From: a bacterium
GTDB lineage: Bacteria; CAIWAD01
Length of the DNA: 64,000 bases
Reading direction: 5' to 3'
NCBI GenBank assembly: GCA_030429345.1
Contig: JAUIFJ010000002.1
Location: forward strand, 123,074 to 187,073
In this document: positions 1 through 64,000 of the stretch, piece by piece
How the letters are laid out: every line of letters starts with the position of its first letter
Numbering within the stretch: position 1 is the first letter of the stretch
Position numbers and translations under genes: made by a program
The notes under the pieces: model-generated
What the model saw: the letters and a program-made list of their open reading frames with translations, nothing else
Databases searched by the model: none
What the model was told of the DNA's origin: nothing

Positions 1-891
1 CTGCAGGCCTCCTTCGGCTTCTACGACGGCCACGTGGTCGAGATGATGGACCTGATGAAGCGCGAGTATACGGAGGGCTACCGCCGCGCCGTGCTCGACG
101 GCAAGGGCGTCAACCTGAGCGGCGTCGGCGGCGAGATCTACCGCAACTACAACTATACCCGCCCCGCGGGCCGCATGGCGGTGCGGGACTGGGTCGGCTA
201 CTATGTGATCAACTACCGCAACCTGGCCTGCCTGCAGGACCCCGCGGTCCGAGAGGCGGCCGTGTCACGGCTGGCCCGCTCGATTCTCGGCGCCATGGAA
301 CGGCCCGTCGACGAGCCGGTCGACTTCCTGCAGGCCCGTCGCTACTATGGCGAGATCTGGCTTTCCAACTGGCATGGCACACGGAACTCCGTGGAAAGCT
401 CCTGCTGCGTATACCAGGCGCCCTTCGCCGACCGGCGCGTGGTACGGGAAGCCCTGGGCTCGACGTCGCGGATCGGCGTGCATGGAGCCTTCGAGGCGGG
501 CATGATCGCGCGGCTGAATCCGGAACTGGCCGCGCTGCCCTCCAACTACGGGTTTCCTTTCACGCGGATTCCGGCGAAACACCGCCTGGGAGCCGCCCTG
601 CGCGCCTGGTTGCCCAATTCGCTCAAGCTTGCCCTGGGACGCCGGAGAATGGCTTCCCTGGCCCCCGACCGGGGACACGCGGACGCACTCTGCAGGCGAC
701 ACCCGGTCCTGGCGCGCTCGCTTCAGCGCATCGAGTCCCTGGGGTTGCCGCTGGACTGGGACCGCCTGCTGGCGGCGCCGGGTTCAAGGATCTTCGCCTT
801 CTCGCTGGGCTACATGCTCGAGCGGCTCGAAGGTTGTGTCACGACATCGACAGCGGGTCCGGAGGACCTGCTGCGGGAGGAGGCCCGATGA
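1..891 (+). CDS. Asparagine synthase-like protein, 5'-truncated by the window edge
   Basis: The frame is open from base 1, so the N-terminus lies outside the window. Near the visible start, LSGVGGEIYRNYNY resembles the ATP-pyrophosphatase loop (SGxGGDE) of class B asparagine synthases. Further on, a segment reading YQAPFADRRVVREAL resembles the family's conserved 'R.PF.D..vv..al' stretch. No glutaminase domain is visible; it could lie upstream. The gene overlaps the next one by ATGA, and an ATP-grasp ligase and two glycosyltransferases follow. A role in amidating or modifying a surface polysaccharide precursor is inferred. The family call is moderate and the substrate is unknown. Confidence 0.5.
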   Translation: MQASFGFYDGHVVEMMDLMKREYTEGYRRAVLDGKGVNLSGVGGEIYRNYNYTRPAGRMAVRDWVGYYVINYRNLACLQDPAVREAAVSRLARSILGAMERPVDEPVDFLQARRYYGEIWLSNWHGTRNSVESSCCVYQAPFADRRVVREALGSTSRIGVHGAFEAGMIARLNPELAALPSNYGFPFTRIPAKHRLGAALRAWLPNSLKLALGRRRMASLAPDRGHADALCRRHPVLARSLQRIESLGLPLDWDRLLAAPGSRIFAFSLGYMLERLEGCVTTSTAGPEDLLREEAR

Positions 892-2036
892 GCTCCCTTG
901 TACGACGCTGGAGCGGCAGCCCGCTGATGCGCGCCCTGACGCCCCGCTGGCTGGTGGCGCTGGCCCGCCGCCGCATGCCCGTGCACCGGATCCAGGAGCA
1001 ACTCTACCTGGAACGCAATCCCCATGTGGGCAAGCCGGAGGAGTGGGGTCGGGAAGGCGGCAGCCGGCACCGCATCGGCATCCTGCGTGACCCGGCCCAG
1101 CACCACCACCAGATCATCAGCGCCTGCCTGGAAATGGACATCAGCTACCGCGTGATCGACCTCTTCGCCGACGACTGGATCGAGCGCGTGCGCCAGGCGG
1201 AGTGCGACGCCTACATGGTCTGGCCGCCGGTGGCGAACACGCTCTGGAAGACTGTCGGCGACGAGCGGATCCGGATGCTTTCCGAAGAGATGGGCGGGTT
1301 CGTATACCCGGACCCGCTTTCGGTCTGGCTCTACGAGAGCAAGCGCCGCAGCCGGGACTGGATGCTGGCCCACGGCGTCGAACACCCGAGGACCTGGGTC
1401 TTCCATTCCGAGCGCGAGGCCCTCGACTTCGTCGCCGGCTGCGAACTGCCGGTGGTCTACAAGACCGACCTGGGCGCCGCGGCGGCCGGCGTGCGCATCC
1501 TGAAGGACCGCAAGACGGCGGCGGCGCTGGTGAAACAGGTCTTCCGCAGCGGGATCATCGTCCCGCGCGGCGACAACCGGGACCGCTTCTGGGGACAGGT
1601 GCTGTTCCAGGAGTACCTGCCGGGCGTGCAGGAATGGCGCATCGTGCGTGTCGGAGAAAACTATTTCTGCCGCTACAAGGTCCCCGGCGCGGACGGCCTG
1701 CACAGCGGCTCGGGAACGATCCGCTGGGAGAAGCCGCCGATCCGTCTGCTGGAGCGGACACGCGAGATCACGGAATTGGGCGGCTTCAGCAGCATGAACG
1801 TGGACTATTTCGAGACCCGGGACGGCCGCTACCTGGTCAACGAGCTGCACGCCGTCTTCGGCAGCAAGCCCCGCGACCGCGAGCTGGGCCAGGAGAACCT
1901 GGGCCGCTGGCTCCGCCAGGGCGAGAACGACTGGCGCTTCGAACCCGGCTACTGGTACTTCAACGCCTGTTCCAACCTGCGCCTGCAGCAGGTGCTGGCG
2001 CACCTGGGAGAAAGGGTCGAGGTCCTGCCGGATTGA
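888..2036 (+). CDS. ATP-grasp family ligase
   Basis: This 382-residue protein has ATP-grasp landmarks: a lysine-bearing strand (VVYKTDLGAAAAGVRI, about residue 190), a hinge segment FQEYLPGVQEWRIVRVG (about 245) and the metal-binding segment YLVNELHAVFG (about 325) with the Asn-Glu pair. ATP-grasp enzymes join a carboxylate to an amine or thiol through an acyl-phosphate. The start ATG sits in an ATGA overlap with the asparagine synthase-like gene, and its stop overlaps the TTG start of the next gene, so these genes are translationally coupled. The neighbours suggest it modifies a sugar or peptide substituent of an exported polysaccharide. The substrate cannot be named. Confidence 0.75.
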   Translation: MSSLVRRWSGSPLMRALTPRWLVALARRRMPVHRIQEQLYLERNPHVGKPEEWGREGGSRHRIGILRDPAQHHHQIISACLEMDISYRVIDLFADDWIERVRQAECDAYMVWPPVANTLWKTVGDERIRMLSEEMGGFVYPDPLSVWLYESKRRSRDWMLAHGVEHPRTWVFHSEREALDFVAGCELPVVYKTDLGAAAAGVRILKDRKTAAALVKQVFRSGIIVPRGDNRDRFWGQVLFQEYLPGVQEWRIVRVGENYFCRYKVPGADGLHSGSGTIRWEKPPIRLLERTREITELGGFSSMNVDYFETRDGRYLVNELHAVFGSKPRDRELGQENLGRWLRQGENDWRFEPGYWYFNACSNLRLQQVLAHLGERVEVLPD

Positions 2037-3280
2037 AGACTTCCGCCGCCATCGCCGACCTGAAACTGCTGGTCCTGACCCACATGTACCCCTCGCGCCT
2101 GGACGAGGGCAACGGGATCTTCATCCATCGCCATGTCCAGGCCCTGAGGCGGGCGGGCGTCGATCTGCGCGTGGTCTCCCCGCAGCCCTGGGCGCCCCGC
2201 GTGCTCTGGTTCCGCGAGAACTGGCGCCAGTACGGCCAACTGCCCCGCCGTGAGACATGGGAAGGTTCCGAAGTGCTGCGGGTGCCCTACCTGCAGCTTC
2301 CCCTGCCCGCCTACCGGCCCTGGGCCGGCGTGGTCATGGCCCGGGCCCTGCGCCCCGTGCTGCGACGCCTGCGCCGCGAGTTCGCCTTCAATGTGATCCA
2401 TTCCCACACGATCACGCCCGACGGCCTGGCGGCACTCGCCATCGGCGGGCGTCACGGCGTGCCCACGGTCAACTCCGTGCGCGGCAGCGACCTGAACGAG
2501 TACCCGCACAACCATCCCCGCCTCATGGATCACACGCTCCGCGTGCTGCGCGGAACGGATCGCATGCTCTGCGTCAGTCGCGCCCTCGCCGGCGTCGCCG
2601 AGGAGCTGACAGGGGGCGATGTGCGGCCCGGCGTCGTATACAACGGAGTCGACCAGCAGGTTTTCCGGCCTGCGGAGGACCGGCTGGCCCTGCGGCGCGA
2701 GGCCGGGCTGCCCGGGGACGGGCGTCTGCTGGCCTTTGTCGGGCGCTGCGAGAAGGACAAGGGCGTCGAGGAGCTGCTGCAGGCCTTCGTCGGCCTGAGG
2801 AAGCGCTTTGCGGACCTGCACCTGGTCTGCCTGGGAGATGGATCCTTCCGCGGGGAACTGCTGTCGCGCGCCGCGGCGGCAGGGCTGGACGGCTGCCTGC
2901 ACGCTCCCGGCCGCGTGGATCACGGACGTGTCGCCGCTGTCGTACGGTCGGCAGATGTCTTTGTCCTGCCCTCCTGGGGCGAGGGAATGCCCAACGTGCT
3001 GCTCGAGGCGATGGCCTGCGGACAAGCCTGCGTGGCGACCCGCGTCGGGGGAATTCCGGAGGTGCTGCGCGACGGCGAGAACGGCCACATGGTGGAGGCG
3101 AAGGATGCCGCGGGCCTGGAGAAGGCCCTGGATCACATGTTCGCCGATCGCGCCTTCGCCGAGGCCTGCGGCGCGAAAGCGCTGGAGACGATCCGCGCGG
3201 GCTTTTCCTGGGAAGCCAACGCCCGTTTCCACCTGGACCTCTACGGGAAGCTGCTGCAGGAGGCGGGAGGAAAGGGATGA
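2033..3280 (+). CDS. GT4-family glycosyltransferase
   Basis: A GT-B fold glycosyltransferase of about 415 residues. The N-terminal half has the acceptor-side signature GNGIFIHRHVQALRRAG and a HSHTITPDGL segment. The C-terminal half has VVYNGVDQQVFRP, FVGRCEKDKGVEEL and the donor-binding E-x7-E motif in GEGMPNVLLEAMACG, followed by GGIPEVLRDGENG. No ATG is available at the N-terminus. The best start is TTG at 2033, which forms a TTGA overlap with the preceding stop, matching the coupling style of this operon. It probably transfers a sugar from a nucleotide-sugar donor during polysaccharide repeat-unit assembly at the inner membrane. Donor and acceptor are unknown. Confidence 0.88.
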   Translation: MKTSAAIADLKLLVLTHMYPSRLDEGNGIFIHRHVQALRRAGVDLRVVSPQPWAPRVLWFRENWRQYGQLPRRETWEGSEVLRVPYLQLPLPAYRPWAGVVMARALRPVLRRLRREFAFNVIHSHTITPDGLAALAIGGRHGVPTVNSVRGSDLNEYPHNHPRLMDHTLRVLRGTDRMLCVSRALAGVAEELTGGDVRPGVVYNGVDQQVFRPAEDRLALRREAGLPGDGRLLAFVGRCEKDKGVEELLQAFVGLRKRFADLHLVCLGDGSFRGELLSRAAAAGLDGCLHAPGRVDHGRVAAVVRSADVFVLPSWGEGMPNVLLEAMACGQACVATRVGGIPEVLRDGENGHMVEAKDAAGLEKALDHMFADRAFAEACGAKALETIRAGFSWEANARFHLDLYGKLLQEAGGKG

Positions 3281-4428
3281 AGGTCTGCGTGCTGACGACC
3301 GGCCACACGCCGGACGATGACCGGGTGTACTACAAACAGCTGCGGAGCCTGCTGGACCTTCCCTGCGAGTTCCACCTTGCGGCGCCGGGCGGCCCGGAGG
3401 CCTTCGCCGGACTGGACGAGCGCGTCCGCCCCCTGCCCCTCGGGCCGGGAGCCGGCCTGGCAGGACGCCTGCGGCTGCTTCCGCGGGCGCTGAAGGCCAT
3501 GCGCGAACTGCGGCCGGATGTGATCCATTTCCACGACTACGAGGCCATCCTGCTCGTGCCCTGGCTGCGCCGGATCCCGGGAGTGCGGCTGGTCTACGAT
3601 TCCCACGAGATGTATCCCGACATGGTCCTGCTCTCGGAGCGCATTCCCCGGCCCCTGCGTCCGCCCGTCGCTTCGGTCGTGCGGAGCATCGAACTGGCCA
3701 TGGCCCGGCGCTGCGCGCATGTGATCACGGCGGACGGTCCCGTCGCCCGCTACCTGGAGAAGAGCGGCACGCCGGCCTCCGTCGTATACAACTATCCCAA
3801 CCTGGAACTGTTCCGCCCGGACCCGGAACGCATCCGCCAGATCCGCTCGGAGCGCGGGGACCGGCCCCTGCTGATCTACCAGGGCAGCATGGGCATCGAC
3901 CGGGGCCTGCTGCAGATGGTCGAGGCGATGAAGGGCCTGAGCCGCAGCCACCCGGCAGCGCGCCTGCTGCTTGTCGGCAACCTGCGTCCCGCCCTGCGTC
4001 AGCGTGTATACGAGGCGGTGGCGCGCCAGGGTCTCGAGGACCATGTGGAATGCACGGGGTGGGTGGATCACAGGGACATCGTCAACTGGGTCGGCGCGGC
4101 GAGCATCGGCCTGATCCCCTTCCTGCCGGTGGAGAAGTACAAGAAGAACATTCCGATCAAGCAGTTCGAGTACATGGCCTGCGGGTTGCCGATCGTCGCC
4201 GCCGACCTGCCGCCGATCCGCCGCTATGTGGGCGAGGCGGAGTGCGGCATTCTCTATCCATCGGGAGACGTGAACGCCCTGGAAGCGGGTATTGCCCGCC
4301 TGCTGGATGACGCGCCGGAACGCGAGCGCATGGCGCGCGCCGGCCGGGCCGCCGTCGAAGGCAAATGGAACTGGTCGGAAATGGAGGAGGTCCTGCGCGG
4401 TGTATACCGCGAGCTGGACTCAGTCTGA
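3277..4428 (+). CDS. GT4-type glycosyltransferase
   Basis: A 383-residue GT-B glycosyltransferase. It begins MKVCVLTTGHTPDDDRVYY and has the DVIHFHDYEA and YDSHEMYPD segments typical of a GT4 subgroup. The C-terminal donor-binding part is KQFEYMACGLPIVAADLPP. The ATG start lies in an ATGA overlap with the previous glycosyltransferase, so the two are coupled. Its 3' end overlaps the opposite-strand capA-like gene by 9 bp (4420-4428), leaving no room for a separate terminator. It likely adds another sugar to the same polysaccharide. Specificity is not predictable here. Confidence 0.85.
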   Translation: MKVCVLTTGHTPDDDRVYYKQLRSLLDLPCEFHLAAPGGPEAFAGLDERVRPLPLGPGAGLAGRLRLLPRALKAMRELRPDVIHFHDYEAILLVPWLRRIPGVRLVYDSHEMYPDMVLLSERIPRPLRPPVASVVRSIELAMARRCAHVITADGPVARYLEKSGTPASVVYNYPNLELFRPDPERIRQIRSERGDRPLLIYQGSMGIDRGLLQMVEAMKGLSRSHPAARLLLVGNLRPALRQRVYEAVARQGLEDHVECTGWVDHRDIVNWVGAASIGLIPFLPVEKYKKNIPIKQFEYMACGLPIVAADLPPIRRYVGEAECGILYPSGDVNALEAGIARLLDDAPERERMARAGRAAVEGKWNWSEMEEVLRGVYRELDSV

Positions 4429-5577
4429 GGATCCCAGGAAGAGTTCCTCGAGCATCTCGCGATGATCCTCGCAGCGCACCAGGTTGCCGTAGAGCATCTG
4501 TCGCTTTGGCGTGAACCAGCGGGTGAACAGCGGCAGGCGTGCATTCAGCCTGTGGAGCAGCCGGTTCTCGCTCAGCAGCTGCATCAACAGGCTTCTGCGC
4601 TTCGCCTCGCAGTGCCGGCGGAAAAGCTGGCGCACCCTGTCTTCCGACAGGATTTCCCTGCCTCGCCGCTCGAAGGCCTGTTGCCAGCTCGCGCCCTCAT
4701 CCGCGGGCATTCGCTGCAGACCCGGACCCTGCCAGGACTGCCGGTAGGGCAGCAGCTCGATCTCCCCCCGACCACCTTCCTTCGGCAAGCGCCATTCCAG
4801 CAGGACGCCGTGGTTCCATTCGCTGAGCTGTCTGCGCCCGATGTCGAAGAGCAGGTTCCCCTGCCCGTAGAGAATGCGTGATACTCCGGCCGCGGTCTCG
4901 ACCTCCTCGAGACAGCCGGCCACGTGGCTGTGCTGGCAGACCACCAGGGCCACGCCGCAGCGGGCCAGCTTGTGGCACAACTCCCTCAGGCGGGGCGTGG
5001 GATAGGGGTAGTTGTTGGGGCCGGCGTGCACGAAGGCGATCGCCTGGTCAACCTTGTCGCACAGCGCGCGGGCGCGGTCGGGAAGCTCCAGGGGCTCGAT
5101 GGGACAGGCGCCGGGACTGTTGCGGCCGGCCAGGCTGAATTCGCTCGCGGCGACAGCGAGCACGCCGATGCGAAGCCCGCCAATGTCGAGGAGCGCCGGC
5201 TCTCGTGCCTGTTGCAGGTCGGAGCCCGCTCCCGTGTGGCGAATGCCCGCGCCGGCCAGCTCCTCCAGCGTGCAGTCGAGGCCGCCAGGGCCGTGATCCA
5301 TGAGGTGGTTGTTGGCCAGGACGGCCAGGTCCATGCCGATGGCGCGCAGGCCGGCAAGGGTCTCCGGGCGTGCGCCGATCACGGGACCGGTCTTCTGCAG
5401 CGGCGCTTCTTCGCGAACCAGCGGGCACTCGAGATTGACCAGGCGGAAATCGGCGTCGGCGAAGCGCTCGGCGAAGGGGCCGAGCAGGGTCGCGCGGTCA
5501 CCTTCCACGAAAGCCTGCTCGTTGACGCCGATGGGACAGACATCCCCGCCGATCAGGAGGCGCAGGGCCTGGCTCAC
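4420..5577 (-). CDS. CapA-family (PgsA-like) metallophosphatase-fold protein
   Basis: A 385-residue protein of the CapA family, members of which act in poly-gamma-glutamate or capsule synthesis. Family landmarks are LLIGGDVCPIG at the start, NLECPLV near residue 47, LANNHLMDHG near 85, and a late FVHAGPNNYPYP / VVCQHSHVAG pair where homologues have HWG.EY and GHHPHV. The start is GTG at 5577, inside a GTGA overlap with the O-antigen ligase stop, so translation is coupled. The frame stays open far upstream, but that part is a shadow of the ligase gene. No signal peptide is seen from this start. It is the last gene of the leftward export operon. Confidence 0.8.
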   Translation of the reverse strand: MSQALRLLIGGDVCPIGVNEQAFVEGDRATLLGPFAERFADADFRLVNLECPLVREEAPLQKTGPVIGARPETLAGLRAIGMDLAVLANNHLMDHGPGGLDCTLEELAGAGIRHTGAGSDLQQAREPALLDIGGLRIGVLAVAASEFSLAGRNSPGACPIEPLELPDRARALCDKVDQAIAFVHAGPNNYPYPTPRLRELCHKLARCGVALVVCQHSHVAGCLEEVETAAGVSRILYGQGNLLFDIGRRQLSEWNHGVLLEWRLPKEGGRGEIELLPYRQSWQGPGLQRMPADEGASWQQAFERRGREILSEDRVRQLFRRHCEAKRRSLLMQLLSENRLLHRLNARLPLFTRWFTPKRQMLYGNLVRCEDHREMLEELFLGSSD

Positions 5578-6890
5578 ACGGGCTCCCGGGAAATGCCGCC
5601 GAGCCGGGGCAGGGACAGGGCGGGCCTGTCGGCCACGGCTTCCTGTTCGCCCGGCTGCTGCGAGAAGAGACCCTGGCGCACCGCGAACTGGATGCCGATC
5701 AGCATCATGTACTTCAGCTTGTCCATGTAGCGCCAGGAGCCGAGCTCCAGTCCGCCGATCAACAGCACGATCAGCAGGAGCAGCACGTAGGTGTCGCTTT
5801 CCCGGCGCCGCTTCCACAGGGCCCAGGCCAGCGTGCCCCAGAGAGCCACGTAGGCCGCGAAGGCCAGCAGGCCGCCTTCGATGTACATGTCGAGGAAGGT
5901 CGAGTGTGTCACGCGGTCCTGGGCGATCCGGTTGGAATACTGGCTGGACAGGGCGCGGAAGGCGCCGACGCCCTGGCCCATGACCGGGTTCTCGCGAATG
6001 ATCTCCAGGCCGACGCGGTAGAACTCCTGCCGCATGATCAGGCCGGTGTCCTGCTCCCGGCTGGTCACCGTCGGGTCGGTCAGCGTGCGCCAGGCGCCGG
6101 TCAGGCGATTGAGGATCGGCGCTTCCGGCAGCAGGAAGGCCGCCGTGCTCAGGGCGAAGAGCACCGTCGCGAGAAAGCCCAGGACGGGAATCTTGTAGCG
6201 CGAGCGTCGCACGAACTGCACCGTGTCCCAGGCAAGGATCACCAGCACGACCAGCAGGCTCTTGCGGGACTGGGAGGCGAAGATCAGGTGCAGGCTGGCG
6301 GAGGCGACGACGATCAGCCAGAGCCGCTGCAGCGGGCCGACCACAGTGTCCTTGAGCGAGCCCATGCGCCAGAGGATGCGCACGCAGCAAAAGGCGTAGA
6401 CGGACCAGATACCCGCCGCGTTGGGATTCTCGAAGAGCGCGATGGCGCGACCGGCCAGGTCGCGCTGCAGGTAGAGGTGGCCCCAGGCATAGATGCCCAC
6501 ATAGCCGATGGTGGCGCAGAGCAGGGCCGTGCGCAGTTTGTGCTGGTCCTGGATATAGCTGTCGAAGAGCAGGAGCAGGGCCAGCAGCAGGGTCGGCTGG
6601 ATCACGCCCTGGACGGCCAGGTCCAGGTAGATCGCCTCGCCGACGAGGATCGGGAGCAGGTGGCCGACGATCGTCAGCGCGAAGAGGACCAGCAGCCGTG
6701 AGACACGCACCTCGATGCGCCCCATGAGGACCTCGAGCGAGAAGAGCATGAACAGCACGGCGAAAATGCCGTTGGCCACCTGGTGGCCAAAGGCCAGAGG
6801 ATTCAGCAGCACCATGAGAATGATGTAGACGGGAAACAGCAGGTCGAGCAGTCCGCGACCGCTCCCGGTGGCCACGGGGGCGGCATTCAT
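5574..6890 (-). CDS. O-antigen ligase/polymerase-like membrane protein (Wzy_C family)
   Basis: A 438-residue polytopic membrane protein with about ten hydrophobic segments. A large periplasmic loop carries the Wzy_C landmark THSTFLDMYIEGGLLAFAAY near residue 330. Family members polymerise glycan repeat units or ligate glycan to an acceptor at the periplasmic face. The ATG start is in an ATGA overlap with the upstream beta-helix lipoprotein, and its stop overlaps the capA-like start. In this context, next to Wza, GumC and nucleotide-sugar genes, it is most likely the polymerase or ligase of the same exopolysaccharide. Polymerase and ligase cannot be separated by sequence inspection. Confidence 0.82.
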   Translation of the reverse strand: MNAAPVATGSGRGLLDLLFPVYIILMVLLNPLAFGHQVANGIFAVLFMLFSLEVLMGRIEVRVSRLLVLFALTIVGHLLPILVGEAIYLDLAVQGVIQPTLLLALLLLFDSYIQDQHKLRTALLCATIGYVGIYAWGHLYLQRDLAGRAIALFENPNAAGIWSVYAFCCVRILWRMGSLKDTVVGPLQRLWLIVVASASLHLIFASQSRKSLLVVLVILAWDTVQFVRRSRYKIPVLGFLATVLFALSTAAFLLPEAPILNRLTGAWRTLTDPTVTSREQDTGLIMRQEFYRVGLEIIRENPVMGQGVGAFRALSSQYSNRIAQDRVTHSTFLDMYIEGGLLAFAAYVALWGTLAWALWKRRRESDTYVLLLLIVLLIGGLELGSWRYMDKLKYMMLIGIQFAVRQGLFSQQPGEQEAVADRPALSLPRLGGISREPV

Positions 6891-7969
6891 TGGCGGGGCC
6901 CGGAGTTGGCGACGGCTTCGAGCAGGACCGGTTCGACACGGATCGTGTCCGAGTTCGCTGTCCAACGGCCGTCTCCGCTGAAGCTAGTGGCCGCCGTCAG
7001 GCTGTCCAGGTTCGTCGTGCCCCACCAGTTGTGCGTGGCGGGCAGGTAGCGGTTCTCACGGTAGCTGTTGGTGGTCGCCAGCTCCACGCGCCGCCCGCCA
7101 GGACCGGGCAGGATGTTGTTCTGCGTGAGGATCACGCGATCCGCGTAGGGGTGCGCGAAGAGCAGCGGGAAGTAGGTCGCGTCGACAAAGTCGTTGTAGC
7201 GCACCACCACGTCCCGGTTGGCCGTGTCCTTGAGGCCGTAGTAGTTGCCCTCGAAGTGGCAGTATTCCAGCACGTAGGAGGTTTCGGTCCCATTGACTGT
7301 CAGCGCCGATCCGGCCTCGCCGGAGTTGCCGTTGTCGCTGAAGCTGCAGTCCAGCAGCGTCGACTGGCAGTCCAGCAGGTAGACGCCGTTGGCGGCGCAT
7401 TCGGAGAAGCTGCTGTTCTGAATCATGACGGGGCCGAACTTGGCATGCAGGCCGTCGGACAAGACCCCCGAGACCTGGCAGCCGTTCAGCACCAGGCTGT
7501 CGAGGCTGACCGCATAGATCCCGTACTGCAGGCAGTCGCTGACATCGACGCCGTTCAGCTTCACCAGGCCGCCGCCGCCCAGGTTCAGGCCGATCTGGGC
7601 GCCCGAGATGCTGAGCTTCGTCAGTTCGGCGCCGCCATCTACCCGGACGAAGCCCCAGTTGCTGTCGCCGGCGGGAAGGAAACGGACCTCGTCGTCGCCT
7701 TCATTGATGTAGACATCCGGCCACTCGAAAACGGCGGCATCCCCCATGCGGAACTCGACTTCGCCGCGAAGGGTCATCGACACGCCCGCGGCGAAACTGA
7801 CCGTCCCGGACACGTTTACGCGGGTGCGGTCTCCGTAGACCAGGTGCTCGCTCTGCTCGCCCTCCAGGCTTGCGCTCGTCCAGCTGTCGTCCTCGTCGTC
7901 GTTGCAGGCGCTGAGACCGAAGGCAAGCACGGCGAGAGACAGGAGGCGAAGAAGGGCGGCGTGAGACAT
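6887..7969 (-). CDS. Right-handed beta-helix lipoprotein
   Basis: A 360-residue protein with a lipoprotein signal: hydrophobic start, then LSAC with Cys22 and an acidic linker (NDDEDD). The rest is a run of short beta-rung repeats with regularly spaced Asn, Asp and Cys (for example LVLNGCQVSGVLSDGLHAKF, then IQNSSFSECAANGVYLLDCQ). This is the look of a parallel beta-helix, as in polysaccharide lyases, epimerases and glycan-binding proteins. Sitting between the chain-length gene and the O-antigen ligase, it may trim, bind or modify the polysaccharide in the periplasm or at the outer membrane. Catalytic residues could not be identified. Confidence 0.72.
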   Translation of the reverse strand: MSHAALLRLLSLAVLAFGLSACNDDEDDSWTSASLEGEQSEHLVYGDRTRVNVSGTVSFAAGVSMTLRGEVEFRMGDAAVFEWPDVYINEGDDEVRFLPAGDSNWGFVRVDGGAELTKLSISGAQIGLNLGGGGLVKLNGVDVSDCLQYGIYAVSLDSLVLNGCQVSGVLSDGLHAKFGPVMIQNSSFSECAANGVYLLDCQSTLLDCSFSDNGNSGEAGSALTVNGTETSYVLEYCHFEGNYYGLKDTANRDVVVRYNDFVDATYFPLLFAHPYADRVILTQNNILPGPGGRRVELATTNSYRENRYLPATHNWWGTTNLDSLTAATSFSGDGRWTANSDTIRVEPVLLEAVANSGPRQ

Positions 7970-7981
7970 GAGAGTTCCCGA

Positions 7982-9325
7982 TTATTTCTTGAGACGCACG
8001 ACGGACAGCGTGGGCAATCCCGTGGTGCGGTAGAGGTCCGTGTCCGTGTTGATGCGCGAATCCATCGCCTGCAGGTAGAAGGGCAGCGAGCCCGCCAGCA
8101 CCAGGGCCAGCACCAGGCTGGCCATGTAGTTGAAGAGGACCTTGGGCTTGACCGGATTGTTCGGCAGCAGGGCCGGCGCGATCTGCTGGATCTGCAGGCG
8201 GTCGGCGCCAATGGAGCGAATGCGGCTTTCTTCCAGCTTCTGGTTGATCACCGTCCGGACGTTCTGCAGATCCTGCAGCTTTTTCTGCAGAATGGACTGC
8301 TGGCTTCCGGCGCGCGACAGTTCCCGTTTGCGGTCACTGCTTTGACGCATCTGGGCCCGGATCAGTTCCCGCTCCGCGTCCAGGGTCTCCAGGTACTGGA
8401 CCTGGGCGTCTACGGAGGCGTCGTACAGGCGTTCCAGTTCCTCTTCGAGCTGCGCAAGATTGTCGTCCAGCATGAGCATTTCCGGATTGTCCGGCGTGAG
8501 CTGGGCGCTGCGGACCAGGCGTTCCTGGTAGCGCGTGTTGAAGGTCTGCAGCATGGCGTTCAACTGGCTGTTCCGTTCCAGCACTTCCGGCTGGATGCGA
8601 GCCGGACTGAAGTCCTGCTGCACGCGGCGCATGGCTTCCAGCCGCGTGAGCTGGGTCGCGTAGTCCAGATCCTTCTGCAGCAGACTGGTTCTCATGCGGC
8701 CGATCTGGTCCAGTTCCTGGTCCTGCTGGGCATCCAGGGAACTGATGTCCCGCACCTCGTTGAAGGAGGTCAATTCCTCTTCCGCCTCGACAATGCGCAG
8801 ATCGATGTTCTCGATCATGTCGGCATAGGTCTCCACCTGGTTGTCGCGGCTGCGGTTGACCTGGCGGAATTCCTCGTAGGCCCGGATCAGGTGATTGACC
8901 ATGTCGCGGGCGAAGGCCGGGCTCGTGTGACGGAATCGCACCTCGATGAAGGTGGTGTTGCGCACGGGCTGGATGCGGAAAGAGGCCATCACGCTGTTGC
9001 GGTCGATGGCCGGGTCGCCCAGTCCGGCCTCTTCCATCATTTCGAGGGCCTTGTCGAGCAAGGTCCAGGACTTGAGTACCTCGATTTCCGTGGCGACGAG
9101 CTGTTCCACGTTGAGGCGGGTGTTGACCTCGCTCTGCGTGAGACGGATGCGCTCGTAGTTCATGGTCAGGTAGATCTTCGAGCTGGCCTCGTAGACCCTG
9201 GGGGAGAGTTTCGTGTATACGATTCCGGCCCCGGCGACCAGGACGAAGACGCCCAGGAAGAGCCACTGGTAGCGGAACAGGGTATACAGCACATCCCTCA
9301 GGGTGCCGCGTGTCTGGTTCTCCAT
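7982..9325 (-). CDS. Polysaccharide chain-length determinant (Wzz/GumC family)
   Basis: A 447-residue polysaccharide co-polymerase. A transmembrane helix lies at about residues 18-40 (WLFLGVFVLVAGAGIVYT) and a second near the C-terminus (about 400-420). Between them is a long periplasmic region predicted coiled coil, rich in Glu, Gln, Arg and Leu. Such proteins set chain length and couple polymerisation to the Wza exporter. The tyrosine kinase-like partner is not fused here but is encoded just upstream (9338-10075). It belongs to the leftward operon, with a 12-bp gap to its upstream neighbour. Confidence 0.88.
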   Translation of the reverse strand: MENQTRGTLRDVLYTLFRYQWLFLGVFVLVAGAGIVYTKLSPRVYEASSKIYLTMNYERIRLTQSEVNTRLNVEQLVATEIEVLKSWTLLDKALEMMEEAGLGDPAIDRNSVMASFRIQPVRNTTFIEVRFRHTSPAFARDMVNHLIRAYEEFRQVNRSRDNQVETYADMIENIDLRIVEAEEELTSFNEVRDISSLDAQQDQELDQIGRMRTSLLQKDLDYATQLTRLEAMRRVQQDFSPARIQPEVLERNSQLNAMLQTFNTRYQERLVRSAQLTPDNPEMLMLDDNLAQLEEELERLYDASVDAQVQYLETLDAERELIRAQMRQSSDRKRELSRAGSQQSILQKKLQDLQNVRTVINQKLEESRIRSIGADRLQIQQIAPALLPNNPVKPKVLFNYMASLVLALVLAGSLPFYLQAMDSRINTDTDLYRTTGLPTLSVVRLKK

Positions 9326-9337
9326 TGCTCTTCCCGT

Positions 9338-10075
9338 TTACTTGAACAGCCAGCGATAGATGAACTCGGGGATCACCTGGCGCCGCTTGTTGATGACGCA
9401 ACCCAGCAGGTTGGCGTTGTGAGACTTCAACCGGTCGACCGTGGCCTGCGCGGCATAGCGGCGAGTGCGGCCCGATTCGACGATCATCACCACTCCGTCG
9501 CACACGCCGGACCAGCTGAGGCATTCGGGCATGTCGGCGGAAGGCATGTCCAGCAGGATCCAGCCGTAGCGCTCCTTGAGCAGCTCCAGGCGAGAGTGCA
9601 GGCGTTCCGCCGTGATCCGGCTCATCCAGTGCGCTTCCGAGCTGCGGCCCAGCAGCAGGTCGACGCCGGGAAGCAGGCTGGTCTGGCGGCAGCTGTCCAG
9701 GTCCTCTTCCTGCAGCACGTAGCGCGGCAGGCCGTCCAGGCCGACGGCGTTGGCGGCGGCCATGGGAGGACTGGTCGAGCGGTAGTTGGCGTCGATCAGC
9801 AGCACCTTGTTCTGGTCCGTCTTCTGGTGGACCTGGGCCAGCATGCCGGCGGTGTGATGCACCAGCGTGCTCGTGCCGGCGCCGGGATCAAGGGCCGTGA
9901 AGAGCACGGTGCGAATGCCGTTGGCCGACTTCAGCCGTTCCAGCGAGCGCACCAGGTTGCCGAGGTCCTGCTGGAAATCCGGCAGCACGGACGGTGCCGG
10001 AGCGGACACGGGAGCCGCCTGCGGCGCGCCCTGGTCCTCTTCCAGTTTTTTCAGCATGTCACGGTATACGGACAT
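9338..10075 (-). CDS. CpsD/CapB-like ParA-type ATPase with degenerate Walker A
   Basis: A 245-residue protein resembling the cytoplasmic BY-kinase partner of Wzz proteins. The P-loop position reads PGAGTST (residues 64-70): Thr68 occupies the place of the invariant lysine of GxGKS/T. The Walker A' strand is present (KVLLIDANYRS, about residues 89-99), as is a Walker B-like WILLDMPSADMP. There is no C-terminal tyrosine cluster; the protein ends EFIYRWLFK. The N-terminal MSVYRDMLKKLEED and a Pro/Ala linker precede the core. ATP hydrolysis or autokinase activity may be lost, leaving a structural or regulatory partner of the GumC-like protein. The family call is good; the activity is doubtful. 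Confidence 0.78.
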   Translation of the reverse strand: MSVYRDMLKKLEEDQGAPQAAPVSAPAPSVLPDFQQDLGNLVRSLERLKSANGIRTVLFTALDPGAGTSTLVHHTAGMLAQVHQKTDQNKVLLIDANYRSTSPPMAAANAVGLDGLPRYVLQEEDLDSCRQTSLLPGVDLLLGRSSEAHWMSRITAERLHSRLELLKERYGWILLDMPSADMPECLSWSGVCDGVVMIVESGRTRRYAAQATVDRLKSHNANLLGCVINKRRQVIPEFIYRWLFK

Positions 10076-10084
10076 GGAGCCTCC

Positions 10085-11431
10085 TCAGGGTCGCGGAATC
10101 CGGATGCGGTCTCCGATCCGGATCAGGTTCGGGTTCTTGATGCGCGGATTCAGCGCCAGGATCTGATCGATGCGGTTCCAGTCGGACTGGCCGTACTCCC
10201 GCTCGACGATTTTCATCAGGGTGTCGTTCTGTCGAATGCGGACCAGGATCACTTCCGGGTCCCCCGGGGGGGAGACGACGCGCAGGGGCACATCCTCTTC
10301 CGGCGGGTCCTGTGTCACATCCTCTTCCGCTTTCGGGAAGGGCCGGTTGGCCAGCTCTTCCAGCTGTTTCTGCATCTGGCCCATGCTGCGGCGAGCCTCG
10401 GCCAGTTCCTGCTGCAGGGCCTGGACTTCGCCCGTGTTCTCGAGGATCACGGGGGGAGGCGTTTCCCCCTTGCCGCGGAAAAAGGCCCAGGAGGCCACAG
10501 CCACCAGCAGCACCAGCAGGACCGCCGCCAGCGGGGAGAGGCCCTTTCGCTGCGTCGCCGCGGCCGACGGGGCCGGCGCGTCCGGGGACGCGGCCGGGGC
10601 CGCTGGGCGCGCCTGCTGCTTGCGGAAAGCGAACTCCTCGTCGCCGACGGACTGCATGAAGGCGCGGTCCAGCACCTTCAGGCCCTTGCCGTAGCCCTTG
10701 AGCAGCGCCGTATCACAGACCTGGTTGATCACGCGGGGCACGCCGGCGCTGATCTCGTGGATCACGGCCAGGGCGCCGCCGTCGAAGATGTCCGCCGTGT
10801 GCTCGCCGCCGGCGATCTTGAGCCGATGTCTCACATACTCGGCGGTCTCGTCCTTCTTGAAGGGCTGCAGGTCGTAGCGGATCGCGATCCGCTGCTGCAG
10901 CTGGTGCAGGCTGGGGTCGGCGAGCTTGCCGTTGAGCTCCGGCTGGCCGACGAGCAGGATCTGCAGCAGCTTCTTGCTGGAGGTCTCCAGGTTGGAAAGC
11001 AGCCGCAGGTCCTCCATGGTCTCGAGGCTCAGGTTCTGTGCCTCGTCGATGATGATCACCGTGTTGATCTCGGCCTCGGCCTGGGCCAGCAGCCAGTCGT
11101 TGAGCGCGATGATCGAATCCGCCCGGTCCTCCGCCTTGCGCGGAATGTCGAAGTCGCGGAAGAGGTAGCGGAAGAGCTCTTCCGTGTTCAGCGAGCTGTT
11201 GTATACGACCGCGCTCTGCACCTTGTCGCCCAGGCGGTCGAGCACGCTGTTGATCAGGGTGGTCTTGCCCGTGCCGATGTCGCCGGACAGGACGGCGAAA
11301 CCCTTGCGCTGCTCGATGGCGTAGAGCAGGTGCGCGTAGGCTTCCTCGTGCTGGTGGCTCAGCCAGAGGAACCTGGGGTTGCTGGTGATCGAGAAGGGCT
11401 CTTCCCGGAATCCGTAGTGCGCCAGGTACAT
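10085..11431 (-). CDS. ExeA/XrtA-associated-type AAA ATPase with C-terminal LysM domain
   Basis: A 448-residue protein. The N-terminal AAA domain begins MYLAHYGFREEPFSI and has Walker A GDIGTGKTT (Lys56) and Walker B VIIIDEAQN (about 130). This resembles the ExeA-like ATPases of exosortase-associated exopolysaccharide loci. After an Ala/Pro linker there is one membrane helix (about residues 298-318), then a coiled segment, then a C-terminal LysM-like domain (about 395-448: VRIRQNDTLMKIVEREYG to IRIGDRIRIP). This layout puts the ATPase in the cytoplasm and LysM in the periplasm, where it may hold the export machine to peptidoglycan. No exosortase gene is visible in the window. Confidence 0.85.
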   Translation of the reverse strand: MYLAHYGFREEPFSITSNPRFLWLSHQHEEAYAHLLYAIEQRKGFAVLSGDIGTGKTTLINSVLDRLGDKVQSAVVYNSSLNTEELFRYLFRDFDIPRKAEDRADSIIALNDWLLAQAEAEINTVIIIDEAQNLSLETMEDLRLLSNLETSSKKLLQILLVGQPELNGKLADPSLHQLQQRIAIRYDLQPFKKDETAEYVRHRLKIAGGEHTADIFDGGALAVIHEISAGVPRVINQVCDTALLKGYGKGLKVLDRAFMQSVGDEEFAFRKQQARPAAPAASPDAPAPSAAATQRKGLSPLAAVLLVLLVAVASWAFFRGKGETPPPVILENTGEVQALQQELAEARRSMGQMQKQLEELANRPFPKAEEDVTQDPPEEDVPLRVVSPPGDPEVILVRIRQNDTLMKIVEREYGQSDWNRIDQILALNPRIKNPNLIRIGDRIRIPRP

Positions 11432-11440
11432 CAGTCGGGC

Positions 11441-12292
11441 CTAGGGATTGGTCAGAATGTCGTTGCCCAGCCGCCAGTAGTACCGGGTGCGCACAAAGGC
11501 GTCGATCGGCGGGATGAAGGTCATGATGTAGTCATCGATGAACTGGCGGATGTCGGAGATCAGGCGCGTGGGCACGATCACGATGTCCCGGGGCTGGAGC
11601 CAGACGGGTTCACCGCCGCCCGCCAGCGCCTGGCGCAGATCGAAGACCTGGTAGGTGTAGAGCCCGCTGTAGCCGACGCGCACCACGATGATGCTGCCGA
11701 TCTTGCCCGCGCTGGTCGGCCCTCCGGCGAGGGTCAGCGCGGAGAGCAGATCGATGCTCCCGTCCCAGCCGTAGCGGTCGGGACTGCCGACCGCGCCGTA
11801 GACGTAGAGGTACTGTTCGCCGGTCTCGGTCAGGCTCACGTTGGGACGGATATGCCGGAAATCGCGGCTGTAGAGGGCGCGCAGGGAATCGGCCAACGCG
11901 GCGCTGCTCAGGCCCATGGCCATGACATCCCCGTAGCGGGGAGAGGTCACGTAGCCGTCCGGGCGGACCAGGCCCTCGAAGTTCTCGCCGGGGAAGGCGG
12001 GGAAGAAGACCGAAAAGCGGTCTTCCGGCTGCAGGCGATAGCGCATGTCCGCCGAGGCCAGCTGGCCGCGGTCGCTTTCCGGCAGCCGCTGGTCGGGCAT
12101 GCGGGATTCAATGGCTTCAAAGGCGGTGGTCAGGGTGTCCGTCAGCTCGGCTTCCGGCTCCATCTGGGAGCGGCCTCGCAAGGCGCAGGAGGTCAGGCTC
12201 ATCAGAACCGCGGTTCCCACAAGCAGAAAAGCGGTCGGGCGACCGATTTTCCCGATCCATCCGTTCATGAGGTATGCCCGTTTCATTTTCAT
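11441..12292 (-). CDS. Wza-type polysaccharide export lipoprotein
   Basis: Up to 283 residues, with a lipoprotein signal peptide ending LMSLTSC (Cys36 from the first Met). The Poly_export domain follows: YRLQPEDRFSVFFPAFPGEN, then VRPDGYVTSPRYGDV. An SLBB-like segment reads LYVYGAVGSPDRYGWDGSID with LSALTLAGGPT. The C-terminal segment (about 250-283) is amphipathic and may form the outer-membrane barrel. It is the first gene of the leftward operon. Start choice is open: Met1, Met3 or Met9 would all keep the signal sequence. It forms the outer-membrane exit for the polysaccharide. Confidence 0.85.
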   Translation of the reverse strand: MKMKRAYLMNGWIGKIGRPTAFLLVGTAVLMSLTSCALRGRSQMEPEAELTDTLTTAFEAIESRMPDQRLPESDRGQLASADMRYRLQPEDRFSVFFPAFPGENFEGLVRPDGYVTSPRYGDVMAMGLSSAALADSLRALYSRDFRHIRPNVSLTETGEQYLYVYGAVGSPDRYGWDGSIDLLSALTLAGGPTSAGKIGSIIVVRVGYSGLYTYQVFDLRQALAGGGEPVWLQPRDIVIVPTRLISDIRQFIDDYIMTFIPPIDAFVRTRYYWRLGNDILTNP

Positions 12293-12876
12293 TCATTCGA
12301 TATGCCGCCGACGGTCGAAGCACCACCGCCTCTCCCAAATCAGGCTCTTTCAAGCCCTTACTGACGTCATATCGGCCCAAGGCGGGACCGGGTTGACCGG
12401 TTTCCCGTTTGATTCTCGAGTAATTCGCTGATAAACAGAATAGTATGATAAATGCGGTGATATGTTGTGACGCGCGTCAACTGTTTCTGCTTGAGATGGC
12501 GGAAGAACGGGGCATCTGCCGGCCAGCGGATGGCCGTCTCGGGGGTCGTCTGGTTGCTGCGGGTTCCCGGCGGTCTTCGGGAAGCCGCCTTGGCAGGGCC
12601 CCGTCTCTGCCGATCCTCCGAAAACCACGAAGGTCGGAACCCCTTTGGCAGAGCCCCGCAGAGTCCCGCCGGCAGAAAAGGCTTTCCTGCCGTCTCCAGG
12701 TGTCCGGATCCTGACCCTGTTCTAATTCGACTTCAAGAAAATGCCGATGAAAGAGGGGGCACGGACTCTGCCTGTGTCTACGAAGCACGGGTTTTCTCAT
12801 ATTGACGGATTCGGCTTGGCCGAAAAGGTGAAACGCGCCCGCAGGAAGTGGTGCGCACAGTCCAGGAGAGAGCAAC
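12293..12876. promoter_or_regulatory. Divergent promoter region between export and nucleotide-sugar operons
   Basis: This 584-bp gap separates the leftward wza operon from the rightward nucleotide-sugar operon. An AT-rich stretch at about 12410-12465 contrasts with the surroundings and includes TTGATT (12409-12414) and TATGAT (12444-12449), but no well-spaced promoter pair stands out. A 12-bp palindrome, TGACGCGCGTCA (12468-12479), sits just beside it and may be an operator. The right-hand part (about 12500-12850) is GC-rich and shows no convincing gene. AGGAGAG lies 6 bp before the ATG at 12877. Confidence 0.45.
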
Positions 12877-14187
12877 ATGTTGGATCGAGTAAAGAATAAA
12901 GACTTCAAGGTCGGCATCGTCGGCCTGGGCTATGTGGGACTGCCCCTGGCTCTGGAGTTCGTCGAGGCGGAAATCGACACCCTCGGCTTCGAGCTGGATG
13001 GAAGCAAATGCGACGACCTGAAGGCGGGCAAGAGCTACATCCGTCACATTCCCACCGAGCGCATCGCCAAGGCTGCCGGCACCGGCAAGCTGGACGCGAC
13101 CACGGACTTTTCCCGTCTGGCGGAAGTCGACGCCATCCTGATCGCCGTGCCGACGCCGCTGGACAAGCACCGCGAGCCGGACCTGGGGCCCGTCCTGGCC
13201 GCCACTCGCACCATTGCCAAGTACCTCAAGAAGGGGCAGCTGGTGGTGCTGGAATCAACGACCTACCCCGGCACCGTGGATGATGTCATGGGCCCGATCC
13301 TCGAGGAAGCCAGCGGCCTGAAGGCCGGCACGGATTTCTACCTGGCCTTCAGCCCCGAACGCGAAGACCCCAACAATCCCGACTTCAACACCCATACCAT
13401 TCCGAAGGTCGTCGGCGGCCTGAACGAGGAATGCACCGAACTGGCCTGCGCGGTCTACAACCATGTCATCGTCCAGACCGTTCCGGTCAGCTCGACCCGC
13501 GCCGCGGAAGCGACCAAGTTGCTGGAGAACATCTACCGCGGCGTCAACATCGCCCTGATCAACGAGCTGAAGATCGTCTTCAGCCGCATGGACATCGACG
13601 TCTGGGAAGTGGTCGACGCGGCCAAGACAAAGCCTTTCGGCTTCCATGCCTTCTACCCCGGCCCCGGCCTGGGCGGACACTGCATTCCCATCGATCCCTT
13701 CTACCTGACCTGGAAGGCCCGCGAGTACGAGGTCAACACCCGCTTCATCGAGCTGGCCGGCGAGATCAACACCAGCATGCCGCGCTACGTGACCAATCGC
13801 CTGATGCACGAGCTGAACAAGCACAGCAAGAGCCTCAAGGGCAGCCGCGTGCTGCTGCTGGGCATGGCCTACAAGAAGAACATCGACGACATGCGGGAAA
13901 GCCCCTCGATCAAGCTGACCGAGCAGCTGCTGGCCCGCGGCGCCGAACTCGAGTACCACGATCCCTATATTCCGGTCTTCCGTGAGACCTTCGGCAAGCA
14001 GGAAGTCACGCTGCAGAACGTGGATCTGACTGCCGAGGCCCTGGAAAGCTATGACGCCGTCCTCATCTCGACGGATCACGACGATGTCGACTACGACTTC
14101 GTGGTCAAGCATTCCAAGCTGGTGGTCGACACCCGGAACGCGACCAAGAATGTCCGCGAGGGACGCGAGAAGATTGCCAAGGCCTAA
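12877..14187 (+). CDS. UDP-N-acetyl-D-hexosamine/UDP-sugar 6-dehydrogenase (WbpA/WecC-like)
   Basis: A 436-residue nucleotide-sugar dehydrogenase. The N-terminal Rossmann motif is VGIVGLGYVGLPLALEF. The central domain has the catalytic-cysteine motif GPGLGGHCIPIDPF with Cys269. The C-terminal UDP-binding domain has LLLGMAYKKNIDDMRESPS. These enzymes perform a four-electron oxidation of UDP-HexNAc or UDP-Glc to the uronic acid using NAD+. The sequence reads closer to the WbpA/TviB HexNAc group than to UDP-Glc dehydrogenases, but this is a judgement by eye. It has a strong ribosome site (AGGAGAG) and leads the rightward operon. Confidence 0.9.
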   Translation: MLDRVKNKDFKVGIVGLGYVGLPLALEFVEAEIDTLGFELDGSKCDDLKAGKSYIRHIPTERIAKAAGTGKLDATTDFSRLAEVDAILIAVPTPLDKHREPDLGPVLAATRTIAKYLKKGQLVVLESTTYPGTVDDVMGPILEEASGLKAGTDFYLAFSPEREDPNNPDFNTHTIPKVVGGLNEECTELACAVYNHVIVQTVPVSSTRAAEATKLLENIYRGVNIALINELKIVFSRMDIDVWEVVDAAKTKPFGFHAFYPGPGLGGHCIPIDPFYLTWKAREYEVNTRFIELAGEINTSMPRYVTNRLMHELNKHSKSLKGSRVLLLGMAYKKNIDDMRESPSIKLTEQLLARGAELEYHDPYIPVFRETFGKQEVTLQNVDLTAEALESYDAVLISTDHDDVDYDFVVKHSKLVVDTRNATKNVREGREKIAKA

Positions 14188-14268
14188 CGCTGACCTGGCC
14201 ACAGGAAAGCCCGAAACGGACGGGGTGTCGCGGTCGACGGACCATGTCGACCGCGCCCCCTGCTTGAT

Positions 14269-16152
14269 ATGATCCAGGATCTGCTGATCAGCCTGCGCCC
14301 CTACCGCAAATGGCTCATCCTTACGATGGATGTGGCCATTTCCTGCCTCGTCTTCTACCTCAGTTTCCTGATCATCGGCGTCGGCGAAATACCGTCAAGC
14401 CGCCTGCCCCTCTTCCAGACGGGGCTGGTGGTCATGGCCGCCGTACGCCTGCTGACCTTCAGCATGAGCAGCCTCTACAAGGGCATCATGCGCTATGCCA
14501 GCATTGATGACCTGAAGAACATCTTCCGCGCGACCTCGCTCGGCAGTCTGCTCTTCATCGTGGTCATCGTGCTCATGCCGAACCAGATCACCGAGGTCTC
14601 GCTGACGGGATTCCTGAAGTACGCCATCGTCATCGACTGGATGTTGAACATCCTCCTCATCGGCGGCAGCCGCTTCATGGTCCGTACCCTGCGCACCTAC
14701 CGTCCGCTGGACGGCAGCGAGCAGATCCGGGTGGTGATCATCGGCGCCGGCGACGCGGGGGAGAGCATCCTGCGCGAGATGCAGTTCAACCCGACGCTGA
14801 ATTACGAAGTGGTCTGCCTGCTGGACGATGACTCCTCGAAGGTCCGCAAGCAGATTCACGGCATCCAGGTGGCGGGCACCACCTCCGACCTGGGACAGGT
14901 GCTGGCCAGCAACAGCGTCGACCAGGTGCTGATCGCCGTGCCCAGCGCGCCGGCGGAACTGATCCGCCGCATTGTCGACCAGTGCCGCGAACGCAATGTC
15001 ACCTTCCGCAAGCTTCCCGGCGTGCGCGACCTGATCCACGGCGACATCACCATTGCCCAGTTCAAGGAAGTGCAGCTGGAGGACCTGCTGGGCCGCGACG
15101 CCGTCAAGCTGGACCTTCCCAGCATCGGCCGCTTCATCACGGAAAAGACCGTGCTGGTCACCGGCGGCGCCGGCTCGATCGGCAGCGAACTCTGCCGCCA
15201 GGTAATGAACTTCGGCCCCAGCCGGCTGATCTGCCTGGATCACAACGAGAACGGCCTGTACTACCTCATGCAGGAATTCAGCGAGCGCGCGGACCGGGGC
15301 AACGTGATCCCGGTGGTCGGCAGCATTACCGACCAGGAGCGCATGCGCTGGGTCTTCGAGAAGTTCAAGCCCAGCGTGGTCTTTCACGCCGCGGCGCACA
15401 AGCATGTGCCGATGATGGAGCAGAACAAGCGCGAGGCCGTGCGCAACAACATCCTGGGGACCAAGGTCCTGGTCGAACTGGCGCACCGCAACGAGGTCGA
15501 GAAGTTCGTGATGATCTCGACAGACAAGGCGGTCAACCCCACCAGCACCATGGGCGTCTGCAAGCGCGTCGCCGAACTGGTGGTCCGGGATTTCGCCGGG
15601 CACAGCAAGACCCAGTTCATGACCGTGCGCTTCGGCAACGTGCTGGGCAGCGCCGGCAGCGTGGTGCCGCTTTTCCGCAAGCAGATCCGCAAGGGCGGGC
15701 CGATCACCATTACCCACCCGGACATCGAGCGCTATTTCATGACCATTTTCGAGGCGGTGCAGCTGGTGATCCAGGCGGCCGCCATCGGCAAGGGCGGGGA
15801 GATCTTCGTGCTCGACATGGGAACGCCCATGAAGATCATCGAGCTGGCGCGCAACCTGATCACCCTTTCGGGGCTCAAGGAAGGCATCGACATCGACATC
15901 GAGGTCGTCGGCCTGCGCCCGGGCGAGAAGATGACCGAGGAACTGTGGGTCAGCAACGAGAAGCTGATCCCGACCGTGCACAACAAGATCAACATTGCCG
16001 TGCCCTCCGAGGACGCCGAAGTGTCCCTCAACGGACGGGTGGACAATGTCCTGCTCAGCCTCGACGGCAAAGAGGACGAACGCATCGTCAGCGACCTGCA
16101 GGAGCTGGTGCCGACCTATCGCCCGGTGAAGGGCGACAACCGGAGATATTGA
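14269..16152 (+). CDS. Membrane-bound nucleotide-sugar 4,6-dehydratase (CapD/FlaA1-like, WbpM type)
   Basis: A 627-residue protein. The N-terminus has four membrane helices (about residues 15-135). Two Rossmann folds follow: VVIIGAGDAGESILREM near residue 157 and VTGGAGSIGSELCRQV near 297. The second is the catalytic SDR domain, with STDKAVNPTSTMGVCKRV, where Met replaces the usual Tyr of YxxxK as in other FlaA1/PglF-type 4,6-dehydratases. These enzymes convert UDP-GlcNAc to the 4-keto-6-deoxy intermediate at the inner membrane. The stop overlaps the next ATG by one base (TGATG), so the pair is coupled. Confidence 0.92.
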   Translation: MIQDLLISLRPYRKWLILTMDVAISCLVFYLSFLIIGVGEIPSSRLPLFQTGLVVMAAVRLLTFSMSSLYKGIMRYASIDDLKNIFRATSLGSLLFIVVIVLMPNQITEVSLTGFLKYAIVIDWMLNILLIGGSRFMVRTLRTYRPLDGSEQIRVVIIGAGDAGESILREMQFNPTLNYEVVCLLDDDSSKVRKQIHGIQVAGTTSDLGQVLASNSVDQVLIAVPSAPAELIRRIVDQCRERNVTFRKLPGVRDLIHGDITIAQFKEVQLEDLLGRDAVKLDLPSIGRFITEKTVLVTGGAGSIGSELCRQVMNFGPSRLICLDHNENGLYYLMQEFSERADRGNVIPVVGSITDQERMRWVFEKFKPSVVFHAAAHKHVPMMEQNKREAVRNNILGTKVLVELAHRNEVEKFVMISTDKAVNPTSTMGVCKRVAELVVRDFAGHSKTQFMTVRFGNVLGSAGSVVPLFRKQIRKGGPITITHPDIERYFMTIFEAVQLVIQAAAIGKGGEIFVLDMGTPMKIIELARNLITLSGLKEGIDIDIEVVGLRPGEKMTEELWVSNEKLIPTVHNKINIAVPSEDAEVSLNGRVDNVLLSLDGKEDERIVSDLQELVPTYRPVKGDNRRY

Positions 16153-17099
16153 TGCGGATCCTGCTGACCGGCGCCGCCGGCTTTATCGGTTCCCATCTCT
16201 GCGAACAGCTCCTGGGGCGGGGCGACACGGTTCTCGGCCTGGACAGCTTCGACGATTTCTACGACCCCGCCATCAAGCGGCGGAATCTGCAGGAGGCGCA
16301 GACGCATCCGCAGTTCCGACTGGTGGAAGGGGATATTCGAAACGGCGAGCTGCTGGAACAAATCTTCGCCGAGCATCGTTTCGACTGCGTAATCCATCTT
16401 GGCGCGCGCGCAGGAGTCCGTCCCTCCATTGCACAACCCCTGCTGTACCAGGACGTCAATCTGCGCGGCACCAACCAGCTGCTGGAGGCCATGCGAAAGG
16501 CCGGCTGCCGAAAACTGGTTTTCGCCTCCTCCAGTTCCGTCTACGGAAACAACTCGAAGGTTCCCTTTTCGGAAAAGGACCCGGTCGACCATCCGATTTC
16601 TCCCTACGCCGCCACCAAGAAGGCCGGGGAGCTGATGTGTCACAGCTATCACCACCTCTTCGGCATGGCCTGCGCCTGCCTGCGTTTCTTCACGGTCTAC
16701 GGACCGCGGCAGCGGCCGGAAATGGGCATTGCCAAGTTTGTTCGCAGCATCGACCGGGGGGAGGAGCTGGTCCTCTTCGGAGACGGAAGCAGCCGCCGTG
16801 ACTACACCTGGATCGAAGACATTCTTCAGGGGATCACGAAGGTGCTGGACAGCGATTTTTCCTGGGACGTGGTCAACCTGGGCGAGTCCCGCACCACGAC
16901 CCTGATCGAGCTGGTCGGACACATGGAGAAGGCGCTGGGCAAGAAGGCCCGCCTGCGCCACGTGGACATGCAACCGGGGGACGTGTTGCAGACCTTTGCC
17001 GACCTTGAGCACGCCCGCAGGACCTACGGCTACGATCCGCAGACGACTGTGGCGAAGGGAATTCCTGATTATGTGGACTGGTATCGCGCACACTCCTGA
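16152..17099 (+). CDS. NAD-dependent nucleotide-sugar epimerase (UDP-glucuronate 4-epimerase-like)
   Basis: A 315-residue extended SDR epimerase. It has GAAGFIGSHL at the N-terminus, SSSSVYGNN, and the catalytic YAATKKAGE (Tyr and Lys of YxxxK), followed by RFFTVYGPRQRPEM. It resembles UDP-glucuronate 4-epimerases more than GalE because of the DSFDDFYDPAIKRRN segment after the Rossmann motif. It would supply a 4-epimer sugar nucleotide made from the upstream dehydrogenase product. Its start is coupled to the dehydratase stop. Its last 29 bp overlap the predicted start of the T9SS PorU gene. Confidence 0.88.
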   Translation: MRILLTGAAGFIGSHLCEQLLGRGDTVLGLDSFDDFYDPAIKRRNLQEAQTHPQFRLVEGDIRNGELLEQIFAEHRFDCVIHLGARAGVRPSIAQPLLYQDVNLRGTNQLLEAMRKAGCRKLVFASSSSVYGNNSKVPFSEKDPVDHPISPYAATKKAGELMCHSYHHLFGMACACLRFFTVYGPRQRPEMGIAKFVRSIDRGEELVLFGDGSSRRDYTWIEDILQGITKVLDSDFSWDVVNLGESRTTTLIELVGHMEKALGKKARLRHVDMQPGDVLQTFADLEHARRTYGYDPQTTVAKGIPDYVDWYRAHS

Positions 17100-20000
17100 A
17101 CTCTTCCCGCGCGGATCGGGAAGACCGGCGGGATGGGTCCTGCCCCTGCTCCTTTGCCTGCTGTGGGTCCGGCCGGGCTTCGCCACGACCGAGATTCTTT
17201 CCCAGGACGACTCCCACATCCGCTTCCGTGTCCAGTTCGAGCATCCGGTGCTGCAGCGCACGGAACAGGGCCTGCTGCTCCAGGACCGCGAAAGCCTCTA
17301 CCTGCGGCGAGCCCAGGGCGCTTCCCTTGTACACATTCTGAGCCTGGGCATTCCGCCGGGACAAGAGGTCTTCCTGCGCGAGATTTCCCGCGTCGAGGAG
17401 CAGGCCGACTGGCCGGCCCCGGCGCCGCCGGCGGAAGAGGTCAACCTGCCGGATCCCGGCGTGCTCGGCGCGCACCTGGCCGAAGCGGGCCGCATGCGCA
17501 GCCAGGAGATCCAGCGGCTGAGAATCGTCCACGCGGACTGGCGCAAGGACCGCTGGCGCCTGCTCAGGGAGGCCGTATACGAACTGCGCTTCCGGCCCCT
17601 CCCCGGAGCGGCCGCGACCACGCGGCGCCCCGTGGTCGAGGCGGAGGCCTTCGACAGCGTCTTCGAACGCGAACTGCTGAACGCCGACTATTCCCGTCGC
17701 TGGCGCGGCCGCGAAGACGCGGCCCGGCCCCTGCGGAGCGCGCACCCGGCCTTCAGCGGCGAGTCGGTCTACAAGATCATCACCGTCGAAGAGGGCCTCT
17801 ACAAGGTCAGCACCTCCTGGCTCAGCGCCCGCGGCGTGCCCGTCGACGAGATCCAGAGCAGCCGCCTGGCCCTTTGGCTGGGGGATACGCAGGTTCCGCT
17901 GCTGGTCGTCGACGGCGGCGACGGCAGCCTGGACCCGGGGGACTACTTCGTCTTCGAGGGCCGCAAGCGCCCGGGAGAGAACTTTCCGACGAACTTCTTC
18001 GGGCCCCAGCAGGCCTACCTGTTGTCCTGGGAAGAGGGCAGCGGCCAGCGCTACCGACTGAACCCGCTGGATCCCCAGGGCTTCGAGGCCCATGATCGCT
18101 TTGTGCATCACGAGCACCTGGAGCAGAGCCGCGTCTGGGGACTGCTCGAGACCCTGACGGCACCGCCCGAAGAAGTGGATCACTGGTTCTGGCGGGAGCT
18201 GAGCGCCATTGCCGCCCCGACCAGCTTCGAGATGCGCCTCGACCTGCCGGACCTGGCTCCGGACACGACACTGGCGCGCATCCGCTATTTCCTGCGCGGC
18301 CGCTCCTTCGAGATCGCCGGCCAGGCGGACCACCACGTGGTCATGTCGGTGAACGGCGTCTGGGCCGGGGACATGGCCTTCCGCCAGCAGGAAGGACGGC
18401 TGAGCAGCTGGTTCCCGCTGCCCAGCGAAGAGCTGCTGGAAGAGCGCAACACCCTGCGCTTCCACCTGCCCATGGATCACGGCAACGAGCAGGACCTGTC
18501 CTACCTGGACTACATGCAGGTGCGCTATCCCCGCAGGACGGTCCTGCGCGACGGGCAGCTCGCCGTCGCCATCGATACGGTCGCCTTCGAGAATCCGCAG
18601 GCCGTGCGCTCCCTCGAAGTGGACAACGTGGACGGCGACCTGCTCGTGTTGAGTGACACGGGCGAGCAGATGACGACCATCCGCCTTGGGCAACAGGCCC
18701 GCAGTCGCCTGGTCGCCGTGCCGCCGGGCGCAAGCCGCGTGCGCGTGGCCGAGATCGACCGGCTTCCCGCACCCGGCGGCCTGGTGGTCTCGGACAACGA
18801 GAACCTGCGCGAGGGCGCGCAGGCCGACATGCTGATCCTCGCCCCGCGCAACTTCCTGCCGGACCTGGAGGAGCTGCGCGCCTACCACGGGCAGTCGATG
18901 AGCACGAGACTGCTGGACATCGAGTCCGTATACAACGAGTTCAGCGAGGGCAACATGGACACGGAGGCGATCCATCGCCTGCTGGATCACGCCTTCCGCC
19001 ACTGGCCGGCCCCGCTGCCCAGCTACCTGCTGCTGGTGGGCAAGAGCTCGAACTACAACCGCCTCCAGGATACCTACGCGCTCTACCCGACCCTGGTGCC
19101 GACCGACTGGGTGCAGACCTCGCCGCACGGCGCGACGCCCTCCGACGAGGAGTTCGCCTACGTGGTCGGACGTGATTCAACGGGGCAGGAGGATGTGTTC
19201 CAGGACATGATGGTGGGGCGCTTCTCGGTGGCCACTGTGGCACAGCTGCGCGACGTGCTCGCGAAGCACCGGTCTTACCGCGAACGGGAAGACCTGGGAC
19301 GCTGGATGGAGACCAGCATCTTCGCCGCCGACAACATCGACATCGAGTTCGAGGCCGGCAACGACTACATCGCGAGCCATGTGCTGCCGAAGGCACATCG
19401 CGAACAGACGATCCACGTGCGCAGCAATTCGGACTACCACGGAGGAGCGGTCGAGTTCATCGACCTCTTCAACGACGGCGCGGTCGTCAACTCCTACAAC
19501 GGCCACGGCAACGTCGGCATCTACGCCACCGAGGCCCTCTTCCGCGCCACCGACATCCGCTTTCTCAACAACGGCAACCGCCTGCCCATCTGCTATGCCT
19601 GGTCCTGCCTGGTGGGCTACTTCGACAATCCGGACAGCATGAGCATGGCCGAGCTGCTCTGCCGCCAGCCCGACGCCGGCGCCATCGCCTTCTACGGCGC
19701 GGCGGCCAAGGCCTACATCAGCGTTGACAATCCCTACGTGGTCAACTACTTCGCCAACTTCTACGACGATCGCGAGCTGACCTTCGGCCAGAGCATCCTG
19801 CTCACCGAGACCACCATGCAGACCATCAGCCTGGGAGCCAACGTGGCGCGCATGTACAACCTGCTCGGCGATCCGGCGCTCAAGCCGGCCTTTCCCGGGC
19901 AGGACCTGCTGCCGCAGGCGGACTACGTTGTCACACACGGTGATTCCACCTTCAGCGTGCCGGTGGTCAGTGATCCACCCGGCCTGTCCGGGACCTTGCG

Positions 20001-21912
20001 CGCCGAACTCTGGCTTCACGGCAACCGCAGCCTGAGCGGCATCAGTCCGGTCCGCACGGTCGAAGTGCCCTTCAATGGCGGCTCGGGCAACGTGGAGATC
20101 ACGGTGCCTGCCCTGGATCCGGACTCGAGCTACGCGGCGCGCCTGCGGCTGTCGATGAACACGGACAACGACCGCGCCATCGGCTATCTGCCCGTATACA
20201 TCAACAGCGGGCAGGCCGGCATCTCCTGGCACACGCCGGAACTGGGCATTGCCGGACAGCCGGCGGAGATCGGCCTGAGGCTCGAGGACGCGGCGGATTC
20301 GGTCTACGTGCGGACCAATCTCGGGGTGCAGGCGCTGCCGGTGCGCATGCCCGAAACGGGCGAGGGCGAATACCTCTACAGCATTGAGGCCCTGCCGGAG
20401 AACGTGGCCTTTCTGCAGTCGCCGACCCTGCGCGGCACCTTCCGCATGGCGAGCCTGATCTACGACTTCTACATCTACCGCGACGGCGTGCCCGAGGAGA
20501 TGCCCGGGCGCATCATGCGCATTTCCGCGCTGGAGACGCTGAGCTCCATCGACAGCCTGCTGCAGGTGGAGGGGAACGCCGACAGCCTCTGGCTGGAACA
20601 GGACATTGCTGTCCACACCTTCCTCGACCCGACATACGGCCAGTACAGCCTGCGTGACGGCGCCACCGTGATCCTGCAGGATACGGTCGCCCTGTCCCGC
20701 GGAACCAATCTGCTGCAATCATCCCTTGAGCTCTCCCCCGGGCGGCACGATCTGACCCTGGTGATGAATTCCGTCTGGAACGACGAGTTCAGCTTCGACT
20801 GGCTGGATCCCCTGCGCGTGGAGGACAGCTTTTTCCTGCTGACGCCCTCGGCGGGCAGCGGCGGCCTGCCGATTTCCCTTGGCGGCGGCTGGAGCCTGGA
20901 TGCCGGCGCCGGAGTGCTCGGCCAGGCCCTGCTGCTGGACGAGAGCTTCGCCGAACAGCCCTTGTCCCAGCTGGACGACCTGCTGCCCGGCCTGGGCGCG
21001 CCGCTGCTGCCCGAGGAGCCGCCCCTGCCCTTGTGGATCGCCCCGCGCGACATGGACGACGCGCCGCTGGAGGGTGTCACCCTGGGGCTGGAGCTGGATG
21101 CAGCGCTGCTGTTCCAGGGAGCCGACAGCACGCTGCGCGCCGACGAGGGCCGCGTGCGACTGGCCCGCCACAACGGCGAGCGCGGTCTCTGGCTGGTCCA
21201 GGGACCGGAAGCCCAGGGCCCCTTCACCGGCCTGCTGGAAGCCTATCTGCACGGACAGGAAGGCATTTACCTGCCGTTGCTGGTAGAGGACAGCGAGGGA
21301 CCCTCCATTTCCGTGGACGTCGAAGGGCAATGGTTTGCCGCGGGGGACCTGGTGTCCCAGGCCCCCGTGTTCCAGATCCTGCTCAGCGATCCGGCGGGCA
21401 TCGACCTGGGCGACGGCAGCTCGGGACCGCAGATTGAACTGGACGGCACCCGGGTGGACGAGACGGAGATCCAGGTGATCGACGCGCTCAGTTCCGCCCG
21501 CCTGTCCTGGACCCCGGGCACCCTGGAGCCGGGCAGCGAGCACACCTTGCGGGTGATCGCCCGCGACGCGGCCGGCAACGAGAGCAGCGAGGAGCTGAGT
21601 TTCCGCGCCAGCTCGGGACTGGCACTTTCCTTCCTGGCCAATCACCCGAATCCCTTCGACGACCAGACCACGCTGGCCTGGGAGCTGACGGGTACTCCCA
21701 GCCGCATCGGCATGGCCATCTACACCTCCGCCGGGCGCAAGGTGCGCACGATCCGCATTCCCTTCCCGCGCATCGGCTACGACGAGTTCATCTGGGACGG
21801 TCGCGACGACAAGGGGCGGGATGTGGCCAACGGAGTCTATTACCTGAAGATGACGGTCAGCGGCAAGAGCGGAAGTGTCGAGAAGATCGTCAAGCTGGCG
21901 AGGCTGCGATGA
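17071..21912 (+). CDS. porU: T9SS sortase PorU-like, gingipain-family (C25) peptidase
   Basis: A large secreted protein of 1613 residues. The chosen ATG (17071) gives a signal peptide with core WVLPLLLCLLW ending GFA. The centre (about residues 580-930) is a C25 peptidase domain with the catalytic pair visible: NSYNGHG with His812 and YAWSCLVGYF with Cys846, a spacing like that of gingipains. Beta-sandwich segments follow. The C-terminus is a FlgD-like/CTD domain (ANHPNPFDDQTTLAWEL to NGVYYLKMTVSG). PorU removes the C-terminal sorting domain of T9SS cargo and attaches it to lipopolysaccharide at the cell surface. The next gene, in an ATGA overlap, is PorV-like, which supports PorU over an ordinary cargo protease. 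At 1613 residues it is longer than the roughly 1150 residues of the Porphyromonas protein. Confidence 0.82.
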   Translation: MWTGIAHTPELFPRGSGRPAGWVLPLLLCLLWVRPGFATTEILSQDDSHIRFRVQFEHPVLQRTEQGLLLQDRESLYLRRAQGASLVHILSLGIPPGQEVFLREISRVEEQADWPAPAPPAEEVNLPDPGVLGAHLAEAGRMRSQEIQRLRIVHADWRKDRWRLLREAVYELRFRPLPGAAATTRRPVVEAEAFDSVFERELLNADYSRRWRGREDAARPLRSAHPAFSGESVYKIITVEEGLYKVSTSWLSARGVPVDEIQSSRLALWLGDTQVPLLVVDGGDGSLDPGDYFVFEGRKRPGENFPTNFFGPQQAYLLSWEEGSGQRYRLNPLDPQGFEAHDRFVHHEHLEQSRVWGLLETLTAPPEEVDHWFWRELSAIAAPTSFEMRLDLPDLAPDTTLARIRYFLRGRSFEIAGQADHHVVMSVNGVWAGDMAFRQQEGRLSSWFPLPSEELLEERNTLRFHLPMDHGNEQDLSYLDYMQVRYPRRTVLRDGQLAVAIDTVAFENPQAVRSLEVDNVDGDLLVLSDTGEQMTTIRLGQQARSRLVAVPPGASRVRVAEIDRLPAPGGLVVSDNENLREGAQADMLILAPRNFLPDLEELRAYHGQSMSTRLLDIESVYNEFSEGNMDTEAIHRLLDHAFRHWPAPLPSYLLLVGKSSNYNRLQDTYALYPTLVPTDWVQTSPHGATPSDEEFAYVVGRDSTGQEDVFQDMMVGRFSVATVAQLRDVLAKHRSYREREDLGRWMETSIFAADNIDIEFEAGNDYIASHVLPKAHREQTIHVRSNSDYHGGAVEFIDLFNDGAVVNSYNGHGNVGIYATEALFRATDIRFLNNGNRLPICYAWSCLVGYFDNPDSMSMAELLCRQPDAGAIAFYGAAAKAYISVDNPYVVNYFANFYDDRELTFGQSILLTETTMQTISLGANVARMYNLLGDPALKPAFPGQDLLPQADYVVTHGDSTFSVPVVSDPPGLSGTLRAELWLHGNRSLSGISPVRTVEVPFNGGSGNVEITVPALDPDSSYAARLRLSMNTDNDRAIGYLPVYINSGQAGISWHTPELGIAGQPAEIGLRLEDAADSVYVRTNLGVQALPVRMPETGEGEYLYSIEALPENVAFLQSPTLRGTFRMASLIYDFYIYRDGVPEEMPGRIMRISALETLSSIDSLLQVEGNADSLWLEQDIAVHTFLDPTYGQYSLRDGATVILQDTVALSRGTNLLQSSLELSPGRHDLTLVMNSVWNDEFSFDWLDPLRVEDSFFLLTPSAGSGGLPISLGGGWSLDAGAGVLGQALLLDESFAEQPLSQLDDLLPGLGAPLLPEEPPLPLWIAPRDMDDAPLEGVTLGLELDAALLFQGADSTLRADEGRVRLARHNGERGLWLVQGPEAQGPFTGLLEAYLHGQEGIYLPLLVEDSEGPSISVDVEGQWFAAGDLVSQAPVFQILLSDPAGIDLGDGSSGPQIELDGTRVDETEIQVIDALSSARLSWTPGTLEPGSEHTLRVIARDAAGNESSEELSFRASSGLALSFLANHPNPFDDQTTLAWELTGTPSRIGMAIYTSAGRKVRTIRIPFPRIGYDEFIWDGRDDKGRDVANGVYYLKMTVSGKSGSVEKIVKLARLR

Positions 21913-22919
21913 AACGGGTACTTCTGGGTCTCTGCGCCCTGTTCTGCGGCAGCATGCCGGCCGCTGCCAGCGAGTACGCCGCCGACTTCCTCAGCCTGGG
22001 CACCGGAGCCGCGGCTGCCGGCCAGGGAGGCGCCTACAGCACGAGCAAGGCCGGAGCCACCAGTTTCTACTGGAACCCGGCGCTGATCCTGGACGAAGGA
22101 CGGGTCAAGCTCTACGCGGAAACGGTCAGCCTCTTCGACGGCCTGAGCCAGTACCAGACAGCGGCCCTGCAGTTGCGCCTGCGGAAGCACTGGGCGCTTT
22201 CGCTGGGCGCGCAGATGCAGCTGGACGATGACATTCCGCGCTACGCCGAACTGCCCGGGGGGCGTGATTTCCGCGACCGGGACGATCGCAGCAGCGGCAC
22301 GCCCCAGGGCAGCTTCGAGGCCAGCTCGCGAGCGATCAGCGTCGGCCTGAGCCGGGAATTCTGGTTCGACGTGATCATGGGCACGGGCCTGGTGCCGAAC
22401 GTGCTGCCGGCCCGACTGGCCTTCGGCGGCAGCCTGAGGATGATCGACCAGACCCTGGACGACGTCAACGCCTCCGGCAGCGGCGGCGACCTGGGCGCCA
22501 AGCTGATCCTCAACGGACCCGTCGAGCTGGGCGGCCCTTCGCCCAAGGAACTGGTGCTTGCCTTGAGCCTGCAGAACCTCTTCAGCCAGGACCTGGAATG
22601 GGACACGGGCACGAAGGATCCCCTGGACCTGAACGTGAAGACCGGCGTTTCCTGGAAGGACGGCATAGGTAAGTGGCCCCTGGCCTACCGCCTGGCCCTG
22701 GATCACGATACGGCCTGGGACGGCGTCTGGCATCTGGGAGGCGAGCTCTTCCTGGGGGACTGGGTCGTCCTGCGCGCCGGGGGGGAAGGCAGCAAGCTGG
22801 ACGATGTGGAAGGATCGAGCGGAGCGGGCCTGCGCTGGCGCAGCCTGCGTGTGGACTATGCCTTCCGCCCCCATGACCTGGGCGCGATCCACCGCGTCTC
22901 CTTTGAAGTGGGGTTTTGA
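21909..22919 (+). CDS. porV: PorV/PorQ-family outer-membrane barrel (T9SS)
   Basis: A 336-residue protein with a signal peptide (LLGLCALFCGSMPAAA). It then has the PorV/PorQ opening: YAADFLSLGTGAAAAGQGGAY, followed by SFYWNPALI. The rest alternates polar and hydrophobic residues, as in a beta-barrel, and ends with an aromatic residue (VSFEVGF). PorV shuttles cargo from the translocon to the PorU attachment complex. Start and upstream stop overlap as ATGA, so it is coupled to porU. PorQ-like or another UPF0164 member is the alternative; the porU linkage favours PorV. Confidence 0.8.
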   Translation: MKRVLLGLCALFCGSMPAAASEYAADFLSLGTGAAAAGQGGAYSTSKAGATSFYWNPALILDEGRVKLYAETVSLFDGLSQYQTAALQLRLRKHWALSLGAQMQLDDDIPRYAELPGGRDFRDRDDRSSGTPQGSFEASSRAISVGLSREFWFDVIMGTGLVPNVLPARLAFGGSLRMIDQTLDDVNASGSGGDLGAKLILNGPVELGGPSPKELVLALSLQNLFSQDLEWDTGTKDPLDLNVKTGVSWKDGIGKWPLAYRLALDHDTAWDGVWHLGGELFLGDWVVLRAGGEGSKLDDVEGSSGAGLRWRSLRVDYAFRPHDLGAIHRVSFEVGF

Positions 22920-22930
22920 TTAGCAGCATG

Positions 22931-23309
22931 CTCCGCACGATGATCGTGCGGTTCTATGCAACGACCGCGATGCGGTCGCCGGCCGGCCCACCTTTCACCC
23001 TTCGCGGGGAATGCACTAGTTCGACCTTCATGTTTCTCGGCGGGGAAACCCGACACGACCCCATAGGGGTCGCTGCATATAGCCGCAGATGAAATCTGCG
23101 GGCATCCAATAATCCCCGTATACTCCGCACGATGATCGTGCGGTTCTATGCAACGACCGCGATGCGGTCGCCGGCCGGCCCACCCTTCATCCTTCGCGGG
23201 GAATGCACTGGTTCGACCATCAGGTTTCTCGGCGGGGAAACCCGACACGACCCCATAGGGGTCGCTGCCCATAGCCGCAGATGAAATCTGCGGGCATCCA
23301 ATAATCCCC
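22931..23309. repeat. Two tandem 192-bp units rich in perfect hairpins
   Basis: Unit 1 is 22931-23122 and unit 2 is 23123-23309, differing at about eight positions. Each carries two twin-hairpin modules facing each other. Rightward module in unit 1: hairpin 22933-22951 (stem CCGCACGA), a spacer with TATGCAA, then hairpin CGACCGCGATGCGGTCG (22962-22978). Leftward module: hairpin 23056-23072 (CGACCCC, loop ATA) and hairpin CCGCAGATGAAATCTGCGG (23083-23101). The same module recurs at 52694-52739, 63554-63598 and 63778-63822. No reading frame here looks coding. It is probably a dispersed palindromic repeat of the BIME/REP kind. The 300 bp after it hold no feature I can name. Confidence 0.88.
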
Positions 23310-23624
23310 CCGGGAACCTGCGGCTGTCTGTCGAAGTTTACGCTCCCCTGAATCCCGGCGCAGGTCGTAAAGGATTGCAGAATCCTTCGCCCGCCTTGCA
23401 GCGGCATGCACAGGGTTCCAGGTCCAGTGCAGGAAATCTTTTCGGACGGTCCTTGCCCCTTGATTCAGTGGGTCCCTTCTGCCGATACTTCCCTGCGAGC
23501 GGCTCTGCTGGCCCCGCCGGGTTCCCGTCCCGCGCCGGTTTTCCGCTTCCTCTCCCTGTTCGTGTCCTGGTCTCCGACCCGCCGGAGACGGAACTCTCCC
23601 TGAATTGAGTCTCATGGTCCGAAT

Positions 23625-23640
23625 TGGCAAAGTGTTTGCG
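23625..23640 (+). promoter_or_regulatory. Putative sigma-54 promoter of pilA
   Basis: TGGCAAAGTGTTTGCG matches the sigma-54 consensus TGGCAC-N5-TTGC, with the GG of the -24 element and the GC of the -12 element at the required spacing. Only the sixth base and the last base deviate. It lies 302 bp before the pilin start in a gene-free region. Major pilin genes are classically sigma-54 dependent through PilR. No pilSR genes are in the window, but a sigma-54 activator is encoded at 60140-61933. A weaker sigma-70-like pair, TTGCAG (23726-23731) and ATAAAT (23748-23753), lies closer to the gene. Confidence 0.55.
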
Positions 23641-23942
23641 TGCTTTGACTTGTTCGACTTCACGCTCTGCGTGATGGGAGTCAAGAGGAGTCCACCATCG
23701 CCCGCAGATGGTTCCCGGCACTACCTTGCAGTAGACAGGGCCGGGTGATAAATTCAGTGCTTGTCATCGGCAGTCACTGCAGCAGGAAGCACATCCCCTC
23801 TCCCCCCGTCCGCATCCAGTGGACAGCCTTGCCGCCGGCATCCCGCATACAGCCGGTTCAAGGGTGTGACTGATCGTGAAGCGATCCGAATCAACCAGAG
23901 ACATAAGTGCAAGCACGGACCAATTCTTAAGGGAGATCCCAA

Positions 23943-24356
23943 ATGAAGACCTTCAAGCGCGATGATCGCGGCTTTACCCTGGTGGAAGTCCTGATCGTGG
24001 TGATCCTGGTGGCCATTCTGGCCGCTATCGCTGTGCCCAAGTACATGCAGATGGTCAAGGGCGCCCGCGCCTCGGATGCCAAGGTTCAGATCAACGCCAT
24101 CATGAACGCGGCCGAGATCTACGAGCAGGAAACCGGCACCTGGCCGAGCGACCTGCAGATCCTGAAGGAGCAGGGCTACGTCGAGCTGCAGGAAAGCACC
24201 GAGCGTGCCTGGACCTTCACCCTCATCGGCGAGGACCAGATCCAGGCCACCTCGACTGCGGAAATGAAGGGCGGCCCCGGCAACGTGGTGACCTACAACA
24301 TCCAGAACGGCACCTGGTCCGGCTACGGCTTCCCCAAGTCCGAGAGCGGCGAGTAA
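23943..24356 (+). CDS. pilA: Type IV major pilin / type II G-type pseudopilin
   Basis: A 137-residue prepilin. A short positively charged leader ends at Gly10, followed by FTLVEVLIVVILVAILAAIAVP. Phe11 becomes residue +1 and Glu15 is the conserved Glu5. The small C-terminal domain resembles short GspG-like pilins and ends GYGFPKSESGE. The likely ribosome site is GGGAG at about 8 bp. It leads the pilus cluster. A GC hairpin (24377-24401) follows the stop, so pilin message may be made in excess over pilT and the downstream genes. Confidence 0.9.
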   Translation: MKTFKRDDRGFTLVEVLIVVILVAILAAIAVPKYMQMVKGARASDAKVQINAIMNAAEIYEQETGTWPSDLQILKEQGYVELQESTERAWTFTLIGEDQIQATSTAEMKGGPGNVVTYNIQNGTWSGYGFPKSESGE

Positions 24357-24376
24357 GAATGATTGTGATGCAGAGT

Positions 24377-24401
24377 TTCCGGCCCCCAAGCGGGGCCGGA
24401 A
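24377..24401 (+). terminator. Strong hairpin after pilA, possible attenuator
   Basis: The arms TTCCGGCCCC (24377-24386) and GGGGCCGGAA (24392-24401) pair over 10 bp around a 5-base loop. No T-tract follows, so it is not a clear intrinsic terminator. It may stabilise the 3' end of the pilin transcript or attenuate readthrough into pilT. Confidence 0.5.
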
Positions 24402-24446
24402 TCACTGCCTGCCCCTGCCCGGGGCTTGCCTGATTTGGAGAAGCGG

Positions 24447-25511
24447 ATGAATCTCAACGAACTGCTCACCTTCGGCGTCCAGCAGGGCGCTTCCGACCTT
24501 CACCTGGCGGTTGGGACAGTGCCCATGGTCCGCATCCATGGCCACATGAAGAAACTTTCCCTGCCGGCGATGACCCAGGAAAGCATGGACGGCTACGTTC
24601 AGGAAATCATGAACGATCGTCAGAAGGAAGTCTTCCACGAGAAGTTCGAGATCGACTTTTCCTACAAGCTCGAGGGGCTGGCCCGCTTTCGTGTCAACTT
24701 CTTCGAGCAGGTGCTGGGAACCAGCGCGGTCTTCCGCACCATTCCCGACCAGATCCGCACCTTCGAGGAACTGGGTCTGCCGGCCAAGGTGCTGTCGGAC
24801 CTGGCCCTCAAGGACCGCGGGATCGTGCTGCTGACCGGCCCGACCGGCAGCGGCAAGTCCACCACCCTCGCGACCATGGTGGACATCGTCAACGAGACCT
24901 TCGAAAAGCACATCATCACCGTCGAGGACCCCATCGAGTTCTTCCACCAGTCGAAGAACTGCATGGTCAACCAGCGCGAGCTGGGGGCCAACACGCACAG
25001 TTTCGCCAACGCGCTGCGCAGCGCGCTGCGTGAAGACCCCGATGTGATCCTGGTGGGTGAGATGCGCGACCTGGAAACGGTCCAGCTGGCCCTGACGGCC
25101 GCCGAGACCGGTCACCTGGTGCTGGCCACTCTCCATACGCCGAGCGCCACCAAGACCGTGGACCGTATCATCGACATCTTCCCTTCCGCCCAGAAACAGC
25201 AGGTCCGCAGCATGCTCGCGGAAAGCCTGGAGGCCGTCGTGGCCCAGCGCTTGCTGCCCAACAAGGACGGCAAGGGGCGCACGGCGGTGACGGAAGTCAT
25301 GATCGCCAACACGGCGGTTCGCAACCTGATCCGCGAGGACAAGATTTTCCAGATCCCCAACATCATTCAGGGCGGCAGCAAGCAGGGCATGCACAGCCTG
25401 GACAGCGACCTTCTGCGCGTGGTGCGCGAAGGCCGTGTGGACCGGCAGGTGGCGCTGCAGATTGCTGACAACCCGCGCGTCCTGGAAATGGAGATGGGGG
25501 ATCTGTACTGA
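24447..25511 (+). CDS. pilT: Pilus retraction ATPase PilT
   Basis: A 354-residue secretion ATPase starting MNLNELLTFGVQQGASDLHL, the typical PilT opening. Walker A is GPTGSGKSTTLATMV (about residue 130). The His-box and Walker B follow as DPDVILVGEMRDLETV, and the C-terminus has the PilT AIRNLIRE-type segment (TAVRNLIREDKIFQ). The ATG at 24447 has GGAG at about 8 bp; an earlier in-frame GTG/TTG region is less likely. PilT depolymerises the pilus at the inner membrane, powering twitching or DNA uptake. Its place directly after pilA, away from pilB, is not the common order. Confidence 0.93.
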   Translation: MNLNELLTFGVQQGASDLHLAVGTVPMVRIHGHMKKLSLPAMTQESMDGYVQEIMNDRQKEVFHEKFEIDFSYKLEGLARFRVNFFEQVLGTSAVFRTIPDQIRTFEELGLPAKVLSDLALKDRGIVLLTGPTGSGKSTTLATMVDIVNETFEKHIITVEDPIEFFHQSKNCMVNQRELGANTHSFANALRSALREDPDVILVGEMRDLETVQLALTAAETGHLVLATLHTPSATKTVDRIIDIFPSAQKQQVRSMLAESLEAVVAQRLLPNKDGKGRTAVTEVMIANTAVRNLIREDKIFQIPNIIQGGSKQGMHSLDSDLLRVVREGRVDRQVALQIADNPRVLEMEMGDLY

Positions 25512-25587
25512 TCCAGATAGAAGACCTCCCGCCGGTGCGGGAATCCTGTGGAGCCAGGGAGAGCGGCTTCGGACAAGGAGAACGGTC

Positions 25588-26070
25588 ATGAAGACAGGAA
25601 CACAGCAGCGGGAAACACGGCAGGGAGAAGGCGCCATGCGCCGCTTCCTGCGCGAAGACCGCGGCGCGACCATGCTGCCTTCCCTGGTGGTGGGATTCAT
25701 GGTGGTCGTGATCGCCTCGACGGCGATCTTCAAGGGCATTTTCCAGGCCCACGACTCCAACATGAGAATCTACCGCAAGGTGAAGGCCCTGGAAGCGCTG
25801 CAGAACGAAATGGAATACTGGAAGGCCGAGGTCTCGCTGCGCGGCGCCAGCCACCAGCGTCCCTACGGCCGTTACCAGGTCGTATTGGAAAGCGACAGCC
25901 GGCGCAGCAACGACGCCGTGCTGGCCTCCTTTGAACCGGCCGCGCAGATCCGGCCCCTGGGAACGACAGGACAGGTCCAGGCCTTCGAGATCACGGTCTC
26001 GATCACCTGGCCCGAAGGCGACAAGCTCTGGCGCGAGACCATGACAACCGCGGTCAACCCGCTCTACTAG
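25588..26070 (+). CDS. Prepilin-like minor pilin lacking Glu5
   Basis: A 160-residue protein with a long polar leader and a prepilin-like site at Gly26-Ala27: REDRG then ATMLPSLVVGFMVVVIAST. The mature +5 residue is Pro, not Glu, so it may enter the pilus in an unusual way or act at the tip, where the first subunit (GspK-like) also lacks Glu5. A short globular domain follows. AAGGAG lies 6 bp before the ATG. It is followed after 12 bp by another prepilin. The exact Pil/Fim name cannot be assigned. Confidence 0.72.
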   Translation: MKTGTQQRETRQGEGAMRRFLREDRGATMLPSLVVGFMVVVIASTAIFKGIFQAHDSNMRIYRKVKALEALQNEMEYWKAEVSLRGASHQRPYGRYQVVLESDSRRSNDAVLASFEPAAQIRPLGTTGQVQAFEITVSITWPEGDKLWRETMTTAVNPLY

Positions 26071-26082
26071 AAGGAGGACGTG

Positions 26083-26751
26083 ATGCAGCAACGCAATCGC
26101 CGCGGCCTCCGCGATGAGCGGGGAGCCACGATCGTCGAACTGATGGCCGCCGTGGTCATCATGGGAGTCGTTTCGATCGGCATTTTCCAGGCGGCCCTTG
26201 CCATTGGCATGCAGCTGCGTCGGGACAAGCTGGTCAACGACATGATGAATTTCGGCCAGCTGGTGATGAAGGAAAGCACGGCTTCCATCGCCGGCGCCTA
26301 CGAGGTGCTGGCCGGCACCAATTCCGGCGGACGCTCCAGCGAGCGTCTCGAGTTCCGCCTGCTCGGCGCCCGCAACATGGGCGAGGACACCCAATCCCGT
26401 TACCGTGTCTTAAGCGAGCGCGAACTCAGCATTACCCAGGGCAACCAGCGCCAGGAGTTCACCCGCCGCTGGCCGCCCCTGGAAACCGATCGCGAACGTT
26501 TTTCGAACTCTCCCTCCGAGATGACCATCGAGGAATTCAGCCTCAGCCGCTACAACGATCGCGGCACGGTCAGCGCCGCCGTCCAGAACAACCTCTACGA
26601 GGTGAAGCTGGTCCTCAAAGTCGTCGACGAGCTCGGCGACGAGGAGTGGTCGCTGCAGCGCGAATTCAAGCGGGTGGTCTACGTACCCAACAAGGAAATC
26701 GAGTTCCGCGCCCTGCAGCAGGACATCAGCCAGAGCGGGACGGGACTGTGA
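26083..26751 (+). CDS. Minor prepilin (PilW/GspJ-like)
   Basis: A 222-residue prepilin. The leader ends at Gly14 and the hydrophobic helix ATIVELMAAVVIMGVVSIG has Glu at +5. The globular part is about 190 residues, in the size range of PilW or GspJ-type minor pilins. A perfect AAGGAGG (26071-26077) sits 5 bp before the ATG at 26083; the GTG at 26080 is too close to it. The stop overlaps the first possible ATG of the next gene. Confidence 0.78.
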   Translation: MQQRNRRGLRDERGATIVELMAAVVIMGVVSIGIFQAALAIGMQLRRDKLVNDMMNFGQLVMKESTASIAGAYEVLAGTNSGGRSSERLEFRLLGARNMGEDTQSRYRVLSERELSITQGNQRQEFTRRWPPLETDRERFSNSPSEMTIEEFSLSRYNDRGTVSAAVQNNLYEVKLVLKVVDELGDEEWSLQREFKRVVYVPNKEIEFRALQQDISQSGTGL

Positions 26752-26771
26752 TGCCGGGGAAGGAGAGACCC

Positions 26772-28610
26772 ATGCAGAAAATTGTCACACACGACGACGG
26801 CGACCGGGGCGCGTTCCTGGTTTCCGCCATTATCATGACCACGGCCCTGGTGGCGATCAGTTTCGCCTACTTCATGCAGAGCCGCAGTTTCCACGACCAG
26901 TACATGCGCCTGCGCGCCGAGGCGCACGCCAAGTATGCCAGCGAGTACGTGGTCGCGCGCTACGGCGTGCCGACTTTCGTCCAGCGCAGCGAGGCCTCGC
27001 TGGAGACCAGTCCGGAAGGCTCGATGATCGAGCCGAACTACAACCGCGAATTCATCGAGGGCCAGCACCAGGCGGAGGACAAGGGGAAGCGCTACATCTA
27101 CTCCTATTCCGACCTGAACTGGGAGCCGCAGTACGATGTCCTGGTGGGCAAGGCGCATTATTTCGTCAATGCCGTCGGCACGGTGGGCTGGAACGACAGC
27201 CGCGGAGAACACGAGGTCAGCCACCGCAGCGCGGTCGGCGTCAGTTTCGGCGACTTCAGCAAGTTCCTCTATTTCTCGAACCGCGAGCTGAGTCCGGAAA
27301 ACAACCCGGTGCGTTTCTGGGGACCGGACCAGATCTACGGCCGCATCCACATCAACGGCCAGGCCCAGGTGACTCCGGGCAATTATCCGACCTTCTTCGG
27401 CCTGTTCACCCAGACCGCGGAGTCCGTGATCAACCTGCCGGAAGCCTTCTATCCGCAGGTCTTCCAGGGCGGCTACCAGTTCCCCTTCCCGGAATTCCAG
27501 TGGCCGCCGACGGACGCCATCGACCAGATCAAGCAGGCGCAGACCGCGTCACACACCTACACGGACAGCGTCTACCTGTCGTCCTACGACCAGAGCGCCC
27601 CGGTGACGACCAACATCACCTTCCTTGACCGGCGCTACCGCGTGAGCCAGTACGTACCCCCGCACTACAAGGCCCGCTACCTGGACAACATCACCAACCT
27701 GCAGGAACGCGCCGACTCGACCTTCCTGGCCGACACCCTCTGGGTGCCGCTGCCCGGCGGGGCCCTGGAGTCGACTCGCTCTCTTCCCACGGCGCCCGGC
27801 CGCCAGCTGATCTGGGTCAAGGGCGTGGCCCGCGTCTCCGGACGCGTGCGCGGACAGATCACCCTGCTCAGCAGTGATACCATGTTCGTGATGGACAACA
27901 TCTACACGGCCGACACCAATGTCTCCTCCTTCGGCGACGAGGAGGAGTTCGGCATGGTTCCGGTGGGCTCGACCAACCGCATCGGCCTGGCCAGCGAAGG
28001 CAGCGTCTTCGTGGCCGCCACGCCGATGAACGGCGCCTACAACGGCGGCAACTGCGGCTTCACCAACACCTCGAACATCAGCGGCGGCGCCCAGCAGAAC
28101 TCGGACGTGGTGATCACGGCGGCGATCATGGCCGCGCACTGCAGCTTCGGCGCCGAGTTCTGGAAGACCTCCGTGGCCGACAACTGGGTGCAGGGCGCGA
28201 CCTCGCAGAACCTGCAGCAGCCCGAAGAGTGTGACACGCCCCTGGACCTGAACCAGAACAACCGCTGGAACTATTCCATGAACCGCGCGCGCACGGCCGG
28301 CGGACCGCCGCCGCCCTTCCGCTGCAACACGGGCACCAACGACAACCGCGGCAAGATCTGGGTCTGCGGCAGCGTGGTCCAGGCGGTGCGCGGATTCGTG
28401 AGACGCAGCCCCATCGGCCCCTGGGGCCAGGCGATCATCGGCTACGACGACAAGATCTATCGCTACGACACCAACTTCTTCGCGGCCGGTCCGCCGGTCT
28501 GGGTCAAGGCCCGCTTCAGCGGCGGCGGTTCGGACCTGACCACGGCGATGGTGGTCCCGGACTACGACCGCTGGCTGGATCTGCGCGAAAAGAACAACCT
28601 GGTCAACTAA
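26772..28610 (+). CDS. Large prepilin-like protein, possible pilus tip component
   Basis: 612 residues, unusually large for a pilin-class protein. After a short leader, Gly13-Ala14 begins AFLVSAIIMTTALVAISFAYF, a prepilin-like helix with Ser at +5 instead of Glu. The body contains Tyr/Asn/Gly-rich beta segments, WGPDQIYGRIHINGQAQV (a segment recalling DUF4900-type pilus proteins) and several Cys (GGNCGFTN, AAHCSF, PEECDTP). GGAG 7 bp before ATG 26772 favours this start over ATG 26751. It may combine PilX/GspK-like initiation with a displayed domain. The function is inferred from position only. Confidence 0.65.
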   Translation: MQKIVTHDDGDRGAFLVSAIIMTTALVAISFAYFMQSRSFHDQYMRLRAEAHAKYASEYVVARYGVPTFVQRSEASLETSPEGSMIEPNYNREFIEGQHQAEDKGKRYIYSYSDLNWEPQYDVLVGKAHYFVNAVGTVGWNDSRGEHEVSHRSAVGVSFGDFSKFLYFSNRELSPENNPVRFWGPDQIYGRIHINGQAQVTPGNYPTFFGLFTQTAESVINLPEAFYPQVFQGGYQFPFPEFQWPPTDAIDQIKQAQTASHTYTDSVYLSSYDQSAPVTTNITFLDRRYRVSQYVPPHYKARYLDNITNLQERADSTFLADTLWVPLPGGALESTRSLPTAPGRQLIWVKGVARVSGRVRGQITLLSSDTMFVMDNIYTADTNVSSFGDEEEFGMVPVGSTNRIGLASEGSVFVAATPMNGAYNGGNCGFTNTSNISGGAQQNSDVVITAAIMAAHCSFGAEFWKTSVADNWVQGATSQNLQQPEECDTPLDLNQNNRWNYSMNRARTAGGPPPPFRCNTGTNDNRGKIWVCGSVVQAVRGFVRRSPIGPWGQAIIGYDDKIYRYDTNFFAAGPPVWVKARFSGGGSDLTTAMVVPDYDRWLDLREKNNLVN

Positions 28611-28628
28611 ACGCACTTTAATACAGGA

Positions 28629-29696
28629 ATGCACATGTTCTTTGGAGGACCCTCCAATCAGACCCTGGGCCTGGACATTGGCACGCACAGTGTCAAGGCC
28701 GTGCTGATGGAGAATCACCGCAATTCCCACCGGGTCCTGAAGGCGGGAGTGCAGCCCATCCATTTCGAGGGCGAATACGATCCGGCGCAGTTCCGGAAAG
28801 CCGAGTCGATCATGGCCGTCAAGTCGTTGATGAGTGATCTGAAGATCTCTCCGGCCAAGGTCAAGCATCTGGTCAGCTCCATCGGTGGCCAGGCCACCAG
28901 CATGAAGGAGATCACCTCGATCCAGATGAGCGAGGAAGAGCTGGCGACGAGCCTGATCTTCGAGGCGCGCAAGCACCTGCCGCTCGACGACTCGGATACC
29001 GTGATCGACCACCAGGTGCTGGGCGAGGACCCCGAGGACCCGCAGAAGATCCGCATCCTGCTCGTGGCCACCACGCGCAAGATGTACTCCTTCCACGAGG
29101 ACGTTCTCAAGGAATCGGGCTTCAAGCCGGGCGTGGTCGACATCGACCCGCTGGCCGTGCTCAACTCCTTCAATTTCCTTCAGGATCTGCCGGACAAGGG
29201 ACAGCTGCTCTTCCTGAACATGGGCACGCGTCACACGAACTTCATCGTCACCGGACGCAAGTGCAAGCTCTTCAATCGTGACATCCCCATCGGCGGGCAC
29301 CACTTCACGGCGGGCCTGGCCAAAATGAAGGAGATGGACTATCACGAGGCCGAACAGCTCAAGCAGCGCGAGGGTGTCGAGGCCTTCAATGCCGGCGGCG
29401 GCAACGGCGGCCTGTCATTGGCCCTGCAGTCGCGCTCGGTGCTCGAGGACTTCATGGACGAAGTCCGGCGCACTCTGCGCTATTACGTCAAGGAAAGCGG
29501 CCAGAGCGACTTCTCGAAGATCTACCTGACGGGCGGCGGAGCCGCCTTCACCGGACTGCCCGAAATGCTGGCCGAGAAATTCAGCATGGAATGCGCGGTC
29601 TGGAATCCGAGTACGGACATCGAGAGCCGCACGGACCTTGGCACCTGGGGCACGCAGATGACCCAGTGCCTGGGCCTGGCCTTGAGGAGGGAATAA
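28629..29696 (+). CDS. pilM: Type IV pilus inner-membrane platform protein PilM
   Basis: A 355-residue actin-like ATPase. It has the phosphate-1 motif LGLDIGTHSVKAVLM near the start. A second nucleotide-binding stretch lies in LLFLNMGTRHTNFIV, and the adenosine motif is YLTGGGAAFTGLPEML. PilM is cytoplasmic and binds the N-terminal tail of PilN. The following pilN starts immediately after the pilM stop (TAA then GTG), which fits coupled expression of the alignment complex. Confidence 0.9.
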   Translation: MHMFFGGPSNQTLGLDIGTHSVKAVLMENHRNSHRVLKAGVQPIHFEGEYDPAQFRKAESIMAVKSLMSDLKISPAKVKHLVSSIGGQATSMKEITSIQMSEEELATSLIFEARKHLPLDDSDTVIDHQVLGEDPEDPQKIRILLVATTRKMYSFHEDVLKESGFKPGVVDIDPLAVLNSFNFLQDLPDKGQLLFLNMGTRHTNFIVTGRKCKLFNRDIPIGGHHFTAGLAKMKEMDYHEAEQLKQREGVEAFNAGGGNGGLSLALQSRSVLEDFMDEVRRTLRYYVKESGQSDFSKIYLTGGGAAFTGLPEMLAEKFSMECAVWNPSTDIESRTDLGTWGTQMTQCLGLALRRE

Positions 29697-30308
29697 GTGG
29701 AACACCTATATCAGATCAACCTCAACAAGGGCGAGGACAAGCTTGCCCGCGTCCAGCGCCAGATGGAATTGCAGCGCTGGCTGCTGCTGCTGCTCTTCGT
29801 CCTGCTGGCGGGCGGCGAAAGCTTCTGGATCTATACCAACAACGGCCGCATGAACGATCTCATCTCCCAAAAGGAGAACGAGGTCGCCCAGGTCCAGGCG
29901 GAACTGCAGAAGCTGCAGACCACTGGCCAGAAGCTCAGCAAGCGCGACATCATGAACCTGGCCCGGCTGGAGGAAAGCCGCCTGCTGTGGTCGGAGAAGA
30001 TGGAAGGCCTGGGCGAGGAAGTCAGCCGCAAGATGGCCCTGACCGATGTGCGTTTCGAGAAGGGGCACCTCTACATCGTCGGCGTGCACAAGGTCAGCGA
30101 GAACCTGGACCCGATCGACGAGGTGATGGATTTCGTCGACCGCCTCAAGGCCAACGAGAAGTTCAACCGGAACTTCCTCAACATCCAGTTCGCCTCGAGC
30201 GAGGACATTATCACCCAGGATCAGCCGGCCCTGCGTTTCGAGATCCAGTGCCGGATCGAGCCCACGTTCCTGTCCAAGACCGTCAACTTCAGCGCACGGA
30301 AATCCTAG
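29697..30308 (+). CDS. pilN: Pilus alignment protein PilN
   Basis: A 203-residue bitopic protein. The cytoplasmic tail MEHLYQINLNKGEDK corresponds to the PilM-binding INLLP-type motif. One membrane helix follows (about residues 29-47, WLLLLLFVLLAGG), then a coiled coil and a ferredoxin-like periplasmic domain. The start is GTG, touching the pilM stop. It pairs with PilO in the inner membrane. Confidence 0.85.
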   Translation: MEHLYQINLNKGEDKLARVQRQMELQRWLLLLLFVLLAGGESFWIYTNNGRMNDLISQKENEVAQVQAELQKLQTTGQKLSKRDIMNLARLEESRLLWSEKMEGLGEEVSRKMALTDVRFEKGHLYIVGVHKVSENLDPIDEVMDFVDRLKANEKFNRNFLNIQFASSEDIITQDQPALRFEIQCRIEPTFLSKTVNFSARKS

Positions 30309-30323
30309 GGAGAGCGGAAAGCC

Positions 30324-30905
30324 ATGCAACGAATCATTACAGGCTACATCCTGCTGCTCGCCTTTGGCCTGGGGCTGAACCACTACTTCACGAACGTCTA
30401 TCCGCCCAAGCCGGATGAGTTCCTGCGGCAGGACGGCAAGCTGGTGCTGGAGCAGGAGAAGCTGAACAGCGCCAAGATCCTGGCCAGCGAGCTGGACCGG
30501 GTGGAAGCGCTGATCCAGAACAACCTGGCGTCGAGCAAGAACGATCCCCTGGCCCAGGACGCCAGCGTCGACTTCCTCAACTACATGCTGGAAGTGCTCG
30601 ACGAGCTGGGCTGCGAGATCACCCTGATGAAGACGCACACCAAGGACAAGTCGGCCAACTACGTCCGCACGCCCTACGAGGTGGGCTTCAAGGGGACCTA
30701 CAAGAAGTTCGGTCGCTTCATCAACCGCATCGAGAAGTCCGACCGCCTGGTGCAGCTGGAACTGTTCAAGGTCGACAACGACCTGACCCGTCTGAATTTC
30801 GCCCGCAGCCTGGAAGACCTGAAGGAACACGAGTTCGTGGTCAAGCTGTCGACAATGACGCTGGTGCGCGGAGCCAGCACCGCTTCTACGCGCGGGAGGA
30901 GATAA
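30324..30905 (+). CDS. pilO: Pilus alignment protein PilO
   Basis: A 193-residue bitopic inner-membrane protein. It has a membrane helix near the N-terminus (ITGYILLLAFGLGLNHYF), a coiled coil, and a periplasmic domain with VGFKGTYKKFGRFINRIEKS, the characteristic PilO 'F.G.Y..i..Fi..i' pattern. It lies between pilN and the pilP-like gene, as in other T4P clusters, and forms a heterodimer with PilN. Confidence 0.87.
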   Translation: MQRIITGYILLLAFGLGLNHYFTNVYPPKPDEFLRQDGKLVLEQEKLNSAKILASELDRVEALIQNNLASSKNDPLAQDASVDFLNYMLEVLDELGCEITLMKTHTKDKSANYVRTPYEVGFKGTYKKFGRFINRIEKSDRLVQLELFKVDNDLTRLNFARSLEDLKEHEFVVKLSTMTLVRGASTASTRGRR

Positions 30906-30908
30906 TCC

Positions 30909-31451
30909 ATGAGAACCTATTCGCAGCTGTTCTGGAACCTGCTGATGCTGCTCTTCACCCTGGCCCTGCTGTATTTCGGCTGGGAAGGCTATGTGCTGCA
31001 GAAGAAGGTGACCGAACTCGAGAACCGTCCCTCGATCACCGTCGGTGTCGACCGGGAGCTGGAAGAGACCGTCGACAAGATGGAGAACAACCTGAAGGCC
31101 ATCGCCGACACGGAATTCGAGCTGGCGGGCAATCCGCTGGAGACGACCCGGGTCGTCATCGCCCGCGCCCTGCTGTTGGATGACGCCAGCTTCCTGGCCA
31201 GCCTGGAGAACCGGCCGCGCCTGAGCTGCACCATCGACGGCATCAAGCCCCGCGCCATCGTGCGTTTGCGCAACAAGAACCACGTGGTCGGCGTCGGAGA
31301 CTCCTTCGAAGGCTACAAGGTCACCGAGATCGTCGACAACCAGATCAAGCTTCGTCGCAACGGCCGCAGCGAGACCCTGCGCGTGGAAGCCGCCGGCAAG
31401 GATCTGGCCAAGAAGCTTGCAGAAGGCGAGCTGGACTGGAACATCGAGTAA
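30909..31451 (+). CDS. pilP: PilP-like pilus assembly protein
   Basis: A 180-residue protein with an N-terminal membrane helix (about residues 8-27) rather than the lipobox of proteobacterial PilP. A linker is followed by a C-terminal beta domain (about 110-170) with KNHVVGVGDSFEGYKVTEIV and IKLRRNGRSETLRV, which matches the HR/PilP pattern. It would connect PilNO to the PilQ secretin. The assignment rests on gene order and this small domain. Confidence 0.72.
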   Translation: MRTYSQLFWNLLMLLFTLALLYFGWEGYVLQKKVTELENRPSITVGVDRELEETVDKMENNLKAIADTEFELAGNPLETTRVVIARALLLDDASFLASLENRPRLSCTIDGIKPRAIVRLRNKNHVVGVGDSFEGYKVTEIVDNQIKLRRNGRSETLRVEAAGKDLAKKLAEGELDWNIE

Positions 31452-31498
31452 TCCCGCACAAGAAAAATCTCAATACACGCAACAGGAGTTCGTCTCTA

Positions 31499-32953
31499 AT
31501 GAAGCTTTCCCGACTAGTCCCCTGCCTGATGGCAGCGCTCATGCTCGGCGTGGCTCTCCCCACGGCCGGCGTGCAGGCCGCCAAGAGTCCCAGCATTGAA
31601 ACGCCGGTGACCATTGACGCGCAGGACGCGAATCTGGCGGATGTGCTGAGCATCCTCGCCGAACAGTCCGGGTTCAACATTGTCACCGGCCCCGAGCTCT
31701 ATTCGGAAGGGGACGACAATGCCGAGTTCGACAAGATCACCATTCACCTGAAAGACACGCCCATCGGCGAGGCCATCGACATGGTGGTGCGCGCCGCGGG
31801 TCTGGGCTACGAGAAAGTCGGCAACAGCTACCTGGTGACGACCGCCGAGAAGCTGGAGCAGGAAGTCAGCCTCAACTCCTACGTGGTGCCGCTGAAGTAC
31901 GCCGACGCCTCCGAGGTCAAGGTCATGCTCGGCGACATGACGAAGAGCGTGCAGGTCGACACCTCGAGCAACAGCGTGATCCTGCGCACCTCGACCAAGA
32001 TCATCGAGGAAGTGCGCAACATCATTCAGCGCGTGGACAAGCCCGTGCCGCAGGTGGTGCTGGAAGCCAAGCTGATCGAGGTCCAGGTCGACGACCAGGA
32101 GCTGATGGGCATCGACTGGGCCAAGCTGAACAGCCTGCAGGCGATCCTGGTCGAGAACGGCAAAGCCCGCCAGGACTGGATGACCCCCGACGAGTGGGGT
32201 ACTCCCGGCAGCGACCAGGGCTGGAAGAACAATGCCGGCGGCCCCTGGCTGTGGATGAACGACGAGCAGGTGCCCCTGGGCGAGCTGCCGCGCAACGCGG
32301 CCTTCCAGCCGCTTTCCGGGGACAACGTCGGCCACTTCAGCCGTCAGTTCACCGCCTTCGACATTACCCTCAACTACATGCTGCGCAACAACAAGGCGAG
32401 CATCCTGGCCAGCAGCAAGGTCAGCACCCTCAACCACCGTCCCGCAGAACTCAAGGTGGTCGACGAGGTGAGCTACGTCTTCAACGCCGGCGGCCAGAGC
32501 AAGCAGATCACGGTCAAGCAGACCGAGGTCGGCATTGTGCTCAACGTCGTGCCTTCCATTAATCCCGATGGATGGATCACGACGGTAGTCGCTCCGGAAG
32601 TCAGTTCGATTGTCGACTGGCGCGGCCCCAACATGGATATCCCGCAGGTCAAGCGGCGTACCACCCAGACCACGGTGCGGGTCAAGGACGGCGAGTCGAT
32701 CATCATCGCCGGCCTGCTCGACACCCAGACGGTCAAGGTGGTCAACCGCCTGCCTATTCTCTCCCAGTTGCCCTTCGTGGGCGGCTTTTTCCGCAATAAC
32801 TCGGAGCAGATCAGCAAGACCGACCTGATTATCCAGGTGACCCCCCACATTCTCTATCCCGAGGGAGAATTCACGTGGGAGACACCGCAGGCGATCCAGG
32901 CCATCGAGGAGGAACTGCGCCTCGAGGACCTGATCAAGGACAACGACAAGTAA
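31499..32953 (+). CDS. pilQ: Type IV pilus secretin PilQ
   Basis: A 484-residue secretin with a signal peptide (LVPCLMAALMLGVALPTAGVQA). An STN/N0-like domain (VTIDAQDANLADVLSILAEQ) is followed by an N1 domain (YVVPLKYADASEVKVML). The C-terminal secretin domain has NVVPSINPDGWITT, TTVRVKDGESIIIAGL and LPILSQLPFVGGFF before IIQVTPHIL. It lacks AMIN domains and is shorter than typical PilQ (600-700 residues), so attachment to peptidoglycan must differ. It forms the outer-membrane channel for the pilus. Confidence 0.92.
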   Translation: MKLSRLVPCLMAALMLGVALPTAGVQAAKSPSIETPVTIDAQDANLADVLSILAEQSGFNIVTGPELYSEGDDNAEFDKITIHLKDTPIGEAIDMVVRAAGLGYEKVGNSYLVTTAEKLEQEVSLNSYVVPLKYADASEVKVMLGDMTKSVQVDTSSNSVILRTSTKIIEEVRNIIQRVDKPVPQVVLEAKLIEVQVDDQELMGIDWAKLNSLQAILVENGKARQDWMTPDEWGTPGSDQGWKNNAGGPWLWMNDEQVPLGELPRNAAFQPLSGDNVGHFSRQFTAFDITLNYMLRNNKASILASSKVSTLNHRPAELKVVDEVSYVFNAGGQSKQITVKQTEVGIVLNVVPSINPDGWITTVVAPEVSSIVDWRGPNMDIPQVKRRTTQTTVRVKDGESIIIAGLLDTQTVKVVNRLPILSQLPFVGGFFRNNSEQISKTDLIIQVTPHILYPEGEFTWETPQAIQAIEEELRLEDLIKDNDK

Positions 32954-32972
32954 AGGCAAGGGAGAGAAGGCC

Positions 32973-35900
32973 ATGAAATTGTCGAGAAAATGGATACTGG
33001 CGGCGGCCTTGCCGTTCCTGTTCCAGTACGGCTGCGACACCCGCAGCGTAGACACGACCAGCGCCGGCGGCAGCGGCGGCGAAGGCAGCCTGGCGGTCGA
33101 TCGCGTGATCGTCTCGCTGAGTGACAACCAGATTTTCTACAGCCAGTCGACCCTGAACAGCGTCGTCGACACGGTGACCGTCCGCGCCCTGAGCGCCGGC
33201 AACGCCGCCGTTACCGACGTGGGCGTCAGCGTCGAGCTGTCGAGCGGCTTCGGTTCGCTGACACCGATCACGGACAGCGACCAGGACCTGTCGGCGAACA
33301 CGACCAATGCCTCCGGCATTGCCAAGTACATCTTCCGGCTGCTGCCCGACGATGTGATCAGCGGCGACCAGAGCGTCCGCTTCACGGCCAGCTCGCAGGG
33401 CCGCACCGGCAACAAGGTGCTGAGCCTGGTCGAGCAGAGCGAGATCCTGATCGACTTCATTTCGCCCAACGAGGGTTCGACCATCTTCCGCACCCGTCCC
33501 GGCGCCACCATGCCGGTGCAGGTGCAGGCCTACCGCGAAGTGCCCGAGGACGGCGGCGGCACGGTGCGCACTCCCGTCGAAGGCGTCGGCCTGCGCTTCA
33601 GCGTGACCGGCGTCAATGGCGCCCAGGGCGGTTCGATCACCGCCGGCACCTTCACCACGGACAATTCCGGTTTCGTCAGCGGCGTGTTGTACTCCAATTC
33701 CCATGACCAGGAAACGGACCAGGTCACCGTGCGCTTCACGGCCACCATGGCCAGCAGCGGCGTGAGCTTCTCCAACAATGTCACGCTGAACAACACCTTC
33801 GGCAACCGCCTGACCCGCGTGCGTCCCACCGGCAGCGCCAACCCGAACGTGCGCGCCAGCTATCTTTGCGGAGATTCGACCCGCTTCGTCTTCCGCTACC
33901 AGGACTCCAACGACAGCCTGATCACCGACGCCGTCTTCTCGATCGGCATCGAGGGCGTCGGCGAGACGGATGTCACCACGGCCCAGACCAACGAGGCCGG
34001 CGAGTTCGAGTTCGCCTACCGCGCCTGCGATGTGGAAGCGGCCGGCAACAGCGCCGTGCTGCAGCTGGGCAACATCCAGATCCCCGACGAGGTCTATGAT
34101 GTCGCGCTGAACATTCTCGATCCGCATCCCATCGGGTTGAGCCTGCAGTCGCCTTCGGACCAGTTCCCGCTGGAAATCGACAGCGAATGCCTGGAAGACA
34201 ACGTGGTGCCGATCCGCGTGCTGATGAAGTACACGGACACAAACGAGCCCATCGTCGGCGAGACGGTCTACTTCAGCGCCAGCCACGGCAACATTGGCGG
34301 CAGCGCGGAAACCAACGCCTCCGGCATTGCCGAGGTCAACTGGCACGACTGCGACGAGGACAATGCCGGCGAGACCCTGGAGATCAGCTACAACTTCCGC
34401 ATGCCCGACGGTACCACCTTGACCAGCGGCAACACCCAGATTCCTCTGGTACTGCCCCTGGGCGTGCCCGACCGCATCGTGGTCAGCGTGGCCAACGACA
34501 CCCTGCCCGCTCTGAACACGACGACTACCGTGGCCACGGCGCAGGTCTTCAACAGCCAGAACCAGGCCCTGGGCGCCGGGCTGAACATCGGCTTCCGCAC
34601 CAACGGCGTCGGCACGATCACCACCACCGCGATCACCAATGCCGACGGCATCGCCAACGGCCAGTTCGCCATGAACGGCACCAACGGCCTGAGCCAGGTC
34701 GCCGCGTATTACGTCCGTCCCAACACGAGCCCGGCCGACACGCTCTGGTCGAGCCCGACCACGCTGACCGTGCTCAGCGGCCAGCCGGCCAACATCACGC
34801 TCTCGACGACCGAGCAGCGCATCCAGATCCAGGGCAACGGCAGCTCGAGCGACGCCCTGATCACGGCCCGCGTCGTCGACGCCGGCGGTTCGCTGGTCAA
34901 CCTGCCGTATACGGTCCAGTTCGTCATTTCCCAGGCGCCGGACGGCGTCTACATGAACAGCCCCGGCAACGAGGAGCAGTACTTCTGGGCCGAGCCGCTG
35001 ATCGCCACGACCAGCAACGGCCGCGCCCAGGTGACGGTCAATGCCGGCCCGACGCCGGGTCCGATCACCATCACCGCCTCCGTGCCCCAGGAAGAGATCC
35101 CGGGCGCCACGCAGGACCTGTCGACCCTCGAGTCCCTGGTGACCGTGGTCGCCGGCCCGCCGACCTACGGCGAGATCGGCTTCGACGGCAACGGCGAAGC
35201 CATTGGCGGCGGCATGTGGCGCGTCACCTGGTCGGTGCACCTCTTCGACCGCTTCGGCAACGACGTGGAAGACTCGACGGCCGTGCTCTTCTCGCCCTTC
35301 CCGCCCGATGTCTGCTCCTTCGAGGGCTTCGGCCGCACCGGCTTCGATGCCGACGGCGAACCCGACGTCCACGGCGTGGCCGAGAACTACATGCTGTATC
35401 ACGGTCTCTCCATCGGCGACACCCTGACCCATGTCCGCGCCCGCGCGGGCGGCCTGGTGCCGGAAATCGTCGGCGAGGACACGACCTGGGTCACGGGCTA
35501 CGTCGACGTGATCTACCCGGATCCCCCGGGCCTCTTCCAGCTGCCCTTCCAGCCGGGCGAGCTCGACGACAACCTGACCATGCAGATCCCCTTCCAGGAG
35601 ATCAACTTCCCCATGGACGACGGCACGGGCCTTCCGTGTGACAACAATCCCTACCCCTTCGAGGCATTCACCATGTCGGCGACCCTGGTGGACGGCTACC
35701 GCACGCCCGTCTCCGACCAGCAGATCGTCTTCCAGGTGGATCCTCCCGGCAGCTTCTTCGACGCCGAGACCTTCGAGGAACTCGGCCCCGTCGCGGTCAG
35801 CGTGACCGACAACTCGGGCGTGGCGCCGATCATCCTGCGCGTCGACGCCAGCCGCCTCGAGAACACGGGCATCACCTGTGTGACAAACGAGGACTGCTTC

Positions 35901-36002
35901 AGCTACAACACGCAGATCCTGTCGGTCGTCTGCGCGCGCCTGCCGGACAACAATCCGACCTCGCAGCTGTATACGATCAACCTGAACCGGCCGTGTAACT
36001 AG
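32973..36002 (+). CDS. Large multi-domain Ig-like (Big_1/invasin-like) surface protein in the pilus operon
   Basis: A 1009-residue protein. The N-terminal signal ends FLFQYGCDTRS; Cys21 may be lipidated, though the -3 residue is not canonical. The rest is about seven to eight beta-sandwich repeats of roughly 100 residues, each with a pattern such as TVRALSAGNAAVTDVGVSVE and a later TNASGIAKYIF or TNASGIAEVNW turn, as in Big_1/invasin-type domains. There is no T9SS sorting tail; the end is NLNRPCN. It lies 19 bp after pilQ and before a strong terminator, so it is the last gene of the pilMNOPQ transcript. An adhesin or pilus-associated surface stalk is inferred. Confidence 0.75.
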   Translation: MKLSRKWILAAALPFLFQYGCDTRSVDTTSAGGSGGEGSLAVDRVIVSLSDNQIFYSQSTLNSVVDTVTVRALSAGNAAVTDVGVSVELSSGFGSLTPITDSDQDLSANTTNASGIAKYIFRLLPDDVISGDQSVRFTASSQGRTGNKVLSLVEQSEILIDFISPNEGSTIFRTRPGATMPVQVQAYREVPEDGGGTVRTPVEGVGLRFSVTGVNGAQGGSITAGTFTTDNSGFVSGVLYSNSHDQETDQVTVRFTATMASSGVSFSNNVTLNNTFGNRLTRVRPTGSANPNVRASYLCGDSTRFVFRYQDSNDSLITDAVFSIGIEGVGETDVTTAQTNEAGEFEFAYRACDVEAAGNSAVLQLGNIQIPDEVYDVALNILDPHPIGLSLQSPSDQFPLEIDSECLEDNVVPIRVLMKYTDTNEPIVGETVYFSASHGNIGGSAETNASGIAEVNWHDCDEDNAGETLEISYNFRMPDGTTLTSGNTQIPLVLPLGVPDRIVVSVANDTLPALNTTTTVATAQVFNSQNQALGAGLNIGFRTNGVGTITTTAITNADGIANGQFAMNGTNGLSQVAAYYVRPNTSPADTLWSSPTTLTVLSGQPANITLSTTEQRIQIQGNGSSSDALITARVVDAGGSLVNLPYTVQFVISQAPDGVYMNSPGNEEQYFWAEPLIATTSNGRAQVTVNAGPTPGPITITASVPQEEIPGATQDLSTLESLVTVVAGPPTYGEIGFDGNGEAIGGGMWRVTWSVHLFDRFGNDVEDSTAVLFSPFPPDVCSFEGFGRTGFDADGEPDVHGVAENYMLYHGLSIGDTLTHVRARAGGLVPEIVGEDTTWVTGYVDVIYPDPPGLFQLPFQPGELDDNLTMQIPFQEINFPMDDGTGLPCDNNPYPFEAFTMSATLVDGYRTPVSDQQIVFQVDPPGSFFDAETFEELGPVAVSVTDNSGVAPIILRVDASRLENTGITCVTNEDCFSYNTQILSVVCARLPDNNPTSQLYTINLNRPCN

Positions 36003-36014
36003 TCTCCCGATCAT

Positions 36015-36047
36015 GCCGCCGGCGGCCCAGGGCCGCCGGCGGCTTTT
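36015..36047 (+). terminator. Intrinsic terminator after the Ig-like gene
   Basis: A perfect 13-bp stem, GCCGCCGGCGGCC (36015-36027) with its complement (36031-36043), has a CAG loop and is followed by TTTTCT. It separates the pilA-pilQ-adhesin block from pilB. Confidence 0.88.
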
Positions 36048-36066
36048 CTAAACCGGAAAATCCCGC

Positions 36067-37767
36067 ATGTTCGAAAAGATCGGTGAAGTCCTCATCCGCA
36101 AGGGCTTCATCTCCGAAGACAAGCTCCAGCAGGCGCTCTCCCAGAACTACATGGACAAGAAGGTCGGCGAAGTGCTGATCAGCCTGAACCTGCTCTCCGA
36201 GGATCAGCTGGTCGAGGGCCTGGCTGACCAGGCCGGCGTCGACTTCCTCAAGGGCGACCAGATCCTGAGCGCCCAGGAAGAGGCCTGCGCCCTTGTCGGC
36301 GAGGACTTCGCCAAGGAAAACAAGCTCATCCCGATCCTTCTCGAGAACGACACGGTGCTCGTGGCCATGGTGGACCCCGAGGACATCGTCGTCATGGACA
36401 ACCTGAAGAAGAGCGTCCAGGGCAAGCAGGTGGTCACGCGGATGGGCGGCGAGGCCGCGATCCTCGAGGCCATCGAGCGCATGTACGTCAAGATCCGCAA
36501 GACCCACGAGGTCACGGACGCCATCGGCGAGATGGAGTTCATGGCGGATCCCGACGCCGAGGCCAAGGAAGGCGGGCTCGAGGTCGACCAGGAGGTCGCC
36601 GACAGCCCCATCGTCAAGCTGGTCAACCTGATGCTCAGCGAAGCGATCAAGGAGCGCGCCACCGACGTGCACCTGGAGCCGGAGGAGAAGGAGACCCGGG
36701 TCCGCTACCGTGTCGACGGCGTGCTCGTCGAGACGATGAAGATCCCCAACGCCAACCACCCCGCCGTGGTCAGCCGCATCAAGATCATCTCCAAGCTCAA
36801 CATCGCCGAGCGGCGTCTCACGCAGGACGGCCGCTTCTCGATCAAGACCACCGACCGCGAGGTCGACGTCCGTGTCTCGATCCTGCCGACCGTACACGGC
36901 GAAAAGGTCGTGATGCGTCTGCTGGACAAGACGGGCTTCATGCTCGACCTGCGCAACCTGGGCTTCCGCGAACACGAGCTGAAGATCTTCAGCCACTGGA
37001 TCGAGCAGCCCTACGGCATGGTGATCATTTCCGGTCCCACGGGTTCCGGCAAGTCGACGACGCTCTACGCGGCATTGAACGAGATCAAGTCCATGTCGGA
37101 CAACATCACCACGGTCGAAGACCCGGTGGAGTACCAGATCGGCGGCATCAACCAGGTGCAGGTGCGCGAGAAGATCGGCCTGACCTTCGCCGCGGCGCTG
37201 CGTTCGATCCTGCGACAGGATCCCGACACCCTGCTGCTGGGCGAGATCCGTGACCACGAGACCGCGGACATGGCGATCAAGTTCGCCCTGACCGGTCACC
37301 TGGTCTTCAGCACCCTGCACGCCAACGACGCTCCGACGACGATCACGCGTTACATCGACCTGGGCATCCCGCCCTTCCTGGTGGGAAGCTGCCTCAACCT
37401 GGTCATGGCCCAGCGCCTGGTGCGCACGATCTGCAGCAACTGCAAGGAAGAGCGTCCCTCGACCCCGGAAGACTGGCTCTCGATCCACGAGGATCCGGAC
37501 AAGTATTCCGGCCAGCCGGTCTACCACGGACGCGGCTGCCCGGTCTGCCGCAACAGCGGCTTCAAGGGCCGTACCGGCATTTTCGAGATCCTTGAGATCC
37601 GCCAGAACATCCGCAAGATGATCTACGAAAGCGTCAACCAGCAGGAGATCCGCGAAGAGGCGATCCGCGCCGGCATGGTGCCCCTGCGTAACGCGGGCAT
37701 CAACCGTGTCGTGGACGGCACGACGACGCTCTCCGAGGTCAAGCGCGCCACCGTCGAGGACTTCTAG
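36067..37767 (+). CDS. pilB: Pilus extension ATPase PilB
   Basis: A 566-residue GspE/PilB ATPase. The N-terminal MshEN-like domain has two tandem 24-residue motifs: KIGEVLIRKGFISEDKLQQA, then KVGEVLISLNLLSEDQLVEG, each ending in a Gln a few residues later. This is the arrangement that binds c-di-GMP in MshE. The core has Walker A SGPTGSGKSTTLYAAL (about residue 325), Walker B DPDTLLLGEIRDHETAD and the C-terminal four-cysteine zinc site (CSNC and CPVC). It powers pilus extension. It follows a terminator, so it probably has its own promoter or uses readthrough. PilC follows after 49 bp. Confidence 0.93.
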   Translation: MFEKIGEVLIRKGFISEDKLQQALSQNYMDKKVGEVLISLNLLSEDQLVEGLADQAGVDFLKGDQILSAQEEACALVGEDFAKENKLIPILLENDTVLVAMVDPEDIVVMDNLKKSVQGKQVVTRMGGEAAILEAIERMYVKIRKTHEVTDAIGEMEFMADPDAEAKEGGLEVDQEVADSPIVKLVNLMLSEAIKERATDVHLEPEEKETRVRYRVDGVLVETMKIPNANHPAVVSRIKIISKLNIAERRLTQDGRFSIKTTDREVDVRVSILPTVHGEKVVMRLLDKTGFMLDLRNLGFREHELKIFSHWIEQPYGMVIISGPTGSGKSTTLYAALNEIKSMSDNITTVEDPVEYQIGGINQVQVREKIGLTFAAALRSILRQDPDTLLLGEIRDHETADMAIKFALTGHLVFSTLHANDAPTTITRYIDLGIPPFLVGSCLNLVMAQRLVRTICSNCKEERPSTPEDWLSIHEDPDKYSGQPVYHGRGCPVCRNSGFKGRTGIFEILEIRQNIRKMIYESVNQQEIREEAIRAGMVPLRNAGINRVVDGTTTLSEVKRATVEDF

Positions 37768-37816
37768 ACTGTAACACAAGCGCGGGCCCCGGGGCCCGGG
37801 ATGCGAGGACGCAGCG

Positions 37817-39067
37817 ATGCCGACTTTCAATTACGTGATCAAGAACGCGGCCGGCGAACGGGTCGAGGCCCAGATGAAGGCCGCGAGCATGGACGCCGCC
37901 ATCGAGAACCTGCGCGCCCAGGGCACGCTGATCTCGCTGAAGGAGCGCAAGAGCGGCGACACGGCGAACCGCAAGACGGTGCTCGACAAGATCAACCTGG
38001 CCGTCGAAGGACTGAAGCAGCACGTCGGCCTGCGCACGCTGGTCTTCTTCACGCGCCAGCTCTCGACCATGTTCAGCGCCGGCCTGACCCTGGAGAAGGC
38101 GATCAGCAACCTGGCGGCCGCGGAGACCAACAAGAAGTTCAAGCGCACCCTGGACGCCATCGCCGGCGAGATCAAGCGCGGCGTGCAGTTGTCGGACGCC
38201 ATGAGCCATTACCCCTACCACTTCGACAGCCTCTATGTGGCGCTGGTCAAGGCGGGCGAGGTTTCCGGTTCGCTGCACAGCGTGCTGCACGACCTGGCGG
38301 ACTACCTGGAGAACCTGGAAGACACACGGCAGAAGGTGAAGAGCGCGCTGTACTACCCGGTGATCATGATGTTCATTCTGGCGGTGGCGCTGCTGGTGCT
38401 GCTCTGGAAGATCATTCCGCAGTTCAGCGACATCTACGAAAGCCTGGGCGCCGGCCTGCCGGCTCCGACCCTGCTGCTGGTCACCATGTCCAACGTTGTG
38501 TCACAGAACTTCCTGACCACCATGTTCTTCGCAGGGTTGGTCTTGTTCTTCCTCTGGGTGCTGACCCTGACCGACCGCGGCGAGCTGATCTGGGATCAGA
38601 TGAAGCTCAAGTTCCCGGTCTTCGGCAACCTGATCAACCTGAGCCTGCTCAACAAGTACGCCAAGACCCTGGGCATTCTCTTCAGCAGCGGCGTCACCGT
38701 GACCGAAGCGCTGAAGCTGGTGCGCGCGGTGATGGAAAACCGCATCATGGCCGAAGCGGTGGATGATGTCGGCGAAATGCTGAAGGACGGCTATTCGCTG
38801 AGCGTGGCCATGGATCGCGTCGGCGTCTTCCCGCCGATCATGCTGCAGCTGACCCAGACCGGCGAGGAGTCCGGCGAGCTGGACGGCCTGCTGACCAAGG
38901 CCAGCGAGTTCTACCAGAAGCAGGTGGATTCGATCATCGAGCGCCTGACGAGCCTGATCGAGCCGCTGATCATCGTGGCCGTGGGCCTGATCATCGGCGC
39001 CATCGTCATCGTGATCTACTTGCCGATCTTCGACTTCGGCCAGGCGGTCCAGAGCCTGGGCTACTAG
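37817..39067 (+). CDS. pilC: Pilus platform protein PilC (GspF family)
   Basis: A 416-residue GspF-type membrane protein with two repeated cytoplasmic domains and three membrane helices (about residues 180-205, 225-250 and 380-402). Family motifs are FFTRQLSTMFSAGLTLEKAI in the first repeat, and LLNKYAKTLGILFSSGVTVT with GEESGELDGLL in the second. It recruits PilB and PilT below the growing pilus. A GC palindrome (GGGCCCCGGGGCCC, about 37785-37798) lies between pilB and pilC. Confidence 0.92.
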   Translation: MPTFNYVIKNAAGERVEAQMKAASMDAAIENLRAQGTLISLKERKSGDTANRKTVLDKINLAVEGLKQHVGLRTLVFFTRQLSTMFSAGLTLEKAISNLAAAETNKKFKRTLDAIAGEIKRGVQLSDAMSHYPYHFDSLYVALVKAGEVSGSLHSVLHDLADYLENLEDTRQKVKSALYYPVIMMFILAVALLVLLWKIIPQFSDIYESLGAGLPAPTLLLVTMSNVVSQNFLTTMFFAGLVLFFLWVLTLTDRGELIWDQMKLKFPVFGNLINLSLLNKYAKTLGILFSSGVTVTEALKLVRAVMENRIMAEAVDDVGEMLKDGYSLSVAMDRVGVFPPIMLQLTQTGEESGELDGLLTKASEFYQKQVDSIIERLTSLIEPLIIVAVGLIIGAIVIVIYLPIFDFGQAVQSLGY

Positions 39068-39159
39068 ACCGGGCAAGCGAAAACAAAACCACCCTGTCCC
39101 GCACGGATCCAGTCGTCCCGCCTCGGCGGGACGACGCGCTCCGGGGAAAAGGAGAGGCC

Positions 39160-39957
39160 GTGCTGCTCTACACGCCCCACATTCTGGCGCTGCTGCTGGG
39201 CCTGGCCCTGGGCAGCTTCGCCAATGTGCTGATCGCGCGTGTGCCCGAGGGGCGATCGATCCTTCGTCCTCCCTCCTCCTGCCCGAAATGCGAGGCCCGC
39301 ATTCGGCCCTGGGACAACATTCCCGTGCTCTCCTGGCTGCTGTTGGGCCGCAAATGCCGGGATTGCCGCACGCTGATCTCCGCGCGCTATCCGCTGGTCG
39401 AGTTGCTGGTGGCGGCGCTCTTCGTCGCCCTGAGCCTGGCCTGGCCGCTTCAGCCGGCCTTCTTTCATTTCCTGGCGCCGGCCCTGTTGCTGCCCGTACT
39501 CTCGCTGATCGACCTGGACTGCTTCCGGCTGCCGAATCCGCTGACGGGCGCGCTCTTCGTCTGCGGCCTGGCGACGACCCTGGTCATCCACTTTCTTGCG
39601 CCGGGAAGCGACGGTGTGCTGCACCCGCTGGCTGCCCTGTTGGGCGCTTTCGCCGGCTTCTTCAGCCTTTGGCTGATCCGGCAGCTCTCGCGGCTCTTCC
39701 TGGGCGGGCGCAGCGGCCTGGGGCTTGGCGACGTCAAGCTGATGGCCGGCGTCGGCCTTTACCTGGGCTGGGACCGCACCCTGCTGGCGATCCTGCTGGC
39801 CTGCGGGATCGGCCTGCTGGCGGCGATTCCCCTGCGCGGCCGCAGCGAGGCGAAGGAAATCCCCTTCGGCCCCTGGCTGGCCATCGGCAGCGCCCTGTCG
39901 CTCGTGGTTGGAGAGGGGATGATTGCGTGGTATGTTCAATTCGCCATCGGGGAATGA
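39160..39957 (+). CDS. pilD: Prepilin peptidase/N-methyltransferase PilD
   Basis: A 265-residue aspartyl membrane protease. The N-terminal domain has the four zinc cysteines Cys41, Cys44, Cys66 and Cys69 (CPKC and CRDC). The first catalytic Asp is D118 in LIDLDCF and the second is D191 in GLGLGDVKLM. It should cleave and N-methylate PilA and the minor prepilins encoded upstream. The start is GTG with AAGGAGAG at 6 bp. A 10-bp hairpin (39113-39134) lies between pilC and pilD without a T-tract. Confidence 0.93.
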   Translation: MLLYTPHILALLLGLALGSFANVLIARVPEGRSILRPPSSCPKCEARIRPWDNIPVLSWLLLGRKCRDCRTLISARYPLVELLVAALFVALSLAWPLQPAFFHFLAPALLLPVLSLIDLDCFRLPNPLTGALFVCGLATTLVIHFLAPGSDGVLHPLAALLGAFAGFFSLWLIRQLSRLFLGGRSGLGLGDVKLMAGVGLYLGWDRTLLAILLACGIGLLAAIPLRGRSEAKEIPFGPWLAIGSALSLVVGEGMIAWYVQFAIGE

Positions 39958-40261
39958 TCGGGCCGGAGAGGGCGACCGCAGGTCGCCCGCACGATATTGG
40001 GCATTGGAAACCGAGATTGTATGCCGGTTGATCGCGGGGCAACGGTTTGGATCGGCAATCAATGGTTCGTCCCCGCCCCCGCCGGTAGGGGCGGCCTGCG
40101 GCCGCCCACCCGGCGATTCGAAATTCCCGGTCGTGGACACGGAATTTGCCGCCCCCGGCCAACCATATGGCGATTGGCCACACCGGCCGCCCACCCGGCA
40201 AAGAGGGCGACCGCAGGTCGCCCGCACGGGATCGGGAATGGGCAATCCTAACGGAGAAGGC
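39958..40261. repeat. Intergenic stretch with repeated GGGCGACC-type hairpins
   Basis: The palindrome GGGCGACCGCAGGTCGCCC, followed by GCACG, occurs at 39969-39992 and again at 40207-40230. Between them is a related hairpin, GGGCGGCCTGCGGCCGCCC (40090-40108), followed by ACCCGGC, and a second GCCGCCCACCCGGCAAAG copy near 40188. All share an 8-bp stem with a 3-base loop. No gene is convincing here, although reading frames stay open. It is a separate family from the twin-hairpin module. Confidence 0.8.
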
Positions 40262-40861
40262 ATGCGTATACAAAGTGCGTTGGCGATGGGGGGGATGATT
40301 CTCGCGATGGCCGCCGCCCCGCCCATGGCCGACTATGTGCCCCAGGGGGCCGATGCGGCCCTGCGGCCCGGCGATGAGTTCGTGATGCGTTCCCTGCGGG
40401 CGCACGAAGAGGCCTCCCTTTCCTCGCCTTCATGGATTCTCGCCGCCGGACAGGAAGGGAGCGTCCTGGCACTTGAAGGAAACTTCTACCATGTGGCCCT
40501 CGGCGGCGATTCCAGTGTATACGTCTACCGTACCGAAATGGCCCTGCGCCCGCAGAAGAAGGAGCTGCCGCAAGGGGACGACCACCGCCGGGCGCACGCG
40601 CTCTCCGCGCTGCCCGCCGATCGTCCCGCATCCGGCGACACCTTGCGGCTGCGCTCCGCCGTGCTCTACAAGGACAGCGACCTGCTGGCCGAGCATCACC
40701 TGCTGCCGGGCAGCCGGGAGTGGATCGTGCGCCAGGCCGAGAACCGCATGGGCTTCCTGCGCGTGGAACACGACAGCCTGGGCAGCGGCTGGATCTACCG
40801 CAGCGAACTGCCCGAGGACAAGCGTCGCCCCGTCGGCGAACTGAAGGAGTCCCGGCCCTGA
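40262..40861 (+). CDS. Secreted protein with two SH3-like segments
   Basis: A 199-residue protein of unknown function. The ATG at 40262 has GGAGAAGG at 3-10 bp. The signal peptide is MRIQSALAMGGMILAMAAAPPMA. Two similar halves look like bacterial SH3 domains: LRPGDEFVMRS ... VYVYRTEM (about residues 34-93) and GDTLRLRSAVLYKDSD ... GWIYRSEL (about 125-186). Such domains often bind cell-wall peptides. Its stop overlaps the start region of tadA (CTGA), so the two are cotranscribed. Confidence 0.62.
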   Translation: MRIQSALAMGGMILAMAAAPPMADYVPQGADAALRPGDEFVMRSLRAHEEASLSSPSWILAAGQEGSVLALEGNFYHVALGGDSSVYVYRTEMALRPQKKELPQGDDHRRAHALSALPADRPASGDTLRLRSAVLYKDSDLLAEHHLLPGSREWIVRQAENRMGFLRVEHDSLGSGWIYRSELPEDKRRPVGELKESRP

Positions 40862-41346
40862 ATCCCGACAGCATCTTCATGGAGATGGCCCTGCGCGAAG
40901 CGCGCAAGGCCCTCGAGAAGGGCGAGGTCCCTGTCGGGGCCGTTGTCACACACAACGGTTCCGTCGTCGGCCGCGGACACAACGGGGTCGAGAGCCTGGG
41001 TGACCCCACGGCGCACGCCGAGATGCTGGCGATCAGCGCCGCGGCGGACGCCCTGGGCAGCTGGCGCCTCGAGGACTGCGTGCTCTACGTGACCCTGGAG
41101 CCCTGCGCCATGTGCGCCGGGGCCAGCGTCCTGGCCCGTGTGCCGCGCATCGTCTTCGGCGCCTGGGACCCCAAGGCCGGCGCCTGCGGCAGCGTCAACC
41201 AGATCGCCCGCGACGATAGGCTGAATCACGTCTGCGAGATCGTCGGCGGCATCCGCGAAGAGGAATGCGGGGCCCTGCTGAAGGACTTCTTCCGCGACCT
41301 GCGCCAGAAGCAGAAAGCCTTCCGCGAGCAGAACCGGCAAAATTAA
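40858..41346 (+). CDS. tadA: tRNA-specific adenosine deaminase TadA
   Basis: About 162 residues. It has the zinc deaminase motifs HAE (His53 and Glu55, from the CTG start) and PCAMC (Cys83 and Cys86), plus EVPVGAVV near the N-terminus. It converts A34 to inosine in tRNA-Arg(ACG). The homologous N-terminus requires residues before the first ATG (40879). The best match is CTG at 40858 in a CTGA overlap with the upstream gene and AAGGAG 8 bp before it. A CTG start is rare, so the exact start is uncertain, but the gene call is firm. Confidence 0.9.
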   Translation: MNPDSIFMEMALREARKALEKGEVPVGAVVTHNGSVVGRGHNGVESLGDPTAHAEMLAISAAADALGSWRLEDCVLYVTLEPCAMCAGASVLARVPRIVFGAWDPKAGACGSVNQIARDDRLNHVCEIVGGIREEECGALLKDFFRDLRQKQKAFREQNRQN

Positions 41347-41489
41347 GAGCTCGCACGGAGAGCACGGAGAAGACGGAGGCCACGGAGCTTCAGAATTCTT
41401 GTCTACAAAAAAGAGCCGGTCCTGTGGACCGGCTCTCTTGTTCTTTCTCTGCGTTCTCTGTCTTCTCCGTGCTCTCCGTGCGAGCTCTT
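41345..41489. repeat. 30-bp perfect inverted repeats flanking a bidirectional terminator
   Basis: The left arm 41345-41374 (AAGAGCTCGCACGGAGAGCA and on) is the exact reverse complement of 41460-41489. Both arms are built from CACGGAGA-type words. The left arm begins inside the tadA stop region. The 85-bp interior holds the terminator at 41412-41436. The arms could form a very long cruciform or mRNA hairpin, or be terminal repeats of a tiny non-autonomous element. No target duplication is obvious. Confidence 0.88.
41411..41446. terminator. Bidirectional intrinsic terminator between tadA and the FmdB-like gene
   Basis: The stem AGAGCCGGTCC (41412-41422) pairs with 41426-41436 around a TGT loop. 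AAAAA precedes it and a T-rich run (CTTGTTCTTTCT) follows it, so it can end transcription from both convergent genes. Confidence 0.85.
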
Positions 41490-41517
41490 CTTCCCCGGAC
41501 CGGGGACGGACTCAGCC

Positions 41518-41745
41518 TCAGCTGAAGCCGGTGCCTGGGGCGCAGCCGCTGCCGGAGGACGGAATGCCGCCGATGATCGGCGCGCTGAAGAAGCCCCGTT
41601 CGACGGGCGCTTCGCCGGGCGTGTCCCCGGGATCGATCCCGGCCCGCTCGCAGAGTTCGGCCCAGGTGTCGATGCCTTCGGACATGCCGTGGCTGACTTC
41701 CACCTTGCGGCCGTTGGCCGGGCAGACGTAGTCGTATCGTGGCAT
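41518..41745 (-). CDS. Small FmdB-like protein with most zinc ligands missing
   Basis: A 75-residue protein starting MPRYDYVCPANGRKVEVSHGM, the FmdB/Zn_ribbon_8 opening, but with CPANG where the first CxxC is expected. It then has TWAELCERAGIDPGDTP and a Gly/Ser/Cys tail. The ATG at 41745 has GGGAG at 6 bp; the longer frame to 41781 lacks a site. The function is unknown; FmdB proteins are putative regulators. It has its own promoter. Confidence 0.65.
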   Translation of the reverse strand: MPRYDYVCPANGRKVEVSHGMSEGIDTWAELCERAGIDPGDTPGEAPVERGFFSAPIIGGIPSSGSGCAPGTGFS

Positions 41746-41768
41746 GGGACTCCCTTTCTTTGAGGCTG

Positions 41769-41797
41769 AAAATATATCCATCGAGTTATATAGTCAA
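41769..41797 (-). promoter_or_regulatory. Sigma-70 promoter of the FmdB-like gene
   Basis: On the minus strand, TTGACT (41797-41792) and TATTTT (41774-41769) are spaced by 17 bp. The start codon follows about 24 bp later. Confidence 0.6.
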
Positions 41798-41993
41798 GCG
41801 GAAAATCCTGGCCCTTCGGGGATTCTGCGATCAATTTCCTCTTGCTGCAGTCGTACTATTTAAGCAACCGCCCCTTTTTCGTCGCTTGCCCCGGACGACT
41901 TTTCTAGCTTTCGACAGCTTGGTTCAGCGCCCGGTCCCGGAACACCGGCGCTGCCCGCCTGACATTCATCGAACAGCCATTTCGAGGGGACAA

Positions 41994-44765
41994 ATGAAAC
42001 GACTGACCCTGCTCTCTCTCTGCCTTTTCGCCGCGACGGCGGGCGCCTGGGAAACCGGCGCGTCGCCCTATGCGGAAGGCACCCTGCTTCTGCGCTTCAA
42101 CCAGGAGGTCAAGGATGCCCGCCTGGCCGAGGACCTGCTCGCCGACAGCCGCCTGCAGGTCCGCCGGCCGCTGGTACGCGCACTGGACATCTGGCAGATC
42201 GACCTGAAAGGCCTCAGCGTCGAAGGGGCCCTGGCCGAGCTGGAGGATCACCCCTTCCTGCGTTGGGCCCAGGCCGATCACCTGCTCAAGGAAAGGGACA
42301 CCTTCCCCAACGACACCCAGTTCGGCAGCCAGTGGGACCTGCACAACACCGGCCAGTCGGGCACGCCGGATGCCGACATCGACGCCCCGGAGGCCTGGGA
42401 TTTCGGCACCGACGGCCTGGACGGCAACGGGGATCCGCTGGTGGTGGCGATCGTCGACGGCGGCATGGAGCTGAGCCACAGCAACCTGGCGCCCAACCTG
42501 TGGACCAATACCGGCGAGATCGCCGGCAACGGCATCGACGACGACAACAACGGCTACGTGGACGACGTGAACGGCTGGGACGCCTATTCGGACGACGGGA
42601 GCATTCCTTCCGACGGACACGGGACGCACGTGGCGGGAACCGTCAGCGCGAAGGGCAACGACAACAGCCAGGTTTGCGGCGTCAACTGGAACGTGCAGCT
42701 GATGGCCGTCGCCGCCAGCACCAGCCAGACCTCCGTGGCCAGCATCGGCTACGGCTACGTGCTGGACCAGAAGACCCTGTGGATCACGAGCGGCGGCACG
42801 CAGGGAGCCAACGTGGTCTCGACCAACAGCAGTTTCGGCATCGACCTGGCCAATTGCGAGAACGGCACCTATCCGGTCTGGAACGACCTGTATACGGCGA
42901 TGGGCGAAGTGGGCATCCTGTCCGCCGCGGCGACGGCCAACGCCAACTACAACGTGGACACGCAGGGCGACGTGCCCACCGGCTGTTCCAGCGACTACAT
43001 CGTCAGCGTGACCAATACCACCAGCAGCGACGTGAAGTACGGCGGCGCGGGCTACGGGGCGACGACCATCGACCTGGGCGCGCCCGGCACCGGCGTGCTG
43101 TCCACGTATACAGGCAACTCGACCGCCAGCCTTACGGGGACCTCCATGGCGACTCCTCACGTGGCAGGAGCCGTGGCCTTCCTGCACAGCGTGGCGGGGC
43201 CGGGCTTCACCGCCCTGGCCAACGCGGATCCCGCGGCGGCGGCCCTGCAGCTGAAGCAGATCCTGCTCGACGCGACCGATCCCCTGCCCTCGCTGAACGG
43301 CATCACCGTCAGCGGCGGCAGGCTCAACCTCTTCAACGCCGCCCAGGTCATTTCCGCCATCGGCGGGGGCGAGATCAACGGCACGGTCAGCGCGGCGGAG
43401 GGCGGAGCCCCGATCGCCGGAGCGCTGGTCAGCGCGAGCCCCGGCACCGCCAGCGCGACGACGGGCCCCGACGGCGCGTATACGCTGATCCTGGAGCCGG
43501 GCTTGTATACGGTGACAGCCTCGGCCTTCGGCTTCACGGAGCAGGCCCTGGCCGTCGATCTGCCCGACGAGAACCCGGTCACACAGGACTTCAGCCTGGC
43601 CACGGCGCCCTTCGCCACTCTTTCCGGCACCGTGCTGGACGGGGCGGACCAGCCCCTGGAAGGCGCCTGGGTGGTGGTCGAGGACGCTCCCGTCGCCGGC
43701 CAGGCGACTGGTCCGGACGGCAGCTTCGAATTCGAGCTGCCGCCGGGCGCCTACACGGTGACCTGCCAGGGCCAGGCCGGAGTGCTCTACGCTCCCCAGG
43801 CGGCGGACGCCTACGGCTACCGCGCCTTCGACCCGGGGGACGCGGACTGGGACCAGGCCCAGGTCGACCTGCTGGCCGACCTGACGACCGTGATCCAGCT
43901 GCAGGGCCGCAACCGCGCGGTCTACGACTGGACGACCATCGACCCCGACGAAGGCGGCGCGGGCACGGCCCTGGCTTTCAGCGGCGATGACGAGACCCTG
44001 CCCCTGGCCCTGCCCTTCGGCGTGTCCTACTACGGGCAGGAGTATACGCAGCTTTCCGTCTGCGGCAACGGCTGGCTGGCTTTCGGCACCACCACGGAGA
44101 CCCAGTTCCGCGGCCAGCCGATTCCCGACGCCGGCCTGCCGGATGCCGTGCTGGCCCCCTTCTGGGAGGACCTCAGTCCCCAGCAGGCGGTCTCCGGAAA
44201 CATCTCTTCGTACTACGACGCGAGCGGCGGGCGTTTCATCGTGGAGTACAACAACATCCGCCAGTATACGCCCGCATCGGACTTCGAGAGCTTCCAGGTG
44301 ATCCTGCTGGATCCCGCAGTCCACTTGACCGAAACGGGCGACGCGGCGATCCTCTACCAGTACGCGCTGGTCAGCGAGAGCGACAACGCCACCGTCGGCA
44401 TCGAGAGTCCGGACGGATCGGATGGAGTGCAGTACTTCTATGGCCGCAGCGACGGCGTCGGCAACCCGGGCGGCGAGCTGCCGGAAACGAATCCGGAGAT
44501 CGAGGCCGGCCTGGCCCTGCTCTTCACCACGGGCATGCTTGCCGTCGACGAACCCCTGGGGCAGATCGACGACCTGGCCATTGTATACAATGGCGTCGGT
44601 CTTGAGCTCGGCTGGAGCGCCGCCACCGGCGCGGCCGGGTATACCATCGAGAGCCGCGACCTGCAGGGCGGCCCCTGGACGGAACTCGCGACCGTCCTGA
44701 CGCCGGGATACAGCCTGCCGGTGTCCCCGAACGGTGCCCTCTTCCGCGTGATCGCCTTCAACTAG
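41994..44765 (+). CDS. Secreted subtilisin-family (S8) serine protease
   Basis: A 923-residue exported protease. A signal peptide (LLSLCLFAATAGA) is followed by a propeptide-like region to about residue 105. The S8 domain has the full triad: Asp155 in IVDGGMELSH, His209 in GHGTHVAG and Ser384 in GTSMATPHVAG. Two CarboxypepD_reg-like beta-sandwiches follow (about 460-600: GTVSAAEGGAPIAGALV, then GTVLDGADQPLEGAWVVVE), then a beta-rich region to the end. No T9SS sorting tail is visible, since it ends ALFRVIAFN, so it may leave by another route. GAGGGGA lies 7 bp before the ATG. The protein is rich in GTATAC words at the DNA level. Confidence 0.9.
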   Translation: MKRLTLLSLCLFAATAGAWETGASPYAEGTLLLRFNQEVKDARLAEDLLADSRLQVRRPLVRALDIWQIDLKGLSVEGALAELEDHPFLRWAQADHLLKERDTFPNDTQFGSQWDLHNTGQSGTPDADIDAPEAWDFGTDGLDGNGDPLVVAIVDGGMELSHSNLAPNLWTNTGEIAGNGIDDDNNGYVDDVNGWDAYSDDGSIPSDGHGTHVAGTVSAKGNDNSQVCGVNWNVQLMAVAASTSQTSVASIGYGYVLDQKTLWITSGGTQGANVVSTNSSFGIDLANCENGTYPVWNDLYTAMGEVGILSAAATANANYNVDTQGDVPTGCSSDYIVSVTNTTSSDVKYGGAGYGATTIDLGAPGTGVLSTYTGNSTASLTGTSMATPHVAGAVAFLHSVAGPGFTALANADPAAAALQLKQILLDATDPLPSLNGITVSGGRLNLFNAAQVISAIGGGEINGTVSAAEGGAPIAGALVSASPGTASATTGPDGAYTLILEPGLYTVTASAFGFTEQALAVDLPDENPVTQDFSLATAPFATLSGTVLDGADQPLEGAWVVVEDAPVAGQATGPDGSFEFELPPGAYTVTCQGQAGVLYAPQAADAYGYRAFDPGDADWDQAQVDLLADLTTVIQLQGRNRAVYDWTTIDPDEGGAGTALAFSGDDETLPLALPFGVSYYGQEYTQLSVCGNGWLAFGTTTETQFRGQPIPDAGLPDAVLAPFWEDLSPQQAVSGNISSYYDASGGRFIVEYNNIRQYTPASDFESFQVILLDPAVHLTETGDAAILYQYALVSESDNATVGIESPDGSDGVQYFYGRSDGVGNPGGELPETNPEIEAGLALLFTTGMLAVDEPLGQIDDLAIVYNGVGLELGWSAATGAAGYTIESRDLQGGPWTELATVLTPGYSLPVSPNGALFRVIAFN

Positions 44766-44789
44766 ATCCCTGTCCCGCGACAGGTCTTG

Positions 44790-44821
44790 CAAGGGGCGGC
44801 TGCCGCAAGGCGGTCGCCCCT
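44790..44821 (+). terminator. Likely terminator after the subtilase gene
   Basis: AGGGGCG and CGCCCCT form the base of a compound GC hairpin with an inner CCGC-AA-GGCGG stem, followed by CTTTGG. The T-tract is weak. Confidence 0.5.
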
Positions 44822-44955
44822 CTTTGGATGTCCATTCGATTCGAGGATTGTTTCGAAGGACCCTTGAGTGGCGACATGGATCCTGGAGCCGGATCTCCGA
44901 ATCTCGGCCGAACTGCTATGTTGGCGGGGCAGCGCACAGCAGGAAATCCTTTTCC

Positions 44956-46209
44956 ATGGCCCCCACCTACAGTTTCAGTTTCCGGCCCGAGTTCCTGATC
45001 TACCTGATCAGCTGCGCCGGCTTCTTTTTCCTGGCTTTCGCCCTCTGGATCCTGGGCGCGAGAGAGGTCCATGGCCGCAAGTACCTGGCGATTCTGTTGA
45101 TGTGCTTCGGCGCCATTCAGTGGAACGAGTTCTACATCTCGAGTGGCCTGTTCCGCAGCTTCACTTTTCCACTCCTCTTCACCGCCCCGCTCGATTACCT
45201 GCTGGGGCCCATGGTCCTGTTCTACCTGCACAGCCTTCGCGGACAGAGGATTTCCGGAAGCCAGGCCCTGGTGCACCTTCTCCCTTTCCTGCTCCTCGTC
45301 CTGGTCATGCTGCCTTTCTGGTGCTTTCCGGGCGCCCTCAAGCTCCAGGTGATGGATCACGTCTACACAGGCTTTCCGCTCGAAGAGGGCCTGGCGCTCT
45401 ATGTCCGGATTGCCAGCGCGATCATGCTGCCCGGCGCCCTCGTGATCCTGTGCTATCTCCTGCGATGCCTACAGCTTCTCGGGCGCCATGACCGGGAAAT
45501 CCGCGAGTCCTTCTCCGATCTGAGCGAAGTCGGACTGCACTGGCTGCGCAACCTGATCCGCGGCTTGATCGCTCTCGCGCTGATCTACGTCTTCTACAGC
45601 GCATCGGATTCCTTCTTCTCCTTCGGCGAGGCGGTGGAAAAGCTGCAGTCGATCCTCATGCATACATCGATCGCGATCGTCCTGGGCATTCTGGGCGTGT
45701 TGGGCATGCGTCAACCGCAGATCTTCAATCCTTCCAGTTCCCGCATTCCGGCCTCCCCTGAGAAGGCCTTCGAGCCGGTGCAGGCCCGTTCTGCGCCGGC
45801 GCCCGCCCTACTCGAAAAGAAGAACAAGTACCAGAGCTCTCCGCTGAACGAAATGAGCCTGCAGCAGATCGAGGAGGCGCTCGTGCTGGAAATGAACGAG
45901 CAACGCCCCTGGCTGGAAAACGGCTTGACCCTGAAAGCCCTTGCCGATCGCCTGCAGGTTCTGCCCAACTATCTGTCCCAGGTGATCAACGAGCGCTTCG
46001 AGCAGAATTTCTTCGACTTCGTCAATTCCTACCGCATTCGGGAAGCCTGGCGCCTGCTCGAGGATCCGGGCAGCACTCACCTGAGCATTTCCGGGATCGC
46101 GCTCGAATGCGGATTCAGTTCCCGCAGCACCTTCTATACAGCCTTCCGCAAACTTGAAGAGCGGACCCCCAGCCAGTACCGGGAGCAGTTTCTCCGTAGC
46201 TCCATGTAG
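44956..46209 (+). CDS. Membrane-bound AraC-family regulator with N-terminal 7TM-like domain
   Basis: A 417-residue protein. The first 255 residues hold about seven hydrophobic helices (starting FLIYLISCAGFFFLAFALWI). A linker leads to a C-terminal AraC/HTH_18 domain (about 310-415) with LTLKALADRLQVLPNYLSQV, then ISGIALECGFSSRSTFYTAF. The start ATG 44956 has AGGAA upstream. Such proteins sense an envelope or extracellular signal and act on DNA near their gene. It lies directly upstream of the TonB receptor module, which is its most likely target. Confidence 0.85.
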   Translation: MAPTYSFSFRPEFLIYLISCAGFFFLAFALWILGAREVHGRKYLAILLMCFGAIQWNEFYISSGLFRSFTFPLLFTAPLDYLLGPMVLFYLHSLRGQRISGSQALVHLLPFLLLVLVMLPFWCFPGALKLQVMDHVYTGFPLEEGLALYVRIASAIMLPGALVILCYLLRCLQLLGRHDREIRESFSDLSEVGLHWLRNLIRGLIALALIYVFYSASDSFFSFGEAVEKLQSILMHTSIAIVLGILGVLGMRQPQIFNPSSSRIPASPEKAFEPVQARSAPAPALLEKKNKYQSSPLNEMSLQQIEEALVLEMNEQRPWLENGLTLKALADRLQVLPNYLSQVINERFEQNFFDFVNSYRIREAWRLLEDPGSTHLSISGIALECGFSSRSTFYTAFRKLEERTPSQYREQFLRSSM

Positions 46210-46367
46210 GACGGGATGTCCGGACTCTCAAAGTTCAAGTAAAACAAACCTATAGCCGCTTGTCCTGATACACAGGTCCGGACAACGGCGCCCTCGTTTC
46301 GCTCGATGTTGTGCCCCGAAGCAAGACACCGGCCGGGAGAGTCCGGCACACAGCGAAAGGAGACCCC

Positions 46368-46571
46368 ATGCAATCGAATCCCTCAAGGACCTGCCCGCCC
46401 TGGGTCGGACTGCAGACCACCCTGAGCCATTTCCTGGCGCCTCGGCTCTTCGAGTCTGCCGGGCGAGAAGCCCGCCGCGAGGCAGGGAAGCCACTGATCG
46501 AGAAGGCCGCCGGCCTGCGAATGGAATCGGCGGCACGCCAGTGCGTCGACCCCTTCGTGATTGTGAAATGA
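46368..46571 (+). CDS. Putative 67-residue small protein upstream of the TonB receptor
   Basis: The ATG at 46368 has a very good ribosome site (AAAGGAG, 5 bp). The product is MQSNPSRTCPPWVGLQTTLS and on: a basic, Arg-rich helix-like segment (ESAGREARREAGKPLIEKAA) and two Cys, with no signal peptide. Its TGA overlaps ATG 46568, an in-frame start of the TonB receptor gene (ATGA), suggesting translational coupling. No family is recognised. It could be a leader peptide that controls receptor translation rather than a functional protein. Confidence 0.45.
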   Translation: MQSNPSRTCPPWVGLQTTLSHFLAPRLFESAGREARREAGKPLIEKAAGLRMESAARQCVDPFVIVK

Positions 46572-46579
46572 GGTCCCCC

Positions 46580-48886
46580 ATGCACAAACTCATTCTTTTG
46601 GGCCTGATGACGGCCACCGCCGTGCAGGCGGGAATCCAGGGCCGGGTCGTCGATGCGGAAACGGGCGAGCCCCTGGTCGGCGCCAACGTGGTGGTCCGGG
46701 AGCATCGGGCCGGTTCCGCCACGAATCTGGATGGATTCTTCCGCATCACCACCCTGGAGCAGGGGAGCTATCAGCTGCAGGCCAGTTTCCAGGGCTATGC
46801 TCCGGAAGAGAAAGCCGCCGTGGTGACCGGGGATGCGGCGGACTGGGTGGTCTTCGAGCTGCAAGCCGAAGCCCTTCGACTGGACGAGCTGGTCTACATC
46901 GCCCGCGAGGGGGACAGCGAACTGCGCAACGAGACCGTGAACACGGGCCGCATTCGCCTGAAGGCCGCGCGGATGGCGAGCATGCCCGCGACTCTCGAGT
47001 CCGACGTGGTGCGCAGCTTCCAGAGCATGCCCGGCGTGCTCCAGGCCAGCGACTACTCCTCGGATCTGCACGTGCGCGGCAGCGCGGGAGACGAGAACCT
47101 GATCCTTCTGGACGGGGTCGAGGTCTACAATCCCAATCACCTGGGCGGCGTGTTCTCCTCTTTCATTCCCTCGACAGTCAAGATGGCCGACCTGCAGCGC
47201 AGCAGCTTTCCCGCGGAATTCGGCGGGCGGACCGGATCGGTGCTGAGCGTGCAGAGCCGCCAGGGCAACCGCAAGTCCCTGAGCGCGGATCTGCGCCTGG
47301 GCGCGCTGTCCAGCAGCGCCATGCTGGCCGGACCGTTCTCGCGCGGGACCTGGATGCTGGCCGCGCGTCGCACTTACCTGGATCTGGCCAGCCGGACGAT
47401 GATGGAGCACGAGATTCCCTACTACTTCCTGGATCTGCAGGGGGGGCTGGAACTGGACCTCAGCGAGCGGGATCGCCTGGGCCTTTCCGTATACGACAGC
47501 GGGGATGTCTTCGATTCCGGCGCGCTGGACCTGAAGTTCGGCAACCGCGCGGCGACCCTCCGGCTCCGGCGCATCCTGCACTCCGGCCTCTTCGTCCGCG
47601 GCGTCGCCTCCTGGACGAGCTATCACGCGGATCATGTGATCGGCGGCGAAGAGGGCTACACCAGCCGCAATCGCCTCGAGGACTGGACGGGCCGGATCGA
47701 GCTGGAATCCACCGGTTCCCGCCTGGACCTGCTGGCCGGATTCTCCCTCAAGAGCCTGCAGACAAGTCTTGGGCAGGAATTCCATGGAAGCAGCCTGCGC
47801 GACGTGAAACAGGGCATGTCGGAGAGCGCCCTCTACGCCTCGCTGTCCTGGAAGCCGAACGATACGTGGATCGTGGAACCCGGGTTGCGCGCCGTCGCCT
47901 ACGGCACGGAGGCCCTGCAGGACGCGAGCAGCTCGAAGGACGCAAGCGCTTACATCCGCATGGAGCCGCGGTTGGGCGTGAAGTACATGCTGTCGGAGAG
48001 GGTCCGCCTGAAGGCCGCCTGGGGGCTCTACAACCAGGGCCTGCAGAAGTACAGCCGGGACCAGGACACCAACAGCTTCATCTGGACGGCTCTCGATTCC
48101 ACGGCCGCGCCGACCCACGCCATCCACTGGACCGGCGGCATCGAGGCGGATCTGCCCGGCGACATCCTGCTGGACCTGGAAGGGTATTACAAGCGGCTTG
48201 GCGATGTGCGGGAGGGCGCGGCCTTCCAGAACCGCGAAGAGGCCGCCGGCACCACGATCCGCGAGCTCTTCGAGCTGGGGAAGGCGCGGGCCTTCGGCGT
48301 CGACCTGGGGCTGCATCGGGAAAGCGGCCGGTGGAACGGCATGCTGGCCTATTCCTTGAGCTGGGCCATCCGGGATTTCGACAGTCTCAACGGAGGCCGG
48401 CCCTACTACGCCTTCTTCGATACGCGACACAACCTCAACACGGTTCTCCATCGCGAGTTCCATTTCGACCGGCTGCGCGGATTCCCCTTTTCCGGAGGCT
48501 TCCGCCTGTTCCGCTTCAATTCCGCCCGTTTTACGGTTTCCGGCCGCTATGCCAGCGGTCACCGCTACACCGGCAGCACGCAGCGCCGGCTGATCGGGGG
48601 CGAGGGACTGGACGCTTCCGAAAGGCAGCTGGCCGATTTCGGAGCCCGCAACACGAAGCAGCTGCGCGACTACAGCCGCCTGGACCTCTCCTGGTCGATG
48701 CTGCACAAGACGGCTGGACGGGAATTCGAGTGCAAGGTCGGCGTGCTCAACCTCTTGAACGCGCCCAACTACTGGGGCGTGAGCCTGGCCTCGAGCCAGG
48801 ATCCCGCGAACCAGCGACTGGTGGAGAAGAAAGACAACGGCATGTCACGCATGCCTTCCATCGAATTGATCTGGAGATTCAAATGA
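46580..48886 (+). CDS. TonB-dependent outer-membrane receptor with CarboxypepD_reg-like domain
   Basis: A 768-residue receptor. The signal peptide (MHKLILLGLMTATAVQA) is followed by a CarboxypepD_reg-like domain (about residues 18-100: IQGRVVDAETGEPLVGANVV). A plug domain follows (about 125-235: RSFQSMPGVLQASDYSSDLH, then LLDGVEVYNPNHLGG), and then a beta-barrel ending in an aromatic residue (IELIWRFK). This is the SusC-like layout of the FCB group. GAGGT 5 bp upstream supports ATG 46580; ATG 46568 would couple it to the small ORF. It is coupled by ATGA to a DUF4249-like lipoprotein, its probable surface partner. The substrate is unknown. Confidence 0.88.
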   Translation: MHKLILLGLMTATAVQAGIQGRVVDAETGEPLVGANVVVREHRAGSATNLDGFFRITTLEQGSYQLQASFQGYAPEEKAAVVTGDAADWVVFELQAEALRLDELVYIAREGDSELRNETVNTGRIRLKAARMASMPATLESDVVRSFQSMPGVLQASDYSSDLHVRGSAGDENLILLDGVEVYNPNHLGGVFSSFIPSTVKMADLQRSSFPAEFGGRTGSVLSVQSRQGNRKSLSADLRLGALSSSAMLAGPFSRGTWMLAARRTYLDLASRTMMEHEIPYYFLDLQGGLELDLSERDRLGLSVYDSGDVFDSGALDLKFGNRAATLRLRRILHSGLFVRGVASWTSYHADHVIGGEEGYTSRNRLEDWTGRIELESTGSRLDLLAGFSLKSLQTSLGQEFHGSSLRDVKQGMSESALYASLSWKPNDTWIVEPGLRAVAYGTEALQDASSSKDASAYIRMEPRLGVKYMLSERVRLKAAWGLYNQGLQKYSRDQDTNSFIWTALDSTAAPTHAIHWTGGIEADLPGDILLDLEGYYKRLGDVREGAAFQNREEAAGTTIRELFELGKARAFGVDLGLHRESGRWNGMLAYSLSWAIRDFDSLNGGRPYYAFFDTRHNLNTVLHREFHFDRLRGFPFSGGFRLFRFNSARFTVSGRYASGHRYTGSTQRRLIGGEGLDASERQLADFGARNTKQLRDYSRLDLSWSMLHKTAGREFECKVGVLNLLNAPNYWGVSLASSQDPANQRLVEKKDNGMSRMPSIELIWRFK

Positions 48887-49866
48887 AGAAGAACGGCTAC
48901 ACACTCGCGCTGCTGTCCCTCCTGGCCCTGTATTCCTGCGGGGACCTGCCCCAGGGAGATCACGAACCGGAGCCCGGTGTCACTTTTCACGCGCTGCTGG
49001 AGACCGGCCGCTGCGGCTGGCAGCCCCTGTTGCTGACGCGGACCCTGGACAACAGCGAAGAGCCGACCCTGGCGAATGCCTCCTTGCCCGGCGCGGTGAT
49101 CCGGTTGTCGAACCAGCGGGGCCTGGAAATCCGCGCGCAGGAGGATCCCCAGGGACAGGGCTACGGATTCGACCGGGCCGACTTTCCCCTGCTTCCGTAT
49201 GACACGGTGCGCGTGGAAGTCGCCGGTCGCTGGGGCGAGCTCGACTACTGGGCCGCGGGCTCGACGATCCTGGTCAACGACGAGGGCCTCGCCTTCAGCC
49301 GCAAGCCGGGGGAGTACAGTGCGGAGCTGGATGCGGACACGCTGCTTCTGCACGACGAGGAGGCGGATCTCTATTTCAGCGACCTGACCGCCTTCACCCT
49401 CGACTGGAGCGATCTGCACGACGGGCGGGACTACAGCTACCAGCTGGACTTCGTCAGCGTCGTGCGACAGGAAGGCGGATTCGTTCCCACGCCCTACGAT
49501 CGCCTGCAATGGCTGCGGGACGACGCGGAGAAGTCCTGGCAATGGGGCACCACTCCCGACATGCGCTTTCCCCCGCTGGAATACGGGGGGCCGGTCCAGG
49601 TGCCCTGGGGGGCATTTGTCTTCGTGGACGCGGAAAGCCGCTGGACCTTGCCCGATGGCAGCCAGAGGGCACTCGGGTACTACGAGATCGCATTGAGGCG
49701 CATGAACCGGGATACGGCGGATTTTTTCTATTCGACGCACAACTGGCTGCGCGACTATGCCTATGATCCGGTGGACTTCAACATGAGCGGTGAGCACGTA
49801 CTCGGCTTCCTGGGGTCGAACGCCCGCACCTCTTTCCGTGTGGCGATCGTCGAAGACGGCGAGTGA
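48883..49866 (+). CDS. DUF4249-like lipoprotein partner of the TonB receptor
   Basis: A 327-residue lipoprotein (LLALYSCGD, Cys19). The N-terminal half is beta-rich with TLANASLPGAVIRLSNQRG and the pattern PYDTVRVEVAGRWGELDYWA, resembling DUF4249 proteins that accompany CarboxypepD_reg TonB receptors in Bacteroidota. It overlaps the receptor stop by ATGA and overlaps the next ORF by GTGA. It is probably a substrate-binding lid. The family match is by eye. Confidence 0.68.
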   Translation: MKKNGYTLALLSLLALYSCGDLPQGDHEPEPGVTFHALLETGRCGWQPLLLTRTLDNSEEPTLANASLPGAVIRLSNQRGLEIRAQEDPQGQGYGFDRADFPLLPYDTVRVEVAGRWGELDYWAAGSTILVNDEGLAFSRKPGEYSAELDADTLLLHDEEADLYFSDLTAFTLDWSDLHDGRDYSYQLDFVSVVRQEGGFVPTPYDRLQWLRDDAEKSWQWGTTPDMRFPPLEYGGPVQVPWGAFVFVDAESRWTLPDGSQRALGYYEIALRRMNRDTADFFYSTHNWLRDYAYDPVDFNMSGEHVLGFLGSNARTSFRVAIVEDGE

Positions 49867-50579
49867 GGGCCGTGCGCCGCAGCGAAGGCCCGGCGCGAAT
49901 CATCGTGTCCGCGGACACCTGCCTGCCCGGATGTGTCACGAAGTCCCTTGAGCTTCTTGCCGGGGTTCCCGTCCTGTCGCTGGCCCGAAAGGAGCTGGCG
50001 GCGGGACGGACCCTGCGGGAAGGGGACTGCCTGTTCGATTGCACGTCCCTGGCGGAACTGCTGGCAGGTCCTGCCGTCTGCCGGGAGCAGCGTCTGCTGT
50101 GGCACAGCATCTCCCGGCAAGCACGGGAGGCCGGCATTGCCGGAGTCGTACTCCACTGCTACCCCCGGCCCTGGTCAAGATCCGGCCTGCCCGGTTTGAG
50201 GGCGCGGAGCCGGCTGGTTGCCGAGCTTCGCCAGGAGGGAGTGTGTCTGGAACTCGTCTGCAGCGGCTTGCTTGAGGAGGACCTGGCGCGGGTGGAGCCC
50301 GGGCGTGAGGGCGGCCCTTCCAGGCTGGGGCGCGCTTGCCGGGAATACAAGGGACCGCACTCCCTTCCCGAGCTTCTGGAGCTCATGTGGAGCCGGGTGC
50401 TGGGTGATACACCGCAACAGCCTGTCCCGCGCCTGGAGCCGCATTCCCGGCATTGCCTGCGCCAGGATGGCAGTTATATGCTGCCCCTGTTCGGACGGTT
50501 GTCGCGGGTCCTGCATGCGTGCTGCGCGCATCTGCTGCGCTGGAGCCTGTACCGCATGCTCGTTTTCAGGAAGGAGTAG
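49863..50579 (+). CDS. Protein of unknown function, coupled to the DUF4249-like gene
   Basis: A 238-residue reading frame with GTG start in a GTGA overlap. The N-terminal part (RIIVSADTCLPGCVTKSLEL, then FDCTSLAELL) alternates like a beta-alpha Rossmann unit and could be a divergent NAD-epimerase-like fold, but no glycine motif is clear. It is rich in Cys and Arg, with an amphipathic C-terminus (LHACCAHLLRWSLYRMLVF). The stop lies close to the end of the cyclase remnant on the other strand. It is real as an open frame by coupling; its function is not recognised. Confidence 0.5.
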   Translation: MRAVRRSEGPARIIVSADTCLPGCVTKSLELLAGVPVLSLARKELAAGRTLREGDCLFDCTSLAELLAGPAVCREQRLLWHSISRQAREAGIAGVVLHCYPRPWSRSGLPGLRARSRLVAELRQEGVCLELVCSGLLEEDLARVEPGREGGPSRLGRACREYKGPHSLPELLELMWSRVLGDTPQQPVPRLEPHSRHCLRQDGSYMLPLFGRLSRVLHACCAHLLRWSLYRMLVFRKE

Positions 50580-51135
50580 GCCTGCGGGGCCGGCGGCGTC
50601 GTCCGCCCTTGTCGAGCAGCACGCGGGTCATCACCGGGAGGTGGCGGTTGAGCAGCGGGCCGAGCTCTTCCGGCTCGCAGGGTTCGCTCAGGCTGGTGAA
50701 GGAGCGGATATCGCTGAAGGGCTCGCTGAGCTCGGTGCGCCGGCCGCCCTGGCTGAGCTGCTCCGGGTGCTGCACAAGCTCCTGCACCAGGTCGTGTGAG
50801 ACATAGCGCGAAAAGGCGCCCTGGATCCAGAGTCGGTCGCGTTCCTCGCCCATCAGGCGAAAGGCGAAAGGCGATGGCGCTGCTGCCTGCGAGGACCGCC
50901 GCGAAGCCGGGCAGCACGACGGGGAGCTGCAGCTGCGCGACAGCAAGCGCCGCCAGGGCGAGGGCGATATACAGGCCTAGGAAGAGCCCCGCCGCGAGGG
51001 CGGCCCGGGCCATTCGCGGCTGCCCGAGGAACTGGACCGAGAATCCCGCGGCCAGCGTGACACACAGCAGCTGGAGCAGCCAGCCCGCTTCCGTTGCCGG
51101 AGCTTCGGCCCTGGCGGAGGCGGGCCAGACCGTAT
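50566..51135 (-). pseudogene. Decayed CHASE2-type adenylate/guanylate cyclase
   Basis: On the minus strand, one frame encodes hydrophobic helices (LLQLLCVTLAAGFSVQF to about AIAFRL, 51121-50865). The next frame continues with FSRYVSHDLVQELVQHPEQL, then ELSEPFSDIRSFTSLSE, the start of a class III cyclase domain as found after CHASE2 and three helices. The frames are split by a tandem copy of GGCGAAA (50856-50862 and 50863-50869); removing one copy restores a single frame. The cyclase stops after LLDKGG, before most of the catalytic core. The frameshift and truncation indicate a pseudogene. Confidence 0.68.
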
Positions 51136-51239
51136 CGCGCAAGGCGCTTGCCGGACAGATCGACGGGTTCCTGTCGGGGGACAGCCGTTGGATGGTCAGC
51201 GGACTCAGCGCCGGACAGCTGGAGATGGCGCCGGAATAG

Positions 51240-51467
51240 AGAGTCGTCTCGTCCTCACCTGAGTCGAACACTGCTCAACGGACGCCCATCGGAAGCAGGC
51301 CTCCGTTTTCTCTCCCCGGGCCCCGGGGAACTGCCGCCCTCGTGACTGAATTGCGATACAATCCGCATGTCCTTGCGATTCTTCTGTGATCTCTGCGCCC
51401 TATCCTAAGGGCGTCAACACGGCCGGATAGCGCTTCGGCCGCCACTCACAGTCGAGAGGAGATTCCC
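51240..51467 (+). promoter_or_regulatory. Upstream region of the T9SS cargo gene
   Basis: This 228-bp gap holds TACAAT (51354-51359) as a possible -10 box without a convincing -35 partner. AGAGGAG lies 7-13 bp before the ATG at 51468. Confidence 0.3.
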
Positions 51468-52475
51468 ATGAGCAAACGATTCCTGCTTCCCTGCCTTGGC
51501 TTCCTGGCCTGCGCCCTGCCCGCGGCGGCCACGTCGCTGACGATCCAGTTCCAGAACCTGTCGCCGGAAATGGGCACCTGGATCAGCCCCTTCTGGGTCG
51601 GTTTTCATGACGGCAGTTTCGACAGCTACGATCCCGGAACGATGCCCCCCAGCCGCATCGCCCGCCTGGCGGAGGATGCCAACACGACGGACCTGATGAC
51701 CGACTTCACCAACAGCGGTGTCGGACAGTTTCAGGCTTTCGTGCTCTCCGACATGGATATTCCGCCCCTTTCCCCCGGAGAGACGGCCACCATGGTGGTC
51801 GACATCGACGGCAGCATGCCCGATGGCCGGTACCTGAGTTTCGGCGCGATGGTCGTGCCGAGCAATGACGCCTTCGTGGGCAACGCCGATCCAATGGCGA
51901 TTCCGGTCTTCGACGGCTCAGGCAACTTCCTGCCCGTGGACATGAGCTGGGGCGGCGATGCGGTAATGGACGCCGGCAGCGAGGTCAACGACGAAGTGCC
52001 GATGAACACGGCCTTTTTCGGGCAGATGACGCCGGACACGGGAGATGACGAAAACGGCGTGATCCATGCCCACCCGGGCTATATGGCTCCGGGGAGCGGC
52101 GGCGTGCTGGATGACCCCATGTTCGCCAACGCCGATTTCACGGCCCCGGGCTATATGCTCTTCCGCCTGACGATCACCGAGAACGTGGCCTCCGACACCG
52201 CGGACCAGCCGGTGGCCTTCGAGCTTTCCGAAGCCTGGCCCAATCCCTTCAACCCGAGCACGACCATTGCTTTCAGCCTGGCCGAGACGGCTCCGGTGCG
52301 GCTGGCCGTCTACAACATGACCGGCCAGCAGGTCGCCCTGCTGCAGGACGGCCTGGTCCAGCGCGGCGAGCACCAGCTGAGCTTCGACGCGAGCGGCCTG
52401 GCCAGCGGCGTCTACTTCGCCAGCCTGCAGAGCCAGGGCTTCGTCCAGACGCGCAAGCTGCTGCTGGTCAAGTAG
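51468..52475 (+). CDS. Spondin-domain-like secreted protein with T9SS sorting domain
   Basis: A 335-residue exported protein. The signal peptide ends ALPAAA. The N-terminal domain (about residues 22-230) resembles Spond_N: LTIQFQNLSPEMGTWISPFW, then FWVGFHDGSFDSYDPG and acidic, metal-binding-looking loops. The last 80 residues are a classic T9SS type A sorting domain: LSEAWPNPFNPSTTIAFSL, VYNMTGQQVALLQDG, ASGLASGVYFASL and the end TRKLLLVK. It should cross the outer membrane by T9SS and be processed by PorU, encoded 30 kb upstream. A double terminator follows. Confidence 0.85.
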   Translation: MSKRFLLPCLGFLACALPAAATSLTIQFQNLSPEMGTWISPFWVGFHDGSFDSYDPGTMPPSRIARLAEDANTTDLMTDFTNSGVGQFQAFVLSDMDIPPLSPGETATMVVDIDGSMPDGRYLSFGAMVVPSNDAFVGNADPMAIPVFDGSGNFLPVDMSWGGDAVMDAGSEVNDEVPMNTAFFGQMTPDTGDDENGVIHAHPGYMAPGSGGVLDDPMFANADFTAPGYMLFRLTITENVASDTADQPVAFELSEAWPNPFNPSTTIAFSLAETAPVRLAVYNMTGQQVALLQDGLVQRGEHQLSFDASGLASGVYFASLQSQGFVQTRKLLLVK

Positions 52476-52491
52476 CCTTCGTAATCCACCA

Positions 52492-52566
52492 GCGCCCCGG
52501 AGCGGCCGGGGCGCGCCTGCCTGATTCGATCCCCCCGGAGCAATGGAGCATCCGGGGGGATTTCTC
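52492..52566 (+). terminator. Two hairpins after the cargo gene, the second an intrinsic terminator
   Basis: Hairpin 1 is GCGCCCCGG (52492-52500) with its complement (52506-52514). Hairpin 2 is ATCCCCCCGGA (52529-52539) with its complement (52551-52561), followed by TTCTCCTT. Confidence 0.8.
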
Positions 52567-52693
52567 CTTCCTGTCTCTCCCCGCGCTCCAGGCTGAATCA
52601 CACGGCGGTGTCCGGCATGCATGGTCACCGTTTCCGGCGAATAGCAGCGGTCATACGCCCGCGGCGGAAGCATGCATCACGGCCATGATTTAC

Positions 52694-53030
52694 CGACCAC
52701 ATCGCGGTCGCTGCCTAAAGCCGCCGGTGAATCCGGCGGGAGACAATGCACGCCCAATGCCGTTTGCTCAAGGCCGGAACGCCTCGTGCTGCGAAGGGTG
52801 TCACACGGCGGAGGGGGTTGGTCCTGGGAAAGGGTGGGGGTCGTGGTGTGCGTGGGGGTGGGATTGTCTTTCGCGGGGGAAGGTGCGCCAAACTGGGAGA
52901 GGGGGTTGGCCGCGAAAGACATCCCTAGGGATTGGTGCGCCAGGCGCGCACACTATTATGAAGCCTCTCCGTACAAAAACCACCACTGGCACGCCGGGGG
53001 CGTGCCAGTGGTGGTTTTTGTACGGAGAGG
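52694..53030 (-). repeat. tRNA-Ser(CGA)-linked palindromic element
   Basis: Read on the minus strand from the tRNA 3' end, this holds a 67-bp palindrome (53030-52964), a GTGCGC-type hairpin, a CCTAGGGATGTCTTTCGCGG segment with a distant CCGCGAAAGACAATCCCAC partner, and a twin-hairpin module at 52739-52694. The same parts in the same order, at nearly the same distances, follow tRNA-Ser(GGA) at 63266-63598. The module ends about 330 bp from the tRNA in both copies. Its hairpin near 52694-52710 has one mismatch, so this copy looks more decayed. No gene is convincing between 52567 and 53022. Confidence 0.82.
52964..53030 (-). terminator. Perfect 32-bp-arm palindrome ending the tRNA-Ser(CGA) transcript
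   Basis: Arms 52964-52995 and 52999-53030 are exact complements around a 3-base loop. On the tRNA strand the stem core is ACTGGCACGCC and a T-run (GGTTTTTG) follows, as in an intrinsic terminator. The outer 8 bp of the first arm are the last 8 bases of the tRNA gene. Confidence 0.85.
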
Positions 53031-53110
53031 GTGGGATTCGAACCCACGGTAGGCCAAAGGCCTACAACAGATTTCGAGTCTGCCCCGTTCAGCCGCTCCG
53101 GCACCTCTCC
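53023..53110 (-). tRNA. tRNA-Ser(CGA)
   Basis: An 88-nt class II tRNA on the minus strand. The acceptor GGAGAGG pairs with CCTCTCC and the discriminator is G. The D-arm has GCCGGAGCGGCTGAAC. The anticodon stem CAGA/TCTG encloses CTCGAAA, giving anticodon CGA. There is a long variable arm, and the T-loop is GGTTCGAATCC. CCA is not encoded. It decodes UCG. Confidence 0.95.
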
Positions 53111-53127
53111 TGGAATGCGAAGCGATG

Positions 53128-53155
53128 AAGATAGCATTCGTGGCAGGACATGGAA
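53128..53155 (-). promoter_or_regulatory. Likely promoter of tRNA-Ser(CGA)
   Basis: On the minus strand TTCCAT (53155-53150) and TATCTT (53133-53128) are 16 bp apart. The tRNA begins 17 bp after the -10 box. Confidence 0.5.
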
Positions 53156-53262
53156 GCGGCCCGGGAGAGGAGCAATGCGCGGGGGGGCGCTTTTCCGTTT
53201 GCCGGGGCTGATCGGCTTGCTAGATTTTCGCATCACACAGTTCGTCCAGCGGGAGAGCCTCC

Positions 53263-54396
53263 ATGCGATTCAACAAGAGCCGTTCCTTTCCGGAACTGAG
53301 CGACCTGACCATCGGGATCGAGGAAGAGTACCAGATCGTCGATCGCCGAACGGGGGAGCTGACGAGCATCGTCAGCGAGATGCTCGAGCAGGGGAAAGTG
53401 CTCTTCCGCGACCAGGTCAAGCCGGAGATGCTGCAGTCCCAGATCGAGATCGGCACCACGGTCTGCCGCTCGGTGGCCGAGGCGCGCACCGAGCTGCAGC
53501 GTCTGCGCGGAATGGTCTCCGAAGTGGCGGAGAAGAACAACTGCGCCATTGTCGCCGCCGGCACCCACCCCTTTTCCCACTGGGAGAAGCAGAGCGTCGT
53601 CGACAAGGAGCGCTACCTGGGCATGATCAAGGACACGGCGATGATCGCCCGCCGCATGCTGATTTTCGGCATGCATGTGCACATCGGCATCAAGGACCCG
53701 GACCTGCGCGTCGACATCATGAACCAGATGAACTACTTCATGCCGCACATCCTGGCGCTCAGCACCAGCTCGCCCTTCTGGAACGGGCGTGAGACAGGCT
53801 TGAAAAGTTATCGCAAAATCGTCTTCAGCGACCTGCCCCGCACGGGTCTGTCCCCCTATTTCGAGACGCATGGCGAGTACGAGGATTATATCAATACGCT
53901 GATCCGCACCAAGTGCATCGCCGAGCCGACCAAGATCTGGTGGGACATGCGGCCGCATCCCAGGTTTCCGACCCTGGAAGTGCGGGTCTGCGACTGCATG
54001 ACCTCCGTCGAGGAGGTGATTTCCGTCGCCGCGCTGATCCAGGCCCTGGCCGCCAAGCTGATCCGCCTGCGCCTGCAGAACCAGAGCTGGCGCCTGTATC
54101 ACCACGGCCTGCTCAACGAGAACATGTTCCGGGCGATCAAGGACGGCGTCAACGGCACGCTGCTGGACCTGGGGCAGGGAAGCGAGGTCCAGGCCCGCTT
54201 CCTGATCGAGGAGCTGGTGGATTTCGTGCGCGACATGGCGGAAATGCTGGGGACGGAGGAGGAGCTGCAGGGCGTTTTGCGCATTCTCAAGACCGGCACC
54301 AGCGCAGACCGACAGCTCAAGGTCTTTCGCGAGAAGGGCGAGATCAAGGCGGTGGTAGACCACTTGTGCGAAGAAACCCTGAATGGGGTCCAGTAA
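53263..54396 (+). CDS. Carboxylate-amine ligase, YbdK-type (GCS2 family)
   Basis: A 377-residue glutamate-cysteine ligase family 2 protein. It has TIGIEEEYQIVDRRTGEL at the N-terminus, IEIGTTVC, GTHPFSHW near residue 107 and FGMHVHIGI with the metal-binding His near 145. Then come RIVFSDLPRTG-like and TLEVRVCDC segments. YbdK enzymes have weak gamma-glutamylcysteine ligase activity; the physiological product is unknown. It stands alone, with an independent gap on both sides. Confidence 0.88.
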   Translation: MRFNKSRSFPELSDLTIGIEEEYQIVDRRTGELTSIVSEMLEQGKVLFRDQVKPEMLQSQIEIGTTVCRSVAEARTELQRLRGMVSEVAEKNNCAIVAAGTHPFSHWEKQSVVDKERYLGMIKDTAMIARRMLIFGMHVHIGIKDPDLRVDIMNQMNYFMPHILALSTSSPFWNGRETGLKSYRKIVFSDLPRTGLSPYFETHGEYEDYINTLIRTKCIAEPTKIWWDMRPHPRFPTLEVRVCDCMTSVEEVISVAALIQALAAKLIRLRLQNQSWRLYHHGLLNENMFRAIKDGVNGTLLDLGQGSEVQARFLIEELVDFVRDMAEMLGTEEELQGVLRILKTGTSADRQLKVFREKGEIKAVVDHLCEETLNGVQ

Positions 54397-54616
54397 GCGA
54401 TTCCGGCTCGCAGGCCCCCCCGCCAGGCCGTTTCGGCCTTGCCGCTGAGGAGCGAAAACTTTCTTTTTCATTTGAAAATTGTTAGATGACCTAAAGAATA
54501 TTCTTTGTCTTTAGGGGTATTGGCAATTCTTCTGCCAGCGCGCCCCCGCGATTCCCATTTCAGCCGAAAATTGCCGATACTTGCTTCCCTGAACTGATCA
54601 GAACCAGAGGACCCTC
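54397..54616 (+). promoter_or_regulatory. Promoter region of the pyruvate dehydrogenase operon
   Basis: This 220-bp gap has a clear AT-rich island (about 54460-54520), including TTGAAA (54472-54477) and GAATAT 18 bp later. A TGGC...TGC arrangement at 54521-54536 has sigma-54-like spacing but an imperfect -12 box. AGAGGA lies 6-8 bp before the aceE ATG. Confidence 0.4.
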
Positions 54617-57283
54617 ATGAGCGATCTGTCCAAGGACCGGGAATACACCGAACAGGAAACCCGGGAATGGCTCGAATCCCTGGATGACGTCCTGCGCTTC
54701 AGCGGCCCCGAGCGGGTCGGCGAACTGCTGCAGCAGCTGCGTCACCATGCCCGGCAGCATGGCATCCGGTTGCCCTTCGAACCGACCACGCCCCTGACCA
54801 ATACCATCTCCAGGCAGGAACAGCCGCCCTATCCCGGCAACCGCGAACTGGAACGCCGCATCAAGAGCATCATCCGCTGGAACGCCATGGCCATGGTCGT
54901 GCGCGCCAACCAGGAACAGAGCGGCATCGGCGGACACATCAGCACCTACGCTTCCGCGGCCACGCTCTACGAAGTGGGCTTCCAGCACTTCTTCCGCGGC
55001 AAGGGCAAGGACCGCAGCGGGGACATCATCTTCTTCCAGGGGCACGCCTCTCCGGGCATCTACGCCAGGGCCTTCCTGGAAGGGCGTCTCACGGAACAGC
55101 ACCTGGAGAACTTCCGTCACGAACTGCGTGATACACCCGGCCTGAGCAGTTATCCGCACCCCTGGCTGATGCCCGAATTCTGGGAGTTCCCGACGGTCTC
55201 CATGGGCCTGGGGCCGATCCAGGCGATCTACCAGGCCCGCTTCAACCGCTACCTGGAAGACCGCGGCCTGAAGAAGAACACGGCCCGTGTCTGGGCCTTC
55301 CTGGGCGACGGGGAGACGGACGAGCCGGAAAGCCTGGGCGCCATCACCCTTGCATCACGCGAGGGGCTGGACAACCTGACCTTCGTCATCAACTGCAACC
55401 TGCAGCGGCTGGACGGTCCGGTGCGCGGCAACGGGCAGATCATCCAGGAGCTGGAAGCCGCCTTCCGCGGCGCGGGCTGGCACGTGATCAAGGTGATCTG
55501 GGGAAGCGACTGGGACCCGATCCTGCAGCAGGACAGCGAGGGCCTTTTGCGCAAGCGCCTCTCGGAGATCGTCGACGGCGAGTACCAGAAGCTGAGCACC
55601 GAGGGCGGCGCCTACGTGCGCGAGCGCCTCTTCGGCAGCGATCCGCGCCTGATGAAGATGGTCGAGCACCTGAGCGACGACCAGCTGGCCCGGCTCAAGC
55701 GCGGCGGACACGATCCCGAGAAGGTATACGCGGCCTACAACGACGCCGTGCATCACAAGGGCAAGCCGACGGTGATCCTGGCGATGACCGTCAAGGGCTA
55801 CGGCCTGGGCGAGGCCGGCGAGGGCAAGAACATCACGCACCAGCAGAAGAAGCTCAACGTCAAGGAGCTGCTCGAGTTCCGCACGCGCTTCGGCATTCCG
55901 CTGTCCGACGACCATGTCGGCAAGATGCCTTTCTACAAGCCTCCCGAGGACAGTCCGCTGGTGCAGTACGTGCAGGAGCGCCGGGAGAACCTGGGCGGCT
56001 ACGTGCCGACGCGCATCGGCGAGTCACCCCGGCTCAAGACGCCGGGCAAGTCGGTTTTCGGCGAGTTCGCCAAGGGCAGCGAGGGGCGCGAGCTGTCGAC
56101 GACCATGGCCTTCGTGCGCATGCTCTCCAGCCTGCTCAAGGACAAGGACATCGGTCGCCAGGTGGTGCCGATCGTGCCCGACGAGGCGCGGACCTTCGGC
56201 ATGGAGGCTCTCTTCCGCCAGTGCGGCATCTATTCGCACAAGGGGCAGCTCTACGAGCCCGTCGACGCCCAGAGCCTGCTGTACTACAAGGAAGCCGAGG
56301 ACGGCCAGATCCTGGAGGAAGGGATCACCGAGGCCGGCGCCATGAGCAGTTTCATTGCCAGCGCCACCTCCTATGCCACGCATGGTGTGACAACGATTCC
56401 CTTCTACATCTACTATTCCATGTTCGGCTTCCAGCGCATCGGCGACCTGGCCTGGGCGGCGGCCGACATGCGCGCCCGCGGCTTCATGCTCGGGGGGACG
56501 TCCGGTCGCACGACTCTGGCCGGCGAGGGACTGCAGCACCAGGACGGCAACAGCCACATCCAGGCCCTGCCGATCCCCAACCTGATGTGTTACGACCCCG
56601 CCTTCGCCTACGAGCTGGGCGTGATCATCGAGGACGGACTGGAGCGGATGTACGAGAAGCAGGAAGACATCTTCTACTACATCACCGTGCTCAACGAGAA
56701 CTACGTCCATCCGCCCATGCCGGAAGGCGCCCGCGAAGGCATTCTGCGCGGCATGTACCTCTTCCGCGCCGCGGAGAATCCCGGCAACCGCGCAAGGGTG
56801 CAGCTCTTCGGCAGCGGCAGCATCCTGAACGAGGTGATCGCCGCCGCCGAAATCCTGAAGGGAATCGGCGTCGAAGCGGACATCTGGAGCGTGACGAGCT
56901 ACAAGGAACTGCGGCGCGAGGCCCTCGAGGCGGAGCGGAGCAATCGCCTGAATCCGGGCGGCAAGCGCCAGGTGCCCTGGGTCAGCTCCTGCATGGAGGG
57001 GCACCCCGGTCCCATCATTGCCGCCAGCGACTACATGAGCGCGCTGCCTGATCTTGTCTCACGCTGGCTGCCGGAGGACATGATCCCCCTTGGCACGGAC
57101 GGCTTCGGGCGCAGCGAGGGACGCGGCGAACTGCGGGACTTCTTCGAGGTCGATCGCCGCTGGATCGCCTGGGCCGCCGCCAGCGAACTGCACACGCGCA
57201 AGAAGCTGCGTGTCACGGTGCTGAAGAAGCTGGCCAAAGAACTCGAGCTGGACCTGGATCGGCCCTCTCCCTGGACCCGCTAG
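54617..57283 (+). CDS. aceE: Pyruvate dehydrogenase E1 component, homodimeric AceE type
   Basis: An 888-residue thiamine diphosphate enzyme, matching the single-chain E1 of about 890 residues. The TPP motif is GDGETDEPES (about residue 232) ending NCNLQRLDGPVRG. Other AceE landmarks are GIGGHISTYASAATLYEVGF, FFQGHASPGIYARAFLEGR, and in the C-terminal half VPIVPDEARTFGMEALFRQ and SNRLNPGGKRQVPWVSS. It decarboxylates pyruvate and acetylates the lipoyl group of AceF. It is followed after 9 bp by aceF and then lpd, giving a complete PDH operon. Confidence 0.96.
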   Translation: MSDLSKDREYTEQETREWLESLDDVLRFSGPERVGELLQQLRHHARQHGIRLPFEPTTPLTNTISRQEQPPYPGNRELERRIKSIIRWNAMAMVVRANQEQSGIGGHISTYASAATLYEVGFQHFFRGKGKDRSGDIIFFQGHASPGIYARAFLEGRLTEQHLENFRHELRDTPGLSSYPHPWLMPEFWEFPTVSMGLGPIQAIYQARFNRYLEDRGLKKNTARVWAFLGDGETDEPESLGAITLASREGLDNLTFVINCNLQRLDGPVRGNGQIIQELEAAFRGAGWHVIKVIWGSDWDPILQQDSEGLLRKRLSEIVDGEYQKLSTEGGAYVRERLFGSDPRLMKMVEHLSDDQLARLKRGGHDPEKVYAAYNDAVHHKGKPTVILAMTVKGYGLGEAGEGKNITHQQKKLNVKELLEFRTRFGIPLSDDHVGKMPFYKPPEDSPLVQYVQERRENLGGYVPTRIGESPRLKTPGKSVFGEFAKGSEGRELSTTMAFVRMLSSLLKDKDIGRQVVPIVPDEARTFGMEALFRQCGIYSHKGQLYEPVDAQSLLYYKEAEDGQILEEGITEAGAMSSFIASATSYATHGVTTIPFYIYYSMFGFQRIGDLAWAAADMRARGFMLGGTSGRTTLAGEGLQHQDGNSHIQALPIPNLMCYDPAFAYELGVIIEDGLERMYEKQEDIFYYITVLNENYVHPPMPEGAREGILRGMYLFRAAENPGNRARVQLFGSGSILNEVIAAAEILKGIGVEADIWSVTSYKELRREALEAERSNRLNPGGKRQVPWVSSCMEGHPGPIIAASDYMSALPDLVSRWLPEDMIPLGTDGFGRSEGRGELRDFFEVDRRWIAWAAASELHTRKKLRVTVLKKLAKELELDLDRPSPWTR

Positions 57284-57292
57284 GAGATTCCC

Positions 57293-58630
57293 ATGGCATA
57301 CGAATTCAAACTCCCCGAACTGGGCGAGAACATCGAGGCCGGCGACGTCGTGCGCGTGCTGGTGAAGGTCGGCGATGCCGTGTCCGAAGGCGACACGCTC
57401 TTCGAGCTGGAGACCGACAAGGCCGTTGTCGAAGTGCCGGCCGACAAGGGCGGCACGGTGACGGAAGTCCGTGTCAAGGAAGGCGAGAAGGCCAGCGTGG
57501 GGCAGGTGCTGCTCGGCCTCGACAGCTCCGGGGCCGAGGCGGATGCCCCGGCGCAGGAAGAACCCTCGGCAGCACTGGAAAACGACTCTGTGGGCGAGAG
57601 CGGGGAAGACACCCGGGAAGCGGAACTTTCGGCTGCTCCTGCGGAAGAGCCACAGCCTGCCCCGAAGGCGGATGCCGCTCCGCCGGCCTCCCCCGGACCC
57701 TCAGGCGAGGCGGAGGAGGGCCAGCGCCTGGCCGCCCCCGCCGCGCCCTCGGTGCGCAAGGAAGCCCGGGAGCTGGGCGTGCGCATTGCCGATGTCGCCG
57801 GAAGCGGACCGCGGGGACGCATCACGATTTCCGATGTGCGCTCCCATGTCCGGAACCTCAATCGTGCCCATGCCCCCGGCAGCCAGGCTGCCCAGGGGGC
57901 GATGCCCGGCGGCCTGAGCCTGCCGGACCTCTCCCGCTTCGGCGGGATCCGGCGCGAGGCGATGAGCAATGTGAGACGGGCCACCGCGCGCCACATGGCG
58001 GCGACCTGGAACACGGTGCCCCAGGTCACGCAGTACGACAAGGCCGACGTCGGCGCTCTCGAGACGCTGCGCAAGCAGTTGGCGCCGGAAATGCCCAACG
58101 GGCGGCTGACCATGACGGCGATCCTGCTCAAGGTGGCGGCCGCGGCTCTGCGGCGCTTTCCCGAGTTCAACGCCAGTGTCGACATGCAGAGCGAGGAGAT
58201 CGTCTACAAGGACTACGTCCACGTGGGCGTCGCCGTAGACACTCCGCGCGGCCTGCTGGTACCCGTGATCCGCGACGTGGACCGCAAGGGCATTGCCGAA
58301 CTGGCGGAAAGCCTGGACGAACTGTCCGCAAGGGCCAGGGAACGGAAGACCGGTCCGGAGGAGCTGCAGGGGGGCTGCTTCACCATCAGCAACCTGGGGG
58401 GCATTGGCGGAACGGCCTTTTCGCCCATCGTCAATTTCCCGGAAGTGGCCATCCTGGGCGTGAGCCGCGCCGAGCGCGTGGCGGTTCCGGTCGGTGAGGG
58501 CTTCGAGGCACGGCTGCAGATGCCGCTCAGCCTGTCCTACGACCATCGACTGATCGACGGCGCGGCGGCTGCCCGCTTCCTGCGCTGGATCTGCCGCGCC
58601 CTGGAGCAGCCCCTGCTGCTCAGCCTGTAG
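57293..58630 (+). CDS. aceF: Dihydrolipoamide acetyltransferase (PDH E2)
   Basis: A 445-residue E2. It has one lipoyl domain with Lys43 in ETDKAVVEV, a long Ala/Pro/Glu linker (about 80-145), a peripheral subunit-binding domain (about 148-190: APSVRKEARELGVRIADVAG) and the catalytic domain with the active-site His418 in YDHRLIDGAAAARF. Proteobacterial partners of single-chain E1 often carry two or three lipoyl domains; here there is one. GGAG sits 6 bp before the ATG. Confidence 0.95.
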   Translation: MAYEFKLPELGENIEAGDVVRVLVKVGDAVSEGDTLFELETDKAVVEVPADKGGTVTEVRVKEGEKASVGQVLLGLDSSGAEADAPAQEEPSAALENDSVGESGEDTREAELSAAPAEEPQPAPKADAAPPASPGPSGEAEEGQRLAAPAAPSVRKEARELGVRIADVAGSGPRGRITISDVRSHVRNLNRAHAPGSQAAQGAMPGGLSLPDLSRFGGIRREAMSNVRRATARHMAATWNTVPQVTQYDKADVGALETLRKQLAPEMPNGRLTMTAILLKVAAAALRRFPEFNASVDMQSEEIVYKDYVHVGVAVDTPRGLLVPVIRDVDRKGIAELAESLDELSARARERKTGPEELQGGCFTISNLGGIGGTAFSPIVNFPEVAILGVSRAERVAVPVGEGFEARLQMPLSLSYDHRLIDGAAAARFLRWICRALEQPLLLSL

Positions 58631-58648
58631 ACGAGAAGGACCACCACC

Positions 58649-60058
58649 ATGAGCGATACCCGACACATTGCCGTCATCGGCGGCGGCCCGGGCGGCTACG
58701 CGGCCGCTTTCCATGCCGCCTCACGCGGATTCCGCACGACGCTGATCGACACTCGTACCACACCGGGCGGTGTCTGCCTGCATGTGGGCTGCATTCCCTC
58801 CAAAGCGCTGCTGCACGTGGCCAAACTGCTGGGCGAGACCGGCGAGGCGGGGCAGATGGGGCTGGACTTCGGCAAGGCCGCCATCGATCGCGAGAAGCTG
58901 GCCGGCTGGAAGGAATCCGTGGTCGAGCGCTTGACCGGGGGGCTGCTGCAGCAGTGCAAGCGACGCGGCGTCGAGTTCATCCAGGGACGCGCCCGCTACA
59001 AGAGCAGCACCCTGCTGGAGATCGAACTCGGCGATGGCGGTAGGCAGGAGCTTGCCGTGGATCACAGCATCCTGGCCAGCGGATCACGACCGTCGATGAT
59101 TCCCGGCGTCGAGGCCGGCGCGAAGATCTGGAATTCCACCGGCGGCCTGTCGCTGGAGACGATTCCGAAAAGCCTGCTGGTGGTCGGCGGCGGCTACATC
59201 GGCCTCGAGCTGGGCAGCGTATACGCCTCGCTCGGGAGCAAGGTCGACCTGGTGGAAATGACCGACGGGCTCCTGCCGGGCGCGGACCGGGACTTGGTGC
59301 GCGTGCTTTCAAAACGCGTTTCGAAGACCTTCAACGAACAGTACTTCCAGACGAAAGTGCTGAGTCTGAAGGAGCAGAAGAAGGGTGTCGCCGCCGTGCT
59401 CGAGTTGCCCGACGGCAAGGAACAGAAGAAGGTCTACGAGCGCGTACTGGTCTCGATCGGGCGTCGCCCCAATTCGGAAGACCTGGGACTTGAGCACACA
59501 GCGGTCGAGGTCAGCGACCGCGGCTTCGTCCAGGTCGACGACCAGCTGAAGACCGCCGATGCCGCCATCTCGGCCATTGGCGACGTGGTCGGGGACCCGA
59601 TGCTGGCGCACAAGGCCAGCCACGAGGCCCGGGTCGCGGTGGAAGTGATCGACGGCAAGAAGTCCCGCTTCGAACCGGCCTGCATTCCCGCCGTCGTTTT
59701 CACGGATCCAGAACTGGGCTGGGTCGGAATCACCGAGAACGAGGCAAAGGCCCAGGGCCGCGAGGTCAAAGTCTCACGCTTTCCCTGGGGCGCTTCGGGA
59801 CGAGCGCTGAGCCTGGAGCGCACCGACGGTGTCTGCAAGGTGATCGCCGACCCGGAAACGGATCGTGTGCTCGGCCTGGGAGTCGTCGGAGTCGGGGCCG
59901 GAGAACTGGTGGCGGAAGGTGCCCTGGCGATCGAGATGGGAGCCGTGGTCGAGGACCTGGCCCTGACGATTCATCCGCATCCGACCCTCTCGGAGACGAT
60001 CATGGAAGCCGCGGAAGTGTATTACGGACATAGCGCGCATTATTTTACGGGGAAGTAG
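58649..60058 (+). CDS. lpd: Dihydrolipoyl dehydrogenase (E3)
   Basis: A 469-residue flavoprotein disulfide reductase. It has FAD motif AVIGGGPGGYAAAFHA, redox-active cysteines Cys43 and Cys48 (CLHVGC), NAD motif VVGGGYIGLELGSVYASLG, and the C-terminal HPHPTLSE carrying the catalytic His-Glu. It reoxidises dihydrolipoyl groups of AceF. It is last in the aceE-aceF-lpd operon. The 81 bp after it hold no clear terminator. Confidence 0.96.
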   Translation: MSDTRHIAVIGGGPGGYAAAFHAASRGFRTTLIDTRTTPGGVCLHVGCIPSKALLHVAKLLGETGEAGQMGLDFGKAAIDREKLAGWKESVVERLTGGLLQQCKRRGVEFIQGRARYKSSTLLEIELGDGGRQELAVDHSILASGSRPSMIPGVEAGAKIWNSTGGLSLETIPKSLLVVGGGYIGLELGSVYASLGSKVDLVEMTDGLLPGADRDLVRVLSKRVSKTFNEQYFQTKVLSLKEQKKGVAAVLELPDGKEQKKVYERVLVSIGRRPNSEDLGLEHTAVEVSDRGFVQVDDQLKTADAAISAIGDVVGDPMLAHKASHEARVAVEVIDGKKSRFEPACIPAVVFTDPELGWVGITENEAKAQGREVKVSRFPWGASGRALSLERTDGVCKVIADPETDRVLGLGVVGVGAGELVAEGALAIEMGAVVEDLALTIHPHPTLSETIMEAAEVYYGHSAHYFTGK

Positions 60059-60139
60059 TTTTCTAGGAAGATTGAAGGTTGAAGAGGGTGAGGGCTGGAG
60101 TCGGGGATTGGCTAGACTGTTTTTCGGTGTGACAAACGG

Positions 60140-61933
60140 TCAGCTCGTGCGATTCTCGGGGTTTTCTTCGCTTTTCTGGATCCAGCGATAGACGCTGCGT
60201 TCGCTCATGTTGAGCCGGCGGGCCGTCTGCTTGACGTTGCCCCCGCATTCGGCGTGGATCTGTTTCACGATGCGGCGCGAGTAGGACTGTGTCAGGGCAT
60301 CGAAATCCAGCTGTTCCCGATCCAATTGAGGCGTCCAGGCGCTGCTCTCGTGATGAATGGGAATTCCATCCTCCAGGTCCAGGTGCTCAGGAAGGATCTC
60401 GTGTCCGGATTTGTGCCAGGCGCTGGTCAGGGTATTGAAGAGCTCGCGCACGTTCCCCGGAAAGGCGTGCTGCTCCAGGGCATGCAGGGCCGCTTCGCCG
60501 ATTGTCTTGTAGAGGCCGTTTTCACGGTTCAGCTGTGTGACGCGGAACTGCGCCAGGGTGCGCAGGTCCTGGTCCCTCTCGACGAGACGGGGCAGACGCA
60601 ACTTGACCTGGTTGAGTCTGTGATACAGTTCCTGGCGGAAGCCGTCCCGGTTGCGCAGGTCCTGGTTCGTTGCCGCAATGACGCGCACGTTGGACCGCAC
60701 CTCGTGGGCCGAACCCAGCGGATAGAAGATGCCGTTGTCCAGGAAACGGAAGAGATTGGCCTGTGTTTCCAGGGGCAGCTCGCCGATCTCGTCCAGGAAG
60801 AGCGTGCCGCCATCGGCGCGCTGCACGAAACCGATGGTGTCCGCCGCCGCCCCGGAGAAAGCGCCCTTCAGGTAGCCGAAAAGCTTGGCCTCGGCCAGGT
60901 TGCTCCCGAGGTGGTAGCAGTTGACGGCCACGAAGTTCTTGTCGGCCCGGTGACTCTGCTCGTGCAGGGCCCGTGCCACCAGCTCCTTGCCCGTTCCGGA
61001 TTCGCCCAGGATCAGGACATTGAGGTCCGTCGAGGCGTACTTGTCGATGGCGCGGCGCAGTTCGAAGATCGGCTCCGAATCCCCGACGATCCCGTGGCGC
61101 TGTGAGACAAGAATCGTCGGCGGATTGCCCAGCTGGCTGATCACGGAATTGCACAGGCGCGGAATCTCCTGCATGTGTTCCGGGCACTGGTCCCCGATGC
61201 GGGCCTGCAGGGCGCGGGCCTGTTCCAGCAGCTCCGTGTCGCGCCGCCCTTCTTTCCATGCGAGGCGCAGCTGGAAGTACTCGACCATCAGTTCCAGTTC
61301 ACGGCTGTTGCCCAGCTCGCGCAACCGTGTGATGCAACGCTGGGCAAGGGAGATGTCCTCCTCGAGGCCATGGTAGAAGCAGGCCGTCAGCAGGTATTCC
61401 GACTCGCATTCCTCCGGAGGGATGTCCCGCAGCACGGGCGCCGCCTTCGAGAGGTCGCGGCATTTCAGGCAGGCGAGTCCCAGCATCTGCCGCGTGGCCG
61501 CGCCATCCTGCGGATTTTCCAGCCCTTCTGCCAGCAGCTGCCAGCCTGAGCCGTCGTGATCCATGACCCGCACCAGTCCCTGCCAGGCCTTGGCGATCCC
61601 GGCGCGGTGGCCGGCATCCTGCCGGTACTGGTCGAGGCATTCGCCGCTGAGGCGCGTGTCGTCCAGCAGCACGGCAATCATGCCATAGTTCAGGAGCGCA
61701 TTGTTGCGATAGGCGGGATTGAGGTCCTCCTGGGCCAGCAGCTTGCGGTAGGCGCGCACGGCCTCCGCGTGGCGGCTGAGGTGATACAGGGCGTTGGCCT
61801 TGTAGAACAGCAGGGCCTGGCGGTGTTCCGGCGTACAGCGGTCCAGGTCGCTGTCGATTCCGGTGACACAGGCCTGGTAGTCCCGCCTGTCGTAGGCCTT
61901 CAGGGAGGCATATGTGGCCAGCAGGCCCGCCAC
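60140..61933 (-). CDS. Sigma-54-dependent activator with N-terminal TPR-like region
   Basis: A 597-residue protein. The first 270 residues are helical repeats of TPR type (for example ALLFYKANALYHLSRHAEAV, then YRKLLAQEDLNPAYRNNALL), replacing the usual receiver or PAS sensor. The AAA+ domain (about 290-510) has LGESGTGKELVARALHEQS, the sigma-54 contact loop GAFSGA (Ser for Thr in GAFTGA) and GGTLFLDEIGELPL. The Fis-type HTH is at the C-terminus (CGGNVKQTARRLNMSERSVY). The GTG start lies 3 bp after the stop of the secreted beta-helix gene, so the two are cotranscribed. Confidence 0.9.
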   Translation of the reverse strand: MAGLLATYASLKAYDRRDYQACVTGIDSDLDRCTPEHRQALLFYKANALYHLSRHAEAVRAYRKLLAQEDLNPAYRNNALLNYGMIAVLLDDTRLSGECLDQYRQDAGHRAGIAKAWQGLVRVMDHDGSGWQLLAEGLENPQDGAATRQMLGLACLKCRDLSKAAPVLRDIPPEECESEYLLTACFYHGLEEDISLAQRCITRLRELGNSRELELMVEYFQLRLAWKEGRRDTELLEQARALQARIGDQCPEHMQEIPRLCNSVISQLGNPPTILVSQRHGIVGDSEPIFELRRAIDKYASTDLNVLILGESGTGKELVARALHEQSHRADKNFVAVNCYHLGSNLAEAKLFGYLKGAFSGAAADTIGFVQRADGGTLFLDEIGELPLETQANLFRFLDNGIFYPLGSAHEVRSNVRVIAATNQDLRNRDGFRQELYHRLNQVKLRLPRLVERDQDLRTLAQFRVTQLNRENGLYKTIGEAALHALEQHAFPGNVRELFNTLTSAWHKSGHEILPEHLDLEDGIPIHHESSAWTPQLDREQLDFDALTQSYSRRIVKQIHAECGGNVKQTARRLNMSERSVYRWIQKSEENPENRTS

Positions 61934-61936
61934 GGA

Positions 61937-62989
61937 CTAGTCGTCCCACTTTCCGATTTCCGCCACCACCCTCACGTAGCGCATGCGCGTCTGCGCGATG
62001 GGAAGGGTGAAGTCGGGAGTGGTCGTGATCAGGTCCGGTTCCGCGGAGAACTGGTAGGCGTTTTCCGAGAAGAAGACCTTGTAGCGGCTTTCCCGGCAGG
62101 GAATGCCGTCGACGCTGGTGATCCCCAGCGGGTCGATCGTCAGCGGCACTTCGCCAATGACCACGTCCTGGGGAATCAGCAGGGGCGCGCCGGCCTCGTA
62201 GGGCGTGTGACGCGGCTCCTGCGGCATGGTCGTAGCCTCGAAGAGTCCCTGGACGCGGCTGGTGTTGCCCGTGCTCAGGTATACATCGTTCAGGTTGACG
62301 GCTTCGCTTTCGCTGTGGTTGATCAGGTCCCAGTAGCGACTGTCGACAATGTCCACGTTGATCAGCGCGGGCACCTGGTCTCCGCGGATCTCGAGGCCCA
62401 CGTCGTTGCCCTGGAAGAGGCAGTCGCGGACGACCAGCTGGCTTTCGCTGACGACATCCAGACCCAGGTCATTGGTGAGGAAGACGCAGTCCTCCAGTTC
62501 CGCTTCGCCCTCCAGCAGGCGCAGGGCGGTTCCCGAAGCGCCGATGCGCGTGTCACTCAACTGCAGGTCCGAACCGGCCGTCGTCGAGTGGATCACGATT
62601 CCCTGCGCGCTCAGCACGGAGGCCTCGCTTTGAAGAGTGCCGCCCTCCAGCAGGATCGCCTCGTCGATGGCTTCGACGCGACAGGAAGTCAGCGCCAGTT
62701 CCTGCCCTTCGGATACGGTGATCGGAAAGCCGTTCTCACGCCCCACATCCTCGATCAGATGCAGGTTGATCAGTTCCACGCGGCCGCTTTCGTTCCAGCT
62801 GATCCAGCTCCAGTCGATCCGTTCGCGGTTCATGTCCTTGTCCACGACAAGGGTATCGCCCGCGGGCAGTTCGAACTGTCCGGACTGGAACAGCTGGCTG
62901 GCGGTGAATTCCCACCGCCCGGCCCACAGGTTTCCTGCCCATGCGAGACTGATCAACAAGCCCGCGGAAACCATTGTTCGCAAGTACAT
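61937..62989 (-). CDS. Secreted right-handed beta-helix protein
   Basis: A 350-residue exported protein with a signal peptide (LLISLAWAGNLWA). The centre is a series of short rungs such as VEAIDEAILLEGGTLQSEAS, DCVFLTNDLGLDVVSESQL and DCLFQGNDVGLEIRGDQV, typical of a parallel beta-helix. The C-terminal 80 residues form another beta region. No catalytic residues could be picked out. It resembles in style the beta-helix lipoprotein at 6887-7969 but lacks the lipobox. It is paired with the TPR/sigma-54 activator. Confidence 0.7.
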   Translation of the reverse strand: MYLRTMVSAGLLISLAWAGNLWAGRWEFTASQLFQSGQFELPAGDTLVVDKDMNRERIDWSWISWNESGRVELINLHLIEDVGRENGFPITVSEGQELALTSCRVEAIDEAILLEGGTLQSEASVLSAQGIVIHSTTAGSDLQLSDTRIGASGTALRLLEGEAELEDCVFLTNDLGLDVVSESQLVVRDCLFQGNDVGLEIRGDQVPALINVDIVDSRYWDLINHSESEAVNLNDVYLSTGNTSRVQGLFEATTMPQEPRHTPYEAGAPLLIPQDVVIGEVPLTIDPLGITSVDGIPCRESRYKVFFSENAYQFSAEPDLITTTPDFTLPIAQTRMRYVRVVAEIGKWDD

Positions 62990-63139
62990 TGGGGTGCTCC
63001 TCCCTACACAAGGCCGTCCCAGGGGGGGATTGGGGCGGCTGCTGCCAAGTACCGCTATAATAAGGATGTGCTTGAGCGGAGACCAGTGAAAAATCAGTCA
63101 GGCAGGATGAGTCTTCTAAATGAACCCGGCGACCCTTCT

Positions 63140-63168
63140 TTGCATGCCAAGGCTCCAATTCCTACAAT
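63140..63168 (+). promoter_or_regulatory. Promoter of tRNA-Ser(GGA)
   Basis: TTGCAT (63140-63145) and TACAAT (63163-63168) are 17 bp apart, and the tRNA starts 20 bp after the -10 box. Another TATAAT (63056-63061) lies further upstream. Confidence 0.72.
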
Positions 63169-63188
63169 CCAAGCTCGGCGAAAAACCC

Positions 63189-63273
63189 GGAGAGATGACC
63201 GAGCGGCTGAAGGTGCACGCCTGGAACGCGTGTGTAGGGCAACCTACCGTGGGTTCGAATCCCACTCTCTCCG
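63189..63273 (+). tRNA. tRNA-Ser(GGA)
   Basis: An 85-nt class II tRNA. The acceptor GGAGAGA pairs with TCTCTCC and the discriminator is G. The D-arm contains GACCGAGCGGCTGAAG. The anticodon stem CACGC/GCGTG encloses CTGGAAC, giving anticodon GGA. There is a long variable arm and the T-loop is GGTTCGAATCC. CCA is not encoded. It decodes UCC and UCU. Confidence 0.95.
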
Positions 63274-63332
63274 TATGAAAAAGAGAACTGGCACGCCCCC
63301 GGCGTGCCAGTTCTCTTTTTCATACGGAGAGA
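63266..63332 (+). terminator. Perfect 32-bp-arm palindrome ending the tRNA-Ser(GGA) transcript
   Basis: Arms 63266-63297 and 63301-63332 are exact complements around CCC. The stem core ACTGGCACGCC is shared with the tRNA-Ser(CGA) palindrome, while the next bases differ (GAGA here, CCACC there) with matching changes in the other arm. A TTTTT run makes it an intrinsic terminator. The outer 8 bp repeat the tRNA 3' end in inverted form. Confidence 0.88.
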
Positions 63333-63598
63333 CTTCCTAATAAAGTGCGCGCCTAGCGCACAATTCCTTAGGGATGTCTTTTGCGGCCAACCACGTATCC
63401 CACCATGACGCACGATCCCCCGCAAAAGACAATCCCACCCCGGGCATACCGAGAGTGTACTGGTGGCACACGGAACCGCACCGCCCGGGCAACACGCGTT
63501 GTGTACCCAACGATCCGGGCGTTGGTTGAATAAATGGGTGTGCTCGCCTTTCGCGCCGGATTCACCGGCGGCTTTATGCAGCGACCGCGATGCGGTCG
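63266..63598 (+). repeat. tRNA-Ser(GGA)-linked palindromic element
   Basis: Second copy of the tRNA-linked element. It contains the palindrome above, hairpin GTGCGC/GCGCAC (63345-63361), TTAGGGATGTCTTTTGCGG with a distant CCGCAAAAGACAATCCCAC partner (63420-63438), and a twin-hairpin module: CGCCGG-ATTCA-CCGGCG (63554-63570), spacer with TTATGCAG, and CGACCGCGATGCGGTCG (63582-63598). Confidence 0.82.
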
Positions 63599-64000
63599 GG
63601 TCTTTTGCGGCACGCGCCCCTTCCCGCAGTGACGCACGATCCCCCGCAAAAGACAATCCCACCCCGGGCATACCGAGAGTGTACTGGTGGCACACGCTAC
63701 CGCGCCGCCCGGGCAACTCGCGTTGTGTGCCGAACGATCCGGGCGTTGGCGGAATGAATGGGCGTGCTCGCCTTTCGCGCCGGATTCACCGGCGGCTTTA
63801 TGCAGCGACCGCGATGCGGTCGGGTCTTTTGCGGCCAGCGCCCCTTCCCGCAGTGACGCACGATCCCCGCAAAAGACAATTCCGCCCTGGGCATACCGAG
63901 AGTGTACTGGTGGCACACGCTACCGCGCCGCCCGGGCAACTCGCGTTGTGTGCCGAACGATCCGGGCGTTGGCGGAATGAATGGGCGTGCTCGCCTTTCG
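63377..64000 (+). repeat. Tandem array of 224-bp units continuing past the window edge
   Basis: TCTTTTGCGG recurs at 63377, 63601 and 63825, exactly 224 bp apart, and CACGAT at 63411, 63635 and 63859. Units 1 and 2 are complete and unit 3 is cut by the window end. Each complete unit ends with the twin-hairpin module (63554-63598 and 63778-63822). Since 224 is not a multiple of three, the open frames across it shift from unit to unit, so it is not coding. Spacing and unit size exclude a CRISPR array. Confidence 0.92.

Follow-up and report, generated by a model that had tools for sequence, protein, structure and literature searches.

A dispersed twin-hairpin repeat as a candidate REP-like partner of subclass 1.2 TnpA_Y1 transposases

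Repeat families of known Y1 transposases

REP, REPIN and REPtron are already well described. In the REP/REPIN-RAYT systems of E. coli, Stenotrophomonas and Pseudomonas (PMC3116915, PMC8266576, PMC6006769), short dispersed palindromes, present also as inverted pairs, carry a tetranucleotide 5' of the hairpin foot, and a Y1 HuH gene of class 2 (Y...NP) is flanked by its own repeat family. In the systems that have been studied by experiment, TnpA recognizes a hairpin together with the guide tetranucleotide on its 5' side, and it cleaves single-stranded DNA on both sides of that hairpin (PMC8266576). The subclass 1.1 TnpA proteins of IS200/IS605 (IS608, ISDra2) likewise work on subterminal hairpins and guide tetranucleotides of single-stranded DNA. 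In the TIRtron/TIRYT arrangement of Di Nocera et al. 2013 (PMC3733652), a Y1 gene is accompanied by two-palindrome inverted repeats, some of them dispersed and in dimers; such two-palindrome TIRs were noticed there beside Y1 genes mostly of other subclasses, and GTAG-1 units fused to stem-loops were described in P. putida / P. fluorescens. Subclass 2.1 accounts for 20 of the 26 described TIRYTs (PMC6006769). Subclass 1.2, found mostly in Cyanobacteria and Bacteroidetes, is entered as 'REP: no' in Table 1 of Quentin et al. 2018 (PMC6006769), and a search of open-access papers, with the text of the 2013 study among them, returned no report tying this subclass to a repeat family or to a fixed 17-nt register.

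The window analyzed here, a stretch of 64,000 nucleotides from a bacterium of the GTDB lineage CAIWAD01, carries a module composed of a small hairpin (H1), a 10-nt stretch of spacer and tag, and a second hairpin (H2). It is highly probable that this module is a non-autonomous REP-like mobile element, arranged in REPIN-like pairs, of a subclass 1.2 TnpA_Y1, an HuH single-strand transposase. Like the REP/REPIN-RAYT repeats, it is a short palindromic unit that is dispersed and forms inverted pairs, and a Y1 HuH gene is flanked by it; it differs from them in that H1 stands at a fixed 17-nt register, often together with a third hairpin (H3), and in that the probable partner belongs to subclass 1.2 (Y..Q..HH). 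The likeness to TIRtrons lies in the two palindromes beside a Y1 gene, and the difference in the subclass. Subclass 1.1 supplies the closest solved structures; unlike IS200/IS605 elements, the five genes described below are diverged singletons that are far outnumbered by the repeats. Finally, the genes share with published subclass 1.2 (PMC6006769) the DHVH, WQ and Y..Q..HH motifs, a short conserved C-terminal extension and a low copy number, but in contrast to the published members the loci considered here come mostly from Planctomycetota and Verrucomicrobiota and have a REP-like module.

The twin-hairpin module in the window and the genome

All seven copies that an earlier note had placed in the window were found at its coordinates and on its strands, and their sequences read as described there (Table 1). 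A geometry scan for a 7-bp/3-nt hairpin, 10 nt and a 7-bp/5-nt hairpin, with at least 6 of 7 pairs in each, recovered all seven, while dinucleotide-shuffled windows gave a mean of 0.47 hits (30 shuffles). The hairpins A and B of the note are named here H2 and H1, respectively. The functional strand lies opposite to that chosen in the note, and on it H2 is preceded by a degenerate GTAG-type tag. A small correction concerns the copies at 63554 and 63778, where stem A lacks its outermost pair as well. The spacer, called nearly constant, is TATGCA in 5/7 copies, with TATGGGCAG at 23248 and TTTAGGCAG at 52694.

Table 1. Positions of the modules, their parts and arrangements, and of the candidate partner gene (window positions unless a contig is named; strand as read from H1 to H2).
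Feature	Position	Strand	Evidence and remarks
Module copy 1	22933..22978	-	sequence; covariance model match 1-46, 62.7 bits (C8:146006-146051)
Copy 1, H1	22962-22978	-	
Copy 1, spacer and tag (AGAA)	22952-22961	-	
Copy 1, H2	22933-22951	-	
Module copy 2	23056..23101	+	sequence; covariance model match, 68.7 bits
Copy 2, H1	23056-23072	+	
Copy 2, spacer and tag (ATAG)	23073-23082	+	
Copy 2, H2	23083-23101	+	
Inverted pair, copies 1 and 2	22933..23101		gap 77 bp
Module copy 3 (copy 1 repeated in tandem)	23125..23170	-	sequence; covariance model match
Module copy 4 (copy 2 repeated in tandem)	23248..23293	+	sequence; covariance model match
Inverted pair, copies 3 and 4	23125..23293		gap 77 bp
Module copy 5	52694..52739	+ (- in the A-B orientation of the earlier note)	covariance model match, 67.8 bits; tag AAAG; single mismatch in H1
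Module copy 6	63553..63598	-	covariance model match, 66.7 bits; tag AAAG; outermost pair of H2 lost
Module copy 7 (copy 6 repeated in tandem)	63777..63822	-	covariance model match
Two-unit tandem array, period 192 bp	22931..23309		Tandem Repeats Finder, 96% matches
Array of 2.8 tandem units, period 224 bp	63376..64000		Tandem Repeats Finder; runs off the contig
Subclass 1.2 TnpA_Y1 gene (outside the window)	C9:115641-115985	-	PF01797 match

Each unit of the 192-bp array consists of one REPIN-like inverted pair. The end of another contig (C88) holds 186 bp of the 224-bp unit, 100% identical, and the copies at 52694 and 63554 lie within a duplicated segment linked to tRNA-Ser. Given the two tandem arrays and this duplication, the seven copies do not represent seven independent insertions.

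The tags of the window copies are AGAA, ATAG or AAAG, in contrast to the GT[AG]G of canonical REPs. Their H1 loops are ATC or ATA rather than GNA, while GTA and GAA also occur elsewhere in the family; because of the window loops, GNA is a tendency and not a rule. GNA loops closed by G-C stems form extraordinarily stable DNA mini-hairpins, and GCGAAGC melts at 78 C (PMC4686876). In the relatives considered below, it is GNA, rather than its complement TNC, that prevails on the tag-carrying strand, a bias that would fit folding of this strand as single-stranded DNA.

The earlier note had proposed that the stems change in step between copies, and this is well borne out against shuffles. Among 21 distinct genomic copies, standard pairs occupy 99.3% of pair cells (shuffled mean 84.3%), and 37 pair cells have changed on both sides versus 12.0 in shuffles. 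The covariation score is 0.359 versus 0.088 for shuffled copies, with 0/500 shuffles as high, and the signal in the same 21 copies is destroyed by sliding the partner.

The covariance-model search that had been suggested as a check, with a model built from the copies, brings their total to 44 in the 4.2-Mb genome; the matches are spread over 13 contigs, and none has an E above 1.4e-5. They occupy 21 places more than 1.5 kb apart, the dispersion expected of a REP, and 28 of them form 14 inverted pairs with gaps of 6-138 bp. In all 14 pairs the order is H2'-H1'..H1-H2, with H1 facing inward, as in a REPIN, an inverted REP unit. With 44 copies, 28 of them paired in this way, the layout is a REPIN-like organization. 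In 59 other genomes, three of them of the same taxonomic family, the pattern of the window repeat gave only isolated matches with 2 mismatches, at or below the reversed control; as judged by these patterns, the sequence family is restricted to the source genome among the genomes searched. Neither an insertion polymorphism nor an empty site came to light; the closest relatives searched belong to another genus and lack the repeat family.

Y1 transposase genes and the modules beside them

The genome has ten matches to the Y1 transposase family (PF01797). A search for a RAYT/TnpA_REP gene, also suggested earlier, led to one of these ten, on contig C9, that is bracketed by two inverted pairs of the window repeat, the layout of a REPtron. 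Together with the 44 copies, this gene argues for the copying by a REP-type system that the note had offered as one explanation. It is a Y1 transposase gene, but not a class 2 RAYT: its motifs are DHVH, WQ and YIRNQEVHH in place of Y...NP, which match the signature of subclass 1.2 in Quentin et al. 2018 (PMC6006769) and so assign it there. From its position, its product is probably the partner enzyme of the repeat.

Five genes of the genome encode Y..Q..HH, all with the DHuH and WQ of subclass 1.2. The other four are 38-42% identical to the first, unlike the near-identical multi-copy transposase gene of an IS200/IS605 insertion sequence. Each of the five is flanked by an inverted-repeat family of its own, as a TIRtron/TIRYT gene is by terminal inverted repeats, and each family is dispersed. 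Three of the four further families are clearly twin-hairpin (F32, F34, F30) and one is less regular (F31); pattern searches place them at 33 (F34), 13 (F32), 9 (F31) and 7 (F30) places, with 0 for reversed-pattern controls. Family F34 has GTAG before H2. The three class-2-like genes of the same genome (L035-L037, YIDLNP/YMDLNP) have no modules beside them, and class 2 RAYTs were rejected as the partner on this ground. NCBIfam names the proteins transpos_IS200. The structural model of one TnpA (L093, pLDDT 90) is closest to the ISDra2 and IS608 transposase structures, for which there are many DNA complexes, with the E. coli RAYT 4er8 next. In this model the helices that follow the catalytic tyrosine correspond to the conserved C-terminal extension, and one may guess that it contacts H1.

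GTDB genomes were scanned with the five proteins as query, giving 158 relatives. From these, the best 80 loci were selected by protein similarity alone, without regard to the DNA around them. Y..Q..HH is present in 77 of these best 80. In 49/75 relatives from this set, inverted repeats (E<1e-5) lie within 300 bp on both sides, compared with 0/75 mismatched pairs and 0/136 displaced windows, and two adjacent hairpins occur in 37/49 repeat arms versus 29/980 shuffles. A strict module was then defined by an H1 stem of at least 5 bp, an H2 stem of at least 7 bp and exactly 17 nt from the H1 loop edge to the H2 foot, within 400 bp of the gene. It is present at 46 of the best 80 loci, 29 of which have it on either side of the gene, and in 0/135 control windows, which departs from the published lack of REP association of subclass 1.2. 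In a set of 81 modules, H2 is immediately preceded by GTAG in 36, ATAG in 22 and AAAG in 6. The H2 hairpin has 8 bp in 71 of the modules and CC as its first bases in 68, the H1 loop is GNA in 49, and H1 is distal and H2 gene-proximal in 70.

By phylum, again among the best 80 of 158, the strict module is found at 21/26 loci of Planctomycetota, 13/15 of Verrucomicrobiota and 1/12 of Bacteroidota. Nearly half of the subclass 1.2 loci thus lack it, including 11/12 in Bacteroidota, and its scarcity in this phylum may explain the published 'REP: no'. As loci of common ancestry are not independent, these counts measure breadth rather than independent events. On the TnpA tree the strict module is clustered and yet lies on many branches, requiring 19 changes; consequently, no single gain or loss is claimed. 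Several other Y1 loci came up in a looser scan that allowed distances of 16-18 and alternative loops. When each dyad center was limited to one hairpin and the distance to exactly 17, only L191 and L195 were left, and these have two neighboring hairpins without the tag arrangement. In two genomes reached via Verrucomicrobiota loci (G060, G065), patterns made from H2 hit 10 and 13 places, and in two reached via Planctomycetota loci (G069, G074) they hit 35 and 14, with stem changes that keep pairing and 0 hits for reversed controls. Other genomes searched in this way gave few or no matches, as expected where the H2 sequence differs.

A third mini-hairpin, H3, accompanies 45/86 modules (32 loci), its loop edge lying 26-29 nt 3' of H2 against a background of about 0.4 per distance. 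Its loop is GNA in 29/45. The 3' flanks of H3 and H1 are alike, with 4.39 of 8 positions identical versus 3.06 for shuffled partners and a maximum of 3.61 of 8 in 500 shuffles. An excess at 24-28 nt in the distance histogram was considered as noise, an interpretation that was rejected, since much of it is H3 on the gene side of H2. H3 is absent from the window copies; for those at 23056 and 23125, the hairpin that follows on the 3' side is the H2 of the neighboring copy.

A proposed composite-substrate model, its rivals and its meaning

Taken together, these observations have led to a model in which the substrate of subclass 1.2 enzymes in several phyla is composite: a hairpin with a GTAG-type tag would be positioned on single-stranded DNA by one or two flanking GNA mini-hairpins, the distances being 17 nt on the 5' side and, for the loop edge of H3, about 27-28 nt 3' of H2. 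Such units would make up REP-like populations. We hold this model to be evenly balanced between right and wrong, and there is perhaps a half chance that H1 is a working part of the TnpA substrate. When the functional strand becomes single-stranded, for example as lagging-strand template, H1 and H2 would fold, and TnpA would bind H2, guided by the tetranucleotide in the manner of REP and IS200/IS605 systems; by analogy, H2 with its tag fits the role of the guide-bearing hairpin. Because H1 and H3 stand at stereotyped distances on either side of H2, it is proposed that H1, from its fixed register on the 5' side, sets or marks the region where the strand is cleaved and that the matching H3 of many relatives does the same on the 3' side. 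TnpA would then cut and rejoin the strand so that the unit is moved or duplicated, and tandem duplication of whole pairs would add further copies. What the sequences show directly is the repeat family with its covariation, dispersal, paired layout and position around the gene, and a fixed geometry that recurs in other phyla; mobility, the match of enzyme and substrate, single-strand folding and the parts played by H1 and H3 are inferred.

Other explanations must be weighed against this model. An ordinary canonical REP/RAYT system, in which H1 is a functionless small stem-loop in the dimer spacer, would account for the REPIN-like layout and for the GTAG before H2 in 36/81 modules and in F34, and Di Nocera et al. 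2013 (PMC3733652) noted that the spacers of some REP dimers have a small stem-loop at one of their ends. It is nevertheless unlikely: the enzymes are of subclass 1.2 and not class 2, the H1-H2 register of 17 nt is fixed in 46 loci of several phyla with 0/135 in controls, and the one E. coli rayT REP that was recovered by the scan has no hairpin in the 28 nt upstream. Somewhat less likely again is that the module represents a terminal repeat, either of an ordinary IS200/IS605-type IS or of a TIRtron, the dispersed copies being solo ends or MITE-like deletion products. The five genes are too diverged to be copies of one proliferating IS, the repeats greatly exceed the genes in number, with 28/44 in inverted pairs, and subclass 1.2 is described as not sharing IS properties. 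However, the NCBIfam name, the element-like flanking of the gene by inverted repeats, the sister relationship of subclasses 1.2 and 1.1 (PMC6006769) and the TIRtrons of Di Nocera et al. 2013 (PMC3733652), some with double palindromic TIRs, all speak for it.

The earlier note had also considered selection on a folded RNA or DNA. A folded nucleic acid is supported, but RNA as its primary function is not, and it was rejected on the Rfam result, the GNA loops and the association with TnpA. Over the window, Rfam matches only two tRNAs and no other family at gathering score. A structured RNA, such as a regulatory or stability element in transcripts with an incidental link to TnpA, would be expected to produce the strong covariation of both stems, but it would hardly predict a module of fixed geometry that recurs next to TnpA genes found by protein similarity alone, a separate family for every Y..Q..HH gene of the genome, or GNA triloops, typical of stable DNA mini-hairpins, on the tag-bearing strand, and the copies lie on both strands; this explanation is very improbable. 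Intrinsic terminators are not favored either, as no T-run follows the hairpins of the window copies.

Since both the tag and the enzyme class differ from those of canonical REPs, the window family does not fall under the REP definition and is properly called REP-like. As a non-autonomous element of a subclass 1.2 TnpA_Y1, it would broaden the concept of REP/REPIN among Planctomycetota, Verrucomicrobiota and further phyla that have been studied less, and it offers HuH enzymes that are listed as repeat-free a candidate DNA substrate with which their biochemistry becomes directly testable. The 17-nt spacing and the GNA mini-hairpins lead to a specific hypothesis, in which the site of cutting is set or marked by a second folded element of the DNA. 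Furthermore, because GTAG, ATAG and AAAG occur in otherwise similar modules, the set provides natural material for asking how guide tetranucleotide and cleavage site have co-evolved. If the composite-substrate reading is true, REP-like populations would exist in a subclass that is listed as REP-free.

Inverted repeats and a shared segment at the tRNA-Ser genes

At each of the two tRNA-Ser genes, the final bases are overlapped by the first arm of a 32-bp inverted repeat (Table), the mid-stem sequence of which differs between the genes with full complementarity kept in both. Both genes are also followed by a copy of a 199-nt segment, within which TGTCTTTYGCGG ... CCGCRAAAGACAATCCCACC is present. 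Because this segment is common to both sites, and because one copy of the twin hairpin (the 46-base REP-like module) lies ~310 bp beyond it in each case, the twin-hairpin copies near the tRNA-Ser genes have probably been spread by segmental duplication.

Table. Features at the tRNA-Ser genes and the contig end
Feature	Window position	Strand	Remark
tRNA-Ser (cga) gene	53023-53110	minus	
tRNA-Ser (gga) gene	63188-63274	plus	
Inverted repeat, tRNA-Ser (cga) end	52964-53030		perfect, 32 bp, 3-nt loop
Inverted repeat, tRNA-Ser (gga) end	63266-63332		perfect, 32 bp, 3-nt loop
199-nt segment after both tRNA-Ser genes	52855-53053 and 63243-63441		two inverted copies, 84% alike
224-bp tandem array	63376-64000		cut by end of contig C8

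A 43-nt inverted repeat elsewhere in the window (41345-41489; 88% complementary, 59-nt gap) contains many CACGGAGA-type short repeats and is apparently unconnected with the twin hairpins.

Tandem arrays and growth of the hairpin families

The end of another contig, C88 (locus L014), carries a unit of the 224-bp array (186 bp, 100% identical). Given this identical unit and the truncation of the array at the end of C8, the contig that holds the window, the assembly break probably falls inside a longer array.

Among other Y1 transposase loci, L191 and L195, whose motifs are not Y..Q..HH, also have two adjacent hairpins in the flanking DNA. The arrangement with a tag, the tetranucleotide directly before the second hairpin, is absent from both. 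In addition, a 12-bp tandem array (1977-2240 of the class-2-like locus L037) lies close to a Y1 gene at C59:13913-14245.

In all five own-genome families, the hairpin pairs recur in tandem units (loci L030, L031, L032 and L034, contigs C25 and C56), with periods of 76, 192, 224, 237, 308, 306 and about 444 bp. Consequently, these five families seem commonly to have grown by duplicating entire units in tandem.

Follow-up and report, generated by a model that had tools for sequence, protein, structure and literature searches.

Three of the four tRNA-Ser genes in the genome studied here are followed directly by a common multi-hairpin tail. This tail is probably a divergent module resembling the tRNA-linked repeats (TLRs) of E. 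coli, placed last in three tRNA-Ser transcription units, spread among them by recombination, adjusted by hairpin-templated correction and predicted to act as a terminator or 3′ trailer. Two of the tails lie in the window, the 64,000-nucleotide stretch of DNA that was analysed. The third, behind tRNA-Ser(GCT) on contig C46, was overlooked in the preliminary description. The remaining 40 tRNAs of this genome were checked and none carries the tail, which answers, for this genome, the question of whether many tRNAs or only tRNA-Ser have it.

Anatomy of the tails

Both tRNA-Ser genes of the window (CGA and GGA) had been described as sharing a 3′-linked sequence. The shared tail is real, and its parts could be located at each locus:

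53023–53110, minus strand: tRNA-Ser(CGA) (ARAGORN and Rfam RF00005)
52964–53030, minus strand: CGA tail P1, a 67-bp perfect palindrome (sequence, fold and pattern search of the same genome)
52935–52951, minus strand: CGA tail P2, hairpin GTGCGC-GCCTG-GCGCAC (sequence; covariation)
52860–52925, minus strand: CGA tail P4, long hairpin GGGATGTCTTTCGCGG...CCGCGAAAGAC(A)ATCCC, with T-stem copies, one inverted and one direct, closing its stem
52856–52865, minus strand: AATCCCACCC, the direct T-stem/acceptor copy of the CGA tail, 157 nt past the tRNA end
52693–52740, minus strand: REP-like twin hairpin on the CGA side, a dispersed repeat at which homology to the GGA tail stops on the right
63188–63274, plus strand: tRNA-Ser(GGA) (ARAGORN and Rfam RF00005)
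63266–63332, plus strand: GGA tail P1, a 67-bp perfect palindrome (sequence, fold)
63345–63361, plus strand: GGA tail P2, hairpin GTGCGC-GCCTA-GCGCAC (sequence; covariation)
63371–63436, plus strand: GGA tail P4, long hairpin GGGATGTCTTTTGCGG...CCGCAAAAGAC(A)ATCCC
63431–63438, plus strand: AATCCCAC, the direct T-stem copy of the GGA tail, 156 nt past the tRNA end
63554–63599, plus strand: REP-like twin hairpin on the GGA side
63376–64000, plus strand: 224-bp tandem array with a unit of long-hairpin pair, spacer and twin hairpin, 2.8 copies to the contig end

Read away from the tRNA, the tail consists of P1, which holds the inverted acceptor 3′ strand plus base 73 past its T-tract, a small GC hairpin and a hairpin closed by T-stem copies. 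The palindrome had been said to include an inverted copy of the last eight tRNA bases, and this is borne out: they are the 7-nt acceptor 3′ strand and the discriminator G. In the CGA tail, one arm of P1 holds the acceptor 3′ strand and G73, the other arm holds the inverted copy, and the middle is a terminator-like hairpin with an A-tract and a T-tract. The inverted copy at GGA reads CGGAGAGA and fits its own tRNA acceptor, with CGGAGAGG found at the other loci. Each P1 comprises 32 pairs and a 3-nt loop, and the predicted RNA folds have energies of −65.7 kcal/mol (CGA; z −17.2) and −60.3 kcal/mol (GGA; z −17.3), with none of 200 shuffles as stable in either case. Two further parts named earlier, the GTGCGC hairpin and the GTCTTTYGCGG...CCGCRAAAGAC pair (52866–52920 and 63376–63430), are likewise present at both loci. 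As to the direct copies, AATCCCACCC is equalled or bettered in 1.4% of shuffles and AATCCCAC in 5.8%, the latter being weak when taken alone. Covariation supports the hairpins: across four loci, 15 of 54 pairs have changed on both sides, versus 1–4 with the pairing slid, and two of the six P2 pairs covary. An Rfam search of the window and 12 related loci matched only tRNA above the gathering score.

Aligned with each other, the GGA and CGA tails are about 81% identical from the T-arm through the whole long hairpin and about 50% identical in the spacer; they then become near-identical through the twin hairpin, where the homology stops. The twin hairpin had been counted as the final part of the tail. 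It does occur at both loci, but its membership did not survive the wider comparison: it is a dispersed repeat, and most of the 26 matches to a tail query consist of the twin hairpin only. Moreover, it is missing from the GCT tail, which has AATCCC at the place of the direct copy, and from the tail in the sister genome G003. We therefore rejected it as part of the element. Also overlooked previously was the continuation of the GGA copy as a 224-bp tandem array, which breaks the assembly; on the far side of this C8/C88 break lies the end of contig C88. Such tails can thus break assemblies, since two contigs of this genome end within one.

Distribution and history of the tails

In a broad sample of 386 genomes, the tail pattern matched in nine, and by eye the long palindrome was present only in this genome and in G003, so the feature is lineage-restricted. 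We did not use the wide-pattern counts as prevalence, because about half of these matches are tandem tRNA-Ser genes lacking palindromes. The idea that the palindrome came from a phage or other virus was also considered and rejected, the two IMG/VR matches being chance ones with neither a palindrome nor a tRNA.

Comparison of the tRNA bodies with their tails is informative about how the shared sequence arose. Bodies are 85–89% (GGA), 71–81% (CGA) and 76–78% (GCT) identical to tRNAs of the same anticodon in sister genomes, and only 66–72% identical among themselves within their own genome. Tails show the reverse, being 74–79% identical to each other within this genome versus 55–62% to the G003 GCT tail. 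Ordinary duplication of a tRNA together with its flank had been put forward as a possible cause of the common sequence; whole-tRNA duplication is excluded, because the bodies are orthologous by anticodon while the tails are similar within the genome. We accordingly give next to no credence to duplication followed by anticodon change. All three genes are indeed tRNA-Ser with common last tRNA bases, but this explanation would need parallel replacement of the relatives' tRNAs, and the 5′ flanks show no visible similarity side by side (by eye, not by formal alignment). An old RNA or terminator module of tRNA-Ser, inherited purely vertically and kept by selection without movement between loci, is unlikely, although it would accommodate the strong covariation, the terminator position of the tail and its occurrence after tRNA-Ser(GCT) here as well as in G003. 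It does not readily explain why tails of different tRNA-Ser genes in one genome are more alike than GCT orthologs of two genera, with the bodies showing the opposite. Distribution is also patchy, with relatives' CGA and GGA orthologs followed by ordinary terminators (GGA in G002, CGA in G001 and G002) or by an integrase.

That integrase brings in a rather improbable alternative, in which the tail would be a remnant of site-specific integration by a tyrosine recombinase using the tRNA-Ser 3′ end as attB, with the palindrome and T-stem copies as att material of a mini-element. In the sister genome G001, tyrosine integrases lie within about 110 bp after tRNA-Ser GGA and GCT (the two are 56% identical), showing the same landing place, a tRNA 3′ end. 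Elements using tRNA-Ser are known, for example the int elements of Dichelobacter nodosus (PMC2593044), and the direct copies of the tRNA end in TLRs resemble att repeats. However, the G001 integrases adjoin tRNAs that lack the palindrome, and their best homologs in the genome studied here are only 22–39% identical and do not lie beside tails. No tRNA-Ser 3′ fragment with 0–1 mismatch that could be a far end or attR was found elsewhere in this genome, and reading the ORFs beside the loci revealed no integrase or recombinase. The studied loci differ from attachment sites, where an integrase-bearing element is bounded by a directly repeated tRNA 3′ end, and the long copy here is inverted rather than direct. 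Mobilization by a REP/RAYT system, in which a Y1 transposase would have moved the twin hairpin as a REP doublet and carried the tRNA tail along, is very improbable. The genome does encode a Y1_Tnp protein (PF01797, L061) with twin hairpins of the same kind on its flanks, the twin hairpin is exactly where the CGA/GGA homology ceases, and the 224-bp array ends in one on both sides. Yet the GCT and G003 tails have no twin hairpin, and twin hairpins occur alone, without tRNA tails, at many other loci. The twin hairpin that terminates the CGA and GGA homology, a dispersed intergenic hairpin pair with a flanked Y1_Tnp gene, is of the type of REP/BIME sequences with their RAYT; the tail is unlike them in being tRNA-linked rather than dispersed.

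Comparison with tRNA-linked repeats

E. coli tRNA-linked repeats were reportedly described by Egan and Landy (1978) and by Rudd (1999). To our knowledge, they have been known since 1978 without an agreed function or origin. We used them, including rttR of the tyrT operon and rrA/rrB/rrF (PMC8144298), as the named comparison system. Like TLRs, which lie directly 3′ of a stable-RNA gene and can be tandem, the three tails lie directly 3′ of tRNA-Ser genes. The TLR unit is also a multi-hairpin one of about 150–180 bp, opening with a piece of the tRNA 3′ end in inverted orientation and closing with a direct one; in E. coli rttR, units carry inverted GGGGAAGGAT and the direct tRNA-Tyr end. By definition, the 3′-terminal 18–19 bp of a TLR unit exactly repeat the 3′ terminus of the gene before it (PMC8144298), whereas the direct copy here has 8 nt (GGA), 10 nt (CGA) or just AATCCC (GCT). 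Further differences are that the inverted copy here is exactly the acceptor strand plus G73, inside a perfect 67-bp palindrome, and that the tails are confined to tRNA-Ser in this genome.

In Gammaproteobacteria, Xanthomonadales among them, the same architecture recurs downstream of tRNA-Ser, -Gln, -Arg and -Tyr (L138, L164, L129, L244, L258, L261 and others): after the tRNA end come a terminator hairpin, the inverted copy, hairpins and the direct copy. Order and spacing are the same, with the direct copy at +153 to +176 compared with +156/+157 here. The cores of these tails are 66–91% identical whatever the host tRNA (Ser or Gln), whereas their ends fit the host, be it Ser, Gln, Arg or Tyr. 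They differ from the tails studied here in having GGTTCGAC and further hairpins in the core, an inverted copy of up to 21 nt (linker included) and a direct copy of up to 19 nt, as in TLRs. A covariance model, R1, built from 22 mostly gammaproteobacterial tails and holding 7 base pairs only, recognizes other gammaproteobacterial tails, but neither the window tails nor the E. coli rttR locus. The resemblance to TLRs is therefore architectural and common descent only putative, because the gammaproteobacterial profile misses both these tails and the E. coli TLR. Our search of the open-access literature found no account of TLRs outside E. coli.

Proposed origin and role

We favor a scheme in which the tail probably passed from one tRNA-Ser gene to others through recombination (gene conversion) that entered at the common GTTCGAATCCC-C-CTCTCCG sequence and, for CGA and GGA, left at a dispersed REP repeat. 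The case for such transfer draws on identity patterns at three loci and a single sister-genus ortholog. The CGA acceptor is GGAGAGG in this genome and GGAGGAG in relatives, a change that would follow from the tail carrying the end of the tRNA along. Hairpin-templated (template-switch) correction would then keep the inverted copy fitted to the host tRNA. That template switching can turn quasi-palindromes into perfect ones is documented, including for DNA under heavy transcription (PMC3820800, PMC7202029, PMC8604942). The earlier suggestion of an element that targets or travels with tRNA-Ser 3′ ends thus holds in part: duplication is insufficient and only tRNA-Ser carries the tail here, but the loci show no sign of an autonomous element and the tRNA-Ser limit applies to this genome only.

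In the cell, the module may act as a terminator and 3′ trailer, with read-through releasing a tRNA-linked RNA. P1 occupies the terminator position of other tRNAs and combines A-tract, GC stem and T-tract in the manner of a bidirectional intrinsic terminator, although a terminator scan scores it improperly, the T-tract being inside the stem. A more speculative possibility, which we regard as doubtful, is that the tRNA has its own off-switch in the form of the inverted acceptor copy. Polymerase stopping in the T-tract would permit the normal tRNA fold, whereas read-through would let the acceptor-strand mimic zip up an extended hairpin and pull the acceptor strand from the cloverleaf, so that the precursor would be dead or processed in another way. 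Predicted energies favor the sequestered state by 3.3–6.9 kcal/mol at all four loci. The mimic spans exactly the seven acceptor bases and base 73, and there is covariation with the host tRNA at position 7.

These tails extend the TLR architecture to a distant and poorly sampled lineage. With the wider comparison, two layers separate, namely a core moving from one tRNA gene to another and ends matched to the host tRNA. This separation makes the origin testable, as recombination with template-switch correction or as the work of an integrase, and likewise the role, be it termination, precursor processing or acceptor sequestration.

Tails of the tRNA-Ser genes

ARAGORN detected two tRNA genes in the window, both tRNA-Ser, and every tail part named in the preliminary description was found 3′ of both:

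Features of the two window tails
52964–53030: palindrome of the CGA tail, exact, 32 pairs and a 3-nt loop
53023–53110, minus strand: tRNA-Ser(CGA)
63188–63274, plus strand: tRNA-Ser(GGA)
63266–63332: palindrome of the GGA tail, exact, 32 pairs and a 3-nt loop
63376–64000: tandem array of the GGA tail, reaching the end of contig C8

Folded as RNA, the palindromes reach −65.7 (CGA) and −60.3 (GGA) kcal/mol (z about −17), a stability matched by none of 200 shuffles. The tRNA-side arm holds the full 3′ strand of the acceptor (7 nt) plus the discriminator G, and pairing ends exactly there. From the T-arm to the end of the long hairpin the two tails are ~81% identical, with ~50% identity in the spacer (a score above that of all 500 shuffles). 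The twin hairpins are near-identical throughout, with no homology past them.

A whole-genome search with the GGA tail as query revealed a third tail, 3′ of tRNA-Ser(GCT) on contig C46. Within 150 bp downstream, an inverted copy (at least 8 nt) of the gene's own end occurs at 3 of 43 tRNA genes (Ser CGA, GGA and GCT); over the same distance none was found for tRNA-Ser(TGA), directly upstream of GCT. Many other tRNAs have an ordinary hairpin and T-run at the tail position. The downstream comparison of all tRNA genes proposed earlier thus confines the tail to tRNA-Ser (three genes) in this genome.

The twin hairpin, previously counted as part of the tail element, is instead a dispersed REP-type repeat. 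Twin hairpins of the type that ends the tRNA-Ser tails also lie on both sides of a transposase gene, which is the probable source of the repeat:

Contig C9 of this genome (L061:719–1195), minus strand: Y1_Tnp (RAYT-like) gene

At 22931–23309 of the window, a 192-bp unit occurs twice (96% matching) and includes the REP-type second hairpin GACCGCGATGCGGTC.

In the GGA tail, 224-bp units, each comprising long-hairpin pair, spacer and twin hairpin, form a tandem array that reaches the C8 end, and the end of contig C88 (L057) carries the same repeat from the opposite side. Since both contigs end in this repeat, the assembly broke within the array, and C8 and C88 are probably genomic neighbors. In the GCT tail (L058:200–560) the long hairpin is itself tandem, with a period of ~115 bp; the repeated hairpin has a different stem (GACGATTGCGG / CCGCAATCGTC) and includes CCTCTCCG, where 8 nt of the tRNA end recur once more in direct orientation.

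Bodies and tails in sister genomes

Ordinary tRNA duplication, suggested earlier as the source of the common tail, is rejected because tRNA bodies match by anticodon across genomes, whereas tails match within the genome. The bodies are 85–89% (GGA), 71–81% (CGA) and 76–78% (GCT) identical to same-anticodon tRNAs of same-family sister genomes; identity among the three tRNA-Ser bodies of this genome is 66–72%. Judged by sequence, each body is the ortholog of its same-anticodon counterpart in the sister genomes. The three tails, in contrast, are 74–79% identical to each other, versus 62% between the GCT tails of this genome and sister genome G003. Moreover, the tRNA-Ser(CGA) acceptor is GGAGAGG/CCTCTCC here and GGAGGAG/CTCCTCC in sister genomes G001 and G002, a change that would be expected if the tail came with the last tRNA bases.

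Comparison with relatives, also advised in the preliminary description, found the same tRNAs in other states. An ordinary terminator lies behind GGA in G002 and behind CGA in G001 and G002, a diverged palindrome tail follows GCT in G003, and G001 has a tyrosine integrase ~110 bp downstream of both GGA and GCT:

G001 contig C95, 7552–8670 (L079): tyrosine integrase, ~110 bp 3′ of a tRNA-Ser gene
G001 contig C26, 3081–4157 (L084): tyrosine integrase, ~110 bp 3′ of a separate tRNA-Ser gene

The two integrases are 56% identical, and no far-end tRNA fragment was found for either in the DNA read; possibly they are solitary integrases residing at tRNA-Ser. Their presence makes integrase-driven movement of the tail a possibility worth testing, but neither an att repeat nor an adjacent integrase was found at the tails here. 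On this evidence, the element suggested earlier, which would target or travel with tRNA-Ser 3′ ends, is not supported as an autonomous one.

Similar tails in other bacteria

A pattern scan across genomes for the tRNA-Ser T-arm and acceptor followed, after a gap, by inverted CGGAGAG gave at least 117 loci. Among the matches listed, about half are tandem tRNA-Ser genes and most others are true palindromic tails, the latter from Xanthomonadales and other Gammaproteobacteria, Burkholderiales, some Acidobacteria and Clostridia, and a few others. In a broad sample, 9 of 386 genomes matched the pattern; by eye, the long palindrome was present only in this genome and G003, so the feature is not universal.

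Gammaproteobacterial tails, some of them tandem, continue past the inverted copy with a multi-hairpin GGTTCGAC core and finish with up to 19 nt of the tRNA end in direct orientation, about 153–176 nt past the tRNA; in the window tails the direct copy is 8–10 nt, at +156 and +157. A tail model run on five such genomes found tails at tRNA-Ser genes of all four anticodons as well as at tRNA-Gln, -Arg and -Tyr genes, their ends mostly matching their own tRNA. The cores are 66–91% identical irrespective of host tRNA: the best match of the Dyella GCT core is the CGA core of Rhodanobacter, at 91%, and one Gln core of Dyella shares 88% identity with a Ser core. Since core identity ignores the host while the ends match their own tRNA, core and ends have separate histories. 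Five gammaproteobacterial tails (L125, L129, L164, L236, L258) contain a hairpin with GGA in or beside the loop (CACATGGATGTG, GTACAGGATGTAC), which we take to resemble the CsrA-binding consensus.

E. coli tRNA-linked repeats (TLRs) follow the same plan: at tyrV/rttR each unit carries GGGGAAGGAT in inverted form, a core similar to GGTTCGAC and hairpins, and repeats 19 nt of the tRNA-Tyr end in direct orientation. E. coli has 22 TLRs at ten loci, with 3′ ends identical to the upstream gene over 18–19 bp; those at tRNA genes have no known function, and the three rRNA-linked TLRs bind Hfq/CsrA in vitro (PMC8144298). Because the window tails lack an 18–19-bp match and were not recognized by the gammaproteobacterial tail profile, which likewise passes over the E. 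coli rttR locus, we call them TLR-like rather than TLRs. No Rfam family covers them.

Structure and proposed spread of the tail

Across the four tails (three from this genome and G003 GCT), 15 of the 54 pairs formed by the palindrome, the GTGCGC hairpin and the long hairpin are altered on both sides, and the paired share of cells is 93%; sliding the partners by 1–3 columns left 1–4 pairs altered on both sides and 37–53% of cells paired. In sequence, the palindrome has the A-tract/GC stem/T-tract form of a bidirectional terminator. Because the T-tract precedes the inverted acceptor copy, RNA terminated at the T-tract would be without that copy. Two T-stem copies, inverted GGGAT and direct AATCCC, close the long hairpin. 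When read-through RNA (tRNA plus palindrome) was folded as secondary structure with nearest-neighbor energies only, the acceptor-taking hairpin was predicted to be 3.3–6.9 kcal/mol stabler than the intact cloverleaf with a shorter hairpin, a preference seen at all four loci. A less probable reading of this folding model is that the inverted copy may act as an acceptor-strand trap on read-through transcripts.

Hairpin-templated correction is documented for quasi-palindromes, also in highly transcribed DNA (PMC3820800, PMC7202029, PMC8604942). The best supported reading is that the tail is a predicted terminator and 3′ trailer module, spread among tRNA-Ser genes by recombination and kept matched by correction. 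Recombination between tRNA-Ser genes would enter via their common 3′ sequence and pass the tail on, and hairpin-templated correction would hold it matched to its host tRNA.
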